64,000 nucleotides of DNA from Photobacterium angustum (lineage in GTDB: Bacteria > Pseudomonadota > Gammaproteobacteria > Enterobacterales > Vibrionaceae): positions 1,550,001 through 1,614,000 of the forward strand of contig NZ_MSCJ01000003.1 of the NCBI RefSeq assembly GCF_002954615.1, in the 5' to 3' direction. The notes below the pieces were generated by a model that saw only the letters and a program-made list of their open reading frames with translations, did not search any database and had not been told where the DNA came from. How positions within the stretch are numbered: position 1 is the first letter of the stretch; every line of letters begins with the position of its first letter. This document shows, one piece after another, positions 1-64,000 of the stretch. The position numbers and the translations under genes are program-made.

Positions 1-2876
1 GTTTTATCCAATACACACGCTTTAGTATTGATCTTCAAACCACCCATCGTATGGTGAACCGATGGCTTACGTGGCGTTGCATAGAACGGTGCTTTTTCCA
101 CTTTTAAGCCAAGTGCGCCTTTGTGGAATTCAGGATCACGCCCTTCATCAACGTAACTGTTATAACGGCGAATCGTTTCTGTTAACGCTTCAGTCGGTAC
201 ATTAATTTTTTGAGCTAATTCTTCAATTGAATCCGCTTTAATAATAATACCTTCTTCGATCTCACGCTCAATGGTTTCATCTGTGGTGTTAGCTGCCGTT
301 TTACGAATAGCTTCATCAGCAATCATATAAACCACACCGCCATTGTCGAAGAATGAGCGAGAAAGCACGTCTCGACTTTCACATTCATCGACAAAACGCT
401 TGCCTTGATTATTAACAAAGACAAAGTTTTCAGGTGGAACAATAAGACCCGTTAATAACGCACCAGATTTAGGATCACCAATCGGCATTAACTGAACATA
501 TTCCATGCCCACTAAATCAGCACCGACTTTTTCACCGATTTCAATACCATCACCAATAAGTGCAGGTGAGTTGGTTGTTTTAATATCGTCGGCAATCTCG
601 TTCCAGTAGTTGTTGTATTTTTGCAGCATTTTGGTGTTAGCACCAAAACCACCAGACGCCAGTACAACACCACAATGAGTGGTCAACACATATTTTGTAC
701 CGTCTGAATGCGTTGCTTTAATACCAACCACTTTTCCATCATCAACAATCAATTCTTCAGCTCGCGCATCCGTAATGATATGTCCACCTTGGGCAATTAC
801 TTGCTTTTGCAGTTTTTCGACAAACTCAACACCTTTAGGACGACTAGGTTTGTGTGCTCGGCGCCATAGCGCACCAACAGCGATATCCACCATGCCACGG
901 TTAAAGTCGATGCCTTTTTCAGTTAACCAATCAATCGATTCCATTGCACGACTTGTTAACGTCTGTACTAAATCGTATTGACCATGAATTGGTTCGCCAT
1001 CAAGGTTAGTACGTTTACCACCTAGGTATGTCTGAATTAGGTGCAGTTCAACGGAATCAAACAGGTAATTTTTGCCACTTTCAGTATCAAGGAAATAGTT
1101 GGCTAATTGATCCTTCAGAGTGCGGAAATCTGCAAGATATTCTTCTGCAATGTCTGACTCAGGTGTATCAGCAATTGCTTTAAGGTAATCTACTTCACCA
1201 GCAATCGCAGGGAAATCTTTGACCCACTTAGGCTCTGCTGCATTCACCCAACCGCCTGTACGTACAGTGTTACCACCAACAGCAGGGAATTTTTCTAGCA
1301 AAATAACAGACTTGCCATTATCTAAAGCAGTAAGCGCTGCACTTAAACCTGCACCACCACCACCGACAACAACAACATCGACAGCTTTTTCGATAACTTC
1401 CGTAGACCATTCAACCGCTTCACGTGCTTTACAACGAAGCGCTTCCGAGTTACCACCCGCTAAATCAACAGCATCAGATACACCGTCAATAACCGCTTGG
1501 CTACTCACTGTCGCACCAGAAATCACATCAATATTTAGCGTTTGGCCTTCCATAATTTGTTGTGGAATACGTTCAAACGCAGGGTTAGCAATACCGTCTG
1601 ACTCTTTTGATGAATCAACGATAATATCTAGGATCTTGTCTTCAGAGAACGTCACCGTTACAGGTAATTTGCCATTATGACCGTAGCCATAAGCGGTGTA
1701 CTCACCAGGCTCAAAGGTGATCTCAACGTTTTGTAATTCTTTAATACGCTGGTGCTTTAATGCCTCTGCTTTACTATCAACAATCATGTAGTCCATGATT
1801 TCCCAAAGTGGTGTTGGGATCTTCAGTTGATGTTGTTGCTCAATATCAGCGAACTCGGCACATTCTTCACCATTGATCGCTTTAGTCGCCCATGTTGGCT
1901 CAACAAGGAAACCTTTACCCACACTCACCATGTCGTAGCCTTGCGCTAATGCTTGATCAGCATCAGATCGCTGAGCAATACCACCAACACCTATTACAGG
2001 GATTTTGGCAACATTGTCAGATTTAAGCGCATGGTATTTACGAATAAGTAGTTCTTTATCTTCAGGGTTTACGATCGAATTTCGAGTATAGTTACCCATC
2101 GAGAAGTGGAAATAATCAAGACCACTCGCAGCCAACTTATCAAGCAAGTACATGGTATCTTCAAAACGAATACCAGGCTCTTCAATTTCTTCAGGAGAGA
2201 AACGGTAACCAATAATGAAATCATCGCGTTGGTGATCAGCGACAACTCTTTTCGCTTCATTTAAAACAGCAAGAGGGAATGTCGTACGTTTTTCAATATC
2301 ACCGCCCCACTTATCATTTCGACGGTTTGAGTGCGGAGAGAAAAACTGTTGAAGGATGTATGTATTAGCGCCATGGATCTCAACACCATCAAAGCCCGCA
2401 ACAATTGCACGATGAACAGCATTAGCAAAAGCATCAATCATGAAGCCAATCTGCTCTTTCGTCATTTCAAGTGGTGTTTCTGCATTATCGCGAAGCGCAG
2501 CGACAGGACTCGCCGATATAGGTTGATGACCACCATTGTATTCGCCATTTGCCATACGGCCAGCATGGTAGATTTGTAGAATAGCCTTTGAGCCTTTCTC
2601 TTTAATTGCCGATGCTAACTTCTTAAGCCCAGCAATCTTACTGTCGGTATTAATACCTAATGCACCGGGAAATGCTCTGCCGTAATTTTCAACGAATGCA
2701 CTTTCAACAATGACTGCGCCAGCATCGCCAGAGCGAGCAGCATAATAGTCGATCATTTCTTGTGTAACACCACCATCAAAAAATGCAGATTGAATGGTCA
2801 TAGGTGCCATAACAATGCGATTTTTTAATTTTGCTTGTGATAAGCCTAATTGAATTTCGTCTGTTAATTTATTCAC
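1..2876 (-). CDS. NADH:acrylate reductase-like flavoprotein (OYE + FMN-bind + FAD-binding domains), C-terminus cut by window edge
   Basis: The first 958 residues are present; the end lies left of base 1. Residues about 1-370 form an Old Yellow Enzyme type NADH:flavin oxidoreductase barrel, with the HGAN active-site motif at His168/Asn171. Residues about 395-480 form an FMN-binding domain with SGATVSS; Thr456 of SGAT is the expected site of covalent FMN attachment by the flavin transferase ApbE. From about residue 500 a fumarate-reductase type FAD domain begins (VVVVGGGGAG, then LEKFPAVGGNT). This domain order is that of the cytoplasmic NADH-dependent acrylate reductase (Ard) described in Vibrio harveyi, which uses 2-enoates as electron acceptors; a related enoate such as urocanate or cinnamate cannot be excluded. 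I chose GTG at 2876, preceded by GGA at about 10 nt; an in-frame TTG at 2891 is the alternative before a stop. No signal peptide is visible. No apbE gene lies on the visible side. Confidence 0.88.
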   Translation of the reverse strand, partial: MNKLTDEIQLGLSQAKLKNRIVMAPMTIQSAFFDGGVTQEMIDYYAARSGDAGAVIVESAFVENYGRAFPGALGINTDSKIAGLKKLASAIKEKGSKAILQIYHAGRMANGEYNGGHQPISASPVAALRDNAETPLEMTKEQIGFMIDAFANAVHRAIVAGFDGVEIHGANTYILQQFFSPHSNRRNDKWGGDIEKRTTFPLAVLNEAKRVVADHQRDDFIIGYRFSPEEIEEPGIRFEDTMYLLDKLAASGLDYFHFSMGNYTRNSIVNPEDKELLIRKYHALKSDNVAKIPVIGVGGIAQRSDADQALAQGYDMVSVGKGFLVEPTWATKAINGEECAEFADIEQQHQLKIPTPLWEIMDYMIVDSKAEALKHQRIKELQNVEITFEPGEYTAYGYGHNGKLPVTVTFSEDKILDIIVDSSKESDGIANPAFERIPQQIMEGQTLNIDVISGATVSSQAVIDGVSDAVDLAGGNSEALRCKAREAVEWSTEVIEKAVDVVVVGGGGAGLSAALTALDNGKSVILLEKFPAVGGNTVRTGGWVNAAEPKWVKDFPAIAGEVDYLKAIADTPESDIAEEYLADFRTLKDQLANYFLDTESGKNYLFDSVELHLIQTYLGGKRTNLDGEPIHGQYDLVQTLTSRAMESIDWLTEKGIDFNRGMVDIAVGALWRRAHKPSRPKGVEFVEKLQKQVIAQGGHIITDARAEELIVDDGKVVGIKATHSDGTKYVLTTHCGVVLASGGFGANTKMLQKYNNYWNEIADDIKTTNSPALIGDGIEIGEKVGADLVGMEYVQLMPIGDPKSGALLTGLIVPPENFVFVNNQGKRFVDECESRDVLSRSFFDNGGVVYMIADEAIRKTAANTTDETIEREIEEGIIIKADSIEELAQKINVPTEALTETIRRYNSYVDEGRDPEFHKGALGLKVEKAPFYATPRKPSVHHTMGGLKINTKACVLDK

Positions 2877-3207
2877 TGATTCATATTCCAATAATAATTA
2901 ATACTTATATTAAAAATCACTAAATAAGCAGCTAAATTTAAGTAACTTTTAAAATAGGAACTAAAGCAATTAACTAACATTGAATAAAAATACTACAGCG
3001 GTAATTTGTAGTAAAATGATACATCCGCATTCAATCTATGCACAAAGCACATAAACCCATTAACACTTAAACAAATAAACCAATCGTTAACAGTTTTATT
3101 GAAAAAATTAACATAATAAGTTTTTAATACCCTATCATTATTACAAATTATGAAAAAACCAGCTCACACATGGAACTGACTTTTATATAATAAATAGAAT
3201 CACATAA
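2877..3207. other. Intergenic region upstream of the flavoenzyme gene
   Basis: AT-rich 331-bp stretch between two minus-strand genes. It must hold the promoter of the flavoenzyme gene. I see no convincing terminator, operator palindrome or small ORF in it. Confidence 0.5.
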
Positions 3208-3726
3208 TTAATGAGGAAGGTTAATTAATTGATTGTTTTTCGTTGCTTGATAGTGAATATACATCATCACTATCATACCCAATCCTAAAAGTTGCCATAG
3301 GTACTGACCATCAGGTGCACCAGCGATAGTTTGACTAAATAGCAATACACTAGTAACGAATAAAGAAGCAATCGCTGCGCGTTTAGTGAATACCGTATTA
3401 ACGCCAGTTAAAAACTCACCTTTTAGAAAAGCAACTATCATCAAAATAGCAGGTAAACACTGTAATATAATAATGACAGGAAATAGATAGTTATATACAG
3501 GTGAAAATAAAGTATGTGCAACTTCTGACTTATTCCAATTACCTGCAATATAAGACTCCCATCCAGCCCATGAGTCACCTCTATATATTGCGTTATTCGG
3601 ATATAATGCACCTAAGGCAACACCAAAAACTTTATCAATAAACCCATTTTTAAGCCAAAACGCAAAAAGGAAAATTTGAGCAGGAATAATTTCAAAATTT
3701 ATTCTTTTAATTATTGAAGTTTTCAT
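3208..3726 (-). CDS. Small four-helix inner-membrane protein, unknown function
   Basis: A 172-residue hydrophobic protein. Four likely membrane helices lie at about residues 14-30, 78-100, 115-135 and 142-160. The segment between helices 1 and 2 is longer and rich in Tyr, Trp and Asn, and probably faces the periplasm. I do not recognise the family; the topology is DoxX-like but no motif confirms this. The ATG at 3726 is preferred over the in-frame GTG at 3735 because AAAGG sits 9-10 nt upstream of the ATG and would overlap the GTG start. It stands alone between the NmrA-like reductase and the flavoenzyme, with no close partner. Confidence 0.7.
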   Translation of the reverse strand: MKTSIIKRINFEIIPAQIFLFAFWLKNGFIDKVFGVALGALYPNNAIYRGDSWAGWESYIAGNWNKSEVAHTLFSPVYNYLFPVIIILQCLPAILMIVAFLKGEFLTGVNTVFTKRAAIASLFVTSVLLFSQTIAGAPDGQYLWQLLGLGMIVMMYIHYQATKNNQLINLPH

Positions 3727-3881
3727 AATACGCACCTTTCAAATAATTATTATCTTTTATCTTGTCATTTATGCTACTCCGATAAAAATATTTTCAAACA
3801 AGGACGAGTAATATTTATCAAAACTTCATTTACCAAAAATGAATTATGTTATTGGCGAGGTTTATGCTTACTTAAATGGAG

Positions 3882-3913
3882 TTGAAATAAAAAAGCTGAC
3901 ATTAAGTCAGCTT
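3882..3913 (-). terminator. Rho-independent terminator of the NmrA-like reductase gene
   Basis: Perfect 8-bp stem AAGCTGAC / GTCAGCTT with a 5-nt loop, followed on the minus strand by a T-rich run (TTTTATTTC). It lies 20 bp after the stop of the reductase gene. Confidence 0.85.
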
Positions 3914-3932
3914 CTATTAAAAACATTGTATA

Positions 3933-4841
3933 TTAATCAATAAACTTATTATTTTTTGCCCAACGCGTTATCACATCTTTTGCTAATGGCGCTGGACCAA
4001 AGAAACGTTCTTGATCGCTAATGTCAGCAACAAAACGCCCTTTTTTGAAGAACAGGAACATTTCAAGCATGTCATAGCCAAGCTCACTAAATAGTTTGAT
4101 TGGGCGAACAAGTAACTGGAAAACAAACCATGGCACAGTCCATGTCGATAACTTTTTACCTGTCACTTCACTAATTAATTGCACCAATTCCGCTTGGCTT
4201 TTAGCACCATCGCTCCAACCTACATCAATCGACTTATTGTTGATTTCATCGCCTTCAAATGCGGCTGCTTTAGCAAGATAATCAGCCAAATCATCAGTTA
4301 AAATGTACGACCACTTAGTCGTTGTATCGCCAATTGCGTAAAAACGACCAGCTTTAAAACCATCCGCAACGTAATCAGACGTTTGATCTAAAAACGCTGG
4401 CGCACGCACAAACACATAAGGAATACCGACTTGTTTAATCACATCTTCTGCAACTTTTTTAGCATGAAAATGTGGCACGCTCTGCGCTTCATCGCTATTA
4501 ACAATACTCAAGAAAACAAAGCGTTCAATGTTCGCTCGTGCTGCTGCTTCTGCGAGATTTTTATTGCCTTGGAAATCGGCATCAAGGCTCTCTTTCATAT
4601 AACCGTTAGCAGAGCTAATCACAACATCCACACCTTGTAATGCAGCATCTAAAGAAGCAGGATCCATCATGTCAGCCTGTACCCACTCTAGCTCTGAAAA
4701 TTCACCTTTTGGTGCACCACGGCGTGACATCGCTTTAATATCGACGTTTGAATGCTGCATTAAACTACGTAAAATTTTACGACCTAGGAAACCTGTGGCA
4801 CCAACAACAAGTACTTTCTTCTTTTGAGTTTGCATAATCAT
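3933..4841 (-). CDS. NAD(P)-binding atypical SDR (NmrA / SDR_a5-like)
   Basis: A 302-residue Rossmann protein. The N-terminal nucleotide-binding motif GATGFLGRKI follows the first beta-strand at about residues 14-23, and SRRGAP fits an NADP-phosphate loop. There is no YxxxK catalytic pair of classical SDRs in the expected place, so this is an extended/atypical NmrA-like member acting as oxidoreductase or redox sensor. The C-terminal third is more hydrophobic (near residues 240-275). The second ATG (4835) has better spacing from the GAGAAAA region than the first, so the start may be two residues later. It is divergent from a LysR regulator 98 bp away, the usual arrangement of a LysR gene and its target. 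Substrate unknown. Confidence 0.85.
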   Translation of the reverse strand: MIMQTQKKKVLVVGATGFLGRKILRSLMQHSNVDIKAMSRRGAPKGEFSELEWVQADMMDPASLDAALQGVDVVISSANGYMKESLDADFQGNKNLAEAAARANIERFVFLSIVNSDEAQSVPHFHAKKVAEDVIKQVGIPYVFVRAPAFLDQTSDYVADGFKAGRFYAIGDTTTKWSYILTDDLADYLAKAAAFEGDEINNKSIDVGWSDGAKSQAELVQLISEVTGKKLSTWTVPWFVFQLLVRPIKLFSELGYDMLEMFLFFKKGRFVADISDQERFFGPAPLAKDVITRWAKNNKFID

Positions 4842-4885
4842 TTTCTCGTTAATCTCTGACGTTGAAGCTATGTTATATAATTCTA

Positions 4886-4906
4886 TATTTGGATTAAATC
4901 CTATAA
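4886..4906. promoter_or_regulatory. Candidate LysR operator between divergent genes
   Basis: The 98-bp divergent spacer contains the palindrome GGATT-A-AATCC (4891-4901) flanked by AT-rich arms. A short palindrome in a LysR/target intergenic region is the expected form of a LysR recognition site. No experimental support. Confidence 0.4.
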
Positions 4907-4939
4907 AATGGAAATGATTGGTTCAAAAATGGGATAATC

Positions 4940-5809
4940 ATGAAATCACTTGATGATATGGCGTTATTTGTAGAAGTCGCCAACGTAATGAGCTTTCGCC
5001 AAGCAGCTGAGATTACTGGAGTGCCTAATTCCACCCTTTCAAGACGCATTAGTGCATTAGAAAAAGCCATTGGGCTGCGTTTGCTCCACCGTACAACACG
5101 AAAAATTGAACTCACAGAAGCAGGTCAACTGTATTACGAGCGTTGTCGTCGTATTGTTGAAGAAGCCAAACTCGCCCATCAACAATTGAGTGATATAGCA
5201 GAAAACCCTAGTGGTACAGTTCGCGTGTCTGCCCCTATTGATTTTGCGACCCACTTCATTGCGCCATTACTGCCCGAATTTTCAAAACAGTACCCAGAGA
5301 TTGAATTGGAATTTGATTTATCGTCACGGCGTGTGGATATGACATCTGAATATTTCGATGTGGCAATTCGAGCTGGTGAAAGTGAAAGCTCAAGCTTAAT
5401 TGCTCGTAAACTCGCTAACTTCCATCACTATGTTTATGCATCACCCGCTTATTTAGCGCAATATGGCGAACCACAATCACCAGACGAACTTACCCAACAT
5501 CAGTGTTTTAGTATCGTAAAATCAGCCCATTGGGCATTACATAGCAAAGATAAATCGGCAGATATTAAGGTAAACAGCAAGCTGTTTGTAAATAGTATTG
5601 GCATGATCAAGCAATTAATAGTGCTTAATATGGGATTGGGATTGCTTCCACAAGAAATGATCACTGATGAGTTAGCGCAAGGAAAATTACAACGCATATT
5701 GCCGGACTGGCAAAGCTCCCCTGTACCGATTTATGCCATAACCGAAACACGGTTACTACCCGCCAAGACTCGCTGTTTTATTAACTTTATTCAAAGTAAA
5801 CTTAAATAA
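4940..5809 (+). CDS. LysR-family transcriptional regulator
   Basis: 289 residues, the usual LysR length. The N-terminal winged helix-turn-helix is clear (MKSLDDMALFVEVANVMSF, then AAEITGVPNSTLSRRISALE at about residues 21-40), followed by RTTRKIELTEAG. The rest is a periplasmic-binding-protein-like effector domain. It starts 98 bp from the divergent NmrA-like reductase gene, which is the likely target. GGGAT lies a few bases upstream of the ATG. It resembles the large DsdC/CrgA/AaeR-type group in which the neighbour is an oxidoreductase; the inducer cannot be told from sequence. Confidence 0.93.
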   Translation: MKSLDDMALFVEVANVMSFRQAAEITGVPNSTLSRRISALEKAIGLRLLHRTTRKIELTEAGQLYYERCRRIVEEAKLAHQQLSDIAENPSGTVRVSAPIDFATHFIAPLLPEFSKQYPEIELEFDLSSRRVDMTSEYFDVAIRAGESESSSLIARKLANFHHYVYASPAYLAQYGEPQSPDELTQHQCFSIVKSAHWALHSKDKSADIKVNSKLFVNSIGMIKQLIVLNMGLGLLPQEMITDELAQGKLQRILPDWQSSPVPIYAITETRLLPAKTRCFINFIQSKLK

Positions 5810-5840
5810 TAAGCAAGTTTTAATAACGTAGAATATATAA

Positions 5841-5883
5841 AGCTGACCTTACTCATTAGATAATAACAAGGTATAAGTCAGCT
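5841..5883. terminator. Shared hairpin between convergent genes
   Basis: Arms AGCTGACCTTA and TAAGTCAGCT pair with one bulged C around a 22-nt AT-rich loop. It sits between the convergent LysR gene and the small membrane-protein gene and probably terminates in both directions. The T tracts are poor. Confidence 0.5.
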
Positions 5884-5885
5884 AT

Positions 5886-6275
5886 TTAATTCAACTCATA
5901 GGTTACTTTTCCATTATCATTAATATGGAAATACCAAACACTATTATATTCATCGGTATATTTATACTTGTCTTTATCTTCTGTTATGAGTAGGTTGTCG
6001 ATAAATACATTCATATCAGGCTTAGATAAATAGAAGTTTCCATGTGACGTATTCAAATCTAAATTATTATTTACTGAAATCATAAATGTTGATGGCGGTA
6101 AAATATCAGGCAGCCATCCTCTTTCAAACAAGTTATCATTTTTTGCATGATGGTAAGTTAAATAATTGCTACTAACAACATCAGAGAAATTAATCAAAAG
6201 GTATGAAATAAGTAAACCCAGCAACATTGTCGCTGTAATGCATATATATGAAACAACTATAAATTTTTTTTTCAT
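5886..6275 (-). CDS. Small membrane-anchored protein, unknown function
   Basis: 129 residues with a basic N-terminus (MKKKF) and one strong hydrophobic helix at about residues 8-30, followed by a soluble domain of about 95 residues that should face the periplasm. The soluble part carries RGWLPDILPPSTFMI near residues 52-66 and an acidic, Tyr-rich C-terminus (DKDKYKYTDEYNSVWYF). AGGGA precedes the ATG at good spacing. I do not recognise a named family. It stands alone and is convergent with the LysR gene. Confidence 0.7.
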   Translation of the reverse strand: MKKKFIVVSYICITATMLLGLLISYLLINFSDVVSSNYLTYHHAKNDNLFERGWLPDILPPSTFMISVNNNLDLNTSHGNFYLSKPDMNVFIDNLLITEDKDKYKYTDEYNSVWYFHINDNGKVTYELN

Positions 6276-6397
6276 TTTTCCCTGATAACAATGACATCTT
6301 AATACACCTATGTCATTAATTTAATAGACTAATTATGATTTCATTGCAAATCTGAATACGTAAATTTGGGCGATTCATCAAGTAATATTAAACTCAA

Positions 6398-7138
6398 TTA
6401 TTCTTCTTCCATTAAGATTTTCATCATCTGCTGATGGCGATTAAGGAAGTTTCGAGTGATCTCATAATGCTCGGTATCCTCATAAGCCGTTTCATCAATG
6501 CCACTACCACTAAACTGATAGATTTTAGCTCTTGGATAAGCCAATAAAATCGGCGAGTGAGTAGCAATAACAAATTGCGAACCTGCTTCAACTAAGCGGT
6601 GGATTTCTGAAAGCGCAGCCATTTGCCTCGCTGGTGAGAGTGCAGCTTCGGGCTCATCCATAATGTATAAACCATTACCACGTAACTTATTAGAGATCGT
6701 CGCCATAAAAGATTCACCATGAGATTGATGATGTAGTGATTGCCCACCATAACCTTGCAACGGTGGCGGCATGAGCTGATCTAAATAAGTAGCGACATTA
6801 TAAAAACTTTCAGCCCTTAAAAAATAGTAATCTTTAGGACGTTTAAAACTTTTTACGGTTTTAATGTAGCGATCTAGCTCTGAATGTGTTTGCTCGGTAG
6901 CAAAACCGGTATTCTTGTTCCCCCCTTCAGCATTAAGCCCCATGGATACTGCAATCGCTTCAATTAACGTAGATTTTCCTGAACCATTTTCACCGACAAA
7001 AAAAGTAACATCAGGGTGAAACTCAATGACATCTAACTCTTTGATGGCTGGAATACAAAACGGAAATTGATCGTAATTATCAATTTTTTCGCGCTTTAAT
7101 TCGACTTCTCGTAGGTAGGGTTTTTCTTCAAAGTTCAT
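6398..7138 (-). CDS. AAA/ABC-type ATPase of the RecF/OLD-like group
   Basis: 246 residues making one ABC-ATPase head: Walker A GENGSGKST (about residues 49-57), an ABC signature-like SHGES, Walker B LYIMDEPEAALS, and a switch His in VIATHSPILL. There is no transmembrane segment and no long coiled coil, so it is a soluble single-head ATPase rather than a transporter or SMC protein. It may act in DNA repair or stress, but the partner is unknown. The ATG at 7138 gives the family-like start MNFEEKPYLREV; a TTG at 7147 would add three residues. It is monocistronic in appearance. Confidence 0.88.
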   Translation of the reverse strand: MNFEEKPYLREVELKREKIDNYDQFPFCIPAIKELDVIEFHPDVTFFVGENGSGKSTLIEAIAVSMGLNAEGGNKNTGFATEQTHSELDRYIKTVKSFKRPKDYYFLRAESFYNVATYLDQLMPPPLQGYGGQSLHHQSHGESFMATISNKLRGNGLYIMDEPEAALSPARQMAALSEIHRLVEAGSQFVIATHSPILLAYPRAKIYQFSGSGIDETAYEDTEHYEITRNFLNRHQQMMKILMEEE

Positions 7139-7260
7139 AAATCTCAAACAGTATTACTTATTTCTAAAATAGTTTAACAAAACTATCCGTTATCGCATTG
7201 AAATAAAATGAGCGAGAAAGTTAGTACCCACTCAATTTACATCAACCATTAATATTAGAA

Positions 7261-7812
7261 CTATTCCGCTTGAGATGGCGTTGCTGCTTCTGTTGCAGAT
7301 GCTGGTGTTGAAGAGGTTGGAGTATCAACCAAAGGTGCTGCTGCATCTTGCTGAATTTGTGTTGCGGTTGGTGAATCAGAATGCGTTTGTGATTCTACAA
7401 CTGGCGCAGTGTTAGTAGATTCTGGCGTTGAAGCCGTTGGAGTATCAACTAAAGGTGCAGCTAAAGGAGTCGCGGCATCTTGTTGGGTTTGGGTTTCTGT
7501 AGGCTGTTCTGTTGCAACAGGAGTGCTTGATGCGACATCGACGCCAGAGCATGACATGCCTAAGCTTGTTAATTTTTCAGCAAAGGCTTTTGCTTTCGCT
7601 TCACAGTAACCTACCTCATGTTTCGCATCCCACAATACAGCAGTGCCTTCCGGCTTAGTGTAGCGAACTTCACATGGTACTTTGCTATTTGGATTAGCAT
7701 AAACAACTTCGATTACACGCTCAGAATGATCACTTTTGCACACATACCTATCTTGTGCATGTGCTTGAAAAGCAAGAATAGATAGCGTGACTAATAATAG
7801 TGATTTCATCAT
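7261..7812 (-). CDS. Secreted/periplasmic Cys-containing protein with a repeat-rich tail
   Basis: 183 residues. A signal peptide ends near residue 19 (AFQAHA-QD). A compact N-terminal domain of about 70 residues has four Cys (in RYVCKS, VPCEVRY, GYCEAK, MSCSG), probably two disulfides, with conserved-looking KPEGTAVLWDAKHE. The remaining ~90 residues are low-complexity Thr/Pro/Ala/Ser/Gln with two copies of a QQDAA-PLVDTPT-STP unit. The copies are also visible at DNA level (about 7311-7345 and 7431-7465), so the tail can change length by slippage. A GGGAG ribosome binding site supports either of two adjacent ATGs. Family not recognised. Confidence 0.75.
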   Translation of the reverse strand: MMKSLLLVTLSILAFQAHAQDRYVCKSDHSERVIEVVYANPNSKVPCEVRYTKPEGTAVLWDAKHEVGYCEAKAKAFAEKLTSLGMSCSGVDVASSTPVATEQPTETQTQQDAATPLAAPLVDTPTASTPESTNTAPVVESQTHSDSPTATQIQQDAAAPLVDTPTSSTPASATEAATPSQAE

Positions 7813-8021
7813 ATAACTCCCAAAATATACGTTACTAAAGAGAAAACAATCTTATCTTAGTCGCTAAACAATGACTTGAAGCTGAATATTTAACGCGATA
7901 GATGATTTTAATCTTTGCTATCAAGTCAGTATAAGGGCTTTAACGATGAACATAGAATTAAATTCATCATTATGTGATTGGATATTGCATTCATTTTAGA
8001 GCAATAGCCGTAATACGCAGA

Positions 8022-8049
8022 CAATAAAAAAGGCTCATTACGAGCCTTT
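8022..8049 (-). terminator. Rho-independent terminator of the HPF-like gene
   Basis: Perfect stem AAAGGCTC / GAGCCTTT with loop ATTAC, followed on the minus strand by TTTTTATTG. It lies 34 bp beyond the stop of the HPF-like gene. Confidence 0.9.
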
Positions 8050-8082
8050 AATTTTGATGACAAGAAATGCAATAGCATAAAA

Positions 8083-8364
8083 TTATTGATGCGCTGCTTT
8101 CTTCTCAACCACTTTTTCAAAATGGAAAAATGCTTCTTTAATACATTCTTCTAAATTTACATTATGTGCTTTAGCACTAACTTTATGGAACACTTCTGTA
8201 TCCATGTTTAAATCAACAGCGTAGCCTGTATCTTCTTTGATGATATCAACATGAAGATGTTTAAATTCAGGGTCGATAATTATCATCTTTTCAATATAGT
8301 CAGATACTACTGCTTTGATTGAATCAGTTAGTTCCATATGTTCACATTTGATTTTTAAGCTCAT
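8083..8364 (-). CDS. HPF/RaiA-family ribosome-associated protein
   Basis: 93 residues, the size of short hibernation-promoting factors. The pattern fits the S30AE fold: beta1 (MSLKIKCEHMELTDSI), a helix with an IEKM stretch, then HLHVDIIKEDTGYAVDLNMDTE, HKVSAKAHNVNLEECIKEAFFHFEKV. Members bind the 30S decoding centre and inactivate ribosomes in stationary phase. It is more acidic than E. coli HPF and RaiA and lacks their Lys/Arg-rich helix faces, so it is a divergent paralogue whose ribosome binding is not certain. It has a strong GAGGTG ribosome binding site and its own terminator. Confidence 0.75.
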   Translation of the reverse strand: MSLKIKCEHMELTDSIKAVVSDYIEKMIIIDPEFKHLHVDIIKEDTGYAVDLNMDTEVFHKVSAKAHNVNLEECIKEAFFHFEKVVEKKAAHQ

Positions 8365-8478
8365 GATACACCTCAGTAATTCTCTTAAATATCTGGCACT
8401 GAATGTAAGCCTAAAAATAAAAAAAGTCTCATTCTAAAAAAGTAATATTAATACTCACAAAATTACTTAGCTTCACAT

Positions 8479-8976
8479 TTATTCTTCAGGTAATACCCAA
8501 TCAGGACGCGGAAAATGACAGGTATAGCCATTAGGTCGGTGAAGTAAATAATCTTGGTGTTCTGGCTCTGCTTGCCAAAAATCACTCGCTGGCACGACTT
8601 CTGTTACTACCGTTCCCGGCCAAATTCCAGAAGCATTGATACGCTTAATCAAATCTTGGGCCGTGTTTTTTTGCGCCTCTGAAGTATAGAAAATCGCAGA
8701 GCGATAAGAAGTACCGATATCATTACCTTGGCGGTTGGTTGTTGTTGGATCGTGAATTTGAAAAAAGTACGCCAAAATATTTTCAAAACTGGTTTGGTCA
8801 TCATCAAAGGTTATTTCAATGGCTTCAGCATGAGTACCATGATTGGGATAAGTGGCATTTGCCACATCACCACCCGTATAGCCTACACGGGTTGTGATCA
8901 CCCCTGTTTGACGACGAATAAGATCTTGCATCCCCCAGAAACAGCCGCCAGCAAGTATTGCTTTTTGTTGTGCCAT
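8479..8976 (-). CDS. msrA: Peptide methionine (S)-S-oxide reductase MsrA
   Basis: 165 residues. Reduces the S-epimer of methionine sulfoxide in proteins. The catalytic motif GCFWG is near residues 11-15, followed by [22 protein letters not shown] and the family features [25 protein letters not shown] resolving Cys candidate lies in the C-terminal GYTCHF. The start was set at the ATG with AAGGAG at 6 nt (MAQQKA); the upstream in-frame extension overlaps that ribosome binding site. Length and motifs agree with the short soluble MsrA class. It stands alone and is divergent from the MAPEG gene. Confidence 0.97.
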
Positions 8977-9214
8977 CGTTAACTCCTTCGCTTTCTTAAA
9001 TCCCAATTCAATATATACCCTATCAATAAATCGTCAGGGATGAACAGTATTTGTGATTGAAAAACAGCTAAAAACTTATTTCAACGTCCTCAAGAAAAAT
9101 CTTAATTTAGCAATAGATTCTGCCTTCATATACCTAATTGACTGATGATCACGGTAAAGAACAAGTATACTTATTAATATAAAATAGCTAGTTGATAAAG
9201 ACAGGGACGATTCA

Positions 9215-9604
9215 TTGGATATTTTAATTTATAGTTTAATTGCCGCAGCATTACTTCCTTACATAGCCAAGATACCTCTCGCCGTCGCAATGCATAGAGC
9301 TGGCGGCTACGATAATAACCATCCCCGAGACCAACAGGCGAAATTGCATGGCTTCGGAGCGCGAGCATTAGCAGCACATCAAAATGCCTTTGAATCACTT
9401 ATTATTTTTTCCATGGCAATTGTGTTAGCTATCGCAACAGGCACCACAAATGAAAAAATTCAGTTCTTGGCACTTCTCCACGTTAGCTTTAGAGTTGTCT
9501 ACCACATACTGTATCTAATAAATCTCGGTGTTTTGCGTTCCATCGCTTGGACGATAGCAATCGGCTGTTCATTTATCATTATGGGACAATGCCTGTCGAG
9601 TTAA
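9215..9604 (+). CDS. MAPEG-family membrane protein
   Basis: 129 residues with four hydrophobic helices at about 5-22, 58-78, 84-100 and 108-126. The hallmark of the family (membrane-associated proteins in eicosanoid and glutathione metabolism) is the loop and second-helix segment RALAAHQNAFESLIIFS, with its conserved Asn and Glu. Bacterial members of this size are mostly uncharacterised; a glutathione-dependent detoxifying role is only inferred from eukaryotic relatives. Translation appears to start at TTG (9215), with AGGGA 8 nt upstream; no usable ATG precedes the first helix. A terminator-like hairpin follows 115 bp downstream. Confidence 0.85.
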   Translation: MDILIYSLIAAALLPYIAKIPLAVAMHRAGGYDNNHPRDQQAKLHGFGARALAAHQNAFESLIIFSMAIVLAIATGTTNEKIQFLALLHVSFRVVYHILYLINLGVLRSIAWTIAIGCSFIIMGQCLSS

Positions 9605-9718
9605 TCAAGAGTAAGACATAAAAGTAAATTGAAGGTGCGACTTGATAAATGCACTTGATAAAAAGCATTAGCCTAACTATACATTTATATGCAAGTGTCT
9701 AGGTCATCATAAACCATT

Positions 9719-9758
9719 GCCCCTCATTCCAAATATGTGACTAGAGGGGCTTTTTATT
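9719..9758 (+). terminator. Rho-independent terminator (MAPEG gene or a small RNA)
   Basis: GCCCCTC (9719-9725) pairs perfectly with GAGGGGC (9744-9750), followed by TTTTTATTT. The 18-nt loop is long for a simple terminator. Confidence 0.85.
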
Positions 9759-9882
9759 TCAATAAAATACAACCCATTTTTATATCTGTGCGCTATATCC
9801 TATGTGTAATTGGATATATTTTGATATTTTGCATGCGATTTTTTGATATTAATTTAACGATGGCAGATTTTATTGAATTTTA

Positions 9883-9907
9883 TTGATAACACATTCTTTG
9901 TTATTAA
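9883..9907. promoter_or_regulatory. Inverted repeat upstream of the 52-residue membrane protein gene
   Basis: TTGATAACA-N7-TGTTATTAA, nine-base arms with one mismatch, centred about 42 bp before the ATG at 9937. A position this close suggests an operator for a dimeric regulator. The regulator is not identifiable. Confidence 0.45.
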
Positions 9908-9936
9908 TCTGATATCGGTTGGAATGGAGATTTACG

Positions 9937-10095
9937 ATGAATCACTGGACAGACTTTTTCCCTTATGTCGCTATGGCGATTAAAGTCATTGCGTTAATGG
10001 TTGCAGGATATTTTGCGATCAAGTGGCACTTCGATCAAGACAGAAAACTGAAGAATAAAGAAAAACAAGAACAGCAAATTAAGACGCCAGATTAG
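9937..10095 (+). CDS. 52-residue single-span membrane protein
   Basis: A short gene with a good ribosome binding site (GGAG, 7 nt before the ATG). The protein begins MNHWTDFFPYVAMAIKVIAL. One hydrophobic helix (about residues 9-29) is followed by a highly charged cytoplasmic-type tail (WHFDQDRKLKNKEKQEQQIK) of about 20 residues, probably helical. Such small membrane proteins often bind and tune a larger membrane partner, but none is adjacent. It is convergent with the delta-endotoxin-like gene and separated from it by a hairpin. Codon use and the clear ribosome binding site argue for a real gene; function unknown. Confidence 0.7.
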   Translation: MNHWTDFFPYVAMAIKVIALMVAGYFAIKWHFDQDRKLKNKEKQEQQIKTPD

Positions 10096-10187
10096 AGGAT
10101 CTTACCGCGTAAATACTGCCAAGTTCCCTTTTTACTTTATACATTTATAAATAGCAGTATTTGTATTCTTTTCATTAGTAATATCTA

Positions 10188-10209
10188 GAGAGTCATTAAG
10201 ATGACTCTC
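10188..10209. terminator. Hairpin between convergent genes (weak terminator)
   Basis: GAGAGTCAT / ATGACTCTC, perfect 9-bp stem with a TAAG loop, between the small membrane-protein gene (+) and the delta-endotoxin-like gene (-). Neither side has a good T tract, so termination is uncertain. Confidence 0.45.
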
Positions 10210-10222
10210 CAAATACAATACC

Positions 10223-11866
10223 TTATTTCTTCACCGCTTCTTTTAAAAGCGCCGCTCCTGCCAGCCCAACTAACGGCAATGCATCAACAGAACCACCGCG
10301 CCTATCACCTCTATCATCATCGTTCCCATCTGTGGCATAGGCCCAAAATTCATCACGAGCAGCCTCATGTTCAGATGTTATACACGAGTAAGCATCTAAT
10401 TGATGAATTTCACTTAACACGTCAAGATCTGGCTCTTCAATGGATGATATGTAATGTTGCTGAAGAAACTCTTCATTCTTATTTTTAGGTGGTACCCAAG
10501 TAAAGCCCAAAATCAAACAACCTATAGCCTGATGAAAATATGCACTATGAGTCCAAGCTGTCATCGTTGAAAGTCGACGAGGAAAAAATGCGACTTTATG
10601 TTCATGTTGGAATTGAGCCTCATAACTATCCCATAACTCATAATCTTTATCATTAATATCATACAGCGTTAAATGTGACGGTAGACTCTGAGACTTTATT
10701 ACTGCATAGGATATTGGAAATTCTTCACCTTCAATACTCTCTATCGTGACATTTTTTGTTTCGACCCCTGATGCTGGATAAGCAATAATATTTGTTTTAT
10801 TTACTCTATGACCATCATTATTAATAGGTCCCTTACCATCCGGATAATAAACATCTAAGTTTACTGGGCGCCCATCGAAGTAATCAAGATACAGTGAAGT
10901 GAAAGATAGCGTTGGCTCTCTATATACTCCTCCTATCACCCCACTTCCACCATGGGTAACTTCATTACACTCTTGATCCCAATCATCCGCAGTGCCGTAA
11001 GCTGGAGAGTAAATATCAGGAAATTTACTTGAATCCAATTTAAATGGAGCTGGATTTGCATCAACATCCATTTGCCTAAACATTTCTATAAAGTCATCAC
11101 AATATTTTACAGCGATGGCGTTGGACGCAAAAAAATAATTGTAAGTATCAGTACGATGTTGCCCTGCAGGAGGACTGTTTTTTTCCAATTTATCTCTTTG
11201 GTTTTTAACCATCAGTTTAAAGTAATCAGAATATTGCTTTTTATAATCTTTCATTTCTGATTTTAACAAGTCATACGTATTTTTAGATAGATTGTCTTTG
11301 TGATGCAGTAAAACATCCCTTAAAAAAGTCATGTGTAACGAAGCGAAAACACCATATAATGGAAACAAAACATATTCATAGCCTTTTTGTTGAAACTCTG
11401 GGCCCTCTCTTATGAAGTCATCATTTATCGTAATAATAAGAGACGTTATCTCCTCAGGAGAAGCGCTTTTGACAAGTTTTAAATAATTTTTTAGAGAGAG
11501 ATTCATGCCTGCTACTATTGTACTTAGTCTTGAAAAAACCTCTTCGTCTAATTTTTCATCAATCAGTTCTTCTACTTTGTCTTTTATTTTTCCCCAAACA
11601 TCTTCTTTCGGTGACGGCCACAATAAACGCACGAGAAATGACACAACACCGCCAACTTCAGGAATAAAATTTAAAGCAAAACCCAGTGAACTTTTAAAGA
11701 TTTCAATCACATCTGAACCTGAAAAGTCAGGGTAATTAATAGTGTAACCTTTATCACTACTTAACTCGTTATTACCGCCTAAACTACGAGCAATGCTATT
11801 GCCTGATAACAGAGACATCGCAACTAATGCTGATATTTTTTTTAACGCTAATCTTCTATCATTCAT
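10223..11866 (-). CDS. Tat-exported protein with delta-endotoxin (Cry) pore-forming domain
   Basis: 547 residues. The N-terminus is a Tat-type signal: twin Arg in NDRRLALKKISAL, a hydrophobic stretch, and a likely cleavage after NSIARS (about residue 27). Residues about 50-270 match the helical domain I of insecticidal delta-endotoxins (Endotoxin_N, PF03945): a hydrophobic helix with VGGVVSFLVRLLWP, then WGKIKDKVEELIDEKL, VAGMNLSLKNYLKLV, the characteristic SLHMTFLRDVLLHH, YDLLKSEMKDYKKQYSDYF, and FPDIYSPAYG near the domain end. The following ~230 residues are beta-rich and do not obviously match Cry domains II and III. The C-terminus is acidic then Gly/Ala hydrophobic (DALPLVGLAGAALL) and ends in Lys-Lys. 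A pore-forming toxin is inferred from domain I; the target is unknown. No immunity gene is adjacent. The ribosome binding site is weak (AAGATG). Confidence 0.8.
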   Translation of the reverse strand: MNDRRLALKKISALVAMSLLSGNSIARSLGGNNELSSDKGYTINYPDFSGSDVIEIFKSSLGFALNFIPEVGGVVSFLVRLLWPSPKEDVWGKIKDKVEELIDEKLDEEVFSRLSTIVAGMNLSLKNYLKLVKSASPEEITSLIITINDDFIREGPEFQQKGYEYVLFPLYGVFASLHMTFLRDVLLHHKDNLSKNTYDLLKSEMKDYKKQYSDYFKLMVKNQRDKLEKNSPPAGQHRTDTYNYFFASNAIAVKYCDDFIEMFRQMDVDANPAPFKLDSSKFPDIYSPAYGTADDWDQECNEVTHGGSGVIGGVYREPTLSFTSLYLDYFDGRPVNLDVYYPDGKGPINNDGHRVNKTNIIAYPASGVETKNVTIESIEGEEFPISYAVIKSQSLPSHLTLYDINDKDYELWDSYEAQFQHEHKVAFFPRRLSTMTAWTHSAYFHQAIGCLILGFTWVPPKNKNEEFLQQHYISSIEEPDLDVLSEIHQLDAYSCITSEHEAARDEFWAYATDGNDDDRGDRRGGSVDALPLVGLAGAALLKEAVKK

Positions 11867-11898
11867 AAATACATCTTAATAATAAATACTATGCCTGA

Positions 11899-11929
11899 TA
11901 ACTCTGTGGCTAAATGCAATTACTCGTAC
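11899..11929 (+). repeat. Imperfect 31-bp direct repeat, copy 1
   Basis: It shares 27 of 31 bases with 12286-12316; both begin TAAC, contain GCTAAAT and CAAT-or-CAATT, and end ACTCGTAC. Copy 1 lies 33 bp upstream of the toxin-like gene start. Confidence 0.7.
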
Positions 11930-12285
11930 CTTAAGCCATGAAGTCATAAATACTCGCAACATTCTGCCACTGATAATACCCCGTCAGAAAATTACAATGT
12001 TAACGTTCGGTAAAAAACCATGAAGAAGTAATAAAAAATAAGAACCCAGCATTACTAGGTTGTTGCGACTTATATTAAAAGCAACATTCTAATAACTCTT
12101 TTATTACGTGTAGAAATAAGAAATGGGTCACTACTTATATAATAGCGAAAGGCATGCGCTAAATTACATGTAAATATTGAAATAAACCAAAGGGGCTAGT
12201 GTTGCAGAATATGGTTATAGTTTTTTATTGAAAGCGTTATTTCTTAATCAGCAAAAGTGAGGACATGAACGGCAAATATGGCCGT

Positions 12286-12316
12286 TAACCCTGTAGCTAA
12301 ATCCAATCACTCGTAC
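12286..12316 (+). repeat. Imperfect 31-bp direct repeat, copy 2
   Basis: Partner of 11899-11929 at a distance of 387 bp, about 50 bp upstream of the RluA-type gene. It may be a shared regulatory element or a scar of duplication. Confidence 0.7.
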
Positions 12317-12368
12317 TCTCCCTCATAGAGTGGTAAAATCCACGCCCCATTTTGCGATAGATTAAGCC

Positions 12369-14042
12369 ATGTACGATTCCCTTTTTACTCCATTTCGCTC
12401 ATCGATTGAGGCTATCGCCTTACCTGAACGTTTTACTTATCCTTTTTGTTATAAGCCACATCCACTTAGCGTGTTAGCTGCACAAGAGTTGCAACAACAC
12501 CTTAAGACACAAACCGAATGGCAACACGATTTTGGTTTAGATCGCTTAAATGAAGACAGTGATAATCACGCCATTGGCAATATGTTCGGTGTGTTAGTGG
12601 TACAAAGCGAGCAAGGTAACATCGGTTATCTATCGGCATTTTCAGGCACTATCGCAGGGCAAACACAGTTACCCCACTTTGTTCCACCTGTGTTTGATGC
12701 GCTTAACACCGATCCTGAGATCCAAGCGATTAAACGCGCGCTTACAGCACTAGAATCTGACATTGAATCTATTGCGTCTTCGCCTCAGTTCATTGCGCTG
12801 CAACAGCAATATACTCAAGCGAAAACGCAAGCTGAGCAAGAATCTGAAGCCTTTCGTTTACAGATGATTGAACAGCGAAAACAGCGTAAATTACAACGCA
12901 AAGCTGCCGAGCAAAGTGATGATGAAAACGTTAAAACTGAAGTGTTTCATCGCCTAGCCCGTGAAAGCGCTTACGATAAACATCAGCAAAAAGCCTTGCG
13001 CCAACAGTGGCAACAAACGCTGCAATCACTAAGCGAACAGCTTGAAGCAGATACCACTGCACTTGCTGAACTGAAAGCTAAGCAAAGTAAATTAGCAGCA
13101 CAATTAGAACAAACTATTCATCGCCAATACCGCTTTGTCGATCAGTTTGGGGAATATAAAGATCTTAACCAGTTGTTTGATGAGCCATTACGAGGTGCGG
13201 GCGATTGCGCTATCGTAAAACTGCTTCAGTATGCGTTTAACCACCAATTAACACCGTTAGCAATGGCAAATTTCTGGTGGGGTAAGTCCCCCGCGCCACA
13301 AATGCTAAAACATGCTTATTTTTATGAAGCATCAAAAAATAAATGTGCGCCTATTTTAGCCCATATGTTGTCTGGCATTGAGATAGACGAGAATCCGCTA
13401 GAGCAAAACCCAGCCGAAGGCAAAGAGCTAAGTATTGTTTATCAAGACGATGCGATGGTGATTGTTAATAAACCTGCGGAGTTCTTATCTGTGCCCGGTA
13501 AAACCATTACCGATTCAGTATATAGCCGAATGCAAGCTATGTTCCCAAATAGCGATAGCCCGTTGATTGTCCATCGTTTAGATATGTCGACCTCTGGTTT
13601 AATGGTGATTGCTTTAACCAAAGATGCTCACAAAGCACTGCAAAAACAGTTTATTGAGCGTACTGTCGAAAAACGTTACGTTGCCCTATTAGAAGGTAAC
13701 AGTGAAAGTGATAACGGGCTGATTGATTTTCCAATGCGTGTAGATTTAGACGATCGTCCTCGTCAAATCGTGTGTTACCAATACGGCAAGCCAGCACAAA
13801 CCACATGGGAATTGCTTGAGCGTAAAAATGGCAGAACCAAAGTCTATTACTACCCGAAAACAGGTCGTACACACCAACTTCGTGTGCATTCTGCTCATGT
13901 TAAAGGGATGAATATGCCTATTGTCGGTGATGATTTATACGGGCAAAAAGGCGATCGTTTATGCTTACATGCTCAATACTTGGCATTCAACCATCCAACA
14001 ACTAGCGAGCGTATGGTGTTTGAAGTCGCTGAAGACTTTTAA
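12369..14042 (+). CDS. Long RluA-family pseudouridine synthase
   Basis: 557 residues, much longer than E. coli RluA (about 220). The catalytic RluA domain is C-terminal (about residues 350-555): YQDDAMVIVNKPAEFLSVPGK, then the active-site motif VHRLDMSTSGLMV with the nucleophilic Asp, EKRYVALLEG, and the late motif KTGRTHQLRVH. Residues about 110-250 are a charged Gln/Glu/Lys-rich coiled coil, and the first ~110 residues form a separate domain with a conserved-looking NMFGVLVV. Long members of this type are common in Vibrionaceae; the RNA target (23S rRNA or tRNA) cannot be told from sequence. The ribosome binding site is weak. A strong hairpin follows the stop. Confidence 0.92.
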   Translation: MYDSLFTPFRSSIEAIALPERFTYPFCYKPHPLSVLAAQELQQHLKTQTEWQHDFGLDRLNEDSDNHAIGNMFGVLVVQSEQGNIGYLSAFSGTIAGQTQLPHFVPPVFDALNTDPEIQAIKRALTALESDIESIASSPQFIALQQQYTQAKTQAEQESEAFRLQMIEQRKQRKLQRKAAEQSDDENVKTEVFHRLARESAYDKHQQKALRQQWQQTLQSLSEQLEADTTALAELKAKQSKLAAQLEQTIHRQYRFVDQFGEYKDLNQLFDEPLRGAGDCAIVKLLQYAFNHQLTPLAMANFWWGKSPAPQMLKHAYFYEASKNKCAPILAHMLSGIEIDENPLEQNPAEGKELSIVYQDDAMVIVNKPAEFLSVPGKTITDSVYSRMQAMFPNSDSPLIVHRLDMSTSGLMVIALTKDAHKALQKQFIERTVEKRYVALLEGNSESDNGLIDFPMRVDLDDRPRQIVCYQYGKPAQTTWELLERKNGRTKVYYYPKTGRTHQLRVHSAHVKGMNMPIVGDDLYGQKGDRLCLHAQYLAFNHPTTSERMVFEVAEDF

Positions 14043-14071
14043 AGCCTAAATAACACCGTAAAAACGACATT

Positions 14072-14108
14072 GGCTGACACATTTTTTGTTATGTGTCAGC
14101 CTACTTTC
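14072..14108 (+). terminator. Terminator after the RluA-type gene
   Basis: Perfect 11-bp stem GGCTGACACAT / ATGTGTCAGCC with an 8-nt loop, followed by CTACTTTCTTTCTT, 30 bp after the stop. T-rich but interrupted. Confidence 0.7.
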
Positions 14109-14273
14109 TTTCTTGATGAATCCACATGCTGGCGTGAGCGCCTACAACGTTCAGAGCAATACTTCACTTCATCCCAACATTGTTGCCACTTCTTGCGCCA
14201 AGTAAATGGTCGTTGGCAAACCACACACACCTTAGCGGGTAAATTTGATTTTTTGTGCATAGAATATAATTAA
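14091..14273 (+). CDS. Possible small protein of about 60 residues, doubtful
   Basis: An open frame beginning inside or just after the terminator hairpin (ATG at 14070 or 14091). The product is rich in Cys, His, Trp and Gln ([37 protein letters not shown]) and does not look like random AT-rich translation, but it has no ribosome binding site and no recognised family. It may be a readthrough extension or a decayed gene. It largely fills the 309-bp gap between the RluA-type gene and the SDR gene. Confidence 0.3.
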
Positions 14274-14351
14274 TGTTCGTGAGCCCTATTAAACATATGC
14301 ACAAAGCCAGCACATCGATCATAGTAATAAATCAAAAGGTTGAATTAATCA

Positions 14352-15077
14352 TTATTCTAAATCAATGGCTCGACAACGAATGGACAACATAGACATAGCA
14401 GCGCCAGAAGATAACGTTCTTATAAATTGCATCGCTTTATTTAAATCTTCAGGTTCGATCTTTAACTCGTTAGAAATTCTTCCGTCATTTGTCATATCTG
14501 TATTTACAACACTCGGACAAAGACAACACACGGTGATATTAAATGGAAGTAGTTCATCGTATAACGACTGACTATAACTAATAATGGCAGACTTAGTCGC
14601 TGAATAAGCTGCAATCTTACTTACCGGCACTAAACCTGCTGTAGAGCCAATATTATAGATTTCACCAAAACCTTGTTGCTTCATCTTAGTCGCAACAAAG
14701 TTACAAACCATCATTGTTGATAATAAGTTAACATTGATTAAACGACTCAAATCAGTAAAGGACATCGAAATATTGCCAGCAATTAATACACCTGCACTAT
14801 TTACTAATACATCAATATTTTCATAACGATTTAGAATAATAGGAATAACCATTTCCATTTCTTCAGATAAATTAAAGTCAACATTATATATATCTACTTG
14901 AGATAAAGGATATTGTGATTCAATTTCAACTTTTGTTTTTATTAGCCCATCATCATTACAAGCAATTAATATAAGTGAAAACCCCTGTTCAACAAAATAA
15001 TGAGCAAGAGATCTTCCAATACCACGGCTACCACCAGTAATTAAGGCCCATTTTTTTCCTTTAACATCTGTGTTCAT
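14352..15077 (-). CDS. Classical short-chain dehydrogenase/reductase
   Basis: 241 residues. Cofactor motif TGGSRGIGRSLA near residues 14-25; NSAGV at about 90; catalytic Ser in IGSTAG and the YSATK Tyr/Lys pair. It is a soluble NAD(P)-dependent oxidoreductase of the classical type, substrate unknown. The C-terminal end (FIRTLSSGAAMSMLSIRCRAIDLE) lacks the usual last Rossmann strand motif, so the substrate end is atypical. A 53-residue ORF lies 66 bp upstream on the same strand and is probably co-transcribed. Confidence 0.9.
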   Translation of the reverse strand: MNTDVKGKKWALITGGSRGIGRSLAHYFVEQGFSLILIACNDDGLIKTKVEIESQYPLSQVDIYNVDFNLSEEMEMVIPIILNRYENIDVLVNSAGVLIAGNISMSFTDLSRLINVNLLSTMMVCNFVATKMKQQGFGEIYNIGSTAGLVPVSKIAAYSATKSAIISYSQSLYDELLPFNITVCCLCPSVVNTDMTNDGRISNELKIEPEDLNKAMQFIRTLSSGAAMSMLSIRCRAIDLE

Positions 15078-15143
15078 ACTAGCTTAAACCTTCATAATTA
15101 TTATTTTGTTAATTTTAAGATGTAAAAATTACCACACAAAAAT

Positions 15144-15305
15144 TTATTTTTCATTAGACGACCTCTTTTTTAAATAGAGGTTTTCTTTAAGTCTATGTTT
15201 ACTTTGACTATTGATGATTGATAATAATGATACGGTTCCAGTTTTATCAAATGCTCTTTCAATAGTTTTATAAAACATCTTGTCTATTTGCTTCTTACTC
15301 ATCAT
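15144..15305 (-). CDS. 53-residue basic protein, unknown function
   Basis: A short ORF with a clear ribosome binding site (AAAAGG, 8 nt before ATG; two adjacent ATGs). The product starts MMSKKQIDKMFYKTIERAFD and ends KENLYLKKRSSNEK; it is Lys-rich, with predicted helix in the first 20 residues, and has no membrane segment. It lies just upstream of the SDR gene on the same strand, so the two may form a small operon. No family recognised. Confidence 0.55.
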   Translation of the reverse strand: MMSKKQIDKMFYKTIERAFDKTGTVSLLSIINSQSKHRLKENLYLKKRSSNEK

Positions 15306-15711
15306 CAAAAACACCTTTTAATAACATCAATTCCTCTTATTATTCATCATTCATTTTTATCAGAGAGAAATGATTTATAATTATCTCTCCATTTAATAGT
15401 TTTTTTAACTCAAACGTTAGGTAACGCTAATATATCATCACAATTATTAACTGATTACTCAAAATCATTTAAACCTGCATTGATATTAGAACCACCTCTT
15501 AACTACAATTTTTTGTTAGATATAAAAGGTGCACTTCCTTGTGCTATGGTAAATTTATTGATTTATCGTTAAGGTTACTTTTAATATTATTAATATAAAG
15601 ACTAATCCCAACATGAAAACTGTATTGGCAATTATATTTCTATAAAAAATAAACTAAATATATAAGTTATGGGAAATCGTATTACTTAATAAAATCATTA
15701 AAATTTTTCAG
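15306..15711. other. Intergenic region, AT-rich
   Basis: 406 bp between the AraC gene and the 53-residue ORF. It should contain the promoter of the ORF/SDR pair. I found no strong terminator, operator or further ORF. Confidence 0.5.
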
Positions 15712-16431
15712 TTAGTTAATCAGTTTACGATATTCAACAGGTGTACAGTTAAAACTCTTTTTAAATACTTTGCCAAAATAAGAACTGCTACCAAAACCAA
15801 CTTCATGTGCAATTTTACCTACTGATAATTTAGTCCCACGAAGTAAAGTAGCAGCCTCCGTTAAACGTAAATGATTAGTTAACTCTTTTAGTGAAGTGTT
15901 TTTTTTACTTAATTCCCGATATAAAGTAGCAGGCGATAAATAAAGAAGTTCACAAATTAAATCGTAACTCCATTTTCTTTTCAAATCATTTGACACTAAA
16001 CATGTAATAGAATTAATAATATCTGATTCATTAAATTTAGAAATCATTTTATCATTAACGGTATGATAAAAATTAACATACAATGCATTAATAATATAGT
16101 TTTCTGTTCCTAAACCACATGATAACACTTCTACTTTTGATTTAAGATAATGAAAATAAAATTTATAATACTTATTCCAACGCTTGTTAATTATAGAGTA
16201 AATAATTCCATCTATATTTTCAGTATTCATAAAAAAAAATTTGTAAACATGACCTTTCTCTAAAAGAATAATTTCATTCTCACTATAATCAACACAACCA
16301 GAAGATGATTTTATAGTTATCTTTTCACATCCTGAAAAAGAAATAATATGATTATTCTTTGCTAAGAAAGAAACCTTATTATCTAATAAAGTATTTAATG
16401 CAAACTTCTTTTCTTTCTCTACTATTAACAT
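15712..16431 (-). CDS. AraC-family regulator at the end of the pilus operon
   Basis: 239 residues. The C-terminal ~100 residues are a typical double helix-turn-helix: LICELLYLSPATLYRELSKK, LRLTEAATLLRGTKLSVGKIAHEVGFGSSSYFGKVFKK, CTPVEYRK. The N-terminal ~130 residues form a divergent sensor domain, Lys/Asn/Ile-rich. Size and location resemble the Rns/PerA/FapR group that controls pilus and virulence operons in enterobacteria. It lies 106 bp after the tip-adhesin gene on the same strand, so pilus expression may be autoregulated through readthrough. Base composition is very AT-rich, as in the pilus genes. Confidence 0.9.
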   Translation of the reverse strand: MLIVEKEKKFALNTLLDNKVSFLAKNNHIISFSGCEKITIKSSSGCVDYSENEIILLEKGHVYKFFFMNTENIDGIIYSIINKRWNKYYKFYFHYLKSKVEVLSCGLGTENYIINALYVNFYHTVNDKMISKFNESDIINSITCLVSNDLKRKWSYDLICELLYLSPATLYRELSKKNTSLKELTNHLRLTEAATLLRGTKLSVGKIAHEVGFGSSSYFGKVFKKSFNCTPVEYRKLIN

Positions 16432-16537
16432 AACTCCACACGAATAAATAATTTTTTAAAATTATATTTGTATTACATTTAAAAGATAATATACAAATAA
16501 CGATAACAACTAACAAAAAATGAAAACTATCGTATTT

Positions 16538-17491
16538 TCATGAATAAGTGATATTCACTGTCACCTGTGATCTTACGTCCCCGGCAGAGAGAGGGACTCC
16601 TTTTACAACACCATAATCCGCTGATAAGTTTAACGATTTATAAGAGTTATTTACTGTTCCTATTTTTTGAACTTCATTTTTATTAATTTTTTTTCCATTG
16701 TTAAAAAAGCTAATACCAATGCCTTTAGCAGGATTATCAGCAGTATTTTTGAATACACTATTATCGGTGTTACTTTCTAATTGGCCTTCTAAACTATAAC
16801 TCAAGTTTGTAGATTTAGCACAATGTATACTTAAATCAACATTCTTTCGTGAAGATTTGTTTGGGTTATAATTATTAAGTGTTACCTGAGTATCATACGC
16901 ATTGGCTTCACAAGTACCAGTCGGTATAACAACATCATTTCCAGCCAAAATTCGCCATCCATATGTATCACCATCGTCACGTAAATTCTTCATCTTCGAT
17001 CCTTTCGCCGGACGATTCTCCTGATGATATTCAAAATAACCGATCGGTTGACCTTTCTTAATTATCACTCCATTCGCATTAGAAGTTGGTGATAAAGTAA
17101 ACTTTACATCTAGGGGATGATACGCACCGTCTGATATCTCATGAGTATCACCAAGTTGCGCTTGCATAGGGAAACTATACCTCTTTCCCCACCAATCAAG
17201 AGACCCATTTTTAATTTTTTCTGGCGCAATAAATTCATTACCCTCCGTTGGCCAAAAGATATCAATTACCCACTGGGGAAAATCATCTTTACAGTCAATC
17301 TCACTAGACCCCTGACTAAAATCAATAATTATGTTTTCATGCGCTCCAATTTTTGGTACTAAACTAACAGTAACGTCTGCCTGTTTTGCACCTCTATAAC
17401 TAATTATTTGTCCTGTAGATCGAACCCTGCAAGTAAAAGCAAAAGAATTGAATGAAAACAAAAGAAAAAAGCATATAAATATTCTAATCAT
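16538..17491 (-). CDS. Two-domain tip adhesin of the chaperone-usher pilus
   Basis: 317 residues with a signal peptide (MIRIFICFFLLFSFNSFAF). Length and layout are FimH-like: an N-terminal receptor-binding domain (about residues 20-190; Cys pair in FTCRV and EIDCKDD; Trp-rich segment QWVIDIFWP, LDWWGKRY) followed by a C-terminal pilin domain (about 200-317) starting TGTCEANAYDTQVTLNNY and ending in the polymerisation-type strand SQVTVNITYS. The pilin domain would be donor-strand complemented by the previous subunit. It is the last structural gene, 6 bp after a minor pilin. The ligand is unknown. Confidence 0.85.
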   Translation of the reverse strand: MIRIFICFFLLFSFNSFAFTCRVRSTGQIISYRGAKQADVTVSLVPKIGAHENIIIDFSQGSSEIDCKDDFPQWVIDIFWPTEGNEFIAPEKIKNGSLDWWGKRYSFPMQAQLGDTHEISDGAYHPLDVKFTLSPTSNANGVIIKKGQPIGYFEYHQENRPAKGSKMKNLRDDGDTYGWRILAGNDVVIPTGTCEANAYDTQVTLNNYNPNKSSRKNVDLSIHCAKSTNLSYSLEGQLESNTDNSVFKNTADNPAKGIGISFFNNGKKINKNEVQKIGTVNNSYKSLNLSADYGVVKGVPLSAGDVRSQVTVNITYS

Positions 17492-17497
17492 AAAAAC

Positions 17498-18040
17498 CTA
17501 CAGATATTGATAAGTAACAGCGATTGTTGATTTGATCGTGCCTTTAGTGATATTTCCCGAAGGACTATAAGCTCTTACTGATAAGGAATAATCCACAGAG
17601 TTATGTATAATTTTTTTTTCTACATAGCTACCATTATTTACTAATTGATCATTATCATCATTTTTAATTTGAATATCTAAATTCTTTGCCGTTCCGGTAT
17701 TTTTAAAATCACCGGCGTTAATGCCTTTTTCAGAATTAAAAGTAGCACGTACTGTAAAATTGTTAATTGGGCAATGTTCTAAATGTAATGTTAACTGCTT
17801 CCATGGGCTAAAAGATCTTTTATTAATAAAATCACCTGTTTTCAATGTCCCAATATCAATATTTTCATTAACGGGTACAGACTCACATGGTAATATAACT
17901 ACTTTACCATAAACAGTAATTTTAGGCGGCCCAGAACTGAATGCTGTATTAGAAAAAAAAGGTAACAATAATAAAATTAAAGAATACTTTTTTTTATAAA
18001 TATTCAATGTTAAAAATTGCTTGGGAACGGACATGTCCAT
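17498..18040 (-). CDS. Minor pilin subunit
   Basis: 180 residues. A signal peptide (hydrophobic SLILLLLPFFSNTAFS) is preceded by an extended N-terminus. The mature part has the pilin Cys pair (LPCES ... LEHCP) and the C-terminal beta-zipper strand ending IAVTYQYL. The ATG at 18040 overlaps the end of the preceding gene by 47 bp, but AAGG 6 nt upstream supports it, and the overlap indicates translational coupling. Probably an adaptor between shaft and tip. Confidence 0.85.
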   Translation of the reverse strand: MDMSVPKQFLTLNIYKKKYSLILLLLPFFSNTAFSSGPPKITVYGKVVILPCESVPVNENIDIGTLKTGDFINKRSFSPWKQLTLHLEHCPINNFTVRATFNSEKGINAGDFKNTGTAKNLDIQIKNDDNDQLVNNGSYVEKKIIHNSVDYSLSVRAYSPSGNITKGTIKSTIAVTYQYL

Positions 18041-18530
18041 AGATTACCTTATTAGTTGTCGCTTTTAGTCGTGCATAATAGTTGATCACATTACTACCAG
18101 GATGTAATGGTATCCATTGCGTATTATTCATTAATTGATTAATCGGTTTTTGAATTTTGTTTGAATTTAGTAATTGGATTGCAACACCTTCTGTCGAACC
18201 TGGTACTTTATTTATTGCCAATAGATTTTTATCAATATTATCTTCTTCGCCTTTATACACAACTTTTATCGCTTTTACAGAATCACCACAATGAATAAGA
18301 TTTATTGAAAATAAAACATTAGCTGTCACAGCACCTTTATAACTTAACTGCTTTAATGGATTATTAAACAAATTTACATCTATATTATTAGGGACTACTT
18401 CACAACTATTATCAATGACATTTCCAGTAATATTTATCGATGTCTTTTTAATTTCATTAACTAACGTAATAGAATATGCTGACTGTACAAAAAAAATGAA
18501 TATAAAGGATAATACTAGTTTTACTGACAT
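17994..18530 (-). CDS. Minor pilin subunit
   Basis: 178 residues with a signal peptide (VLSFIFIFFVQSAYS). Pilin pattern: ITGNVIDNSCEVVPNNIDVNLF, a second Cys in LIHCGDS, and a C-terminal strand SQAIFNIEYL. Its ATG overlaps the last codons of the usher gene (stop at 18521), showing translational coupling. As the first gene after the usher it is likely a tip or adaptor subunit. Confidence 0.85.
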   Translation of the reverse strand: MSVKLVLSFIFIFFVQSAYSITLVNEIKKTSINITGNVIDNSCEVVPNNIDVNLFNNPLKQLSYKGAVTANVLFSINLIHCGDSVKAIKVVYKGEEDNIDKNLLAINKVPGSTEGVAIQLLNSNKIQKPINQLMNNTQWIPLHPGSNVINYYARLKATTNKVIYGHVRSQAIFNIEYL

Positions 18531-21004
18531 AATAACCCTTTCACTATCACCGGTTTTTTGGTTTCATTATTAGATAAATGGTAACTCGCTTGACATGATT
18601 CATTTCTATTTATTTCAACATTTAATTTACCATTTTTAGGTAGCCCTGTTAGATAAACAGAACCATCTGTAGATACCATTGAAGATATTTTATTATCACC
18701 AAGTAAGTTTACTGATGCTCCAAACGGAATAATTCCGTTTTTATAGTTAAGTTTAAATAACGCTTTATAGCCAATTTTCGCATTAAATTTTGCTAAAACA
18801 ATAGCATCAACAGTTGGGACAACATTTATTATAGGCATAGCTATATCTACATTATTAGGATAAGACTCAGGGTCTAAAGCAATACGATTACTTCGATAGT
18901 CGTTAAGTGTAGGAATTATTGCAAATCCTGATTTATTAGTTTTAACATCTGATTCATTAGTAACTTTTATATTTTTTGCATCATTAACTTCAATCAATGC
19001 GCTTGAGTTATATATTGGCTGACCTAGTATTATATTGCCATTATAATAAATCATACCACCAGTGGCATTAAAATTAATATTATACCCATTGTTATCTTTA
19101 CCGAATATCAAACCTTGACTGCCATAATTATTGTTATTATTAACATTGACACTCATACCACTTGATTTTTTATACCTATTTATATTGATACCATAAGTTA
19201 AATGATTTCCATTATTTAAACTACCATTTATACCTAATTGACTACTTGAATCTCCCTTCAAATCAGTTGATAACCCATAACTTATATCATCAATTTTATC
19301 ATTTAATGATGTATTAATCCTTGCATCATTAAAAAATGACATCGGAATTGATGTATTAAAGTAAACAGAATTATTATTTCCTTCTCCATTATAATTAGAC
19401 TGACTATTTAAACCTAAAGAAAATGAAATCCCTTTGTAATAATATGAGGAGGACAGATTAAAATTATTAATATTTTTACAGCTATTGTAATAGCTATAAA
19501 TGTTATCATTTACATACAATGACAATGAATTATTTAAGTTTTTACTAAGACTTATTGAAAGTGTGTTCTTCTTTAAACTTCCATTATTAGTCTTATCATT
19601 GATGAAATATTCAGAATCATCCAATTGTAAATCACCATTTTTTGAATAATGACTAAAATCCAAGCCAAAATTTATATTACTTCTAATAAAATCTTTCTGA
19701 TATTTTACGCCGAAAATACTTCCTTTCTTAACTCTACTATTTGCAGACTTAATTCTTTTATCTGTAACACTAGTATTTAACGTACCGTAACTCCCTAGAT
19801 TTTTCGTTAATCCTATATTGTAAGATTGATATTCACTCGCTAATTGCACACCAGTTGAAGCAGTCACCCCTTGTGAAAACCCGTGATTAAGGGTTGCTTG
19901 CATGAATGTAGGGTGAGGACCACTCTCACCTCTATAGTTACCAAATGTTATTGCGTAATCAGTTTGATTTTCACGCTTTAATAAAGGTGAACTGGCGTAA
20001 GGAACAATGAATGAATGTGTACTGCCATCTGCCTCTTTAACAATTACTTTAAGGTCACCATTTCCTGTTAATGAATTAATATCTCTAATGACAAATGGTC
20101 CAGATGCTACATGTGTTTGGTACACCTTATAGCCATCCTGATACACTGAAACTGTTGCTTCACTTTTCGCAACCCCCCTAATGTCAGGAGCATAACCAAG
20201 TAAACTATCAGGCCTCATTTGATCGACTGATGACAATGAGATTCCACGTAATGGAAGCGTAGTAAATGAATCACTTATTGGTGTATATATTCTTCCAATT
20301 TTTAATCGCGATCTTAATGATGGCAAATCTCGTTCTGCAAATACTGATAAATTATTAAATGAACTAATATCATCATTACTATGATTAGAATTAAAACTTT
20401 GATTTAGATAGGAGTTATCTCTAAATCTCCAAGCTCCAATATTAATACCTGTCAGTAAATTTAAATAGTTATCACTTTCATAATTATTGTCATATTTTGA
20501 TATACCTGAAGAAAAATTATAATTAAGTAACCCTGCATTTACACCATTAGTCCATTCATCAATTGGTATATATCCCTTTGGCTTAATAGTTAAATTAGCC
20601 TGGGGGATTGTCATTAACAATTTCATTTTCGATACATTAATTACAGCTGTCGCAGATTTAATGTATTTTGAAATATCAACGATTTGATCTTGATATTTTT
20701 TATTTTTAAAAATATTTTTTTTAACGCCTAACTGTATATAATACCCTACTGTTAATATTGGCACTAACTCAGTTTTATTTTCATTTAAAACAAAGTTCAC
20801 TTCTTTATCTGAAATATATTCCCCATTTACGTAAACGGAAACCTTATATTTACCCGGAGGAAGTTCTAAACCATTATTAAACATTTTAAGATCAACTAAA
20901 TCGCTATCATCATTTGTTAAAAAATGAGGATCGAAATAGGTATTCGCAACACAATTAACATTATAAAATAAAGTAAACAGAAATATTTTTATTCTTAATT
21001 TCAT
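18521..21004 (-). CDS. Outer-membrane usher (FimD/PapC family)
   Basis: 827 residues, typical usher length. After the signal peptide comes the chaperone-binding N-domain (YFDPHFL, LPPGKYKVSVYVNGEYI), then the beta-barrel with plug (AEATVSVYQDGYKVYQTHVASGPFVIRDI), many Asn/Ser/Tyr-rich strands, and C-terminal domains (PFGASVNLLGD; Cys in NESCQASYHL). It secretes and polymerises chaperone-bound subunits. I moved the start to the ATG at 21004 with AAGG 9 nt upstream; the open frame extends further to a TTG inside the intergenic hairpin. That hairpin contains the AAGG. Confidence 0.95.
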   Translation of the reverse strand: MKLRIKIFLFTLFYNVNCVANTYFDPHFLTNDDSDLVDLKMFNNGLELPPGKYKVSVYVNGEYISDKEVNFVLNENKTELVPILTVGYYIQLGVKKNIFKNKKYQDQIVDISKYIKSATAVINVSKMKLLMTIPQANLTIKPKGYIPIDEWTNGVNAGLLNYNFSSGISKYDNNYESDNYLNLLTGINIGAWRFRDNSYLNQSFNSNHSNDDISSFNNLSVFAERDLPSLRSRLKIGRIYTPISDSFTTLPLRGISLSSVDQMRPDSLLGYAPDIRGVAKSEATVSVYQDGYKVYQTHVASGPFVIRDINSLTGNGDLKVIVKEADGSTHSFIVPYASSPLLKRENQTDYAITFGNYRGESGPHPTFMQATLNHGFSQGVTASTGVQLASEYQSYNIGLTKNLGSYGTLNTSVTDKRIKSANSRVKKGSIFGVKYQKDFIRSNINFGLDFSHYSKNGDLQLDDSEYFINDKTNNGSLKKNTLSISLSKNLNNSLSLYVNDNIYSYYNSCKNINNFNLSSSYYYKGISFSLGLNSQSNYNGEGNNNSVYFNTSIPMSFFNDARINTSLNDKIDDISYGLSTDLKGDSSSQLGINGSLNNGNHLTYGININRYKKSSGMSVNVNNNNNYGSQGLIFGKDNNGYNINFNATGGMIYYNGNIILGQPIYNSSALIEVNDAKNIKVTNESDVKTNKSGFAIIPTLNDYRSNRIALDPESYPNNVDIAMPIINVVPTVDAIVLAKFNAKIGYKALFKLNYKNGIIPFGASVNLLGDNKISSMVSTDGSVYLTGLPKNGKLNVEINRNESCQASYHLSNNETKKPVIVKGLLCQ

Positions 21005-21010
21005 ACCATA

Positions 21011-21037
21011 TTGCCTTATAATTGCCCTATAAGGCAA
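21011..21037 (-). promoter_or_regulatory. Perfect hairpin over the usher ribosome binding site
   Basis: TTGCCTTATA and TATAAGGCAA pair over 10 bp with a 7-nt loop. On the minus strand the arm next to the usher start contains the AAGG used as Shine-Dalgarno (complement of 21014-21017), so the fold would hide it. It has no T tract and therefore is not a terminator. Confidence 0.65.
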
Positions 21038-21046
21038 ACATAATTG

Positions 21047-21733
21047 TTATATAGAACCAGCTTTAATTACGTCAGATGTCCCACCATAATCATTAATTGT
21101 TTGATAAGTTATCTTTCCTCTATAATTTTTTTTATTATCAATTTTATGTTCAGAATATGGTGCAATCATCGTTGGTTCTAACTTTCCTTTACCAACAATC
21201 ATGTTGATTATTGTTATATAATAAGGTGTTGGGTTAGATATTGTTATTTTATCTCCATGTCTGGAGAACTTAATCATAGATTGTGCTTTTATAGGTGTGA
21301 CTTTAAACTTATGAGGCCTATAAAATAGTTTTATTCTATTATTTATTGCTATTTGAATTATATTTTTCCCCTTATCTTTTTCAGATAAACTTGGAATTGC
21401 TTTAACATTAACCCAATACAATGATTCACGATCTTTAGCTAAACTCTCTTTATTAACACCGACAATTCTGAGCAAATTTTCTTCTTTACCCTTCATTACA
21501 AATAATGGTGGCGTAATAATAAAGTCATTTGTTTTCTTATTATTACTTTTTGTTATATATGATTGAATTAAATAGTTACTATCTTTTTTATTATTAGAAA
21601 CTGATAATTCAACTTCTTTTTTTGAACCATCAAATATAACTCTTGTTTGGCCAAGTGCAATACCAGCATATGTATTCACTGAAGTTAACACTGCAATCAA
21701 TAATGTGCATAAATATAAAAATTTTATTTTCAA
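21047..21733 (-). CDS. Periplasmic pilus chaperone (PapD family)
   Basis: 228 residues. Signal peptide MKIKFLYLCTLLIAVLTSVNTYA, then the chaperone G1-type pattern IALGQTRVIFDGSKKEVELSVSNN, ESLYWVNVKAIP, and the conserved KLFYRPH. The Ig-like second domain ends in GGTSDVIKAGSI. It caps pilin subunits by donor-strand complementation. The open frame extends up to an ATG at 21781, but that ATG lies in the arm of the terminator upstream, so I chose TTG at 21733, which starts a normal signal peptide and has AGAG about 9 nt before it. Confidence 0.92.
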   Translation of the reverse strand: MKIKFLYLCTLLIAVLTSVNTYAGIALGQTRVIFDGSKKEVELSVSNNKKDSNYLIQSYITKSNNKKTNDFIITPPLFVMKGKEENLLRIVGVNKESLAKDRESLYWVNVKAIPSLSEKDKGKNIIQIAINNRIKLFYRPHKFKVTPIKAQSMIKFSRHGDKITISNPTPYYITIINMIVGKGKLEPTMIAPYSEHKIDNKKNYRGKITYQTINDYGGTSDVIKAGSI

Positions 21734-21746
21734 AACGATTCTCTTT

Positions 21747-21779
21747 AAAAAAGTTGCAACTACATTTTGCAGTTGCAAC
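21747..21779 (-). terminator. Intra-operon terminator between pilin and chaperone
   Basis: Perfect 9-bp stem GTTGCAACT / AGTTGCAAC followed on the minus strand by TTTTTT. Placed 12 bp after the pilin stop. It would let most transcripts end after the major pilin and only a fraction reach chaperone and usher. Confidence 0.9.
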
Positions 21780-21791
21780 ATTACTTTTTAA

Positions 21792-22355
21792 TTAACTATA
21801 AATAATACTGAACGTAGTTGTTGCATTAGCAGTACCAGGTGTTGCGCTACCCGAATTTGATACATAATTTGCCGTGAATGGGATAACGTTTGTACCATCA
21901 TGGAATTTAACGGCCGTCGTTGGCGTACTATCATCAAATTTAACTTTATTATTTGTACCGTCATAAATATCAATACCAACATTTTTTGCAGAGCCTGCAG
22001 CATCTGTTAATGCCAGCGAACCATTAGCATCTGTTGCTCCTAAAAACGACATTGCAACGTTTTTATATGTAGCCGTACTACAGTCATCTAGCTTAATATT
22101 GAAATGATGAGATGATGATACTGAGTTAGGATCTTTTAAGGTAGCAGCTTTAACCTGTCCCATTTGTACTGTTTGATCAATTGAATCAGGATCAACAGCA
22201 CATGCACCTGCTGTTATTTCACCTTTAAAGTTTACTGTACCGCCATGTACTACTAATGGTGTTGTTGGCGGCGTTGGATCATCTGCAAATGCTGCTGATG
22301 CGACACCAAAACTTGCTAATATTGCTAACGAGCTGATTACAATTTTCTTATTCAT
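21792..22355 (-). CDS. Major pilin subunit (FimA-like)
   Basis: 187 residues with a clear signal peptide cleaved near ASAAFA-DD. Mature protein: N-terminal donor strand (LVVHGGTVNFKGEITAGACAVD), Cys pair (GACAVD ... LDDCSTA), and a C-terminal strand TTTFSIIYS typical of fimbrial subunits. First gene of the operon, followed by an intrinsic terminator, which fits a shaft protein needed in large amounts. GGAT upstream of the ATG serves as the ribosome binding site. GC is higher than in the downstream pilus genes. Confidence 0.93.
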   Translation of the reverse strand: MNKKIVISSLAILASFGVASAAFADDPTPPTTPLVVHGGTVNFKGEITAGACAVDPDSIDQTVQMGQVKAATLKDPNSVSSSHHFNIKLDDCSTATYKNVAMSFLGATDANGSLALTDAAGSAKNVGIDIYDGTNNKVKFDDSTPTTAVKFHDGTNVIPFTANYVSNSGSATPGTANATTTFSIIYS

Positions 22356-22531
22356 GATTAATATCCACTTTACTATTCTGATTTACAGCTTTTATGCTGC
22401 AGACGAATAATATTCAGCGCATTCCTTAATAACAACTTATTGATTTATTATTTCTATATAATGATTAATTTTTTCTATTAAGAATAAAATATAAAATAAG
22501 TTTTTAATATAAGTTGATTAATAAATGTTAT

Positions 22532-23458
22532 TTAATCTTTTAATCTGTACATCCGACAAGCCGCAACAAGGGATCGCATGTGAAATGCTTTTTCAATTGC
22601 TCTCGGAAAAATAAGGTAAATACTATATTTTTTATCACTAGCAAGAGGATAAAAGTTTAGTCCTAGTTGTTTTGCTATTGAAGATAATCTAGAAGGAAGA
22701 ATGGTTCCATAATCGTCAGCTCTTAGTGAAAATGACAGACTAAAGATACTTGAGAACTCTGAATATATTTTAGGTTTTTGAGTAGTTGATTTTATCAATT
22801 GCTCGTATATTTTACGTAAACAAAAATCTTGTTTTAACACCAACATTTTTTGTTCTGATAAATATTTCACTCCTACAGGTATTTGTGAAGCATCAGGTTT
22901 TGACTGCGAATCAGTACTGGTAACGAAACTTAATGTATCATCAATGACTTTTAGTACTACCATATTAGCCAATTTTTCTATTGCATCATCGCCATAAATC
23001 AAGATCGCATCTAACTTATTGTTTTCCATTTGATATATCAATGAATCGTTAGAGTCACTATGAAATTTAAGGTCAATGTCTTGACACCTTTCGTTAAAGC
23101 TCTTTATCAAATAAGGAACAAGATCTACAGATAATGAATTTACAATTCCGACGTTCAGTTGCTTATCGCTTAATCCTGAATTTGCTTTAGCTTTTGCTAT
23201 ACCGTCAGTTAAGCTTTTACTCGCTTGAATAACAGATTCATAAAGTATTGATGCTGATTCAAGAGGCTCCAAACGTCTGCCATTTCTTTTGAATAATTTA
23301 AATCCTAAATCTTCTTCAACTTCACGTAATATTCTATACACCGATAATTTATTTATACATTGACTATTAGCAACAATCTCGACACTTCCTGATTTTATAA
23401 ATTCAGAGAAGACTTCTAATTTTTTTAATGTTGTGGGTAATACAGTACGCGATGGCAT
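22532..23458 (-). CDS. LysR-family transcriptional regulator
   Basis: 308 residues from the ATG at 23458 (an open frame extends to 23524, but the extra 22 residues are hydrophobic and precede the usual start). Winged helix-turn-helix: LKKLEVFSEFIKSGSVEIVANSQCINKLSVYRILREVEEDLGF at about residues 10-52, then FKRNGRRLEPLE. Effector domain follows. It lies just upstream of the pilus operon on the same strand with a 176-bp gap, so it may control the pilin promoter, but it is not the classical divergent arrangement. Confidence 0.88.
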   Translation of the reverse strand: MPSRTVLPTTLKKLEVFSEFIKSGSVEIVANSQCINKLSVYRILREVEEDLGFKLFKRNGRRLEPLESASILYESVIQASKSLTDGIAKAKANSGLSDKQLNVGIVNSLSVDLVPYLIKSFNERCQDIDLKFHSDSNDSLIYQMENNKLDAILIYGDDAIEKLANMVVLKVIDDTLSFVTSTDSQSKPDASQIPVGVKYLSEQKMLVLKQDFCLRKIYEQLIKSTTQKPKIYSEFSSIFSLSFSLRADDYGTILPSRLSSIAKQLGLNFYPLASDKKYSIYLIFPRAIEKAFHMRSLVAACRMYRLKD

Positions 23459-23608
23459 AATTTTACTTATATATTTATATTGTACTATTATATAAACACA
23501 ACTTATGCCGCATTCAAATAACATTAGTTTTTTTAATGTTATTTATTATTAAATTTAATTCACAGTTTGATAAGCACGATTAGATCGTTACATTAATTTA
23601 TATTTTTA

Positions 23609-24520
23609 TTATTCGATAGCTTCGGTAAATAACCAATCACGAAACACTTGTACTTTAGCTATATCGATTGATTCTGGTTTATAAACCACAAAATAAGCGA
23701 GTGGGGAATCAAATTGGATATCTGGAAATAATCGTACTAACCGCCCTGCTGATAAATCATCTTTCACCATTACACTTCGCGCTAATGCAATACCACCACC
23801 ATCAATGGCCGTTTGTAATACCGCAGCCGAGTTATTAATTTGAATATTATGGGCTGATTGATGCTCCGCTACGCCAGCTTTATCTAACCATGCTGACCAT
23901 GTTGGAAAGCCTGAGTGCTCATCCATAGACAGATCATGAATGAGTGTTTGTGCTAATAATTGTTCTGGTTTTATTAAGCTATCTGCTTGTGCTAATAACT
24001 GTGGCGAACAAACGGGAAACACTTCTTCTTCCATTAATTTCTCTGCCACCAGCCCTTGCCAATTTCCTGTGCCATAACGCACACCAATATCGACGCGCTG
24101 AATAACAAAATCTATCGGTTTTAAATTGGTGTCTAATCGCACATCGGTTTCTGGACATAACGCTTGAAAGCGATCAAGCCTTGGTAATAACCATTTAGCA
24201 GCAAACGCTGGACTAACGGTCACAGTTAATATGCCGCACGTAGGGCTTTGCTGAAGTAGCTCTAACCCTTGGGAGAGTTTATCAAACCCAGCACGAATTT
24301 CTGGCAAGGCACGCTCGGCAGTTTCAGTTGGCAGTAGTCGAATTTTGCCACTGTTAGCGCGGTGAAATAACGGCGTTTCTAACCATTCTTCCAATGTTCT
24401 GACTAATTGCCCTACCGCCGCTGGTGTGACATTTAGCTCTTCTGCTGCAGCAGAAAAACTTTGGTGACGAGCACTGGCTTCAAAGGCTTTTAACGCATTC
24501 AAATGTATCGGTAATTTCAT
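23609..24520 (-). CDS. GcvA-like LysR-family regulator
   Basis: 303 residues. The N-terminus MKLPIHLNALKAFEASARHQSFSAAAEELNVTPAAVGQLVRTLE is the GcvA/AmpR type, followed by GKIRLLPTETAE. The effector domain holds VDIGVRYGTGNWQGL, the signature of this subgroup. It is divergent (163 bp) from the SDR-cupin-oxidase group, which it most likely controls. Confidence 0.93.
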   Translation of the reverse strand: MKLPIHLNALKAFEASARHQSFSAAAEELNVTPAAVGQLVRTLEEWLETPLFHRANSGKIRLLPTETAERALPEIRAGFDKLSQGLELLQQSPTCGILTVTVSPAFAAKWLLPRLDRFQALCPETDVRLDTNLKPIDFVIQRVDIGVRYGTGNWQGLVAEKLMEEEVFPVCSPQLLAQADSLIKPEQLLAQTLIHDLSMDEHSGFPTWSAWLDKAGVAEHQSAHNIQINNSAAVLQTAIDGGGIALARSVMVKDDLSAGRLVRLFPDIQFDSPLAYFVVYKPESIDIAKVQVFRDWLFTEAIE

Positions 24521-24683
24521 ATCGGTAAAGTTTTTCTTTATCGGTTTAACAGATTATCTCATTTGTCGAAACAGCTAATAACAACAAAAATGTCAACATT
24601 AGCTATCAACCCAAGCCTAGCATGAAAGTTTTTCTTTTGTTGATAGTCGTAGTTAAAAAACGCTAAACAGAGAGAGCAAAGCC

Positions 24684-25457
24684 ATGAGTGATCTATTTTC
24701 AGGTAAAAAACTATTAGTGATCGGCGGTACAAGCGGCATGGGTTATGAAACCGCTCGTCAGGTGTTAGAGCAAGGCGGAAGTACTGTGATTGTGGGTCAT
24801 CGTGCTGATAAAGCCGAAAACGCGCAGCAAGCATTAGCCACGTTAGGCGCTGTTGAAGCACTAACGGCTGATCTCACCAGTGAAGCTAGCGTTAATTCGC
24901 TTATCGACACCATTACTGAAAAACACCAAGACATCGATCTACTGGTCAATGCCGCTGGTGTGTTTTTTCCAAAACCGTTTCTTGAGCATGACAGTAACGA
25001 CTACGATAAGTATATGCAGCTTAACCGTGCCTTTTTCTTTATCACCCAAAAAGTGGCAGCCAATATGATTGCGAATGGCTTAAAAGGTGCGATTGTAAAT
25101 ATCGGCTCGATGTGGGGGAAACAAGCCATTGCTGCAACACCATCATCGGCTTATTCAATGGCAAAAGCAGGATTACATGCACTCACTCAACATTTAGCGA
25201 TGGAGTTAGCGGCAAGCAATATTCGCGTTAATGCGGTGTCACCTGCGGTTGTACAAACACCGATTTATGAAGGCTTTATTCCTAAGGCTGAAGTACATGA
25301 TGCACTGCAAGGCTTTAATGATTTCCATCCTATTGGTCGTGTAGGTACGCCTGAAGATATTGCCAATACCATTACTTTCTTACTGTCTGATAAAGCTAAG
25401 TGGGTAACAGGCGCTATTTGGGATATCGATGGCGGTGTGATGGCAGGGCGTAATTAA
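24684..25457 (+). CDS. Classical SDR oxidoreductase
   Basis: 257 residues. [11 protein letters not shown] cofactor motif (residues about 14-24), NAAGV, catalytic Ser in NIGSMWG, YSMAK Tyr/Lys pair, and the C-terminal [18 protein letters not shown] that closes this family. Likely an NAD(P)-dependent alcohol/ketone reductase. It is the first gene after the divergent GcvA-like regulator; a GAGAG ribosome binding site precedes the ATG. The downstream cupin and flavin oxidase follow on the same strand. Confidence 0.94.
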
Positions 25458-25565
25458 TCTCCTTCTTTTTAAAGCTCACTTTTTAGGGCGATAGATATTC
25501 ACTATTTGCTATTTCACTACTTAATTATCTTACTGTCGCCCTTTATTTAAATCTAAGAGGTCATC

Positions 25566-26240
25566 ATGCAAATTAATACTGACTTTACTCGCCCTGTCAC
25601 TATTCGTGGTGATCGTTATCATTGGGTGCCATCAACACAAACGGGCGTTGAACGTATGATGCTGGATCGTATTGGCGATGAAAAAGCACGTGCGACCACT
25701 GTTGTTCGTTATGCTCCTCATTCTTCATTTCCTAATCATGCTCATCCAGGGGGTGAAGAAATTTTAGTGCTATCGGGAACGTTTTCAGACAGTACAGGCG
25801 ATTATCCTACTGGCTGGTATTTACGTAATCCTCCCGCATCTTCACACGCGCCTTTTAGCCACCAAGGCACGACGATTTTTGTCAAATTATGGCAAATGCG
25901 CGAAATCGAAAAAGAAACACTGCGTGTAGATACCAACGATCCCGCTAATTGGAAAGTGATTGAGGGTCGTGAAACATGCCCATTATTTTGCAACCCATTT
26001 GAATCGGTCAGTTTACAGAAAGTCCCTGCACTTAACCTTGTGTGTGATTTGTCGCTCGATGCCACGGAGATTTTAGTGGTGACTGGCTCTGTAAAACATG
26101 ACGGGATCACTTACCCACAAGGAAGCTGGCTGCGCTTACCTAAAGGTTCAGCAGCAACCGTTACCGCGGAAAAACAAGGTGCAACGGTGTTTATCAAACA
26201 AGGTGAATTTGCCAATATTGAAAGCGAGGCTACGTCATGA
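25566..26240 (+). CDS. Bicupin protein (ChrR-like cupin)
   Basis: 224 residues with two cupin halves. The first has a metal-binding pattern FPNHAHPGGEEILVLSGTFSD and PPASSHAPFS; the second (CDLSLDATEILVVTGSVKHDG, YPQGSWLRLP) lacks the His cluster and is structural. It resembles the ChrR cupin domain family, without the zinc-binding anti-sigma N-terminus, so it is probably an enzyme or binding protein. It is translationally coupled to the next gene: stop and start overlap (ATGA). Confidence 0.85.
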   Translation: MQINTDFTRPVTIRGDRYHWVPSTQTGVERMMLDRIGDEKARATTVVRYAPHSSFPNHAHPGGEEILVLSGTFSDSTGDYPTGWYLRNPPASSHAPFSHQGTTIFVKLWQMREIEKETLRVDTNDPANWKVIEGRETCPLFCNPFESVSLQKVPALNLVCDLSLDATEILVVTGSVKHDGITYPQGSWLRLPKGSAATVTAEKQGATVFIKQGEFANIESEATS

Positions 26241-27343
26241 TGGATAAAAAAATAGCTATTATTGGTGGCGGTTTAAGTGGTCTTTATGCCGCGTATTTAC
26301 TTGAACAAAAAGGGATCACAGATTATCTGTTATTAGAAGCCCGTGATAGTTTTGGGGGTCGGATCCAATCTTTCACACCACACAACACTGAAGCCAGTTT
26401 TGATCTGGGGCCAGCATGGTTTTGGCCTGACATTCAACCTGAGTTTTCACAGCTTATTAATGATTTTCAGTTAGACAGTTTTGCTCAATACGATACCGGT
26501 AACATGCTTGTAGAGCGTTCGTTATCTAAAACACCGAATGAAATTTCAGGCTTTGTCACAGAGCCTACTTCTATGCGCCTAACTCAAGGTATGAGCGGCT
26601 TAATTAAAACGATAAGCGAAAAACTCACTAACACTAATATTCATTGTTCGAAACAAGTGACGAAACTTGAGCGGCAGGAAAACAAGGTTATTATCCACTA
26701 CCACGATAGTCAAAATAACACTCAGCAAATGGCAACAAGTGATCATGTCTTGCTCGCGCTGCCACCACGGTTAGCGATTGAGCTCATTGAATTCTCGCCT
26801 TCGTTACCAGAAACACTTATACAGCAATGGCAACATACAGCGACCTGGATGGCACCTCACGCGAAATATATTGCTGTTTATGAGCGTCCATTTTGGCGAG
26901 AGCAACAGCTATCAGGCAGCGTACGCAGTATGGTTGGCCCTATGGTTGAAATTCATGATGCATCGCTAAGCACAGAGCCAAAACATGCTGCTTTATTCGG
27001 GTTTATTGGTATTCCAGCTCAGCAACGTAAGGATATCGGGGAAGAGCAGATTAAGGCTTATTGCCAACAACAATTGGTACGTTTATTTGGCGAGCAAGCA
27101 GTACAGCCTACAGCTCATATGATAAAAGATTGGGCGCAAGATACATTTACTGCCACAACGCTGGATAGCCAAGCATTAAGCCATAGCTTAGCACCGCCTC
27201 GATCCCCCATTAATAATACTTGGTCGCAACACTTAACAGGTATTGGCAGTGAATGGGCAACGGAATTTCCGGGTTATTTAGCCGGGGCAACAGAAGCGGC
27301 TGAGTTAGGTGTTGAACGGTATCTGGCGCTCTATGAAAAATAA
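26237..27343 (+). CDS. FAD-dependent amine oxidase-like protein
   Basis: 368 residues. N-terminal dinucleotide-binding motif IAIIGGGLSGLYAAYLLEQKG, LLLEARDSFGGRIQS, and the flavin-amine-oxidase layout (DLGPAWFWPD; C-terminal GSEWATEFPGYLAGATEAAELGVERYL, the FAD-binding end). Short for a monoamine oxidase (usually 430-500), so the substrate domain is reduced. Third gene of the SDR-cupin-oxidase set, overlapping the cupin by 4 bp; the three may act on one amine or aldehyde. Ends at a strong terminator. Confidence 0.9.
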   Translation: MMDKKIAIIGGGLSGLYAAYLLEQKGITDYLLLEARDSFGGRIQSFTPHNTEASFDLGPAWFWPDIQPEFSQLINDFQLDSFAQYDTGNMLVERSLSKTPNEISGFVTEPTSMRLTQGMSGLIKTISEKLTNTNIHCSKQVTKLERQENKVIIHYHDSQNNTQQMATSDHVLLALPPRLAIELIEFSPSLPETLIQQWQHTATWMAPHAKYIAVYERPFWREQQLSGSVRSMVGPMVEIHDASLSTEPKHAALFGFIGIPAQQRKDIGEEQIKAYCQQQLVRLFGEQAVQPTAHMIKDWAQDTFTATTLDSQALSHSLAPPRSPINNTWSQHLTGIGSEWATEFPGYLAGATEAAELGVERYLALYEK

Positions 27344-27382
27344 GCGCCAAGACGGGGGCAATCAAACTTTGTCAATAAAATT

Positions 27383-27407
27383 GCGTAATGATGTATTACG
27401 CTTTTTT
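27383..27407 (+). terminator. Terminator of the SDR-cupin-oxidase operon
   Basis: Perfect GCGTAAT / ATTACGC stem with a GATGT loop and six Ts. It overlaps the last codons of the convergent PhnA-like gene. Confidence 0.9.
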
Positions 27408-27731
27408 AACAAATTTTGCAGTAACCATCATGTCACCAGCGCCATCAAGTTTACAGTCTAGTTGGTGGTCTTTACCTTCAACAATACGTTTAATGACCGC
27501 TTTAGTTCCAATTTTTAGTACCAGTGAACTGCCTTTGACTTTCAAATCTTTAATTAGCGTGACCTTATCGCCCTCTTGCAATAATGTGCCGTTAACATCT
27601 TTCATTATAATAGTTTCTTCCTCTGCAACTTCCGCAGGGTTCCATTCATAGGCACATTCAGGACACACTAGGTTCGCTTGATCTTGGTAGACATATTCAG
27701 ATTGGCAGTTTGGGCACGGCGGTAAAGACAT
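27396..27731 (-). CDS. yjdM: PhnA/YjdM-family zinc-ribbon protein
   Basis: 111 residues. An N-terminal zinc ribbon ([25 protein letters not shown], four Cys) and a C-terminal SH3-like domain ([27 protein letters not shown] ... VIKRIV) are the whole family. E. coli YjdM (formerly PhnA) has the same layout; its in vivo role is unclear and it is not a phosphonate hydrolase. The ATG at 27731 has AAGAAG upstream; a TTG at 27752 would add seven residues. It stands alone. Confidence 0.93.
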
Positions 27732-27803
27732 AATCACAACTTCTTTAATCAATTAACAATAATGCGCATTATGTTAATAGTTATAGCTAGCTAATACGAG
27801 TTT

Positions 27804-27836
27804 AATAAACCGCAATCGCTTGACTGATTGCGGTTT
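27804..27836 (-). terminator. Terminator after the leucine-rich-repeat gene
   Basis: AAACCGCAATC / GATTGCGGTTT, 11-bp stem, 8-nt loop, followed on the minus strand by ATTAAAC; a weak T tract but a very stable stem. Confidence 0.7.
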
Positions 27837-27852
27837 ACGTTAGTGATACGGC

Positions 27853-28686
27853 TTATTTAAGAACCGTTACGCTGTCATCAGCTTCATAATCGTCTAACTT
27901 TGGATTAGCACTAATATCAAGTTTTGTTAATGGATTATCCGTTAACCATAGCGAGCGTAATTTAGGATTTTTACTCACATCAACTGACGTCAGCTTATTA
28001 TCCGTCAGTCTTAGTTTTTCTAACTGCGCGTTATGAGTAACATCTAACGCAACCACTTTGTTATACATTAATGATAAGCTTTTTAACTTACTACTCTTGC
28101 TTACGTTAACGGTTGTCAGTTGGTTTTCAGCCAATCCCGCCTGTACTAAATTCGGATTGTGGCTAAAATCAACGGTCGTGAATTGATTTCGATCTGCCCA
28201 TAAGTATTTTAGCTGCGGGTTTTTAGATAGATCTAACGTAGTCAATTTATTTGCTACTACCGCTAAATCTGTCAAATTAGGGTTATGACTCAAATCAATC
28301 TGTGATAATAGATTAAAACTAACCCCTAATTCTTTTAATTGTGGATTTTGACTAACATCAATGTTGTCGATCTTTGATTTGGTGATAAATACACTTTCTA
28401 GGGCTGGGTTATGGGTTAAATCAACATGCTTTAACTCAGAGCCTGATACCTGTAATTCTTTTAATGCCGGGAAATTTGCTAATTCATCGATGGTGTTGAT
28501 AGAAAATTGACTACAATCTAACTTAGTGATCGTAGCTGGATCTTCAATTTTCTGAGCCATTACACACTGCTTAAAATTATCATCTTTGAATGGTATTTCA
28601 CTTACCTTACTGTAATCGGCTGCAGCGACTTGTCCTGAAACCATTAACGCTAATGCAGTGAACGCAAATTTCTTTGTTAAATCCAT
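27853..28686 (-). CDS. Secreted leucine-rich-repeat protein
   Basis: 277 residues. Signal peptide MDLTKKFAFTALALMVSGQVAAA. After a cap region with two Cys (FKQCVM, LDCSQF) come nine tandem 21-residue leucine-rich repeats of the LDLSxNPxL type (for example LKELGVSFNLLSQIDLSHNP and LEKLRLTDNKLTSVDVSKNP). Such repeats form a curved binding surface; the partner is unknown. Start set at the ATG at 28686; the longer open frame would run through the terminator hairpin in the leader. GGGAG lies about 11 nt upstream. Confidence 0.88.
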   Translation of the reverse strand: MDLTKKFAFTALALMVSGQVAAADYSKVSEIPFKDDNFKQCVMAQKIEDPATITKLDCSQFSINTIDELANFPALKELQVSGSELKHVDLTHNPALESVFITKSKIDNIDVSQNPQLKELGVSFNLLSQIDLSHNPNLTDLAVVANKLTTLDLSKNPQLKYLWADRNQFTTVDFSHNPNLVQAGLAENQLTTVNVSKSSKLKSLSLMYNKVVALDVTHNAQLEKLRLTDNKLTSVDVSKNPKLRSLWLTDNPLTKLDISANPKLDDYEADDSVTVLK

Positions 28687-28715
28687 AACTAAACAAACTC
28701 CCAAATATATAAACG

Positions 28716-28753
28716 AAAAAACCGCGTGAATGATTTCAAACATTCACGCGGTT
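28716..28753 (-). terminator. Strong terminator in the leader of the leucine-rich-repeat gene
   Basis: Perfect 13-bp stem AACCGCGTGAATG / CATTCACGCGGTT with an 8-nt loop, then TTTTTT on the minus strand. It ends selB transcripts, but it is only about 30 bp before the leucine-rich-repeat gene start, so no full promoter fits between. Confidence 0.9.
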
Positions 28754-28897
28754 GAGAGCTTAGTTAGCAAAATACTGTAGGGGAAATATAGGTTACAAAA
28801 ATTTGCACCGGATCAAATAAATACTTTTTAAGTAAGCACTATTCCATAAAGTCTTGTTTACATTTCAGTCAGTAATAATAAATAGCAACTACATTCA

Positions 28898-30727
28898 CTA
28901 AACCCATGATTTTAAGATAATACGCTCATCACCATCACGACGAACCCAACCATCTTTTTCCATTCTATTTGCTAATGGGATTGAGTATTTTCGACTTAAT
29001 GCTGTGCGATCTTTAATATCTCCCATCGATATACGATCTTGGGGCTGATGCTCTGCTATCACGGCTTTAACTAAATCAAGATATAAGCCCATATCGAAGT
29101 AAATGGTATCATCCAAAGCGGTAATATATTTTTGATGGCTGAGTTGTCTAAGCCACTTTTTACCACCAGCAACCGTCACTTTATTCAGCTCTAGCCCTGC
29201 TTTACCTAACTCGCGTATTTGTTGCAGAATCTCTTGTGCCGCAGAAGGTAATTCGTCTTCGTTATCACCTTGCCCTAAGCACCATTTGCCATAACTAACA
29301 TGCACTTTTTCTTGCAGCTTTAATTGCTGCATTAAAATATCAATCACCGCTTCATTTATACGTAGACGTGTTGCTATTTCGGCAGATGACATTGAGATCC
29401 CATCAGACAGTAACGTCTGTATTTGTATATAACTATCAGCTAACCAGCTATCTTCTAAACAATAAGGCGTTAAATAAGTTTGACCTTGTGCCGGCTCAAA
29501 ACCTGCTTCGATTGTTTCAAAGTAACCTTGTAGAGCGAGTAACATCTCACGTTGTGATTCAGGCTTTAAAAGCGCAGGTAAATTATCTAATGCTTGGTAT
29601 AAACGGCGTTTTTGATAACCCATTACAGGTTTTGACCACACAATTTCAGCACCGTGTTGTAGACCACAGCCACCTTTTTGGATCATTACTAATCGTTGCC
29701 CAAAAATCATTGGGATGGGCTTTTCAAAGGTTAGTCGTGCTAATTGAGTATTCGGAATATAACTTAACAATGCCGAGCCATGCCAAGTTCCCATTGCAAC
29801 TTCAACATGACGTTGTTTACGTTGCTTGAGTTTGTCTGCCGTTTTATTGATACGAACGATGCTCTGACTATGTAATGGTGGGGTTATTGTCGCAGATGTT
29901 AATAAGTGCCCTCGCCCTACTTCTTTACGGCTGATCCCTTTAACATTCACAGCAACACGGCAGGTGGCAGATAACTGCTGATGTTGTTGATGATAAGCTT
30001 GCAGAGAACGAACTGTCCCCATGATGTTACTAGGAAAGCAGCGAACCTTATCGCCAATACTCAACGTCCCCTGTGCCAATGTACCTGTAAGTACGGTGCC
30101 CATGCCATTTACGACAAAAGAACGATCGATATACATTATTGGGGCTACGACCTGATCATCTGCAACATAAGCCAATGCTTTACGCTCAATATTAGCTTTA
30201 ACCGCCTCAATCAGTAGATCACGTAACGCAGGAATGTTGTCATTTTTTAATGCTGATACGCTGATAATCTCAGGTAATAAACCCGTCATCTCCATTACAT
30301 TATCTAGGGCTTGATCTTCTACCGCACTGAGTTGCTCTGCCGTGACTTTATCGCGCTTATTAATACACACGACGATATCTTCTATTCCCATCGCATGTGC
30401 AACTTGTAAATGTGAGGTAGTCATCGGCATCCACCCTTCATCTGCCGCTATAACCAGCAATAAAACATTAAGGTGCCATACACCTGACACCATATTACGT
30501 AGATAACGCTCGTGTCCCGGGACATCCACAACACCAATGGTATTATTGTTATCGTCTTTAAAATAGGCAAAACCCAAATCTTGTGTCATACCTAATTGTT
30601 GTTCATGTGGACGCGCTGTGACGATACCTGTGAGTGCTTCAATTAAAGCGGTTTTACCGTGATCAACATGACCAGCCAAACCAATAACGGCTTGATATTT
30701 TTCTACATTATGAGGCTGTGAGACCAT
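28898..30727 (-). CDS. selB: Selenocysteine-specific elongation factor SelB
   Basis: 609 residues, as in E. coli (614). GTPase motifs: GHVDHGKT (about 18-25), GMTQDLGFAYF switch I, DVPGHERYLRNMVSG, NKRD. EF-Tu-like domains II/III follow (FVVNGMGTVLTGTLAQG). The C-terminal winged-helix domains end in SMGDIKDRTALSRKYSIPLANRMEKDGWVRRDGDERIIL, the SECIS-RNA-binding module. It delivers Sec-tRNA to the ribosome. Unusual: selA, normally next to selB, is not here, and switch I has Gln where Ile is usual (GMTQD). It could be a SelB paralogue. Confidence 0.85.
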   Translation of the reverse strand: MVSQPHNVEKYQAVIGLAGHVDHGKTALIEALTGIVTARPHEQQLGMTQDLGFAYFKDDNNNTIGVVDVPGHERYLRNMVSGVWHLNVLLLVIAADEGWMPMTTSHLQVAHAMGIEDIVVCINKRDKVTAEQLSAVEDQALDNVMEMTGLLPEIISVSALKNDNIPALRDLLIEAVKANIERKALAYVADDQVVAPIMYIDRSFVVNGMGTVLTGTLAQGTLSIGDKVRCFPSNIMGTVRSLQAYHQQHQQLSATCRVAVNVKGISRKEVGRGHLLTSATITPPLHSQSIVRINKTADKLKQRKQRHVEVAMGTWHGSALLSYIPNTQLARLTFEKPIPMIFGQRLVMIQKGGCGLQHGAEIVWSKPVMGYQKRRLYQALDNLPALLKPESQREMLLALQGYFETIEAGFEPAQGQTYLTPYCLEDSWLADSYIQIQTLLSDGISMSSAEIATRLRINEAVIDILMQQLKLQEKVHVSYGKWCLGQGDNEDELPSAAQEILQQIRELGKAGLELNKVTVAGGKKWLRQLSHQKYITALDDTIYFDMGLYLDLVKAVIAEHQPQDRISMGDIKDRTALSRKYSIPLANRMEKDGWVRRDGDERIILKSWV

Positions 30728-31040
30728 TACTACGACCTAATTGAAGTGAATAATATTTATATTGAGATAAGGTACTAATTGTTGCGCATGTTGAGGCATG
30801 AATACGCAGTCATTAATTTATAAAGGTTTATCATCAAATTCTTGAGGTGATAGTAATAAACTTTCGGATATTAGTAATTGACTAGTATCAATTTGTATAA
30901 CAAACAAATATTAGGCTTGTTTTTTAATGAAGTATTTTTGCTTTTATCTGTATGATATTTATTCATACTCTTTATTATTGTCTATTCGCAAGCAATAAAA
31001 AGCCCCGCTTATTGCAGGGCTTAGTTCTATTTTTAAATTT
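30728..31040. other. Intergenic region between selB and a lipoprotein gene
   Basis: 313 bp. It holds the selB promoter region and a terminator at 30990-31022; otherwise AT-rich with nothing recognisable. Confidence 0.5.
30990..31022 (-). terminator. Terminator of the lipoprotein gene
   Basis: AAGCCC / GGGCTT stem with an 11-nt loop, followed on the minus strand by TTTATTGC, 18 bp after the stop of the lipoprotein gene. Confidence 0.8.
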
Positions 31041-31640
31041 CTATCTGATCACGTTATTGTCTTTCATATTCGTGATTAATATTCCCGTTAATTCATCAAT
31101 AATATTATTCATATCACTTGGATCAACAGATTCTGATGATGTTGACCAAATCGGGTTATGACTTTGCGTATCAAATAAGGTGAATTCAACGTTCACAAAT
31201 TCATAAGAAACAGAGTAACTATCATCGTAAATATAACTATAAGAAGTATTGTAGTAACTGTTAAAACTAATACCTCGGTTATAGCTATATCCCGTATTAC
31301 CCGGATATCTTACTTCTTTATCTTCAATGTTTATCAATTTTGCGACAAAAACGGTTTGTGTATTATGTTTTTTCACATAAGCCGCAATATCGCTTTTAGA
31401 CGGTAACTCGTTAGGAAAAACTTGCGAACTCGGGATCGCATTTACTCCATGAGTTTGTAATTGTTTTACCATATCATCTTCAAAGATCCGTCTTACACGT
31501 AAATTGTCAGACATAGCAACAACCATCGTGCTTTTTATTGGAAACTTTGTATATGACGTGTCCACCCAAGATGATGTTAAATTACTTGAGGAACACGCTG
31601 TTAATAGACTGCTTAATAATAAAATAAATAGATAACGCAT
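31041..31640 (-). CDS. Outer-membrane-type lipoprotein, DUF4136-like
   Basis: 199 residues. Lipobox LLTAC (Cys16) after a short signal. The mature part begins SSSNLTSSWVDTSY, and contains TMVVAMSDNLRVRRIFEDDMVKQLQTHGVNAIPSSQVFP, a pattern of small lipoproteins that resemble DUF4136; a Tyr/Ser-rich insertion (YSYNRGISFNSYYNTSYSYIYDDSYS) follows, then WSTSSESVDPSD. No Asp at position +2, so outer-membrane sorting is expected. AAGGGA ribosome binding site. Divergent from the Sel1-repeat lipoprotein. Confidence 0.8.
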   Translation of the reverse strand: MRYLFILLLSSLLTACSSSNLTSSWVDTSYTKFPIKSTMVVAMSDNLRVRRIFEDDMVKQLQTHGVNAIPSSQVFPNELPSKSDIAAYVKKHNTQTVFVAKLINIEDKEVRYPGNTGYSYNRGISFNSYYNTSYSYIYDDSYSVSYEFVNVEFTLFDTQSHNPIWSTSSESVDPSDMNNIIDELTGILITNMKDNNVIR

Positions 31641-31701
31641 AATACATCCCTTAACTTATGTTCTAAAATTAACAATAGTACAGGGATAGGAGAAATCAAT
31701 T

Positions 31702-32835
31702 ATGATACGACTATTATTACCAGCTTTATTTTTATTTTCCGGCTGTTCTTTAGATATTTTTGATCGTAATAATAACACTACGGTTAATAACAAAAAAACA
31801 GATATAAAAAGTCTCGGCTCTAATATGAAAAACATCCCTCCCCCTAACCCGACATCTTTACAGGAGCATATTTTAAAACTAGAAAACGCTAACACCCATC
31901 CTATTGAAAAATCAAACCATATTACTGAAATAGAAAAACTTGCAGAGAACGATCCTAATGCCATGTTCTATCTGGGTACACTATATAGAAATGGAAAGTT
32001 GCTCCCGTTGTCACCTGAAAAAGCACGGGAACTTTATAAAAAAGCGGCAGATAATGATCATATAATCGCACGCTATTACTACGCATTAATGCTTATTGAT
32101 GGTGAAGGAGGAAATAGCGATCATCTTGAAGCTGAACGTTTGTTATTTATTAATCATTCAAAATCTCATTCTCCATCTTCTTATTCTCTTGCTTACCTTT
32201 ACTTTATTAATGATGAATATATAAACACAATTAAAATCATGGAGGGGGATAATATAAAGAAAAGTAAAGAAAATGAATATTTACTGGCTATTTCGTACCT
32301 TCAAACAAATAATAATATTGAACGAGCGATTGAGCTTTTACAGTCTTCAGCCAATAAAAATCATATTTATTCACACCATACACTAGGAAAAATTTATCGC
32401 TTTGGTATCCATAATGTAAATCGCGATCTAGAAAAAAGTTACTTCCATTTTTCTGCTGCAGCAAAAGATAACGATCCAAAAGCACTATATCAACTTGCTA
32501 CATTAGGGTTTAAATACCCTTTCCTGATTGAAAATGATTATGACGTAGCATTAAAACAGCTAACTATAGCGGCCAATAACCAATATGAGCCAGCCACGTT
32601 CCAATTGGCTAAGTTGTATGATCAAGGGTATCAAATTAAGCAAGATTATAAAAAAGCACTCTATTGGTATCAACAATCTGCAGATTTTGGTAATAATCAG
32701 GCGATGTATAATTTGGCAAGTATGTACGCGAATGGAGATGGCGTTGCTGAATCTTATGAAAAAGCGGAATATTGGTTAGAAAAAGCAGCAACTAACGGTA
32801 ATGAACGCGCACAAAAATTACTTTCTGAACAATAG
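31702..32835 (+). CDS. Sel1-repeat lipoprotein
   Basis: 377 residues. Lipobox FSGC (Cys15). From about residue 75 on there are tandem Sel1-like (TPR-type) repeats of about 36 residues, e.g. AMFYLGTLYRNGKLLPLSPEKARELYKKAADN and QAMYNLASMYANGDGVAESYEKAEYWLEKAATNG. Such proteins are scaffolds for protein-protein contacts in the envelope. AGGAG 9 nt before the ATG. It is the last gene before the DUF11 locus and convergent with it; a link is not shown. Confidence 0.92.
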   Translation: MIRLLLPALFLFSGCSLDIFDRNNNTTVNNKKTDIKSLGSNMKNIPPPNPTSLQEHILKLENANTHPIEKSNHITEIEKLAENDPNAMFYLGTLYRNGKLLPLSPEKARELYKKAADNDHIIARYYYALMLIDGEGGNSDHLEAERLLFINHSKSHSPSSYSLAYLYFINDEYINTIKIMEGDNIKKSKENEYLLAISYLQTNNNIERAIELLQSSANKNHIYSHHTLGKIYRFGIHNVNRDLEKSYFHFSAAAKDNDPKALYQLATLGFKYPFLIENDYDVALKQLTIAANNQYEPATFQLAKLYDQGYQIKQDYKKALYWYQQSADFGNNQAMYNLASMYANGDGVAESYEKAEYWLEKAATNGNERAQKLLSEQ

Positions 32836-32900
32836 TACTTATTGTCCCTCTCACTTTATTTTTCATTTCATCCCCCCTTTATTTCCTCTGAATTTAAAAC

Positions 32901-32936
32901 AAAAAAAACTTGCTTGGCGAATCATTGCCAAGCAAG
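32901..32936 (-). terminator. Terminator of the five-gene DUF11 operon
   Basis: Perfect 10-bp stem CTTGCTTGGC / GCCAAGCAAG with an 8-nt loop followed on the minus strand by TTTTTTTT, 36 bp after the stop of the last gene. Confidence 0.93.
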
Positions 32937-32971
32937 CGTTCCCGTTAATAAATAACGATAATCAATAAATT

Positions 32972-35734
32972 TTAATCATCAATTTTTATACCAAAGGTTA
33001 GTGTTACCGTATCGCCAGGTATAACTGTTCCAACTGTTCCTGTAATTGTGCCTGAACTACCATTCACTATATTATTCACCGTACCAGCAGTAATTGATGG
33101 TACGCCACCAGCAACAATAAATGAGGTATAAGCAGGCGTTATATCTGAAATTGAAACATTTAGTGCATCTTTAATCCCTACATTTTTAGCGATTAATTGA
33201 TAGAGTACGCATCGGCCTGGCTCAACTGAAAGTTGAGTCGTTAAATAAGGGCCATCAGCAACACCGTTACAAGTGGTATCAATCGCTTGAAGTTTTTTCA
33301 CCTCCATATTGGTGTTAGATACTCTTGTTGAATCAATGATTTCAATCACACCACAAGGGCTTGTTAGGGTTAATGTAGTAAGGTTTGTAACACCTTCCTG
33401 CGCATTTGCAGGCACAAATACTTTCACTAAGAGCAGTTTTGTAGATTGCCCTGCAATACTTGTAATAGATGTAATAGCAACATCTGCGTTGGTTAAATCA
33501 CCAGAATTATCGGTATCTTCATAAATGACAGAAGTAAACCCAGCGATACTGTTTACAACTCCAATGGTTATAGGCCCAACGGCATCATTACTGTTATTTG
33601 TTAAGGTATGAACATACACTTTTGATCCACCAACATGTGTCACACCAGCCAGATTATTTGATGAGCCCACACATAAACCACTGTTATCTACAGTAACGGC
33701 ATCATGTTTTGTATCTGTTGCCCCTGTGGTATCGGAAGTAACTTTAAAGTAGATAGATTGTGTTGTACTACCTGCAGAAGCAGGGACGGTGACATCTGCG
33801 TAGACAAGTACAGCTGCATCTGGGGCTAAAACAGGGATACCAGAGATAACATTGTCAGTTGCGTCTTTGAACACAACAGTCCAATCTGCAGGTAAATCCC
33901 CTGCATTAAAATCATTATCACTGTATTCAAGTTTATAACCATCCGCGGCTGCTGATGTATTGGTAACGTATAAGGTAAAACGTGTTGTCTTACCAGGCTC
34001 GACACTATTTGTGGTAACCGCCGAGGCTTCTGCACCAGCACCAAAACCACAGTTGTCATCAGCAGCATCACAGCTATCTTCTGTTGTGGTTGCTGTTTCA
34101 GCGCGGAAGTTATTCGTTAAATCAACCGTGCTAAGTTCGATAGCACTTAACTGATCGATAACCGTATTCGATTTCGAAATGTCATTCGATGAGGTTGCTC
34201 GTTTAACGACTTCAAATGGCCCACCCGTTGCATTTGGCGGTAACGTTGCCACTAGCACCACTTTATAGCCACAGTTACCGTTTACATCTGTTACTTGATA
34301 AATACGACAGGTTTGTCCTGACGCTGGGATCCTACCAGTATCAGGATTACTATCGTTATCTGTATCAACTAACGGTGTAACGCCATCACTTTTATAAAGG
34401 AAGAAGCTAGTGCCTGCTGGGAAGGTAGAGGTTTCATAAGTAATGTTAAATGTATCTTCCGCATTACTTGTGTTCCAAATATAGTTGGTAAAGTAAACAC
34501 GCTCACCTTGTTTCGCTGATGGTACATTCACAGTTTCATGATTGGTATCATCATTACCATCACAGTTACTATCTGTACCTGGTGTACAACCACCGTTATT
34601 TGCTATCACACTATATTCAGCATTGATTCTGAACGGCACAGTGTTGGTATCAGTAGATTCCAGTTCGCTATTATCAACTTGCCCACTGTTATCTTCATCG
34701 AAACCATAAACACCAAAGTTATAAACTGTACCCGCTGGTGCGCCATTATCAATCATCACTTCAAATGAAATAGTTGCTGATTCGTTTGAAGCTAGACCAT
34801 CCATTGTAAATTCAACAATATCGCGGGTTGGACAACTAATTGGGTTATTAATACAAGTCGTGAAACTCAAATCTGATGTCCCATCAGAGCCACTACCACC
34901 AGCGGTATTATTTGATGGTGATATCTGCGTACCCGAGACACTCCAATTTACACCACCGTTAAAGCGCATTCCTTCAGGCAATTCATCTTTTAAGATAATG
35001 CCATTGGTATTGGCAGGATTCATATCCGTGATACCAATATTGGTATACGTGAAAGTAACAGTATAAGGCCCGCTTGGTGCAGCGCCATTATCAGCACTGA
35101 TTGCTTTTGTAATATCAATAATCGGTAAATCAGTGACAGTTACTGTATCTGTATTAGTTTCATTACCAACCATACCGTTAGCAACGGGTACACCGTTCAC
35201 ATTCACTTGCTGACTGGTTGCGGTAATGGTTAATGAATCAGACTGGTTAAGTGCAGCCGCTGCATCAATATCAGTCACAATTACAAAGGAGTAACTTTCG
35301 CCCGGAGCCAATGGTCCAATAATATCTGAGTTAGGATCTATCGCTGCAGCTCCAGCATCGGCCACGCCATCATTTGGCGAAACATCAGGATAAATCGATG
35401 CACCAGAAATAACCGTTCCAGGTGGAACAATATCTAAATCATAAGTATCAGTAACATTACCTGTGTTAGTTAGCACATGAGTAAAGGTTACCTGACCACC
35501 TGCCGCACCTAGTTTAGACTGATCAAACGTCAACGTCATTGCAGCTACAGGTTGTACAACAGTTTCAACTAAATTTGACGTTGTACTACGATCGATACCA
35601 GCACTGTCTCGATACGTCGCACCTGCTTGGTTTTTTATCACTGTTCCTGATTCAGTTAATGCAACTGCATAAAAACTCATCAATAACGAAACAGGCATCA
35701 ATACCTTGATGATAAACCTGTAGAAGACATTCAT
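32972..35734 (-). CDS. Large DUF11-domain secreted protein (920 residues)
   Basis: Signal peptide (VLMPVSLLMSFYAVA). Just after it is the short motif shared with the two other large operon proteins (SGTVIKNQAGATYRDSAG ... TSN). The rest is a chain of Ig-like DUF11-type beta-sandwiches (PF01345), e.g. LTNTGNVTDTYDLDIVPPG, IDITKAISADNG, and Ca-binding-like DNDSNPDTG; Cys occur in pairs. The protein ends on the last strand of a DUF11 domain (PGDTVTLTFGIKIDD). Strong GGAGG ribosome binding site 8 nt before ATG; 18 bp from the OmpA gene. It is a paralogue of the 1105-residue protein: both carry ATGGPFE and a TC-G-AD block before the last domain. Surface-exposed or fibre-forming role is inferred. 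Confidence 0.88.
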   Translation of the reverse strand: MNVFYRFIIKVLMPVSLLMSFYAVALTESGTVIKNQAGATYRDSAGIDRSTTSNLVETVVQPVAAMTLTFDQSKLGAAGGQVTFTHVLTNTGNVTDTYDLDIVPPGTVISGASIYPDVSPNDGVADAGAAAIDPNSDIIGPLAPGESYSFVIVTDIDAAAALNQSDSLTITATSQQVNVNGVPVANGMVGNETNTDTVTVTDLPIIDITKAISADNGAAPSGPYTVTFTYTNIGITDMNPANTNGIILKDELPEGMRFNGGVNWSVSGTQISPSNNTAGGSGSDGTSDLSFTTCINNPISCPTRDIVEFTMDGLASNESATISFEVMIDNGAPAGTVYNFGVYGFDEDNSGQVDNSELESTDTNTVPFRINAEYSVIANNGGCTPGTDSNCDGNDDTNHETVNVPSAKQGERVYFTNYIWNTSNAEDTFNITYETSTFPAGTSFFLYKSDGVTPLVDTDNDSNPDTGRIPASGQTCRIYQVTDVNGNCGYKVVLVATLPPNATGGPFEVVKRATSSNDISKSNTVIDQLSAIELSTVDLTNNFRAETATTTEDSCDAADDNCGFGAGAEASAVTTNSVEPGKTTRFTLYVTNTSAAADGYKLEYSDNDFNAGDLPADWTVVFKDATDNVISGIPVLAPDAAVLVYADVTVPASAGSTTQSIYFKVTSDTTGATDTKHDAVTVDNSGLCVGSSNNLAGVTHVGGSKVYVHTLTNNSNDAVGPITIGVVNSIAGFTSVIYEDTDNSGDLTNADVAITSITSIAGQSTKLLLVKVFVPANAQEGVTNLTTLTLTSPCGVIEIIDSTRVSNTNMEVKKLQAIDTTCNGVADGPYLTTQLSVEPGRCVLYQLIAKNVGIKDALNVSISDITPAYTSFIVAGGVPSITAGTVNNIVNGSSGTITGTVGTVIPGDTVTLTFGIKIDD

Positions 35735-35752
35735 ATGACGCTCCTCCGCCGA

Positions 35753-36295
35753 TTATAAGCTATTTACCGGATTCATAATGTTTGACTCCAGTGTTTGCTT
35801 TGAATTATCAAAGAACATTGTCACTGGCTCATGATTCGCATCGAGTAAAATAAGTTGGGTACGGCGATTTGCTCGGTTTTCTTTCTCACTGTTTGTTTTA
35901 ACGAACAGCTCTCTTTCACCCGTACCAATCAGAGCCATCCTTGATGGAGAAATACCCTGACTCTGCAAATAGTTTCCAACTACTTCAGCTCGGCGAATAG
36001 AAAGTGCATCGTTATATTCATGTGAGCCAACTGGATCCGTAGAACCAACTACAGCAACATTAAAAGATGGATTCTGTTGCAATACTTTTACTGCATTCGC
36101 TAGACGGCTCATTTCAGCTGATGTTAAATCTGATTTATCAAATTCAAAGTTAACAACACTTGGCCAAGCGTCTACCACAACTTTTGGTGCCGCTTTTTGA
36201 CACGCTAAAGGGCCGTAATCTGCATATATTGCTTTATCACTGACACACCCACTTAGATAGGTACAAACAAGCAATAAAAATAATCTTACTTTCAT
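35753..36295 (-). CDS. OmpA-family peptidoglycan-binding lipoprotein
   Basis: 180 residues. Lipobox YLSGC (Cys17). The OmpA C-terminal domain (PF00691) covers about residues 45-155: VVNFEFDKSDLTSAEM, GSTDPVGSHEYNDALSIRRAEVVGNYLQSQGI, IGTGERE, NRANRRTQLIL; the Asp and Arg that hold diaminopimelate are present. No N-terminal barrel, so it resembles Pal: anchored by lipid and bound to peptidoglycan. Fourth gene of the DUF11 operon, 13 bp after the giant barrel protein; it probably anchors or stabilises it. Confidence 0.92.
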   Translation of the reverse strand: MKVRLFLLLVCTYLSGCVSDKAIYADYGPLACQKAAPKVVVDAWPSVVNFEFDKSDLTSAEMSRLANAVKVLQQNPSFNVAVVGSTDPVGSHEYNDALSIRRAEVVGNYLQSQGISPSRMALIGTGERELFVKTNSEKENRANRRTQLILLDANHEPVTMFFDNSKQTLESNIMNPVNSL

Positions 36296-36308
36296 TAGTT
36301 AGTTACCT

Positions 36309-39300
36309 CTATTCACTCAACCAGCCAAACAAGCCTTCATCAAGTTTGAACATCATGTTGAAATAAAAACCTTGCAGGTTATAACCTTGTGGGTCGAGAT
36401 CGCTGTCTTTGAACCCAATACCGTTATAGCCAATACCCGCGCGTAAATTTTTCATTACTAGATAGTTGATACCTAAGCCATATGAATAACGGCGACTACT
36501 TAATCCATCGGTACCGAGTACACCTGCGTGTAAATCAAGATCCCAACGACGATTGAGGTAGTAAATCACGCGTCCATCAATAATGGTTGATACTGAATCG
36601 TAGCTATAATCGTATTCGTTATAGTCTTCCCACTTAACCCCTAAGCGGCCCGATAGTAACCAATTTGATGCTGGCTGATAGTTATGGTGTGTTGATAGAA
36701 TATGAGCGGTACGTTTGACATCATTGCGGTCAATCTTCCACTCATAAACACCTAGCATGTTATAGACGTTTGTTAAACGTGGACGGTATGAAATACCTAA
36801 GCTTAAATGTTGGTTCCAAGTGTTAATCGCTGCATCATTATCAACATAGCGGAACTCTTCACGAACCAAACCACTCCAATCTTGGGTCAAACGCGTTACC
36901 CATGCCCCTAGTAGACCATAGTAATCTTCGGTATCACCATGACGATATTCGATACGTCCTGTGGTTTTATAATTTGGGTTACGGATATCAGCGATACCTA
37001 ATGAAACAGCCACGCCTGATGTACCTTCACCTTTAATGACTTCGATATATTCAGCTGATGGGTCAATGCTGATCCCTGGCACCAGTTCAAACTTGCCACG
37101 GTAACCATTCGCCACTTCCAGAATACGGCCGTCTGATGCACCTCGTTGACGGAACTCACTGAAAGTACTACCACCATGCTGCCAATCTACATCAATACCT
37201 GCGGTTAATAAGCTGGTAGTACCGCTACCTAAGTTACTAATACCGCCTAGTGAATCAATATATTCATAGTTAGCATAAAGGTTCGCTTGTTTATGTATAT
37301 TCCAATCCGCTTTGATATTGAAACGCTGCTGTGCGTTGCTATTGAAGCTACGCTCATACTCTGTATCGAAACGACCAGCTCGATTAAAGAGGTTAAAGCT
37401 GCGACCTAAACCGAAGATTGCTGTAGTGAATTGTTCGGTTTCACCCGTGCTGGTTTCATTTTTGATGTAACGAGAACCTAAACGAGTCGTCCATGCACTG
37501 CCAAACAGTTTAGTATCTAACGTAGCGCCAGCTGACTGTTGTTTCTCGCTCGTTTCTAGAGATTCAGAGTGGGACGCTTCAACATTCAAGTTAGTTAAAC
37601 CCATTAACTTCTGACGATGACGTAAGCGAACTTCTTGTCGTGCTGGCGTCACACCACCAGTTATGTTGGTAAACCCTTTCTCTGCATATGCATATTCTAA
37701 TTCGGTTTGACTTGAATCAGTCCAATCACGCTTCAAGCGAAGTTTTACTGCTGTACCGCGTTCAAGTTTTTGACCATTAGTCGTAGCATTAGAAGTGATA
37801 GTATTGGCACTTTCACTACCTTCATGGCTCATTGTTGCCACTGAAGCAGTTAATTGTGTTTGGCTATCAATATTGTAGTTAGCCCAAAGACTCCCTAGCT
37901 TATAGCCCTCTAACTCATGTGTATTTTGCTCGTATGATAAACCCATAGCGAGCGATGGTGTAAAGAGGTAAGAGAGACGACCACCAGCGATAGTATATTT
38001 ATCACCATCACCTTCTAAGTCATACGATATGCGTACTTTTATTGGGTCAAGATTTTCATCGATACTTGGGATCACTCGGTTGAACATAATTTGTCCAGTG
38101 AAGTAATCGATAGTGTAATCAATGTAGCGAATTAAGTTTTGTTCGGCTAATACTAAGCCAGGATTATCACGGCTATAAGTCACTAACGTAATGGTATCGC
38201 TGTGGCGGATAATACGACCGTCACCTATGTCGTAAAACATCGCTGTACCGTTACCATTAATTTCAACGACTTTATGTAAATCTTCAGGTCGTGCGGCATA
38301 AGCTTGCGCAATAAAACGACCATCGTTGTACATACCGTTAAAACCGTTCAGCACTTGGCTTGTGATACCTAAGTCAGCCACATCCGCACCATCTGATGTG
38401 CTGTAATCACCCCACATCGCAAAGTGACGTTCTCTTTCTAACTTAGCGAACCATTTACTGGTACTGCGTGCATCATAACCACGGATACTTGCATCTCCTG
38501 GTAATGGATAGTAACTATCAGGGGCGATTTCACGTAGATATTCTTCGTCATCCTTGTCGCTGTCATAGCTTAATGTTAAGTGCATGCCTCCTTTAACCTG
38601 ACCTTTCATAAAGATGGCTGCACGTTCATCATCACTATAACTATCATCTTCATAGCCTTCAGCTTGGCGAGATGGCTCTTCACCACTGATTCGACCATAG
38701 CGTCCAGTATATTCAAGTAAGCCAGAAACAAAGAGTGGGCGAGCTGCCGCTACTTGGTATACACGAGCGGTGTCAGCGATATCATTTAATGACGCAGTGA
38801 TATCCATTGCACCCGTTGTATTCGAACTACGTAGGTAAACTGTTTTCTCTCCGTTTACGACACGTACTTGATGACCTGTTTCATCAGGGTGAATATCAGG
38901 CTCTAACCAATTATTCTCTTTATTTGAATTCAAGGTTACGAAGTAAGTACCACGGGCTATCTTGTTATTCTTATCAAATAGCTTGATATTGAGTGGAATA
39001 ACAGAGCGTCCACCATCAGCATGTAATACCTTGCCATCAGTGCTTAAGCTAATTCGATCAGCTGAATCAGGATGAGAGAACACTTTACTTAATAATGTAC
39101 GCTCATTTCCGAAATCATCTGTCGCTTTCACTTCAACAAGGTTATCGCCAGGCTCAAGATTAACCCCATACCAACCGAGTATTTGTGCCTTTTCTTTCTC
39201 ATTACGAATTTGCTCACCTAACTGCGTATCGCTCACTTTACTACCATTCACATATAGCGATGGTTTAACAGATGCAGGGACAACGATAATGAAACGTCCG

Positions 39301-42300
39301 TGGTAGCTATAGTCGCCTTTTGGCCAATACCATGTTCCTTTTTTCGCTTCTGCACGCGTAATTTTTGCAGCATCTTTTTCTGGTAATGGGATATCTTCTT
39401 CTATCTTGTTATCAATATTGAGGCGAGCAGCATAAGGGATGTTGTTATAAGACGTTTCCACTACTTTGGTATTAAAATTACTGGTTTGAAGTTTTTGCTG
39501 TAGTGGAACGAGTAGGTCTTCTTTATCAGCAAAACCAAATCTTAGTGATGCATCATCACCCGCAAGATAAACATACGCTTCATCCTGAACACCTGACGGT
39601 AATAGGTTATAGAACTCTTTCATTGAACGCTCACTACCCGAACGTAACTCAAGAGCATAACCTTTGAAACTATGTAACGTTGGTGATAGCGATGACGCTT
39701 CGTTGTTAGACGTTGTTGCTTTTGGACCACTAACAATACCCGAGGTTAATTCATTTCCTTTACGCTCAACTGTACGATTGCTTAGTCCTTTAAATTGCTC
39801 AGTAGTATCAAATAACCAATCACCATTGATGTCTTTATTTCGCCCTTTTAGCTCATTATAAACAGCCTCTGGGTTATTCTCTGGGCATGGTGCTACAAAG
39901 TCTGCTTTATGGAATTCACCACGACGTAAATCAACAAATCGTGAATCACCCATTCCTGCATTACGTGTATCAATTGCTTGTAATTCGACACCTTCTGGTA
40001 ATGTTTGCTTATCAACTTTTAGTACATGAGTACCCGGTTTCACACCAAACATCGAGTACTGACCGTTTTCATCAGTTATGACGTAATCACCTGTTTCTAG
40101 GTAGATTTTCACACCACCAATTGGCCACGCACTACTCTTAATATCTTTGTTACAATGTCCATCAACATACACTTTACCGAAGATGATACCTCGTTCTGAC
40201 ATTACCCCAGTTTGCGTAATACCCAGTTGATATCGTGCAATATTTGAAGATGTTGGCTGACCATTATCTAACGAGCTGATGATACTTGACGCTAATGTGT
40301 TCGCGACAGCTTGTGCTGAGTTAATACCATCAGAGTCAACTGCACCTGCTGTAAGTTGAAGGAGGTATGTAACAATATAAGTACCATTATTTGGAGCGAT
40401 AGTAGAACCATCGACATCACCAAGGTTAAACTCAATACTGTATGTTCCTGTTTGGATCGGATCTTCTAATGGCTGATCATTGAGACGCGCACTACCTTTC
40501 ATGTATTTGAAACCATACGGTAGCTCATCAATAATACGTGTATTATAGAACGTCGATTCAGGTAAGTTATTTTTCAGTGTTAAGGTGTATTTAACAAATT
40601 CACCTATTTCAGCCGTTTCTTTATCTGCTGTTTTCTCTAATGTTAGGCGTCTATCTAAATTCGATGGATCTAAAGGTATATCAAAAATGTTTAATCCATT
40701 GAACGAACTTATATAGAATAACCCTGAGTTTTCTTCTCCTGTATAACCGTTTGCACCATAAGATGGAGCTGAAACTTGGTAAGAATTAAAGACAAGTGGA
40801 TCTTTATATTGTGTTGGCCATGAATATCCTTCTGGTGGCTCAACAATGATAAAGTAACCTTCATTTGAAATTGGTAGTTTTGGATAGAACACACGACCGT
40901 TTTCATCCGAAACAGCAGTAGCAATAGGTTCACCTAATACATCAGGTACTTTACCATTAACGGTTTGGTAGAATTTAACCACAGCACCTTCAATACCAGG
41001 AATGAGATCGCCATTTTTATCGTATTTGAAGTGAGTAGAATCAAAGACTGTGAACTGTGGGCTTACTGTCGCAACATCTTGTAAGAAAACAGTATTATTT
41101 TGTGTATCACGTACCTCAACCGTTAATTTATCGTTTGGATTAGATTCAATACCACAATTATTGAAAGTTTTGCCATTTAAGCCACTGGCTCTAAAGTTAA
41201 TAATGTCGTTAATTTGTGACTGTTGTTCAGCTCGGCTGACTTCACCAGCTCTCCACACTCCTGGGAAGGCTTCATGGCAGTAATTAGAATCCCTTGCCTG
41301 TGGCCCGCTCTGATCATTCGGCTCTACCGCACTGATAGGCATTACACTTCTGAAAATACCTGTATCAGGCCCTGTTTCAGCAAATACCCAATAGAACTCA
41401 TCACCAAATGATGAACGTAACTTAACAGGGAAACGAGAATCTTTAGGACCAATAAAATCAATGACAGAAGAATCTAGATTCGCAATAGGTAAGTTGATGC
41501 GTGCATGAATGGCATCAATTTTAGGATCGTGACCCGGTGTGCCTTCGCGGAAGTAAAAATCAGTTGGCAAGAAGTGAGCTTCATTCGAATAATTAATGCC
41601 TTTATCATCAAAATCAATGGCTGAAGTATCAATGGTCTCAAAGTCAATTAATTTGCCGCCTGATTGTAACCCAATTCCACTTAACGTATTACATTGAATA
41701 TTACTTTTAACAATAAGTGGATCACCAGCTAGTAAGTTAACAGATGCTTGGCTAAATACTTTAAATTCAGGAGAGTTATTAATATTGTTAACTTTTGAAT
41801 AATAGGTGAAATGCCCAGATGTTCCTGGTTCCATATTAGAAGGGGTAACTAAGAAACCCATTTTCTCGACAATACCGTTACCATCCCATACCGAATAATC
41901 GATCCATTTTAATAAGCGATCATCGCCGTTTGTTATTTCACCAGTATTTAAACCAACAAGTACAATACCACCATTAAATTTCGCTAACGGTGAAGCAATG
42001 ATAATTGGCGAATAATCACGCTTAGGTTGACCATCAACCACTCTATCTTGTTGAATTGTTACATTCGCAGGTTTTTTAACCGTAATCAGTACACCAGCAT
42101 GCCTTTTTTCAACTAATGTGCCGCTAGCATCTTGCGTAGAAAATACATAAGGTTCAGTTGCAGCTTGCGGACGCTCTGTACCCACACTGTTATAAACAAC
42201 CTTATATTCAATATCTTCACCGCTCTTCACTGGAGATTGACAGACAGGATCTGATCCTACGGTTAAATTTAATGCGGGACCATCAACAACAATTACTTCA

Positions 42301-42917
42301 GCATCAGTTTTCTTAATTAAATCAGGATCGCCACTTGATTGTGCATTAAGAGATAATAAAAAGTTTTCATTTTCTAATACTGAACTTGGTGTTGTCACAA
42401 CATAACTAAGTTGTAAAAATTCTCCAGGAGCTAAAGTTGGTGTAATATAGCTACCATCTTCATTTTTCTCTAACTCTCTTTCACCAGGATTAAATAAGCC
42501 ATCTCCATTTTCATCAATATATATTTTTATTTCAGTTCCTTCTGTATATATATCACCACTATCGCCTGGTAAGTTATTTACATTTAATATATAAGAATCA
42601 TCTTCATTCCCTGTATTTTCAATAGTGACTGGAATACTTGCAGTACCGCCAATGGGTACATAGCGGGTAAATTCAGGATCAGAATCACCGTTATCTGTCG
42701 GTGAAATAGTATAACTATAAACACTGGCAACGGTTACATATGAATAATTAGATAAGACCTTAACATCTTCTCCCAATTCAGTATTAAAATATGTCATCTC
42801 AGCTTGATTCAATATTTTAGTACCGGCACTTGTTATAGAAAATGCATATGAACTCATACATAATAAAATGAATATAATAAAGCTTTTCATTTTAGACATA
42901 AAATTTAAGAGTGCCAT
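36309..42917 (-). CDS. Giant outer-membrane protein: DUF11/SdrD-type domains plus C-terminal beta-barrel (2202 residues)
   Basis: Signal peptide ends near residue 27. Then the shared motif (AGTKILNQAEMTYFN). Residues about 620-720 are a SpaA/Cna-B-like domain (FKYDKNGDLIPGIEGAVVKFYQ); about 757-902 a DUF11 domain (LTLEKTADKETAEIGEFVKYTLTLKNN); about 912-970 an SdrD-B domain (GKVYVDGHCNKD ... DENGQYSMFGVKPGTHVLKVD). From about 1390 an outer-membrane part begins (LFVSGLLEYTGRYG, YYPLPGDASIRGYDARST, AMWGDYSTSDG), with IDYTIDYFTGQIMF near residue 1600. The last ~560 residues alternate as amphipathic strands (SYEQNTHELEGYKLG, LGINYLVMKNLRAGIGYN). This looks like a barrel of many strands with a very large periplasmic or surface part. 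GGAG 7 nt before ATG. I infer a platform or translocon for the DUF11 proteins; a passive adhesin is the alternative. Confidence 0.85.
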   Translation of the reverse strand: MALLNFMSKMKSFIIFILLCMSSYAFSITSAGTKILNQAEMTYFNTELGEDVKVLSNYSYVTVASVYSYTISPTDNGDSDPEFTRYVPIGGTASIPVTIENTGNEDDSYILNVNNLPGDSGDIYTEGTEIKIYIDENGDGLFNPGERELEKNEDGSYITPTLAPGEFLQLSYVVTTPSSVLENENFLLSLNAQSSGDPDLIKKTDAEVIVVDGPALNLTVGSDPVCQSPVKSGEDIEYKVVYNSVGTERPQAATEPYVFSTQDASGTLVEKRHAGVLITVKKPANVTIQQDRVVDGQPKRDYSPIIIASPLAKFNGGIVLVGLNTGEITNGDDRLLKWIDYSVWDGNGIVEKMGFLVTPSNMEPGTSGHFTYYSKVNNINNSPEFKVFSQASVNLLAGDPLIVKSNIQCNTLSGIGLQSGGKLIDFETIDTSAIDFDDKGINYSNEAHFLPTDFYFREGTPGHDPKIDAIHARINLPIANLDSSVIDFIGPKDSRFPVKLRSSFGDEFYWVFAETGPDTGIFRSVMPISAVEPNDQSGPQARDSNYCHEAFPGVWRAGEVSRAEQQSQINDIINFRASGLNGKTFNNCGIESNPNDKLTVEVRDTQNNTVFLQDVATVSPQFTVFDSTHFKYDKNGDLIPGIEGAVVKFYQTVNGKVPDVLGEPIATAVSDENGRVFYPKLPISNEGYFIIVEPPEGYSWPTQYKDPLVFNSYQVSAPSYGANGYTGEENSGLFYISSFNGLNIFDIPLDPSNLDRRLTLEKTADKETAEIGEFVKYTLTLKNNLPESTFYNTRIIDELPYGFKYMKGSARLNDQPLEDPIQTGTYSIEFNLGDVDGSTIAPNNGTYIVTYLLQLTAGAVDSDGINSAQAVANTLASSIISSLDNGQPTSSNIARYQLGITQTGVMSERGIIFGKVYVDGHCNKDIKSSAWPIGGVKIYLETGDYVITDENGQYSMFGVKPGTHVLKVDKQTLPEGVELQAIDTRNAGMGDSRFVDLRRGEFHKADFVAPCPENNPEAVYNELKGRNKDINGDWLFDTTEQFKGLSNRTVERKGNELTSGIVSGPKATTSNNEASSLSPTLHSFKGYALELRSGSERSMKEFYNLLPSGVQDEAYVYLAGDDASLRFGFADKEDLLVPLQQKLQTSNFNTKVVETSYNNIPYAARLNIDNKIEEDIPLPEKDAAKITRAEAKKGTWYWPKGDYSYHGRFIIVVPASVKPSLYVNGSKVSDTQLGEQIRNEKEKAQILGWYGVNLEPGDNLVEVKATDDFGNERTLLSKVFSHPDSADRISLSTDGKVLHADGGRSVIPLNIKLFDKNNKIARGTYFVTLNSNKENNWLEPDIHPDETGHQVRVVNGEKTVYLRSSNTTGAMDITASLNDIADTARVYQVAAARPLFVSGLLEYTGRYGRISGEEPSRQAEGYEDDSYSDDERAAIFMKGQVKGGMHLTLSYDSDKDDEEYLREIAPDSYYPLPGDASIRGYDARSTSKWFAKLERERHFAMWGDYSTSDGADVADLGITSQVLNGFNGMYNDGRFIAQAYAARPEDLHKVVEINGNGTAMFYDIGDGRIIRHSDTITLVTYSRDNPGLVLAEQNLIRYIDYTIDYFTGQIMFNRVIPSIDENLDPIKVRISYDLEGDGDKYTIAGGRLSYLFTPSLAMGLSYEQNTHELEGYKLGSLWANYNIDSQTQLTASVATMSHEGSESANTITSNATTNGQKLERGTAVKLRLKRDWTDSSQTELEYAYAEKGFTNITGGVTPARQEVRLRHRQKLMGLTNLNVEASHSESLETSEKQQSAGATLDTKLFGSAWTTRLGSRYIKNETSTGETEQFTTAIFGLGRSFNLFNRAGRFDTEYERSFNSNAQQRFNIKADWNIHKQANLYANYEYIDSLGGISNLGSGTTSLLTAGIDVDWQHGGSTFSEFRQRGASDGRILEVANGYRGKFELVPGISIDPSAEYIEVIKGEGTSGVAVSLGIADIRNPNYKTTGRIEYRHGDTEDYYGLLGAWVTRLTQDWSGLVREEFRYVDNDAAINTWNQHLSLGISYRPRLTNVYNMLGVYEWKIDRNDVKRTAHILSTHHNYQPASNWLLSGRLGVKWEDYNEYDYSYDSVSTIIDGRVIYYLNRRWDLDLHAGVLGTDGLSSRRYSYGLGINYLVMKNLRAGIGYNGIGFKDSDLDPQGYNLQGFYFNMMFKLDEGLFGWLSE

Positions 42918-42989
42918 AAGCGCTCTCCACTGGCTAATAATTCAAAGAAAGATAGGCTTATTAAACATATTTAAATAAATACGTTTAAT

Positions 42990-43013
42990 AAGCCTCCCAA
43001 TTAAGGGAGGCTT
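42990..43013 (-). other. Intra-operon hairpin between the 1105- and 2202-residue genes
   Basis: Perfect 9-bp stem AAGCCTCCC / GGGAGGCTT with a 6-nt loop in the 109-bp gap. On the minus strand it is followed by ATTAAACG, not a T tract, so it is more likely an RNA-stability or partial attenuation element than a full terminator. Confidence 0.6.
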
Positions 43014-43026
43014 GTATTTTTATTGA

Positions 43027-46000
43027 TTAGTCAACACGAACAGTAAATATACCTACAGCTTTATCACCAGGAGCTAATGTAGCAACGTCAAAGTCAACGT
43101 TAGTACCATTAACATTCGCAGTGATATCAGCACCAGTACCAGCCGCTGGATAACATAAGTTACCTAAGTCAGCTTCAATAGCAGTGTCGATTGGGTATGT
43201 TGGATCCGTTGGTGTAACAGCCACTGCAACATCAGTCGTTAGACGACAGTCATTCGGTGCTTGTGCAGTTTCTAGCGTTGTATTCGCTGGAACAGCATCC
43301 GTAATTACTGTGTTAAGTGCTGGTGTTTGGCCTTGGTTCCAAGCAACAAGCATCCAAATTACACATTGTTGAGGCTCAATACCTTCGAAGTACTGAGTGA
43401 AACCAGTATCGGCAGTACCGTCACAGGTTGCATCAGGAGCCGCATATTTGTATAGGCGAACCTGACCACGAACAATTTCAGTGGTATCTAGAGCGCTAGT
43501 TGTTAGTGAAGAATCTGAATCAGACTCAGCCGTAATGGTTGTAATGTTCACACTACCTGGTGCAGCATTAGCAGGGCCAAATACTGTCACTTCCATTGGA
43601 ATAGTTTCACCAGGTTCTAAGTTAAACATTGGTGTACCATCAGGTTTACAAGTAAGCTCAATGGTTTGATCTACACCGTCAGTACCTTCAACTGTGATTG
43701 TCGGTGAAATTGCAACACCTGCAGGACACAATGCTGTGATAGCTGTATCTGGAGTACCGTTACCATCAGTGTCAATCTCAATTTTGTGCGTGAAGCCATT
43801 ATCATCAGTCGCAGCTAATGTAATATCAGACTCTGTAGTATTACCAGTATTTGTTAATACATGGTCGTAAAGTACAGAACCACCTGGCTCAACTTGGTTT
43901 TGACCTGTTGGAGGGGTAATTGCGATAGATTTCGCAGATAGAACATCAATTGCCTCAACCTTACGGTCTTCAGCGCCTGAGTTTGCAGAGGTTACTTTAA
44001 TAGAGATAATATAATCATTATCACCATCAACATTGGCATCAATCGTACCAGGCTGTTGACTATCAGCTAATGCTTTAAGCGCATCAGATGGTAGTGTAAT
44101 TTCAGCCGTTACGAACTGTACTGCGCCACCAGGAATTTGTGCTGTAGCAAAGATTTGTGCACCTGTACCTGGAATATCTACAGTACCATCGGCGTTAGTA
44201 TCAATACCTGCATCAAGGAATTTCACAGTCCAGCCATCAGGCAATGCTGTGTACCAAGAATTAGATCCTGCGTCATAACTACCTTCAGCAGCAAGCGTGA
44301 ATGAATCTTGACCACCGCCTTTGTTAGCAATATAAATCGGTGCCGTTACTGTCGTAGCTAGAGGTTGGTCATTGAATACTGTTGCAATATCGTCAGCAGG
44401 CGTACCGTCAGCATCTAACACACCATCAGTCACATCGACTAAATCAATATCCGTTGCTGGTGCCATGTCACCATTAGCATCAATAAACGGATTATTTGAC
44501 ACATCAACCGTTGGAGGCGTTACACTTGTTAAACGCTCAATTTTGCTATCCGTCTTAGTACTATCATTAACCGATGTTGCTGTTGTAGTCGCCTCGAATG
44601 GACCACCAGTCGCACTTGCAGGCAAGCTAACGACAACACGGATCAATGTTTGGTTACACGCAACAGTAATACCATCAACAACTGTTGGAGCTACACCTGC
44701 AGCCACACAAGTCGATGCTGGAATTGCACCTGTATCTGCAATACTGTCACTACTCGTGTCAACTAAAGGACCAGTACCTGTATCGTTAAAGAACTTGAAG
44801 GTTGTTCCAGTTGGATATGGGTTAGTTGGGCCATTTACAGTCACAAGGTTAAAGGTATCAGTACTATTACCTGTGTTAGTAATAAGGTTATAGAAGAACA
44901 CATCACTACCAGCTGATGCATTGTCTACAGTTTGTACATTATCTTCTGTACCATCATCATCACCACCTTCACCACTCGTTGATGGGCCATTACTTCCTGT
45001 ATCAGTAATAGAGCCACCATAGGTATTTTCTGAAGTGATTGGGGTTGGATTAGTAATGATTGGACCAGGTTTGGTTGGGCTACCACACTCATTATCATCG
45101 ACATAATCGGTGTCACCAGAGCCACCGTTTAAGTTTGCACAGATAAAGGCTTGGTTATTAATGTCTGTACCGCCTTCCACCATGTTTGGCGAATACCAAA
45201 CAGAGAAGTTCATCGATACCGTACCGCCAGAAGGTAGTGAGTTATCAATCGCAAACACACCAGGAACAACTGCATCAGCAGTATCACCATCATGGTTAAG
45301 ATCTAAACCACCAGCAATACCACCTTCACCGCTATTTTCAAGTGAACCATCTTGGTCTAAATCAACGCTAACACCAGATGAATTTAGTAATGAGTTTTCA
45401 TCTGTTAAGTTAGCAGCACTTGTTACAGATGTATCACCATCAGCAACAACTAAACCTGGGCTAGAAAGTGATGAAGTAATTAATGTCGTGCCATCAGGAA
45501 TACCATCAAACATGTGAACATCTGTTGCGGAAGTATTACCTGTATTCGTTGCAACAATGCTGTATTGAATAATATTTACAGCTAAATCTGTTGAAGGGTC
45601 ACCATCGACATCAATACCTGTGGATGACTCTGTACCACCTTTGATTTCGTTTGCTGTCTTATTCACATTAATAACAGCATCGTTAGTAATAGTGATTAAG
45701 TCACCATTCGTATCATCAGCACTATCATTATTAGCACCAATATCTGAGACCGCATTTGCAACAGGAGCACCTGTACCTTCATGTGCTTGAGCTGTAAATG
45801 TGACACCTAACTTATCACCGACTTGTGCAGAGCTTGGTACTTCAACTGCTAATATGTAGTAATAAGTCTGCCCTGCTGGAATGGTAACAACAGAACCACT
45901 TGGGATTGCTGCTTCACCATTATCCGGTCGACCAGTTTCATTTCCATCCCAGTACATAGTGATACTGTTTGCATCAATATCATCCGTACCACGGGTGTCT

Positions 46001-46344
46001 CCGCTAGGTAAACCTTGAGCATAAGATAATGTAAAGTCTTCTGGACCATTACCATTATTCGTTAGCTCGTGGACAACATATTTAACTTGACCAGCGGCAG
46101 CTGTATCATCAAAGTCATCCTCTAATGTCGCGGCATAAATTTGCGCAACTTTTACTACAGCTTCATTAGAGAAGGCTTGGTAGGTATTCCCCAACGAATC
46201 TTCATAGTCAACTTTAGCTTCATTTTTAATTTCAACGCCGGCTAGAGTTGTAGATGCAAGGGCTTGGCTAGTAAGTGTACCTGCACCTATCGTTATGAGA
46301 CCCGCTGCAACCCATCGACATATAGGTTTTAAATGCGTATTCAT
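43027..46344 (-). CDS. Large DUF11-domain secreted protein (1105 residues)
   Basis: Signal peptide ending near SQALAS. Shared N-terminal motif (LAGVEIKNEAKVDYEDSLG ... FSNEAVVKV). Then a chain of DUF11-type beta-sandwiches with many Asp/Asn-rich Ca-binding-like loops (DVDGDPSTDL, DLDQDGSLENSGEGG, DTDGNGTPDT). Near the C-terminus LYKYAAPDATCDGTADTG leads into the last DUF11 domain, which ends the protein (PGDKAVGIFTVRVD). Very acidic overall. Paralogue of the 920-residue protein. 92 bp after the 161-residue DUF11 gene. Likely a secreted fibre- or stalk-like surface protein stabilised by calcium; function not established. Confidence 0.87.
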   Translation of the reverse strand: MNTHLKPICRWVAAGLITIGAGTLTSQALASTTLAGVEIKNEAKVDYEDSLGNTYQAFSNEAVVKVAQIYAATLEDDFDDTAAAGQVKYVVHELTNNGNGPEDFTLSYAQGLPSGDTRGTDDIDANSITMYWDGNETGRPDNGEAAIPSGSVVTIPAGQTYYYILAVEVPSSAQVGDKLGVTFTAQAHEGTGAPVANAVSDIGANNDSADDTNGDLITITNDAVINVNKTANEIKGGTESSTGIDVDGDPSTDLAVNIIQYSIVATNTGNTSATDVHMFDGIPDGTTLITSSLSSPGLVVADGDTSVTSAANLTDENSLLNSSGVSVDLDQDGSLENSGEGGIAGGLDLNHDGDTADAVVPGVFAIDNSLPSGGTVSMNFSVWYSPNMVEGGTDINNQAFICANLNGGSGDTDYVDDNECGSPTKPGPIITNPTPITSENTYGGSITDTGSNGPSTSGEGGDDDGTEDNVQTVDNASAGSDVFFYNLITNTGNSTDTFNLVTVNGPTNPYPTGTTFKFFNDTGTGPLVDTSSDSIADTGAIPASTCVAAGVAPTVVDGITVACNQTLIRVVVSLPASATGGPFEATTTATSVNDSTKTDSKIERLTSVTPPTVDVSNNPFIDANGDMAPATDIDLVDVTDGVLDADGTPADDIATVFNDQPLATTVTAPIYIANKGGGQDSFTLAAEGSYDAGSNSWYTALPDGWTVKFLDAGIDTNADGTVDIPGTGAQIFATAQIPGGAVQFVTAEITLPSDALKALADSQQPGTIDANVDGDNDYIISIKVTSANSGAEDRKVEAIDVLSAKSIAITPPTGQNQVEPGGSVLYDHVLTNTGNTTESDITLAATDDNGFTHKIEIDTDGNGTPDTAITALCPAGVAISPTITVEGTDGVDQTIELTCKPDGTPMFNLEPGETIPMEVTVFGPANAAPGSVNITTITAESDSDSSLTTSALDTTEIVRGQVRLYKYAAPDATCDGTADTGFTQYFEGIEPQQCVIWMLVAWNQGQTPALNTVITDAVPANTTLETAQAPNDCRLTTDVAVAVTPTDPTYPIDTAIEADLGNLCYPAAGTGADITANVNGTNVDFDVATLAPGDKAVGIFTVRVD

Positions 46345-46436
46345 AAAGTGGTTACCTTTTAAGGTCGTTAATTTAATTTACGATAATGTAGCTAAACCCT
46401 TGCAATAAGCATGGGGTAGTGCCATTTACTTATCGG

Positions 46437-46922
46437 TTATTTAACTTCGATACGATAAGTAAAAATTTGTTTTTCCTTTGAGTTAATCGGAACATTTGGA
46501 GTCCAGCGAATAGCTGTGTATTTTTCAGGTGGGATAATAACTTCAACTTCTTTACCATCCTTCATAACCATTCTTTTAACTGGTTCCGGTTCGAATGTTT
46601 TGCCTCCATCAATACTTACAACAAAATCTGAATTAATTTTTGTGTTATTAGTACCGGGAACAAAAAATGTATTTTGAGGAATAGGACCAGTAATAACTAA
46701 TCCCTTAAGCTCTTTATCTGAGTTATTAGTATAAGTGAGCTTATATTCAATCTTATCTTTAGGATAAACTTCAACAGCTGGTTTTAACTCTTCATCTCCA
46801 TCTTTATTTAAAGTAACAAGATATGCGTCCATTTGGCTTGATAATGGTTCAACTTTCTTTTCTGCAAATACAGAGAAAGACATAACCACTGCAGCAAATA
46901 CGATTAGTAATAGCTTTTTCAC
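46437..46922 (-). CDS. Single-domain DUF11 protein (161 residues), first gene of operon
   Basis: Signal peptide KKLLLIVFAAVVMSFSVFA, then one DUF11-type domain: KIEYKLTYTNNSDKELKGLVITGPIPQNTFFVPG, ending the protein in KQIFTYRIEVK. It is thus a free copy of the terminal domain carried by the large proteins of this locus, and could act as a cap, initiator or subunit. Start set at GTG 46922 with GAGG 6 nt upstream; the in-frame ATG at 46934 overlaps that ribosome binding site. A sigma-54-type promoter lies 40 bp upstream. Confidence 0.87.
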   Translation of the reverse strand: MKKLLLIVFAAVVMSFSVFAEKKVEPLSSQMDAYLVTLNKDGDEELKPAVEVYPKDKIEYKLTYTNNSDKELKGLVITGPIPQNTFFVPGTNNTKINSDFVVSIDGGKTFEPEPVKRMVMKDGKEVEVIIPPEKYTAIRWTPNVPINSKEKQIFTYRIEVK

Positions 46923-46961
46923 AATACACCTCATTATTTAATTAGTCTGCGATAGTATTAA

Positions 46962-46977
46962 TGCTAATTACGTGCCA
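46962..46977 (-). promoter_or_regulatory. Sigma-54 (-24/-12) promoter of the DUF11 operon
   Basis: On the minus strand TGGCACGTAATTAGCA fits TGGCACR-N4-TTGCW with one mismatch, and the GG and GC are exactly 10 nt apart. The predicted start near 46951 gives a leader of about 29 nt to the GTG at 46922, containing only the ribosome binding site. Confidence 0.75.
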
Positions 46978-47237
46978 ATGATAACTTATTAATTAATTAA
47001 TAATCTCACTTAAAAAATCAATTATTCATATGCAAATTGAAATTTTTATTATTATGCAAATCCGATTAATAAATCCAATTTACGACATGAGTAATTTTAA
47101 ACAACAGCAAATATTTTTTTATCTTATTTGCAAGAAAATAACAGCCTTTCACCTCCCTAACATAAATATAAAATCATCATTCTTTAATTCATTGAAATAT
47201 TAATATTAAGAATCAATCCAAATATTTAGAATAATAA

Positions 47238-47282
47238 AAATAAAAACGTGGCATTCATTTGAATGCATAGAATAAATGCCAC
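47238..47282 (-). terminator. Terminator of the giant-gene operon
   Basis: GTGGCATT / AATGCCAC stem with a 19-nt loop that can pair further, followed on the minus strand by GTTTTTATTTTTATT. It is 290 bp after the stop of the 2388-residue gene, beyond the decayed fragment. Confidence 0.75.
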
Positions 47283-47439
47283 AAAATAAGTAGCTAAAAT
47301 TTTAAAATTGACCAACAAACTATTATTGGCAATATTCAAACCTATACGCCTAGATGATTATAATGCAGTTAACCATACAAACTTTGCTTATTACTAATAA
47401 TCCTAAATAGAAACAACTTTACTAAAAATAATACTTTTT

Positions 47440-47572
47440 AATAATTATGAGGCATAACACTTTACCTGATGATTCAGTAAAAACCTGTGTATCTTGAATA
47501 AGATTACGCACCGTTTCTCTAACATTAATTCACCAATGCCTGTATAAGGTTGATCTGACCGTATCTTTTATC
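47440..47572 (-). pseudogene. Decayed fragment of a further giant-gene C-terminus
   Basis: 47501-47572 aligns with 47893-47963 inside the neighbouring gene at roughly 80-85% with small indels: both read ATTACGCACCGTTT, then CTTAATTCACC or CATTAATTCACC. The similarity continues weakly to about 47440. The reading frame is broken by indels and stops, so it is a remnant starting at the very stop of the intact gene. Confidence 0.75.
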
Positions 47573-50500
47573 TTATTGAATCACTACTCGGTAAATAACG
47601 GTTCCTGATACGCCAGCAGCAAGAGAACCATTCATTTCCCAACGAATATTGCCTTCATATCCAGCTGAATTAACGCCATTAACTATCACTATGTTACAAA
47701 CGAGTGAAGCAGGAACCGTACCATTACTACACTGTACCGCTTGATTAAGTTCGGTAAATTCAGGCGTACTATCAAAAATAACAACATCGCTGATTGGTGC
47801 ATTGCCCACATTCGTGAACGTCACGACATATTCCAGTACATCACCTGGTCGCCCTTCATTACTGGTTACCGCTTGACCATTCTGAGTAACATTACGCACC
47901 GTTTTCTCTAGCCTTAATTCACCCGAGCCTGTAAAGGTTGCTCTAACCGTGTCTTTATCTAACACGGTACGCGTTATGCCATGCCCTGTATTCGTGGTAT
48001 CTGCAAAAGTCATATCAGCTTCAATATCGTAGTGATAATGAGCATTCATCGGTGCATTAGCAGGGACGGTGACTTTACTGAGTAAACATACGGCACTATT
48101 GCCACTCACTGCGACTGGATTCACCACTTGCGCCTCAACACCATTAAGCGTGCCATCACAATCGACATCGTGGTAGAGCACCGTACTCCAACTGGTATTC
48201 GTTGGTGAAGCGCTTGAATTAATGATGGTGAAGTTAACATTACCGGATGTCGCAGCAGTAAATTTATGTGGGAAGAACACCACGCCACCGGGGGTGGCTT
48301 CACTGAAGTTGTCTGGCTCCATACGTGGCTCACGCACTTTACCGAAATCTAAACCGAAGATTTCATCACCTGCATTCGCATTCACGGCCATTTGACTGTC
48401 GATAACACTGTTACTCGTCACTTGTGGGATGCCTGTGACATTCGCTTCACTGATATCAATCCAATCCGCTTGTTTGACGACATCTAACAATAAGTTTTTA
48501 CCCGAAAAGTCCACCCCGATGATAAATTGATAGGTTCCGTCACCGGATGTGATTTCAGTGCCAATCACATCACCAGTAGTAAACCCTGTTACCCCGGTAT
48601 CATTGAACGTAACCGTCACAGTGAAGTTACCTAACCCAATTTCACTACCATCTTGTACACCATCGTGAGCCGCAGTTGCCCCACCGATACCATTATCTTC
48701 AAACACTAAGCCGTTCAATACGATACGATTGAGCAGTTCAAACCAGTGATCTTCCACTTCCCCATCAGCTACTAAACCTGACACACTGTCACAGGTATTT
48801 ATCGCCGAGCATAAACGTACGCGCATAACGGTATAGCCGTTGAAACCTTCAGCACTGTTCGCATCTAATGTGATTGGAATATTGTTAAGACCTGTCACAA
48901 CAGCTTCATCATCAATGAGGAATTCATTTGGATCGTTAAAGTCACCGTCATTGTTGATATCAACCCAGATATTGACATACCCAGTACCCACCACTTGTAT
49001 CGGTAAGGTGGTTGGTGTCTCAACAATAATCTGACCAGGAATATTCAGATCTTCATCATCCTGACCGCTACTGTCATCTCCTGATGCATCAGCCGTCAGC
49101 CATTGACCAAACTCTGGATCCCAACGACTACCCAGTAGTAAATCGGCAGTACCATCTGTTGCGGCATCAAAGTATTGGTGCCCTGCTTCACCATAACTGG
49201 CTAGTGCATCACCATAATCGGTCGAGTCGTAACACCCAGCCCCATCATTACCTTGTAAGCTGCCTTGATCGGACGCGGTAACATATTCCACCTCACCAGT
49301 AACGACGTTAACGCGATAAACCACGGCGCGATCATTGAGATCTATCCCACCATTATTATCGCTGTCATGGTTCCCCCCATTGGTGATGGCATAAAGACTA
49401 ATGCCGTTGTCCATTACAAGTGCCCCTGCTTGTAACTTGCCATTACTATCAAGGGTAGGCTCTGCACCAAAGTAACTAAGCGCTTGAGTTGTTACCGCGC
49501 CAGTCGATAGGTTTACGGCATAGAGGTTATCGCCATCTAAATCCAATAAATACCCAATGCCTGTTTGACTATTAATCGCTAAATCGGCACCGACATTAAT
49601 TGCTCCTCCACCAATCGACCCACCCATTACCGCTATATTTAGAGGTATGGCGGTAAAGGTTTGTGTTGCTAATTCAATTTTAATGATGGAATCCCATGAT
49701 GTTCTCCAGATAATCAAGTGGTTACCATCAGAAGTTACATCACCGGCAGTCGGTGGGCTTAAGGTTGTTGAAGTGCTGGACGTTGTGGAATAGCCGCTAT
49801 TGCGTAACGATTCATCTGGATTAAAGCCAAACGTTTCACCATCTTGCAAACGACGGAGTGATGTGGCGGAATCTGCTCTTATCTCACCAAGATCAATAAA
49901 GCTTGTTCCATTTTTATCTGTCACAAATAAGTGGTGAGTACGATCGGCATGAGACATATCGGTAAAGGTACCGTAAATTAATCCATCAACACGGTTAAAA
50001 CCTATAGCATTTATATTGGCGATATTCGATTGATTGGTAATCGCAATTGGATTGACGAGATCAGAAAATGTGACTGGATTACTTGGTACGTCAAGGGAGG
50101 TATAGCTGTAATCACTACTACCAACGGGGCGAGTGGTTTGAACAATTAAATCACATTGAGTATTACTCACTAAATCTGATATCAATACTCGGTAATCTTC
50201 TACCTCACCGTCATTCGCTCGTCCCATCGGGCTATTACAATCGACATTACTACAGAGGCGAACACGTAAGTAGGTATGCCCGACCACGGCACCTGATGGG
50301 ATCGGCACCGTGAAGTTATTCAGGCCAATGGCGGCATTCGTTTGAGTAATGACTTGCTCTCCTAAATCATCCCAATCACCATCAAGATTGAAATCCATCC
50401 AACCATAAATCCGTTGCCCTGTACTGGTACGTGCCGCATCTTCGACCACATTAACTGCGACACTCAGGTTTTCGCCAATGGTCGCAAGTGCTAATACGGT

Positions 50501-52099
50501 AACGCCATCTTCGTCATCAAAATTGTTATTATCATCCGCACGGGCAAGGATATCTTGTAAATTACCATTATCTGCATCCCATTGGTTACCTAAACGCAGA
50601 TCGATAAAGCCGTTATCATCCGTATCGACCTGCACATGGTGCGCCCCATCATTATCGTAAATGGTCGTGTAATCATTGATCCCTGTACCTGCTGTGGTAT
50701 CAACTGCATCACCAAAATCAGAACCTAATACATCTGGTGCATCAGTGAAACAGCCTTTTTGTAGGTTGAAGCTATCCCCTGTACTCCCTGTAAATCCGAA
50801 ACGAACCATGTTGTTGCCAATATCATTACGGATATTGCGAGTAAATTGACCGACCATCACACCATCCATGTAGTAGGTAAATTGGTTGGTCGTCGGATCC
50901 CAATAGAACTGTGCGATGTGATAACGCCCATCTTCCAATTCGCCACCCGCGACAGAGGTTGCAGGGATAAGGGTGTTTGCCGGATCTGGGGTATAGATGT
51001 CCCCGTTAAGATATACGCCTGTATGATCAATATATTGTCCACCGAGCGCATCATCAGTAGCACCTATAAAGGTGTTATCAAAAGTATCAAACTCAAACAC
51101 AATGGACGGTTGTACACGCTGTCCACCGAAGTTATCGCCCACCCCTAATCCACCACCGAAATCACCTACCGCATTCAAGTCACGAGGATCAGCAGATAAA
51201 ACAAAGGTCATACCGTCAGCCCCCGCTTCGCCTGCCGGCCCCCCGGTATTGGCACTGCGATCACCGAGATATACGGCGAGCTCTGCATACATCGGCTGAT
51301 TTAAATCGATGTATTGCAAACTCCACAGGTACCCTGCTTGGTTCTGTGTATTGGTCGTTACAACATACTCACCATTGGCATCAAGGTAAGCATCCCCTCC
51401 TTCATACACGACAGGAGATTCACAAACATTCGGTTGAACAACATTGGTGATATTGGGTGTCACGGTATCTGTGTCATCTTCACCGTTATTAAACCCATTG
51501 TTTGGCGTGGAGTCGGTATCATTGATCGAGGTTTCAATGATTTCACCACTAATAGGAGGAGCTGTGGAAGATTGAGGAGCAAGGCGGATCACTGCATAAT
51601 CGTTAAATCCGAGACCAATTGCCCCAAGATCCAATTCCCCCGTAATAGGGTCATAAATCGTTGTTGGCGTTACTCCATCTCCTTCATACGCCCTAACAAA
51701 GCTGTAGCCGGCAGGAATAGGTAGGGTGACTTTGGTGTTTAACGCAATGGTCGTTCCCTTATTCTCAACTTTTACCACCACATTAAATGGAATACCTAAC
51801 GTGACATTCACTCCCGGCTCTAATTCTAAATCTAATTCTAAGTCACCGGGTGGTTTCAGTGATATTTGATGATCTTCTACTTCACCGTCACCAGCACTGC
51901 TCATTGGACTGCTACAGGCTTCACCACTCGAACAAACACGTAAACGGGCAAAGGTATCTTGAATTTGAACATCAGCAGGGACTGTAAAGGTTAAGATGCT
52001 ATTACCTGATGCATTAACGGCAACGGTCGCTCTCTCATCATTATCAAAGGTGCCGCTAAGGTCGAAATCAATCCAACCATAAAGGTTATCATTTCCTGA
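47573..52099 (-). repeat. Tandem 4.5-kb repeat, copy 1
   Basis: Aligns with 54762-59288 at a constant offset of 7189 bp with no net indel. Identity is high but uneven: 51066-51723 differs from 58255-58912 at one position only (51293), while the propeller-coding part (about 49450-49950) is clearly diverged. Confidence 0.95.
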
Positions 52100-54739
52100 T
52101 GTCACCACAGAGACAGTTAAGGCAACATTATCGCCCGCTGTTAATATGGTCGTAATCGAAGGTTGAGTAAATCCATCCTCATCATCAGGGGTTAAACCAT
52201 TGGTATCATCACCATCAGCAATAGTATTAGGTTGACCGTCACTTTCACTATCGGGTGCATTACTTCCTAAATATGGTAAACCTGATTCAAATAAGTGCCG
52301 AGGCCCTCCGTCAGCAAGCAACGTCGCATAACCATTCGCTGTTGGCGCATCTGCAAAATCTAACGGTAAATTTGCAAAACGACAACGAGCACCATCATTT
52401 TGCGAGGTTGAAGCATTCATTTGAGTAAAATTAGCAGCAACATAACCCCCCGAAGGTAAGTTTGGATTTGAAATATCTATACGAATAATACGGCCTGGAT
52501 TTGGATTTTGTGAGGCATACATAAAGCCTTGGTCATCAAAATAGACTGCTCCCCATCCAGTAGAGGTTGTACCCGCAGTACCTACAGATCCGAGATTAGT
52601 TCTCGCACCACTCGCGGGGTCAAAGCGAACTAAACTGCCCGATGGTGTTAACGTATACAACATATTATCAACAGGGTTAATGGCCATATCAGCCATGACA
52701 GGTGCAGATACTGTCAATTGTTGAATTTGCTGTAAGTACGTCGCACTGTTTGGATTAACATCGATTTTATATAGGCTTGTGCCACTGCTTGACATCAATA
52801 ACAAATTGCCACTGTCATCAATATCACCACTATTGTAATTAGACAGTGCCATGGTGCTTCCTGTTAGCGGCAATACAAAAGCATTACCGCCACCATCAAT
52901 CATCAAAACAGTATTGGTATTCCTAATATTATCGCCGAACAAGGTATTAGTAATAACGTTATAACCTGTCCCTCCGAATACTCCTGTTGATGATGGTAAG
53001 ACATTATTAAAGAGAGGAGTGATAGCACCTGTCGCTAAACTAACACCGGTAATATCTGTTGGGGAGTTACGAAGAAGATAAGCATCTGGGCTGCAGGTTG
53101 CGAAAGGTGTTATAGCGAAATCACCAAAGTTAACATTCGATGCGACACCCGCTGTAACAGAAACAATATTAGCAGAGCTTGAATGAAAATTGCTTGGGTC
53201 GCCAATAGTGCCTCCTGAATAAGCGCCTGTAGTGGTGTTTAATATCGGTTGTACTGGTGGGCATGTTGGTGAAACAATATTAGTTTCATTTATCGCTTCA
53301 TAGACTTGGTAAGTACCACTCGTTCCCGCTGAAATTGTGTATGAACCCGTTGTAGGATCTGCTGTTGTTGCATAACACTGTCCAGTTGCTACGTTATAAG
53401 CGACTACGGGAACCGCAACACCTAGCCCAGCCTCAGTGCCATCTTTAACGCCATTGGTCGCTGTGCCTCCTCCGCTACCATTGTCATTAAAAACAAACCC
53501 TGATATTTGAGCACCGATCACAGTTAATTGGTAGTCTTCCACTTCACCATCATCTGATCCGCCATTGGGAGAATTACAATCAGCATCAGAGCAGACACGA
53601 ACACGAAGATAAGTAGCACCTAATGTCGCAGTTGGAGGAATTGTAACAGGGTAACTTTGGGTTGATGAACTTGCAGAAGTATTAGAAATAATTTGCTCAT
53701 TGGCATCGTTCCAATCTCCATCTTGATTCCAATCAACCCAAGCATAAAGACGTAAACCTACTAATGTTGATTGGGGATCTTTTGTAATAGTAATAGAAAT
53801 ATTAGTATTACCACCTTGAATAAACGAATCAGTCCAACTTACACCGTCTTCATCATCTGTGTTGTCGATATCATCAGCTGTTGCTGCCGCATTTTGCGAG
53901 GAGCCATCATTACCGGTATCTGTACCATCCCATAATGTTCCTAATGTGATATCAACTTGAGTATCTTCATCAGTATCAACAAGAGCATGGCTTGCCCCAT
54001 CATTGCTATCTAACGTTTGATAATCACCACTGCCAGTACCTGCGGAAGTATCGGGGGCATCACCATAATCACGCTCAGCAAAAACCTCGGCCTCAGTACC
54101 TTCGATACCAAGAGTAAACCCATTCCAATTTTCATTACTTTGACTTGTCCAAGATACGGTTGAGAATGCAGCTTCTTCTGTAAACCGAATACAACCATGA
54201 GGCTCACCTGTTGTTGCATTTAACTGGTATTGTGCGCCAACAATTTGCTTAACAACATTACCACAGCCCCAAAAACCACAGGTATTGCCACCACCAGTTT
54301 GACTTAATATTTCAAAATCACGATCAAAGGAATAACCATTACCATTCAAACTGACAAAACAAAAAACAGGGTTAGCAATAGGCTCTGAAAATGTCAGTGT
54401 ATTTACACCCTGTCTAGATAAAGCAATAATTTCACTTGCTGTCGGTATATTATCAACATAACCACTTGTAAATGGTGATATTGCAGGATTCCTTGCTCCT
54501 CCTTGACTAACCCAATAATCAGTACCACTTCCTGTTAAAATAAAGCTATAACCATTAGGCTGTGAATAAGAAACAGTTACTGTAGAGCCCGATGTCACTA
54601 TTTGGCCTGATGCCGTACCAGAACCTGAATTTCCTGACACCCAATCAGTCCAATATATTGGAACAGCAAATACATTATGACACTGAAAGAAAATGCAAAA
54701 TAAAAACAGGGAGACAAGTCTTCTTGAGATATTTTCCAT
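47573..54739 (-). CDS. Giant surface protein A: GEVED / SdrD-B / propeller / lectin / DUF11 (2388 residues)
   Basis: Signal peptide [25 protein letters not shown]. Domains in approximate order: N-terminal beta domain with CGFWGCG (30-210); GEVED domain (220-400, ending [10 protein letters not shown]); SdrD-B (405-540); propeller-like domain (545-795); GEVED (800-955); DUF11-type (970-1080); L-type bacterial lectin domain (1105-1330: [34 protein letters not shown]); GEVED (1335-1515); second propeller (1520-1840); GEVED (1840-1990); SdrD-B (2000-2130); beta-sandwich (2135-2270); terminal DUF11 ending [10 protein letters not shown]. Many Ca-type Asp loops. No transmembrane anchor, so it is secreted or held by another protein. 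ATG 54739 has AGGTG 7 nt upstream; GTG 54748 is weaker. 22 bp after giant B: same operon. Confidence 0.88.
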
Positions 54740-54761
54740 TTTGCACACCTAAATGAATCAA

Positions 54762-57700
54762 TTATTGAATCACAACTCGGTAAATAACGGTTCCTGATAC
54801 GCCAGCAGCAAGAGAACCATTCATTTCCCAACGAATATTGCCTTCGTATCCAGCTGAATTAACGCCATTACTTATGACTATGTTACAAACGAGTGAAGCA
54901 GGAACCGTACCATTACTACACTGTACCGCTTGATTAAGTTCGGTAAATTCAGGCGTACTATCAAAAATAACAACATCGCTGATTGGTGCATTGCCCACAT
55001 TCGTGAACGTCACGACATATTCCAGCACATCACCTGGTCGCCCTTCATTACTGGTTACCGCTTGACCATTCTGAGTAACATTACGCACCGTTTTCTCTAG
55101 CCTTAATTCACCCGAGCCTGTAAAGGTTGCTCTAACGGTGTCTTTATCTAACACGACACGCGTTATGCCATGCCCTGTATTAGTGGTATCTGCAAAAGTC
55201 ATATCAGCTTCAATATCGTAGTGATAATGAGCATTCATCGGTGCATTAGCCGGTACGGTGACTTTACTGAGTAAACATACGGCACTATTACCACTCACTG
55301 CGACTGGATTCACCACTTGCGCCTCAACACCATTGAGCGTGCCATCACAATCGACATCGTGATAGAGCACCGTACTCCAACTGGTATTCGTTGTTGACGC
55401 GCTTGGATTAATGATGGTGAAGTTAACATTACCGGATGTCGCGGCAGTAAATTTATGTGGGAAGAACACCACGCCACCGGGGGTGGCTTCACTGAAGTTA
55501 TCTGGCTCCATGCGTGGCTCACGTACTTTACCGAAATCTAAACCGAAGATTTCATCACCTGCATTCGCATTCACGGCCATTTGACTGTCGATAACACTGT
55601 TACTCGTCACTTGTGGAATGCCTGTGACATTCGCTTCACTGATATCAATCCAATCCGCTTGTTTCACGACATCTAACAATAAGTTTTTACCCGAAAAATC
55701 CACCCCGATAATAAATTGATAGGTTCCATCACCTGATGTGATTTCAGTACCAATCACATCACCAGTTGTAACCCCTGTAACCCCTGTATCATTGAACGTA
55801 ACCGTCACTGTGAAGTTACCTAATCCGATTTCACTACCATCTTGTATACCATCATGAGCCGCTGTTGCTCCACCGACACCGTTATCTTCAAACACTAAGC
55901 CGTTCAATACGATACGATTGAGTAATTCAAACCAGTGATCTTCCACTTCCCCATCAGCTACTAAACCTGACACACTGTCACAAGTATTTATCGCCGAGCA
56001 TAAACGTACGCGCATAACGGTATAGCCGTTGAAACCTTCAGCACTGTTCGCATCTAATGTGATTGGAATATTGTTAAGACCTGTCACAACAGCTTCATCA
56101 TCAATTAAGAATTCATTTGTATCGTTAAAGTCACCGTCATTGTTGATATCAACCCAGATATTGACATACCCCGTACCCACTACTTGTATTGGTAAGGTGG
56201 TTGGTGTCTCAACAATAATCTGACTAGGAATCGCCAAATCTTCATCATCTTGACCATTGGTATCATCCCCTGATGCATCGGCCGTTAGCCATTGCCCAAA
56301 CTCTGGATCCCAACGGCTACCCAGTAGTAAATCGGCTGTACCATCTGTCGCGGCATCAAAATATTGGTGTCCTGCTTCACCATAACTGGCTAGTGCATCA
56401 CCATAATCGGTCGAGTCGTAACACCCAGCCCCATCATTACCTTGTAAGCTGCCTTGATCGGACGCGGTAACATATTCCGTATCTCCAGTAACAACGTTAA
56501 CGCGATAAACCACAGCGCGATCGTTAAGATCTATCCCACCATTATTATCGCTGTCATGGTTCCCCCCATTGGTGATGGCATAAAGGCTGATACCATTGTC
56601 CATTACAAGTGCTCCTGCTTGTAACTTGCCATTACTATCTAACGTTGGCTCTGCACCAAAGTAAGTGAGGTTACTACTGGTCACTGCTCCCGTCGTCAAG
56701 TTGATGGTATATAAAGTGTCACCTTCTAAATCCAACAAGTAGCCCACTCCCGTTTGACTATTAATGGCTAAATCAGCACCGACATTAATTGGGCCGCCAC
56801 CATAACTGCCTCCCATCGCGGCAATATCGATTAACACCGTGGTGAAAGTTTGGGTTTCTACATCCACTTTAACAATCGAGTCCCAAGATGTACGCCAAAT
56901 GATCAACTCACTCCCATCAGCAGTGACATCACCCGCTATAGGCGCACTTAAAGTAACGGTCGGCGCTGACGTTGAGGTATAACCGCTGTTACGTAAAGAG
57001 TCTCCAGCAGTGAAAGTAAAAGTATCGCCATCTTGAAGACGACGTATTGCACTGCCTGAAGCTGCACGAATTTCGCCTAGGTCAATAAAGCTATTTCCTG
57101 TTTTATCCGTTACAAATAGGTGGTGAGTACGATCGGCATGAGACATGTCGGTAAAGGTACCGTAAATGAAACCATTCACACGGTTAAAACCAATCGCATT
57201 AATATTGGCGATATTGGTCTGATTGATAATCGCAATCGGATTCACAATATCAGAGAAAGTAATTGGGTTACTTGGTACATCTAAAGAGGTATATGTATAA
57301 TCACTCGATGCCACAGGCCTGATGGTTTGCATGATCAAATCACACTGATTATTACCAACAAGATCAGAGAGCAGAATACGGTAATCTTCTACCTCACCAT
57401 CATTTGCTCGTCCCATCGGGCTATTACAATCGACATTACTACAGAGGCGAACACGTAAATAAGTATGCCCGACCACGGCACCTGATGGGATTGGCACCGT
57501 GAAGTTATTCAAGCCAATGGCTGCATTCGTTTGAGTGATAACTTGTTCACCAGCATCATCCCAATCACCATCAAGATTGAAGTCCATCCAACCATAAATA
57601 CGTTGACCTGTACTGGTACGTGCCGCATCTTCGACCACATTAACCGCGACACTAAGGTTTTCGCCAATGGTCGCAAGTGCTAATACGGTAACGCCGTCTT

Positions 57701-59288
57701 CATCATCGAAATTGTTATTATCATCCGCACGAGCAAGGATATCTTGTAAATTACCGTTATCTGCATCCCATTGGTTACCTAAACGCAGATCGATAAAGCC
57801 GTTATCATCCGTATCTACCTGCACATGGTGCGCCCCATCATTATCATAAATGGTAGTGTAATCATTGATACCTGTCCCTGCTGTGGTATCAACCGCATCA
57901 CCAAAATCTGAACCTAATACATCTGGTGCATCAGTGAAACAACCTTTTTGTAGGTTGAAGCTATCCCCAGTACTCCCTGTAAATCCGAAACGAACCATGT
58001 TGTTGCCAATATCATTACGGATGTTTCGGGTAAATTGTCCTACCATCACACCATCCATGTAATAAGTAAATTGGTTGGTAGTCGGATCCCAATAGAACTG
58101 TGCGATGTGATAACGTCCATCCTCCAATTCACCACCCGCGACAGATGTTGCAGGGATCAAAGTATTGGCTGGATCTGGGGTATATATGTCCCCGTTTAGA
58201 TATACACCTGTATGATCAATATATTGTCCACCAAGCGCATCGTCTGTAGCTCCAATAAAGGTGTTATCAAAAGTATCAAACTCAAACACAATGGACGGTT
58301 GTACACGCTGTCCACCGAAGTTATCGCCCACCCCTAATCCACCACCGAAATCACCTACCGCATTCAAGTCACGAGGATCAGCAGATAAAACAAAGGTCAT
58401 ACCGTCAGCCCCCGCTTCGCCTGCCGGCCCCCCGGTATTGGCACTGCGATCACCGAGATATACGGCGAGCTCTGCATACATAGGCTGATTTAAATCGATG
58501 TATTGCAAACTCCACAGGTACCCTGCTTGGTTCTGTGTATTGGTCGTTACAACATACTCACCATTGGCATCAAGGTAAGCATCCCCTCCTTCATACACGA
58601 CAGGAGATTCACAAACATTCGGTTGAACAACATTGGTGATATTGGGTGTCACGGTATCTGTGTCATCTTCACCGTTATTAAACCCATTGTTTGGCGTGGA
58701 GTCGGTATCATTGATCGAGGTTTCAATGATTTCACCACTAATAGGAGGAGCTGTGGAAGATTGAGGAGCAAGGCGGATCACTGCATAATCGTTAAATCCG
58801 AGACCAATTGCCCCAAGATCCAATTCCCCCGTAATAGGGTCATAAATCGTTGTTGGCGTTACTCCATCTCCTTCATACGCCCTAACAAAGCTGTAGCCGG
58901 CAGGAATAGGTAAGGTGACTTTAGTGTTTAACGCAATGGTCGTTCCCTTATTCTCAACTTTTACCACCACATTAAATGGAATACCTAACGTAACATTCAC
59001 TCCCGGCTCTAATTCTAAATCTAATTCTAAGTCACCGGGTGGTTTCAGTGATATTTGATGATCTTCAACTTCACCGTCACCAGCACTGCCCATTGGACTG
59101 CTACAGGCTTCACCACTCGAACAAACACGTAAACGGGCAAGGGTATCTTGGATTTGAACATCAGCAGGGACTGTAAAGGTTAAGGTGCTATTACCTGATG
59201 CATTAACGGCAACGGTCGCCCTCTCATCATTATCAAAGGTGCCGCTAAGGTCGAAATCAATCCAACCATAAAGGTTATCATTTCCTGA
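54762..59288 (-). repeat. Tandem 4.5-kb repeat, copy 2
   Basis: Partner of 47573-52099. Similarity ends sharply at the stop codons on one side and near the start of a GEVED domain on the other (59289 and 52100). Confidence 0.95.
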
Positions 59289-61622
59289 CGATACTACAGG
59301 TACTGACATGGTCACCGTACTACCACCAGATAATATTGTTGATATCGATGGCTGAATAAATCCATCTTCATCATCCGGAGTTAAGCCGTTAATATCATCT
59401 CCATTTGCAGTCGCGGTTGGCTGACCGTCATTTTCATTATCAGGGTTATTAGAGCCTAAATACGGTAAACCGATGTCGGTTTGGTGGCGAGGACCATTAT
59501 TAGTTAAATCTGTGCCGTATGTATTTGGTGCATCACCAAAATCTGTTGGTACGGGAGCATAGCGACACCGTGCGCCATCGTTACCACTTGCTGGCTGACC
59601 ATTTGTAAGAAAAGTTGCATTAACTAACGTCGCAGCTGGCGCTGATAAGTTCGATAAATCAAATCGCCATAATGCACCGTCATTATTATTAGAGGCATAC
59701 ATAAAGCCCATATTGTCAAAATATAAAGCGCCAACCGCTCCCGAACCCGACATATTTGTTGTGCCCAAATTTGTCACAGATACAGCATACGTATTTGTTT
59801 GACGATTGATGGTTAAATCATAACGATAAAGTGATTTATCGTTGGTAATACCCCATGCTATTGACGTATCAAGCGGATGAATCGCGAGATCACCAACAAA
59901 GGTATTCGTAGACGCAGAACGACCTAGATATTGACCATAAGTTTCAGAATTAGGATTCACATCCACAAAATAAAGACGTCGACCATTCGCTCCTCCGCCC
60001 GACAACAATACTAGTATGTCGTCATCAGTGACGTCTCCTGCAGGAAAGCTGATTCCGTTGAGTTCTGGCACATTAAGCCTTAAGACGGGTTGATGTTGAC
60101 TATCAAAAGCAACGACATCTGAATTGGTTGAACCGCTATTCGCGTAAACCCCCCATAATAAGTTTTGGGCAACACTATAGCCAATACCGTTGTATGTCGG
60201 AGAATGTGTAGAACCTAGCTGTGTTTCCGACGCTGTTACCAAATTCACTTGATACAATGATCTGGGTGTATTTTTAGTCAAATACGCATTGGTATCACAA
60301 GTAGGAAATGTATTATCAATCACAATGTCACCAAAGTTTACATCAGTAACAACGCCAGCAGTGACGGTAACAATATTCGCAGTTGAGGAGATATGTGAAG
60401 CAGGATCGCCTATTGTACCGCCTCCGCTAGTGCCGGTGACGGGATCAACCGTCGATTGCGTTGGTGGACAAGTCGGAGAAGTGATGTTAGTTTCGTTTAT
60501 GGCTTCGTAAACTTTATAGGTACCAGTCGTTGGAAGCGATATTGAATATGCACCCGTTGTCGGATCTGCATTAGCCGCATAGCACTGTCCTGTTGCTGAA
60601 TTATAAGCCACAACAGGCACAGTTATTCCCAGACCAGCCTCACTTCCATCTTTGACACCATTGGCCGATGTACCACCTCCACTACCATCATCATTAAAAA
60701 CAAAGCCAGAAATAGAAGGAGGCGGATCAAATGTATAAGTACAAGAAACATCGTCACCATTATTTAATGTAAACGTCGTCGCACAACTGAGGTTATTTAA
60801 CGTATAGCCAGTTGGACCATTCCAACTTAAGGTATACGAGCTAGGCGTCATCGCTCTGGTGTCACCTGAACTAAAGTTGGCAGCTATATTTCCACTATCT
60901 GTCGCTATTAATGTAAAGTCACCAGGAACCGCACTGCCTCCTGGATTCACAACAGCGTTCAAGGTTAGGCTACCTTGCACAAAGGAATAGGCCTTAAAGG
61001 ACACTAAATCTAACGCTGCGCCGGAACGGCCATCAAAACCAGCTAATGCTTGACCTGCAGGAGCAACAACACGATTATAATATGATCCCCCGTATGCATG
61101 ATTAGGTCCTATTTGCCCAGTTGATGGCGATGCTGGCGCTGCTGCAATTTCTAATCGATTTGTTCCACTATTAAAAGAAACAGGCGCACAATAAAGACGA
61201 AACCACCCCATTACAGGCCACGTTGTGGTTTGAGCATCAACACCAACAACAGCTTGATTTGCTGGACAATTTCCTGAATATTGCGTCCCTGATGTTGGCC
61301 CACCCCAAGGCGTGTTGCCAGAGTATGTTAACGTGGCAACACCACCAGATACATTAACTGTTGAGCAGCGACCTCTTAAGGCTGTTCCATCAAGAGTCCC
61401 ACCCGAATTTGAGTTATAGAACTCAAACCCTGTCATTAATTGACCGCTTGGGCAGTTTTTAACAGAAAATGGAGATCCCCCCATACCACCGATGGAAAGT
61501 AAGTCGCTTTGATATACTAAACCCACACCTTCAGCAGAAAAAACTTTCTGACTAAATAAGAGTGTCGAAGTTAAGAGAAGTAATCTAAATATTATTTTTA
61601 TTGTTAGGATTTTAATAAGCAT
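54762..61622 (-). CDS. Giant surface protein B, paralogue of A (2286 residues)
   Basis: Signal peptide [29 protein letters not shown]. The N-terminus differs from A: two or three repeats of a VMO-I/jacalin-like type ([52 protein letters not shown]; about 30-215), then a short beta domain (CTYTFDP). SdrD-B (305-435), propeller-like (440-690), GEVED (695-855); from there to the end it is nearly identical to A: DUF11, L-type lectin, GEVED, propeller, GEVED, SdrD-B, DUF11 ending [10 protein letters not shown]. It has one GEVED domain fewer than A. Start at ATG 61622 with GGAGGA about 10 nt upstream; the in-frame ATG at 61640 overlaps that ribosome binding site. A sigma-54-like site lies upstream. 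Differing N-terminal adhesive parts on a conserved stalk suggest different ligands. Confidence 0.88.
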
Positions 61623-61685
61623 TCGAATTAATTCCTCCATCAAAAAATAATTAACTCTATTTTTTGAAATCTATAAAAGGAAATA

Positions 61686-61701
61686 AGCAAAGTTTATACC
61701 A
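61686..61701 (-). promoter_or_regulatory. Sigma-54-like promoter of the giant-gene operon
   Basis: On the minus strand TGGTATAAACTTTGCT: the -12 box TTGCT is perfect, the -24 box is TGGTAT (consensus TGGCAC), and GG and GC are exactly 10 nt apart. The expected start near 61675 gives a leader of about 53 nt to the ATG at 61622. Confidence 0.6.
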
Positions 61702-61826
61702 TTTCAAATTCATCAATTTTCTTATATATACGTAAAGTAGAATACTATTTTGCTAATCATTATTTAATTTCATTGCAATTATGAATTTTAATATTATTAA
61801 AAGTTTAATTTCCGTTTTAATAAATA

Positions 61827-64000
61827 TTAATCCACCTTAACTTGATAACTCACATAACCACTCTCACCAGGAGCTAGATTATTATTGAAATGCCATTCAA
61901 CTGCACCTTGATAACCCGCATTATTAGTACCATTAGGCGTTAAAATGGAGCTGCAAACTAACGTTCCTGGTAGCGATACCGCAGGAGGCGTACATAAGAT
62001 TGTCGTCGATAATGATGTGAAATCTGGGATCAAATCAGAAATAATTAAATCATCGACATCACCTAATCCATTATTTTTAAAATAGATTCTATATTCTAAA
62101 ATATCGTTAGGTTTGGCCTTATTACTTCTTGATTCACCCGTAGATGTAGTGATATTTAGCACTGTTTTTTCTATTTCTAAATCACTAGAACCACTGTAAG
62201 TCACTTTAATTGTATCTGTATCGGAAACCTGACGAACAATGGGTGAATTACTAAACGTTACATTCGCAATAAGTTCGTAGCGACTAATAGCATTGAGTGG
62301 CGTATTGGATGGCATCATAGATTTAACAACAAGGCATATTTCAGGTGCAGAATCTGCATTCATATTGAATGGCGCAACCACAGCGATATCTGCTGGCATA
62401 TCTAACACACCGTTACAGCTAATATCTTGATAAATAATATGACTCCAGTTGTACCCTGATGGCGATGCTTGTTCATTGGCTAAACTAAACGTTACCGTAC
62501 CTGACGTATCGATAATAAATTTATGGCTCAGGAAGACTGGTAATCCAACTAAGGCATCGACAGAATTATCAGGTTCTAAAACCGGCTCTTGGACTTTACC
62601 AAAGTCTAAATTATCCAAAATATCACCAGCAGTAGCGTTGATCAGCATTTCACCGTCAAGTAATGAATTATTAGTAACTTTCCCCACTAAATCTAATGCA
62701 GGATCTGTAACATCACTTTCTGATATATCAATCCAAGCAGCTTGCGAAACCACGATCAACTTGACGTTTTTTTCTGATAAATCAACAGGGATCACAAGAG
62801 TAAAACGACCATCTCCTGAGGTAATAGTTCGGTTGATCTCTTGTCCGGGGTTAAAACCCGTTATTGCTGTATCATCATAAACCGCTTTAACAATGAATCC
62901 ATGTAAGCCTTGTTCATCACCAGCCTGAATACCATTATGTGCAGTGGTAGCGCCTTTTCCGTTGTCTTCAAATACTTTCCCATTTAAAGTGATGTCCATA
63001 TCAACAGGTACATTAGCACTAAACTCCGATGTATCTTGCAGTGAACCAAGCCCGCCGGTTGTTATACGATAAGCAATAACTGTAATTTCATCACCATTTA
63101 CGAGTCCTGGTACTGCTGTAACGTCATTGAGGTTAGAACCAACAACACCTGTAATACTGTATAGATACGTTTCACCTTCCCCAGCAGCACGACTATCACC
63201 ACCAGTATCACCTGTACCTGCATTGACTTTATAAACTTCAAAGACAAATTCACCCGTACCACAAACACTGCCAGTCACGGTTAAATTGGTACCGTCATAA
63301 ACTGCACTATCAATTTCAGGCCGTGCTAAATTGTTATTTGCCCCAGCTCCGGTATTGTTATTACATATATCATTATTAAGAGATACGCCATCACCAGTGG
63401 CACCATTTTGTAAGTCAATAGAATTGGAATCATTGTTGCTGAAGGTATTTTTAGTAATTAAGTAGCCTCTAACATTGGTATTTCCATCAATGGAAACACC
63501 CGAACCACCATTATTGTGTAAGACATTACATTCAATGGTTGAATGGCGACCACTTCGATAATGAATGGCATCACCATCAGCATTTTGAATATCATTACTC
63601 GTGATAGTTTGGTTTAAATCAACGGCTGAAGTAAGGCTCTGGTTAATACCATCCCCCGTTGCTTCACGTAATATATTACCTTGAATATTTAGATAACTTG
63701 GTGCGCCTCGAGCAATCACAACATTATGATAAGGTGTCGCTGCAGTAGAGGTTGTTCCTAATAATTGGTTATGAATCACTTGCCAATTAATCACATTAGT
63801 TTGTGATGTTAAATTATTAAATGAAATATTATTATGTGCTGTCTTTATTGCGTTATAACGGATCACACCACTGTCACCAGTTAATGCACTATTTCCGGCA
63901 TTAGAAATAGCAATACCAGCACAACCTAATGATGTTCCGCAACCTTGGTCACCAATCACATCATCATTACCAGCAGGATCAATACCAATGAGGTTATTTT
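61827..64000 (-). CDS. Giant surface protein C, N-terminus outside window (beta-helix + SdrD-B + DUF11)
   Basis: The last ~723 residues are visible; the frame is open to base 64000 (NLIGIDPAGNDDVIGD), so the start lies beyond. Residues at the N-side form a right-handed beta-helix with Asn-rich turns (VIRYNAIKTAHNNISFNNL, LNIQGNILREATGDGIN, IECNVLHNNGGSGVSI). Then GEF-type beta domain (VTGSVCGTGEFVFEVYKV), SdrD-B (NGKVFEDNGKGATTAHNGIQAGDEQGLHGF), a beta-sandwich (LSHKFIIDTSGTVTFSL) and a terminal DUF11 ending GYVSYQVKVD. The last ~400 residues are homologous domain for domain to the ends of giants A and B at perhaps 45-50% identity, so all three share one C-terminal module. 204 bp separate it from giant B. 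Confidence 0.85.
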   Translation of the reverse strand, partial: NNLIGIDPAGNDDVIGDQGCGTSLGCAGIAISNAGNSALTGDSGVIRYNAIKTAHNNISFNNLTSQTNVINWQVIHNQLLGTTSTAATPYHNVVIARGAPSYLNIQGNILREATGDGINQSLTSAVDLNQTITSNDIQNADGDAIHYRSGRHSTIECNVLHNNGGSGVSIDGNTNVRGYLITKNTFSNNDSNSIDLQNGATGDGVSLNNDICNNNTGAGANNNLARPEIDSAVYDGTNLTVTGSVCGTGEFVFEVYKVNAGTGDTGGDSRAAGEGETYLYSITGVVGSNLNDVTAVPGLVNGDEITVIAYRITTGGLGSLQDTSEFSANVPVDMDITLNGKVFEDNGKGATTAHNGIQAGDEQGLHGFIVKAVYDDTAITGFNPGQEINRTITSGDGRFTLVIPVDLSEKNVKLIVVSQAAWIDISESDVTDPALDLVGKVTNNSLLDGEMLINATAGDILDNLDFGKVQEPVLEPDNSVDALVGLPVFLSHKFIIDTSGTVTFSLANEQASPSGYNWSHIIYQDISCNGVLDMPADIAVVAPFNMNADSAPEICLVVKSMMPSNTPLNAISRYELIANVTFSNSPIVRQVSDTDTIKVTYSGSSDLEIEKTVLNITTSTGESRSNKAKPNDILEYRIYFKNNGLGDVDDLIISDLIPDFTSLSTTILCTPPAVSLPGTLVCSSILTPNGTNNAGYQGAVEWHFNNNLAPGESGYVSYQVKVD

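Follow-up and report, generated by a model that had tools for sequence, protein, structure and literature searches.

The adhesin B9T28_05395 of Acinetobacter silvestris resembles the proteins studied here in its DUF11 stalks, GEVED-like and adhesive domains, OmpA-like anchor, and Lys/Asp/Asn chemistry, but its isopeptide bond lies inside one domain of one chain, and the portions of the report we drew on name neither a barrel nor complementary halves on separate proteins (PMC12617251). The same portions describe a DUF11 (CLIPPER) crystal structure in which Lys-715 is bonded to Asn-806, with Asp-748 as the presumed catalyst and another final strand following the Asn (PMC12617251). Archaeal threads of Saci_0406 also combine donor-strand complementation with a proposed inter-subunit isopeptide bond; in the excerpts of that work used here, however, they are one-pilin filaments with no outer membrane, and the bond joins an Asn side chain to the N-terminal amino group of subunit n+2 rather than Lys to Asn with an Asp (PMC9715654). 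SpyTag/SpyCatcher is likewise a divided isopeptide domain whose last strand bears the reactive side chain, although that split is engineered, while the one proposed below would be natural. To our knowledge, split isopeptide systems have so far existed only as an engineered tool. The locus we describe lies in a 64,000-nucleotide stretch of Photobacterium angustum DNA (the window). Its barrel protein, OmpA lipoprotein, and DUF11 proteins are a conserved cassette, and we consider it fairly probable that they form a surface display system in which separately made adhesins are coupled to one large outer-membrane barrel via split DUF11 domains. Literature searches returned no description of this gene set, and the original prediction, made from the letters of the window, had likewise known of none.

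Eight adjoining ORFs were found on the minus strand at 32972-64000, as had been described, encoding proteins of 920, 180, 2202, 1105, 165, 2391, 2293, and at least 723 aa. In order of coordinate, these are N2 (P0001, 32972..35734), with a signal peptide, an N-terminal donor segment, an Ig-like chain, and a C-terminal acceptor module; the OmpA-domain protein P0002 (35753..36295); the barrel protein P0003 (36309..42917); N1 (P0004, 43027..46344), with an N-terminal donor and a C-terminal acceptor; the small secreted protein P0005 (46437..46934), which consists of a single incomplete DUF11-type domain; and the giants P0006 (47573..54748), P0007 (54762..61643), and P0008 (61827..63998). The window edge interrupts P0008, which is 1439 aa in full. 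The genes of the predicted 31-kb locus at 32972..64000 stood, but its end at the window edge did not: past that edge, further giant genes extend up to the contig end (1,623,367 bases) and are met again across the initial ~32 kb of the contig. Giant matches at 7-23 kb of this contig were considered as giants unlinked to the cassette, a candidate that was dropped; should the contig be circular, these matches are probably a continuation of the cluster beyond the contig end.

Pfam assigned four and three stretches of GEVED domains to P0006 and P0007, respectively, with one legume-type lectin in each, and gave P0008 a weak beta-helix match below the cut-off. Ig-like domains were present as well. 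Fibrillar adhesins combine an adhesive domain, a repeated stalk, and a surface anchor, and the anchor here is a putative one. DUF11 itself exceeded the Pfam cut-off in the barrel protein alone and fell below it in others. The NCBIfam DUF11 repeat model TIGR01451, scanned over the six proteins other than P0006 and P0007, scored over its cut-off in P0003, P0004, and P0008 and under it in P0001 and P0005.

Of 116 relatives, the 80 best were retained for evaluating conservation; they gave 74 barrel loci, and neighbors were counted just where a locus had enough flank. The conserved order was small DUF11 gene, N1 (~ 1000 aa), barrel, OmpA, and N2 (~ 900 aa), with giants alongside. The NTD/DUF11 protein (N1) was directly upstream of the barrel in 63 of 65 evaluable loci, the small DUF11 gene was present in 56 of 57, and N2 was present in 57 of 65; class labels were automatic: one protein labeled 'small' (L068) is an N1 fragment, downstream giants account for a few of the 'N2', and two supposed 'giants' (L088, L093) resemble shadow frames. 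OmpA was located downstream of the barrel or fused to it at 58 of 68 loci and was not found at the other 10. These counts answer the co-occurrence check that the original prediction had proposed, and the pattern it had named as damaging, a barrel gene widespread without DUF11 neighbors, was not seen among the 74 loci. Gene order, co-occurrence, and natural fusions all agree with its view that the barrel, OmpA, and DUF11 proteins are one functional unit. The export of giants by the barrel and the lectin-bearing layer that it also envisaged are candidate functions. The full set was gammaproteobacterial, with partial versions in Desulfatibacillum, Verrucomicrobia, and Gracilimonas.

Six of the eight proteins had been described as domain chains lacking a membrane anchor. 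To call them anchorless is too simple: a homologous C-terminal module of two domains and ~ 260 aa is common to N1, N2, and the giants. That description overlooked this module, the complementary N-terminal segment of N1, N2, and the barrel protein, and the split-DUF11 logic to which they point. Profile comparison with hhalign gave 2e-83 for N1 and N2, 1e-49 for N2 and giant, 5e-39 for N1 and giant, and 2e-14 for the small protein and N1. In the window, this acceptor module lies at 32975..33724 in N2 (Lys814 at 33293-33295, Asp864 at 33143-33145), 43030..43815 in N1 (Lys966 at 43447-43449, Asp1016 at 43297-43299), 47576-48361 in P0006 (Lys2282, Asp2326), 54765-55550 in P0007 (Lys2184, Asp2228), and 61830-62615 in P0008 (Lys611, Asp655, numbered in the part seen), all on the minus strand. 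Its terminal DUF11 is truncated: across 125 matches reaching the C-terminus, it ended at model position 90 (median; maximum 91) of 105. This stop, 14-15 residues short of the complete model, was common to N1, N2, and the giants, whereas the internal DUF11 of the barrel protein reached position 101 or beyond in 64 of 70 cases. The chain of the window's own N2 stops where the Asn strand should begin.

Within the terminal DUF11, the Lys and Asp pair was kept in 56/59 N1, 57/57 N2, and 48/51 giants, the sequences counted being the 59 of 63 N1, 57 of 57 N2, and 51 of 55 giants picked by a C-terminal pattern, a selection that also underlies the other terminal-domain counts. An earlier regular expression for the C-terminus, which matched 19/60 small proteins, 56/63 N1, 56/57 N2, and 43/55 giants versus 34/669 control frames, proved overly stringent for the small protein, and no further use was made of it. 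Both residues were also invariant across the 40 rows of an N2 alignment (A6); the rows were chosen by a pattern demanding the Asn, so its invariance there was not counted as evidence.

Shortly downstream of the signal peptide, N1, N2, and most barrel proteins carry a segment that looks like the strand missing from the truncated DUF11. On the minus strand of the window, this putative donor lies at 35543..35659 in N2 (GTVIKNQA...SNLV; Asn35 at 35630-35632), 46135..46254 in N1 (Asn41 at 46222-46224), and 42708..42842 in the barrel protein (Asn37 at 42807-42809), and none was found in P0006 or P0007. The Asn-containing pattern occurred in 61/61 N1, 53/58 N2, and 59/69 barrel proteins and in 0/45 giants and 0/58 small proteins, counts that are descriptive because the expression was written after the motif was seen. 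With a looser pattern, the Asn was present in 60/61 N1, 49/55 N2, and 52/63 barrel proteins. The barrel proteins of loci L116 and L117 yielded no donor.

It could be argued that nothing is split here, that the terminal DUF11 ends at a natural boundary, the N-terminus is an unrelated cap, and the proteins share ordinary contacts or a regulon only. The weak Pfam matches to DUF11 would fit this reading, as would the hhalign comparison of the donor segment with the complete DUF11 of the barrel protein, which was not significant (probability 0.85%), although the donor alignment it used was in poor register. We nevertheless judge it quite improbable, given a stop at model position 90-91 in three protein classes while internal DUF11s go on, and given that N1, N2, and the barrel protein, but not giants or small proteins, have an N-terminal segment like the absent strand. 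After the non-significant hhalign result, a last-strand position matrix was made from independent repeats, namely 14 internal repeats selected by a pattern demanding the Asn. Its median best score in the first 100 aa was 13.5 bits for N1, 9.7 for N2, and 10.3 for the barrel proteins, compared with 3.9 for giants, 5.0 for small proteins, and 4.8 for OmpA. Scores lay above the 95% shuffled threshold in 60/61 N1, 28/58 N2, and 37/69 barrel proteins; for the window's own N2, the top-scoring site differed from the donor segment.

Granting a split domain, the two halves could be joined by donor-strand complementation alone, as in chaperone-usher pili, with the Lys and Asp serving folding. Such non-covalent joining would account for the four barrel proteins that have His (L032, L033) or Gly (L062, L076) in place of the donor Asn, substitutions which mean that a covalent bond cannot be universal. 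It would also suit the small protein, which retains the same truncated DUF11 end without the Lys/Asp pair, P0005 having Leu39 and Gly83 instead. We regard a system with no covalent bond as rather unlikely, however, since 161 of the 167 acceptors in N1, N2, and giants retain both Lys and Asp, the small protein never has the two (0/60), and every N1 carries an Asn-containing donor. With covalent coupling, the small protein would keep donors in place but leave them unlocked, acting as a non-covalent placeholder or chaperone.

The complete internal DUF11 of P0003 (40203..40664, minus strand) contains, in one domain, the early-strand Lys, catalytic Asp, and late-strand Asn expected of DUF11/CLIPPER. 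These residues, Lys762, Asp797, and Asn866, were invariant in the 11 rows of alignment A2 and are, by analogy, its predicted isopeptide triad. No solved relatives were found of the barrel protein's DUF11 or of the C-terminal module, and the canonical DUF11 repeat gave just weak, unrelated matches to solved structures.

A C-terminal outer-membrane barrel had been proposed for the 2202-residue protein, and AlphaFold2 predicted one at residues 1388-2202 (36312..38756, minus strand; 48 sequences, mean pLDDT 80.9, pTM 0.66). In this one model, the barrel has ~ 36-40 strands and a ~ 70-residue insert after about eight of them. No known type V barrel or passenger family (autotransporter, TpsB, or intimin type) was identified in P0003 with Pfam at E<=0.01, while several of its relatives carry precomputed PF13505 or PF13609, which we take to be generic barrel and porin families. 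Structural comparison of the barrel protein listed FimD, porins, and glycosidase Ig domains. Porins scored nearly as high as FimD, and a match to the usher fold is therefore not membership. The Usher, PapC, and PapD families were absent from all eight proteins (Pfam, E<=0.01), and the same library did detect them in the window's fimbrial cluster. That chaperone-usher cluster, at 16538-22355, is separate from the barrel/DUF11 system. Apart from lacking usher and PapD homology, the locus differs from chaperone-usher pili (FimD/FimC; PMC9715654) in that multidomain giants carry the acceptor as their final domain and in that a covalent bond is likely. The motif DYxxDYxxGxI prompted the idea of a possible relation to the type IX translocon SprA; no SprA chain appeared in a profile search of PDB sequences or among the 50 structural-comparison matches listed.

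P0002 has both hallmarks of a Pal/OmpA-like lipoprotein, as had been read from the sequence: an OmpA C-terminal domain (PF00691, E 2.7e-20) and a lipobox, LSGC. A lipobox pattern was present in 45 of 58 homologues. We consider P0002 a probable peptidoglycan anchor on these sequence features.

In the mechanism we propose, the giants would be tips, with an acceptor only; N1 and N2 would be links, with donor and acceptor; and the barrel protein would be the base, with a donor only. The C-terminal DUF11 of each protein would be completed in the periplasm by the donor segment of its neighbor in the series, and the conserved Lys and Asp would then probably form a Lys-Asn isopeptide bond between the two molecules, the counterpart of the intrachain bond of DUF11 (CLIPPER). 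Giants would thus attach head-to-tail to N1/N2 and the barrel, their adhesive N-terminal part would exit through the predicted ~ 36-40-strand barrel, and the barrel protein, together with peptidoglycan-bound OmpA, would retain their C-termini.

Alternatively, the barrel could be an anchoring platform and no translocon, with the giants exported otherwise (for example, by type II secretion) and then captured by the barrel and OmpA, with or without split DUF11. Gene order and co-occurrence are compatible with this, as they demonstrate association and not transport. In other genomes, however, DUF11 regions, OmpA, and barrel are joined in one chain, one frame reaching 11,777 aa, and for a chain that ends in an outer-membrane barrel, the simplest route is export by its own barrel, as in autotransporters. 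This makes the platform doubtful in our estimation. The fused OmpA either follows the barrel or precedes it, in which case 266-440 aa separate the barrel from the closest OmpA domain; a giant-OmpA fusion adjoining a separate barrel gene also exists. Under export through the barrel, such single-chain homologues (DUF11 region, OmpA, barrel) would be the same machine made as one polypeptide. Their closing C-terminal barrel recalls type V secretion, although barrel and passengers are separate in the present locus, P0003 has no Pfam type V match, and the system has an OmpA anchor and a proposed split-domain coupling of passengers. A classical autotransporter barrel has 12 strands, about a third of the number predicted for P0003.

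We give an even chance to the broader claim that this is a widespread outer-membrane machine, in which adhesins thousands of residues long, put together from separate proteins through naturally split isopeptide domains, are threaded through a 36-40-strand barrel, the placeholder in the periplasm being a catalytically inactive half-domain. If true, it would explain what holds and probably exports those DUF11 giants in Gram-negative bacteria that have no recognized anchor, given a cassette in which type I and type II secretion components and classical type V ones are absent, and it would provide a natural split isopeptide system, possibly a source of many new tag/catcher pairs. A sequence rule, truncated C-terminal DUF11 against N-terminal AGTxIxNxA, would then predict which surface proteins pair, and the barrel would be a new outer-membrane family present in gammaproteobacteria and other phyla. 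Of 60 genomes, counting that of the window, precisely the 11 with a full-length barrel yielded the C-terminal module of the giants, against 0 of 49 others (best 6 candidates per genome scored for barrel and module). Among 370 gammaproteobacterial genomes, the barrel was detected in 55 (best 2 candidates scored per genome), compared with 35 of the 40 genomes with the C-terminal module (best 7). At the thresholds used, 5 of these 40 had no barrel match, and 20 of the 55 barrel genomes had no module match. In the gammaproteobacterial search, an N2-profile match was obtained in 11 genomes (best 2 candidates), and the barrel was observed in all 11, full-length or nearly so in 7.

From position 32972 to the right window edge, eight adjacent minus-strand genes encode proteins of 920, 180, 2202, 1105, 165, 2391, 2293, and at least 723 aa, on a contig (C3) of 1,623,367 bases in a 4.9-Mb genome (G000), of which the window covers C3:1550001-1614000. 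The first five are N2, the OmpA lipoprotein, the barrel protein, N1, and the small DUF11 protein; the others are giants (P0006, P0007, and P0008). The barrel protein's nearest named relatives are from Photobacterium, with P. lucens matching it at 88% in the best segment and P. andalusiense at 83% across the barrel region. Giant genes extend past the right window edge: P0008 is 1439 aa at full length, a further giant beyond it reaches the contig end, and the first ~32 kb of C3 hold more giants, with open frames of 2152 and 4716 aa that carry the same C-terminal module. If the contig is circular, the giant cluster runs ~41 kb further across the contig end (L122-L124, at the ends of C3). P0006 and P0007 (window 47573-61643, minus strand) resemble a recent tandem duplication: the proteins are 84% identical across 1990 aligned residues, and the 3'-terminal 4.7 kb of the genes are 91% identical as DNA. 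Their N-terminal parts differ.

When 84,980 species genomes were scanned with a pattern, 116 relatives emerged, and the best 80 of the 116 yielded 74 loci. Photobacterium contributes 15 of these loci; the rest come from Shewanella, Alcanivorax, Halomonas, Granulosicoccus, Thiothrix, Kistimonas, Desulfatibacillum, Verrucomicrobia, Gracilimonas, and further taxa. Gene order was counted in 74 barrel loci (the window plus 73 of the 74 fetched), with loci that had room as denominators. The usual one-strand order was small DUF11 - N1 - barrel - OmpA - N2. N1 was present in 63/65 loci, the small gene in 56/57, and N2 in 57/65; for OmpA, 68 loci gave 55 separate and 3 fused genes. Exceptions were found mainly in distant loci: OmpA was undetected beside small - N1 - barrel in two Desulfatibacillum, several Verrucomicrobia, and two betaproteobacterial loci, and in Gracilimonas OmpA was fused and N2 undetected at the locus. 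The giants are upstream in Photobacterium and often downstream elsewhere.

A full-length barrel occurred in 11/60 genomes (our own and 59 relatives), and the giants' C-terminal region was matched in exactly those 11 and in 0/49 others, where the matches were to shorter proteins and confined to propeller or GEVED parts. Of 370 gammaproteobacteria, 55 had the barrel family (E<=1e-10) and 40 had the C-terminal module (E<=1e-6), giving 35 genomes with both, 5 with the module only, and 20 with the barrel only (Fisher p 1.7e-29, relatedness ignored). The barrel was present in each of the 11 genomes that gave an N2-profile match, the match being partial in four (G133, G155, G245, and G332). The cassette is very likely one functional display unit.

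N1, N2, and the giants share a homologous module in their C-terminal ~260 aa, here called the acceptor (hhalign E 2e-83 to 5e-39); its last domain is also matched by the small protein (2e-14 vs N1). In 30 aligned rows, the module's final strand reads F/Y-x-V/I-x-V/I/L, usually with one or two residues beyond. The terminal DUF11 was compared with a 105-position model of the complete domain, derived from 14 internal repeats taken from DUF11 proteins of other genomes and from our own paralogue. Hits extending to the C-terminus numbered 125 (32/59 N1, 48/57 N2, and 45/51 giants), and in these the domain stops at position 90 (maximum 91); the remaining hits end earlier. The barrel protein's internal DUF11 extends to at least position 101 in 64/70. 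Model positions 91-105 contain the Asn-bearing strand. The crystal structure of one DUF11 (CLIPPER) domain shows a bond between Lys-715 and Asn-806, with Asp-748 the presumed catalyst and a last strand following (PMC12617251). Both Lys and Asp are kept in the terminal domains of 56/59 N1, 57/57 N2, and 48/51 giants. The small protein has the same truncated end, with L, V, or I at the Lys position in 50/60 and Gly at the Asp position in 38/60, and the pair together in 0/60; it might take up a donor and leave it unlocked.

The donor motif AGTxIxNxAxxxY...SNxV opens N1, N2, and most barrel proteins, within ~20 residues of a signal-peptidase-type site (loose pattern). Its regular expression matched 61/61 N1, 53/58 N2, and 55/69 barrel proteins (59/69 with Trp allowed at the last position), and 0/45 giants and 0/58 small proteins. 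A last-strand matrix built only from internal DUF11 repeats scored above the 95% shuffled level in 60/61 N1, 28/58 N2, and 37/69 barrel proteins, and in 3/45 giants, 2/58 small proteins, and 2/58 OmpA proteins; for the N2 of the window, the top-scoring site is not at the donor segment. By a looser pattern, Asn holds the donor position in 60/61 N1, 49/55 N2, and 52/63 barrel proteins. In the barrel proteins of L032, L033, L062, and L076, His or Gly takes its place. The donor segment gave no significant hhalign match to the barrel protein's complete DUF11.

Distant split systems show the same donor/acceptor logic. L121 has a 375-aa protein with donor and acceptor ends, a barrel protein with the donor, and a giant with the acceptor; in L116 and L117 an adaptor carries both, with no donor detected in the barrel protein of either. 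The donor pattern was absent from eight proteins whose N-termini are visible and which are single-chain, fused, or paralogue forms (L108_02, L108_03, L113_03, L114_11, L118_03, L118_04, L119_06, and L120_07).

In the proposed arrangement, the giants, which have just the acceptor, would be tips; N1 and N2, having both ends, would serve as links; the barrel protein, with the donor alone, would form the base; and the small protein would act as a placeholder. Strand complementation, mostly covalent, would reassemble from parts the single polypeptide of other genomes. Coupling by a split domain is probable, docking itself being putative, and the balance tips slightly toward a covalent bond between coupled proteins.

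Such single chains occur as open frames in other genomes. In G155 (L109-L110, C2), an 11,777-aa open frame holds a long DUF11 array, then an OmpA domain, then the barrel, and DUF11 + OmpA + barrel frames of 4125, 3540, 3060, and 2249 aa are found elsewhere; contig ends truncate some of these, and in some just one DUF11 was detected. G228 joins DUF11 and barrel in a 3728-aa chain, and the gene after it encodes OmpA; G256 has a DUF11 giant with terminal OmpA beside a separate barrel, broken into two frames. A second and simpler locus lies on C1 of our own genome (L108, G000:C1:676000-695900, at 2812-16627), where a DUF11 protein of 3020 aa is accompanied by a barrel of 1179 aa and an OmpA lipoprotein of 166 aa. 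The single chains suggest that the giant exits through its own barrel; a translocon role for the barrel, with export putative, is marginally favored. Some distant relatives carry a fused OmpA domain, either behind the barrel (L089, L094, and P0052) or ahead of it (L058, P0058-P0060, P0062, P0064-P0066, and P0071-P0073); in the latter, the nearest OmpA domain lies 266-440 aa from the barrel. Since OmpA domains work in the periplasm, on peptidoglycan, fusions on either side suggest that both barrel ends face the periplasm.

DUF11 as an intramolecular isopeptide domain is already known (PMC12617251). Archaeal threads are a known case of donor-strand complementation for which an isopeptide bond between subunits has been proposed, with different chemistry (PMC9715654). 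Within 5.39 million open papers, no description of the DUF11/barrel/OmpA set turned up under DUF11, TIGR01451, GEVED, fibrillar adhesin, and donor-strand isopeptide topics.

Several further features were observed. Cassette OmpA lipoproteins (e.g., window 35753-36295) have a short motif a little way past the lipid-attachment Cys; CASTEELFAEYD is one example, and the window has CVSDKAIYADYG. A loose pattern matched 57/58 homologues, making it a possible family signature. Two extra OmpA-domain genes (~350-390 and 600-675 aa) follow N2 in a Granulosicoccus/Granulosicoccaceae subset (L046, L061, L067, L069, L073, L077, and L085). At 16538-22355 (minus strand) lies a chaperone-usher fimbrial cluster, comprising a fimbrial protein, a PapD-type chaperone, a PapC-type usher, and a FimH-like mannose-binding adhesin, in a low-GC stretch (0.29-0.33); it was probably acquired separately. 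Finally, a 547-aa protein at 10223-11866 (minus strand) carries a delta-endotoxin N-terminal Pfam domain (E 6.7e-16) on this Photobacterium chromosome.
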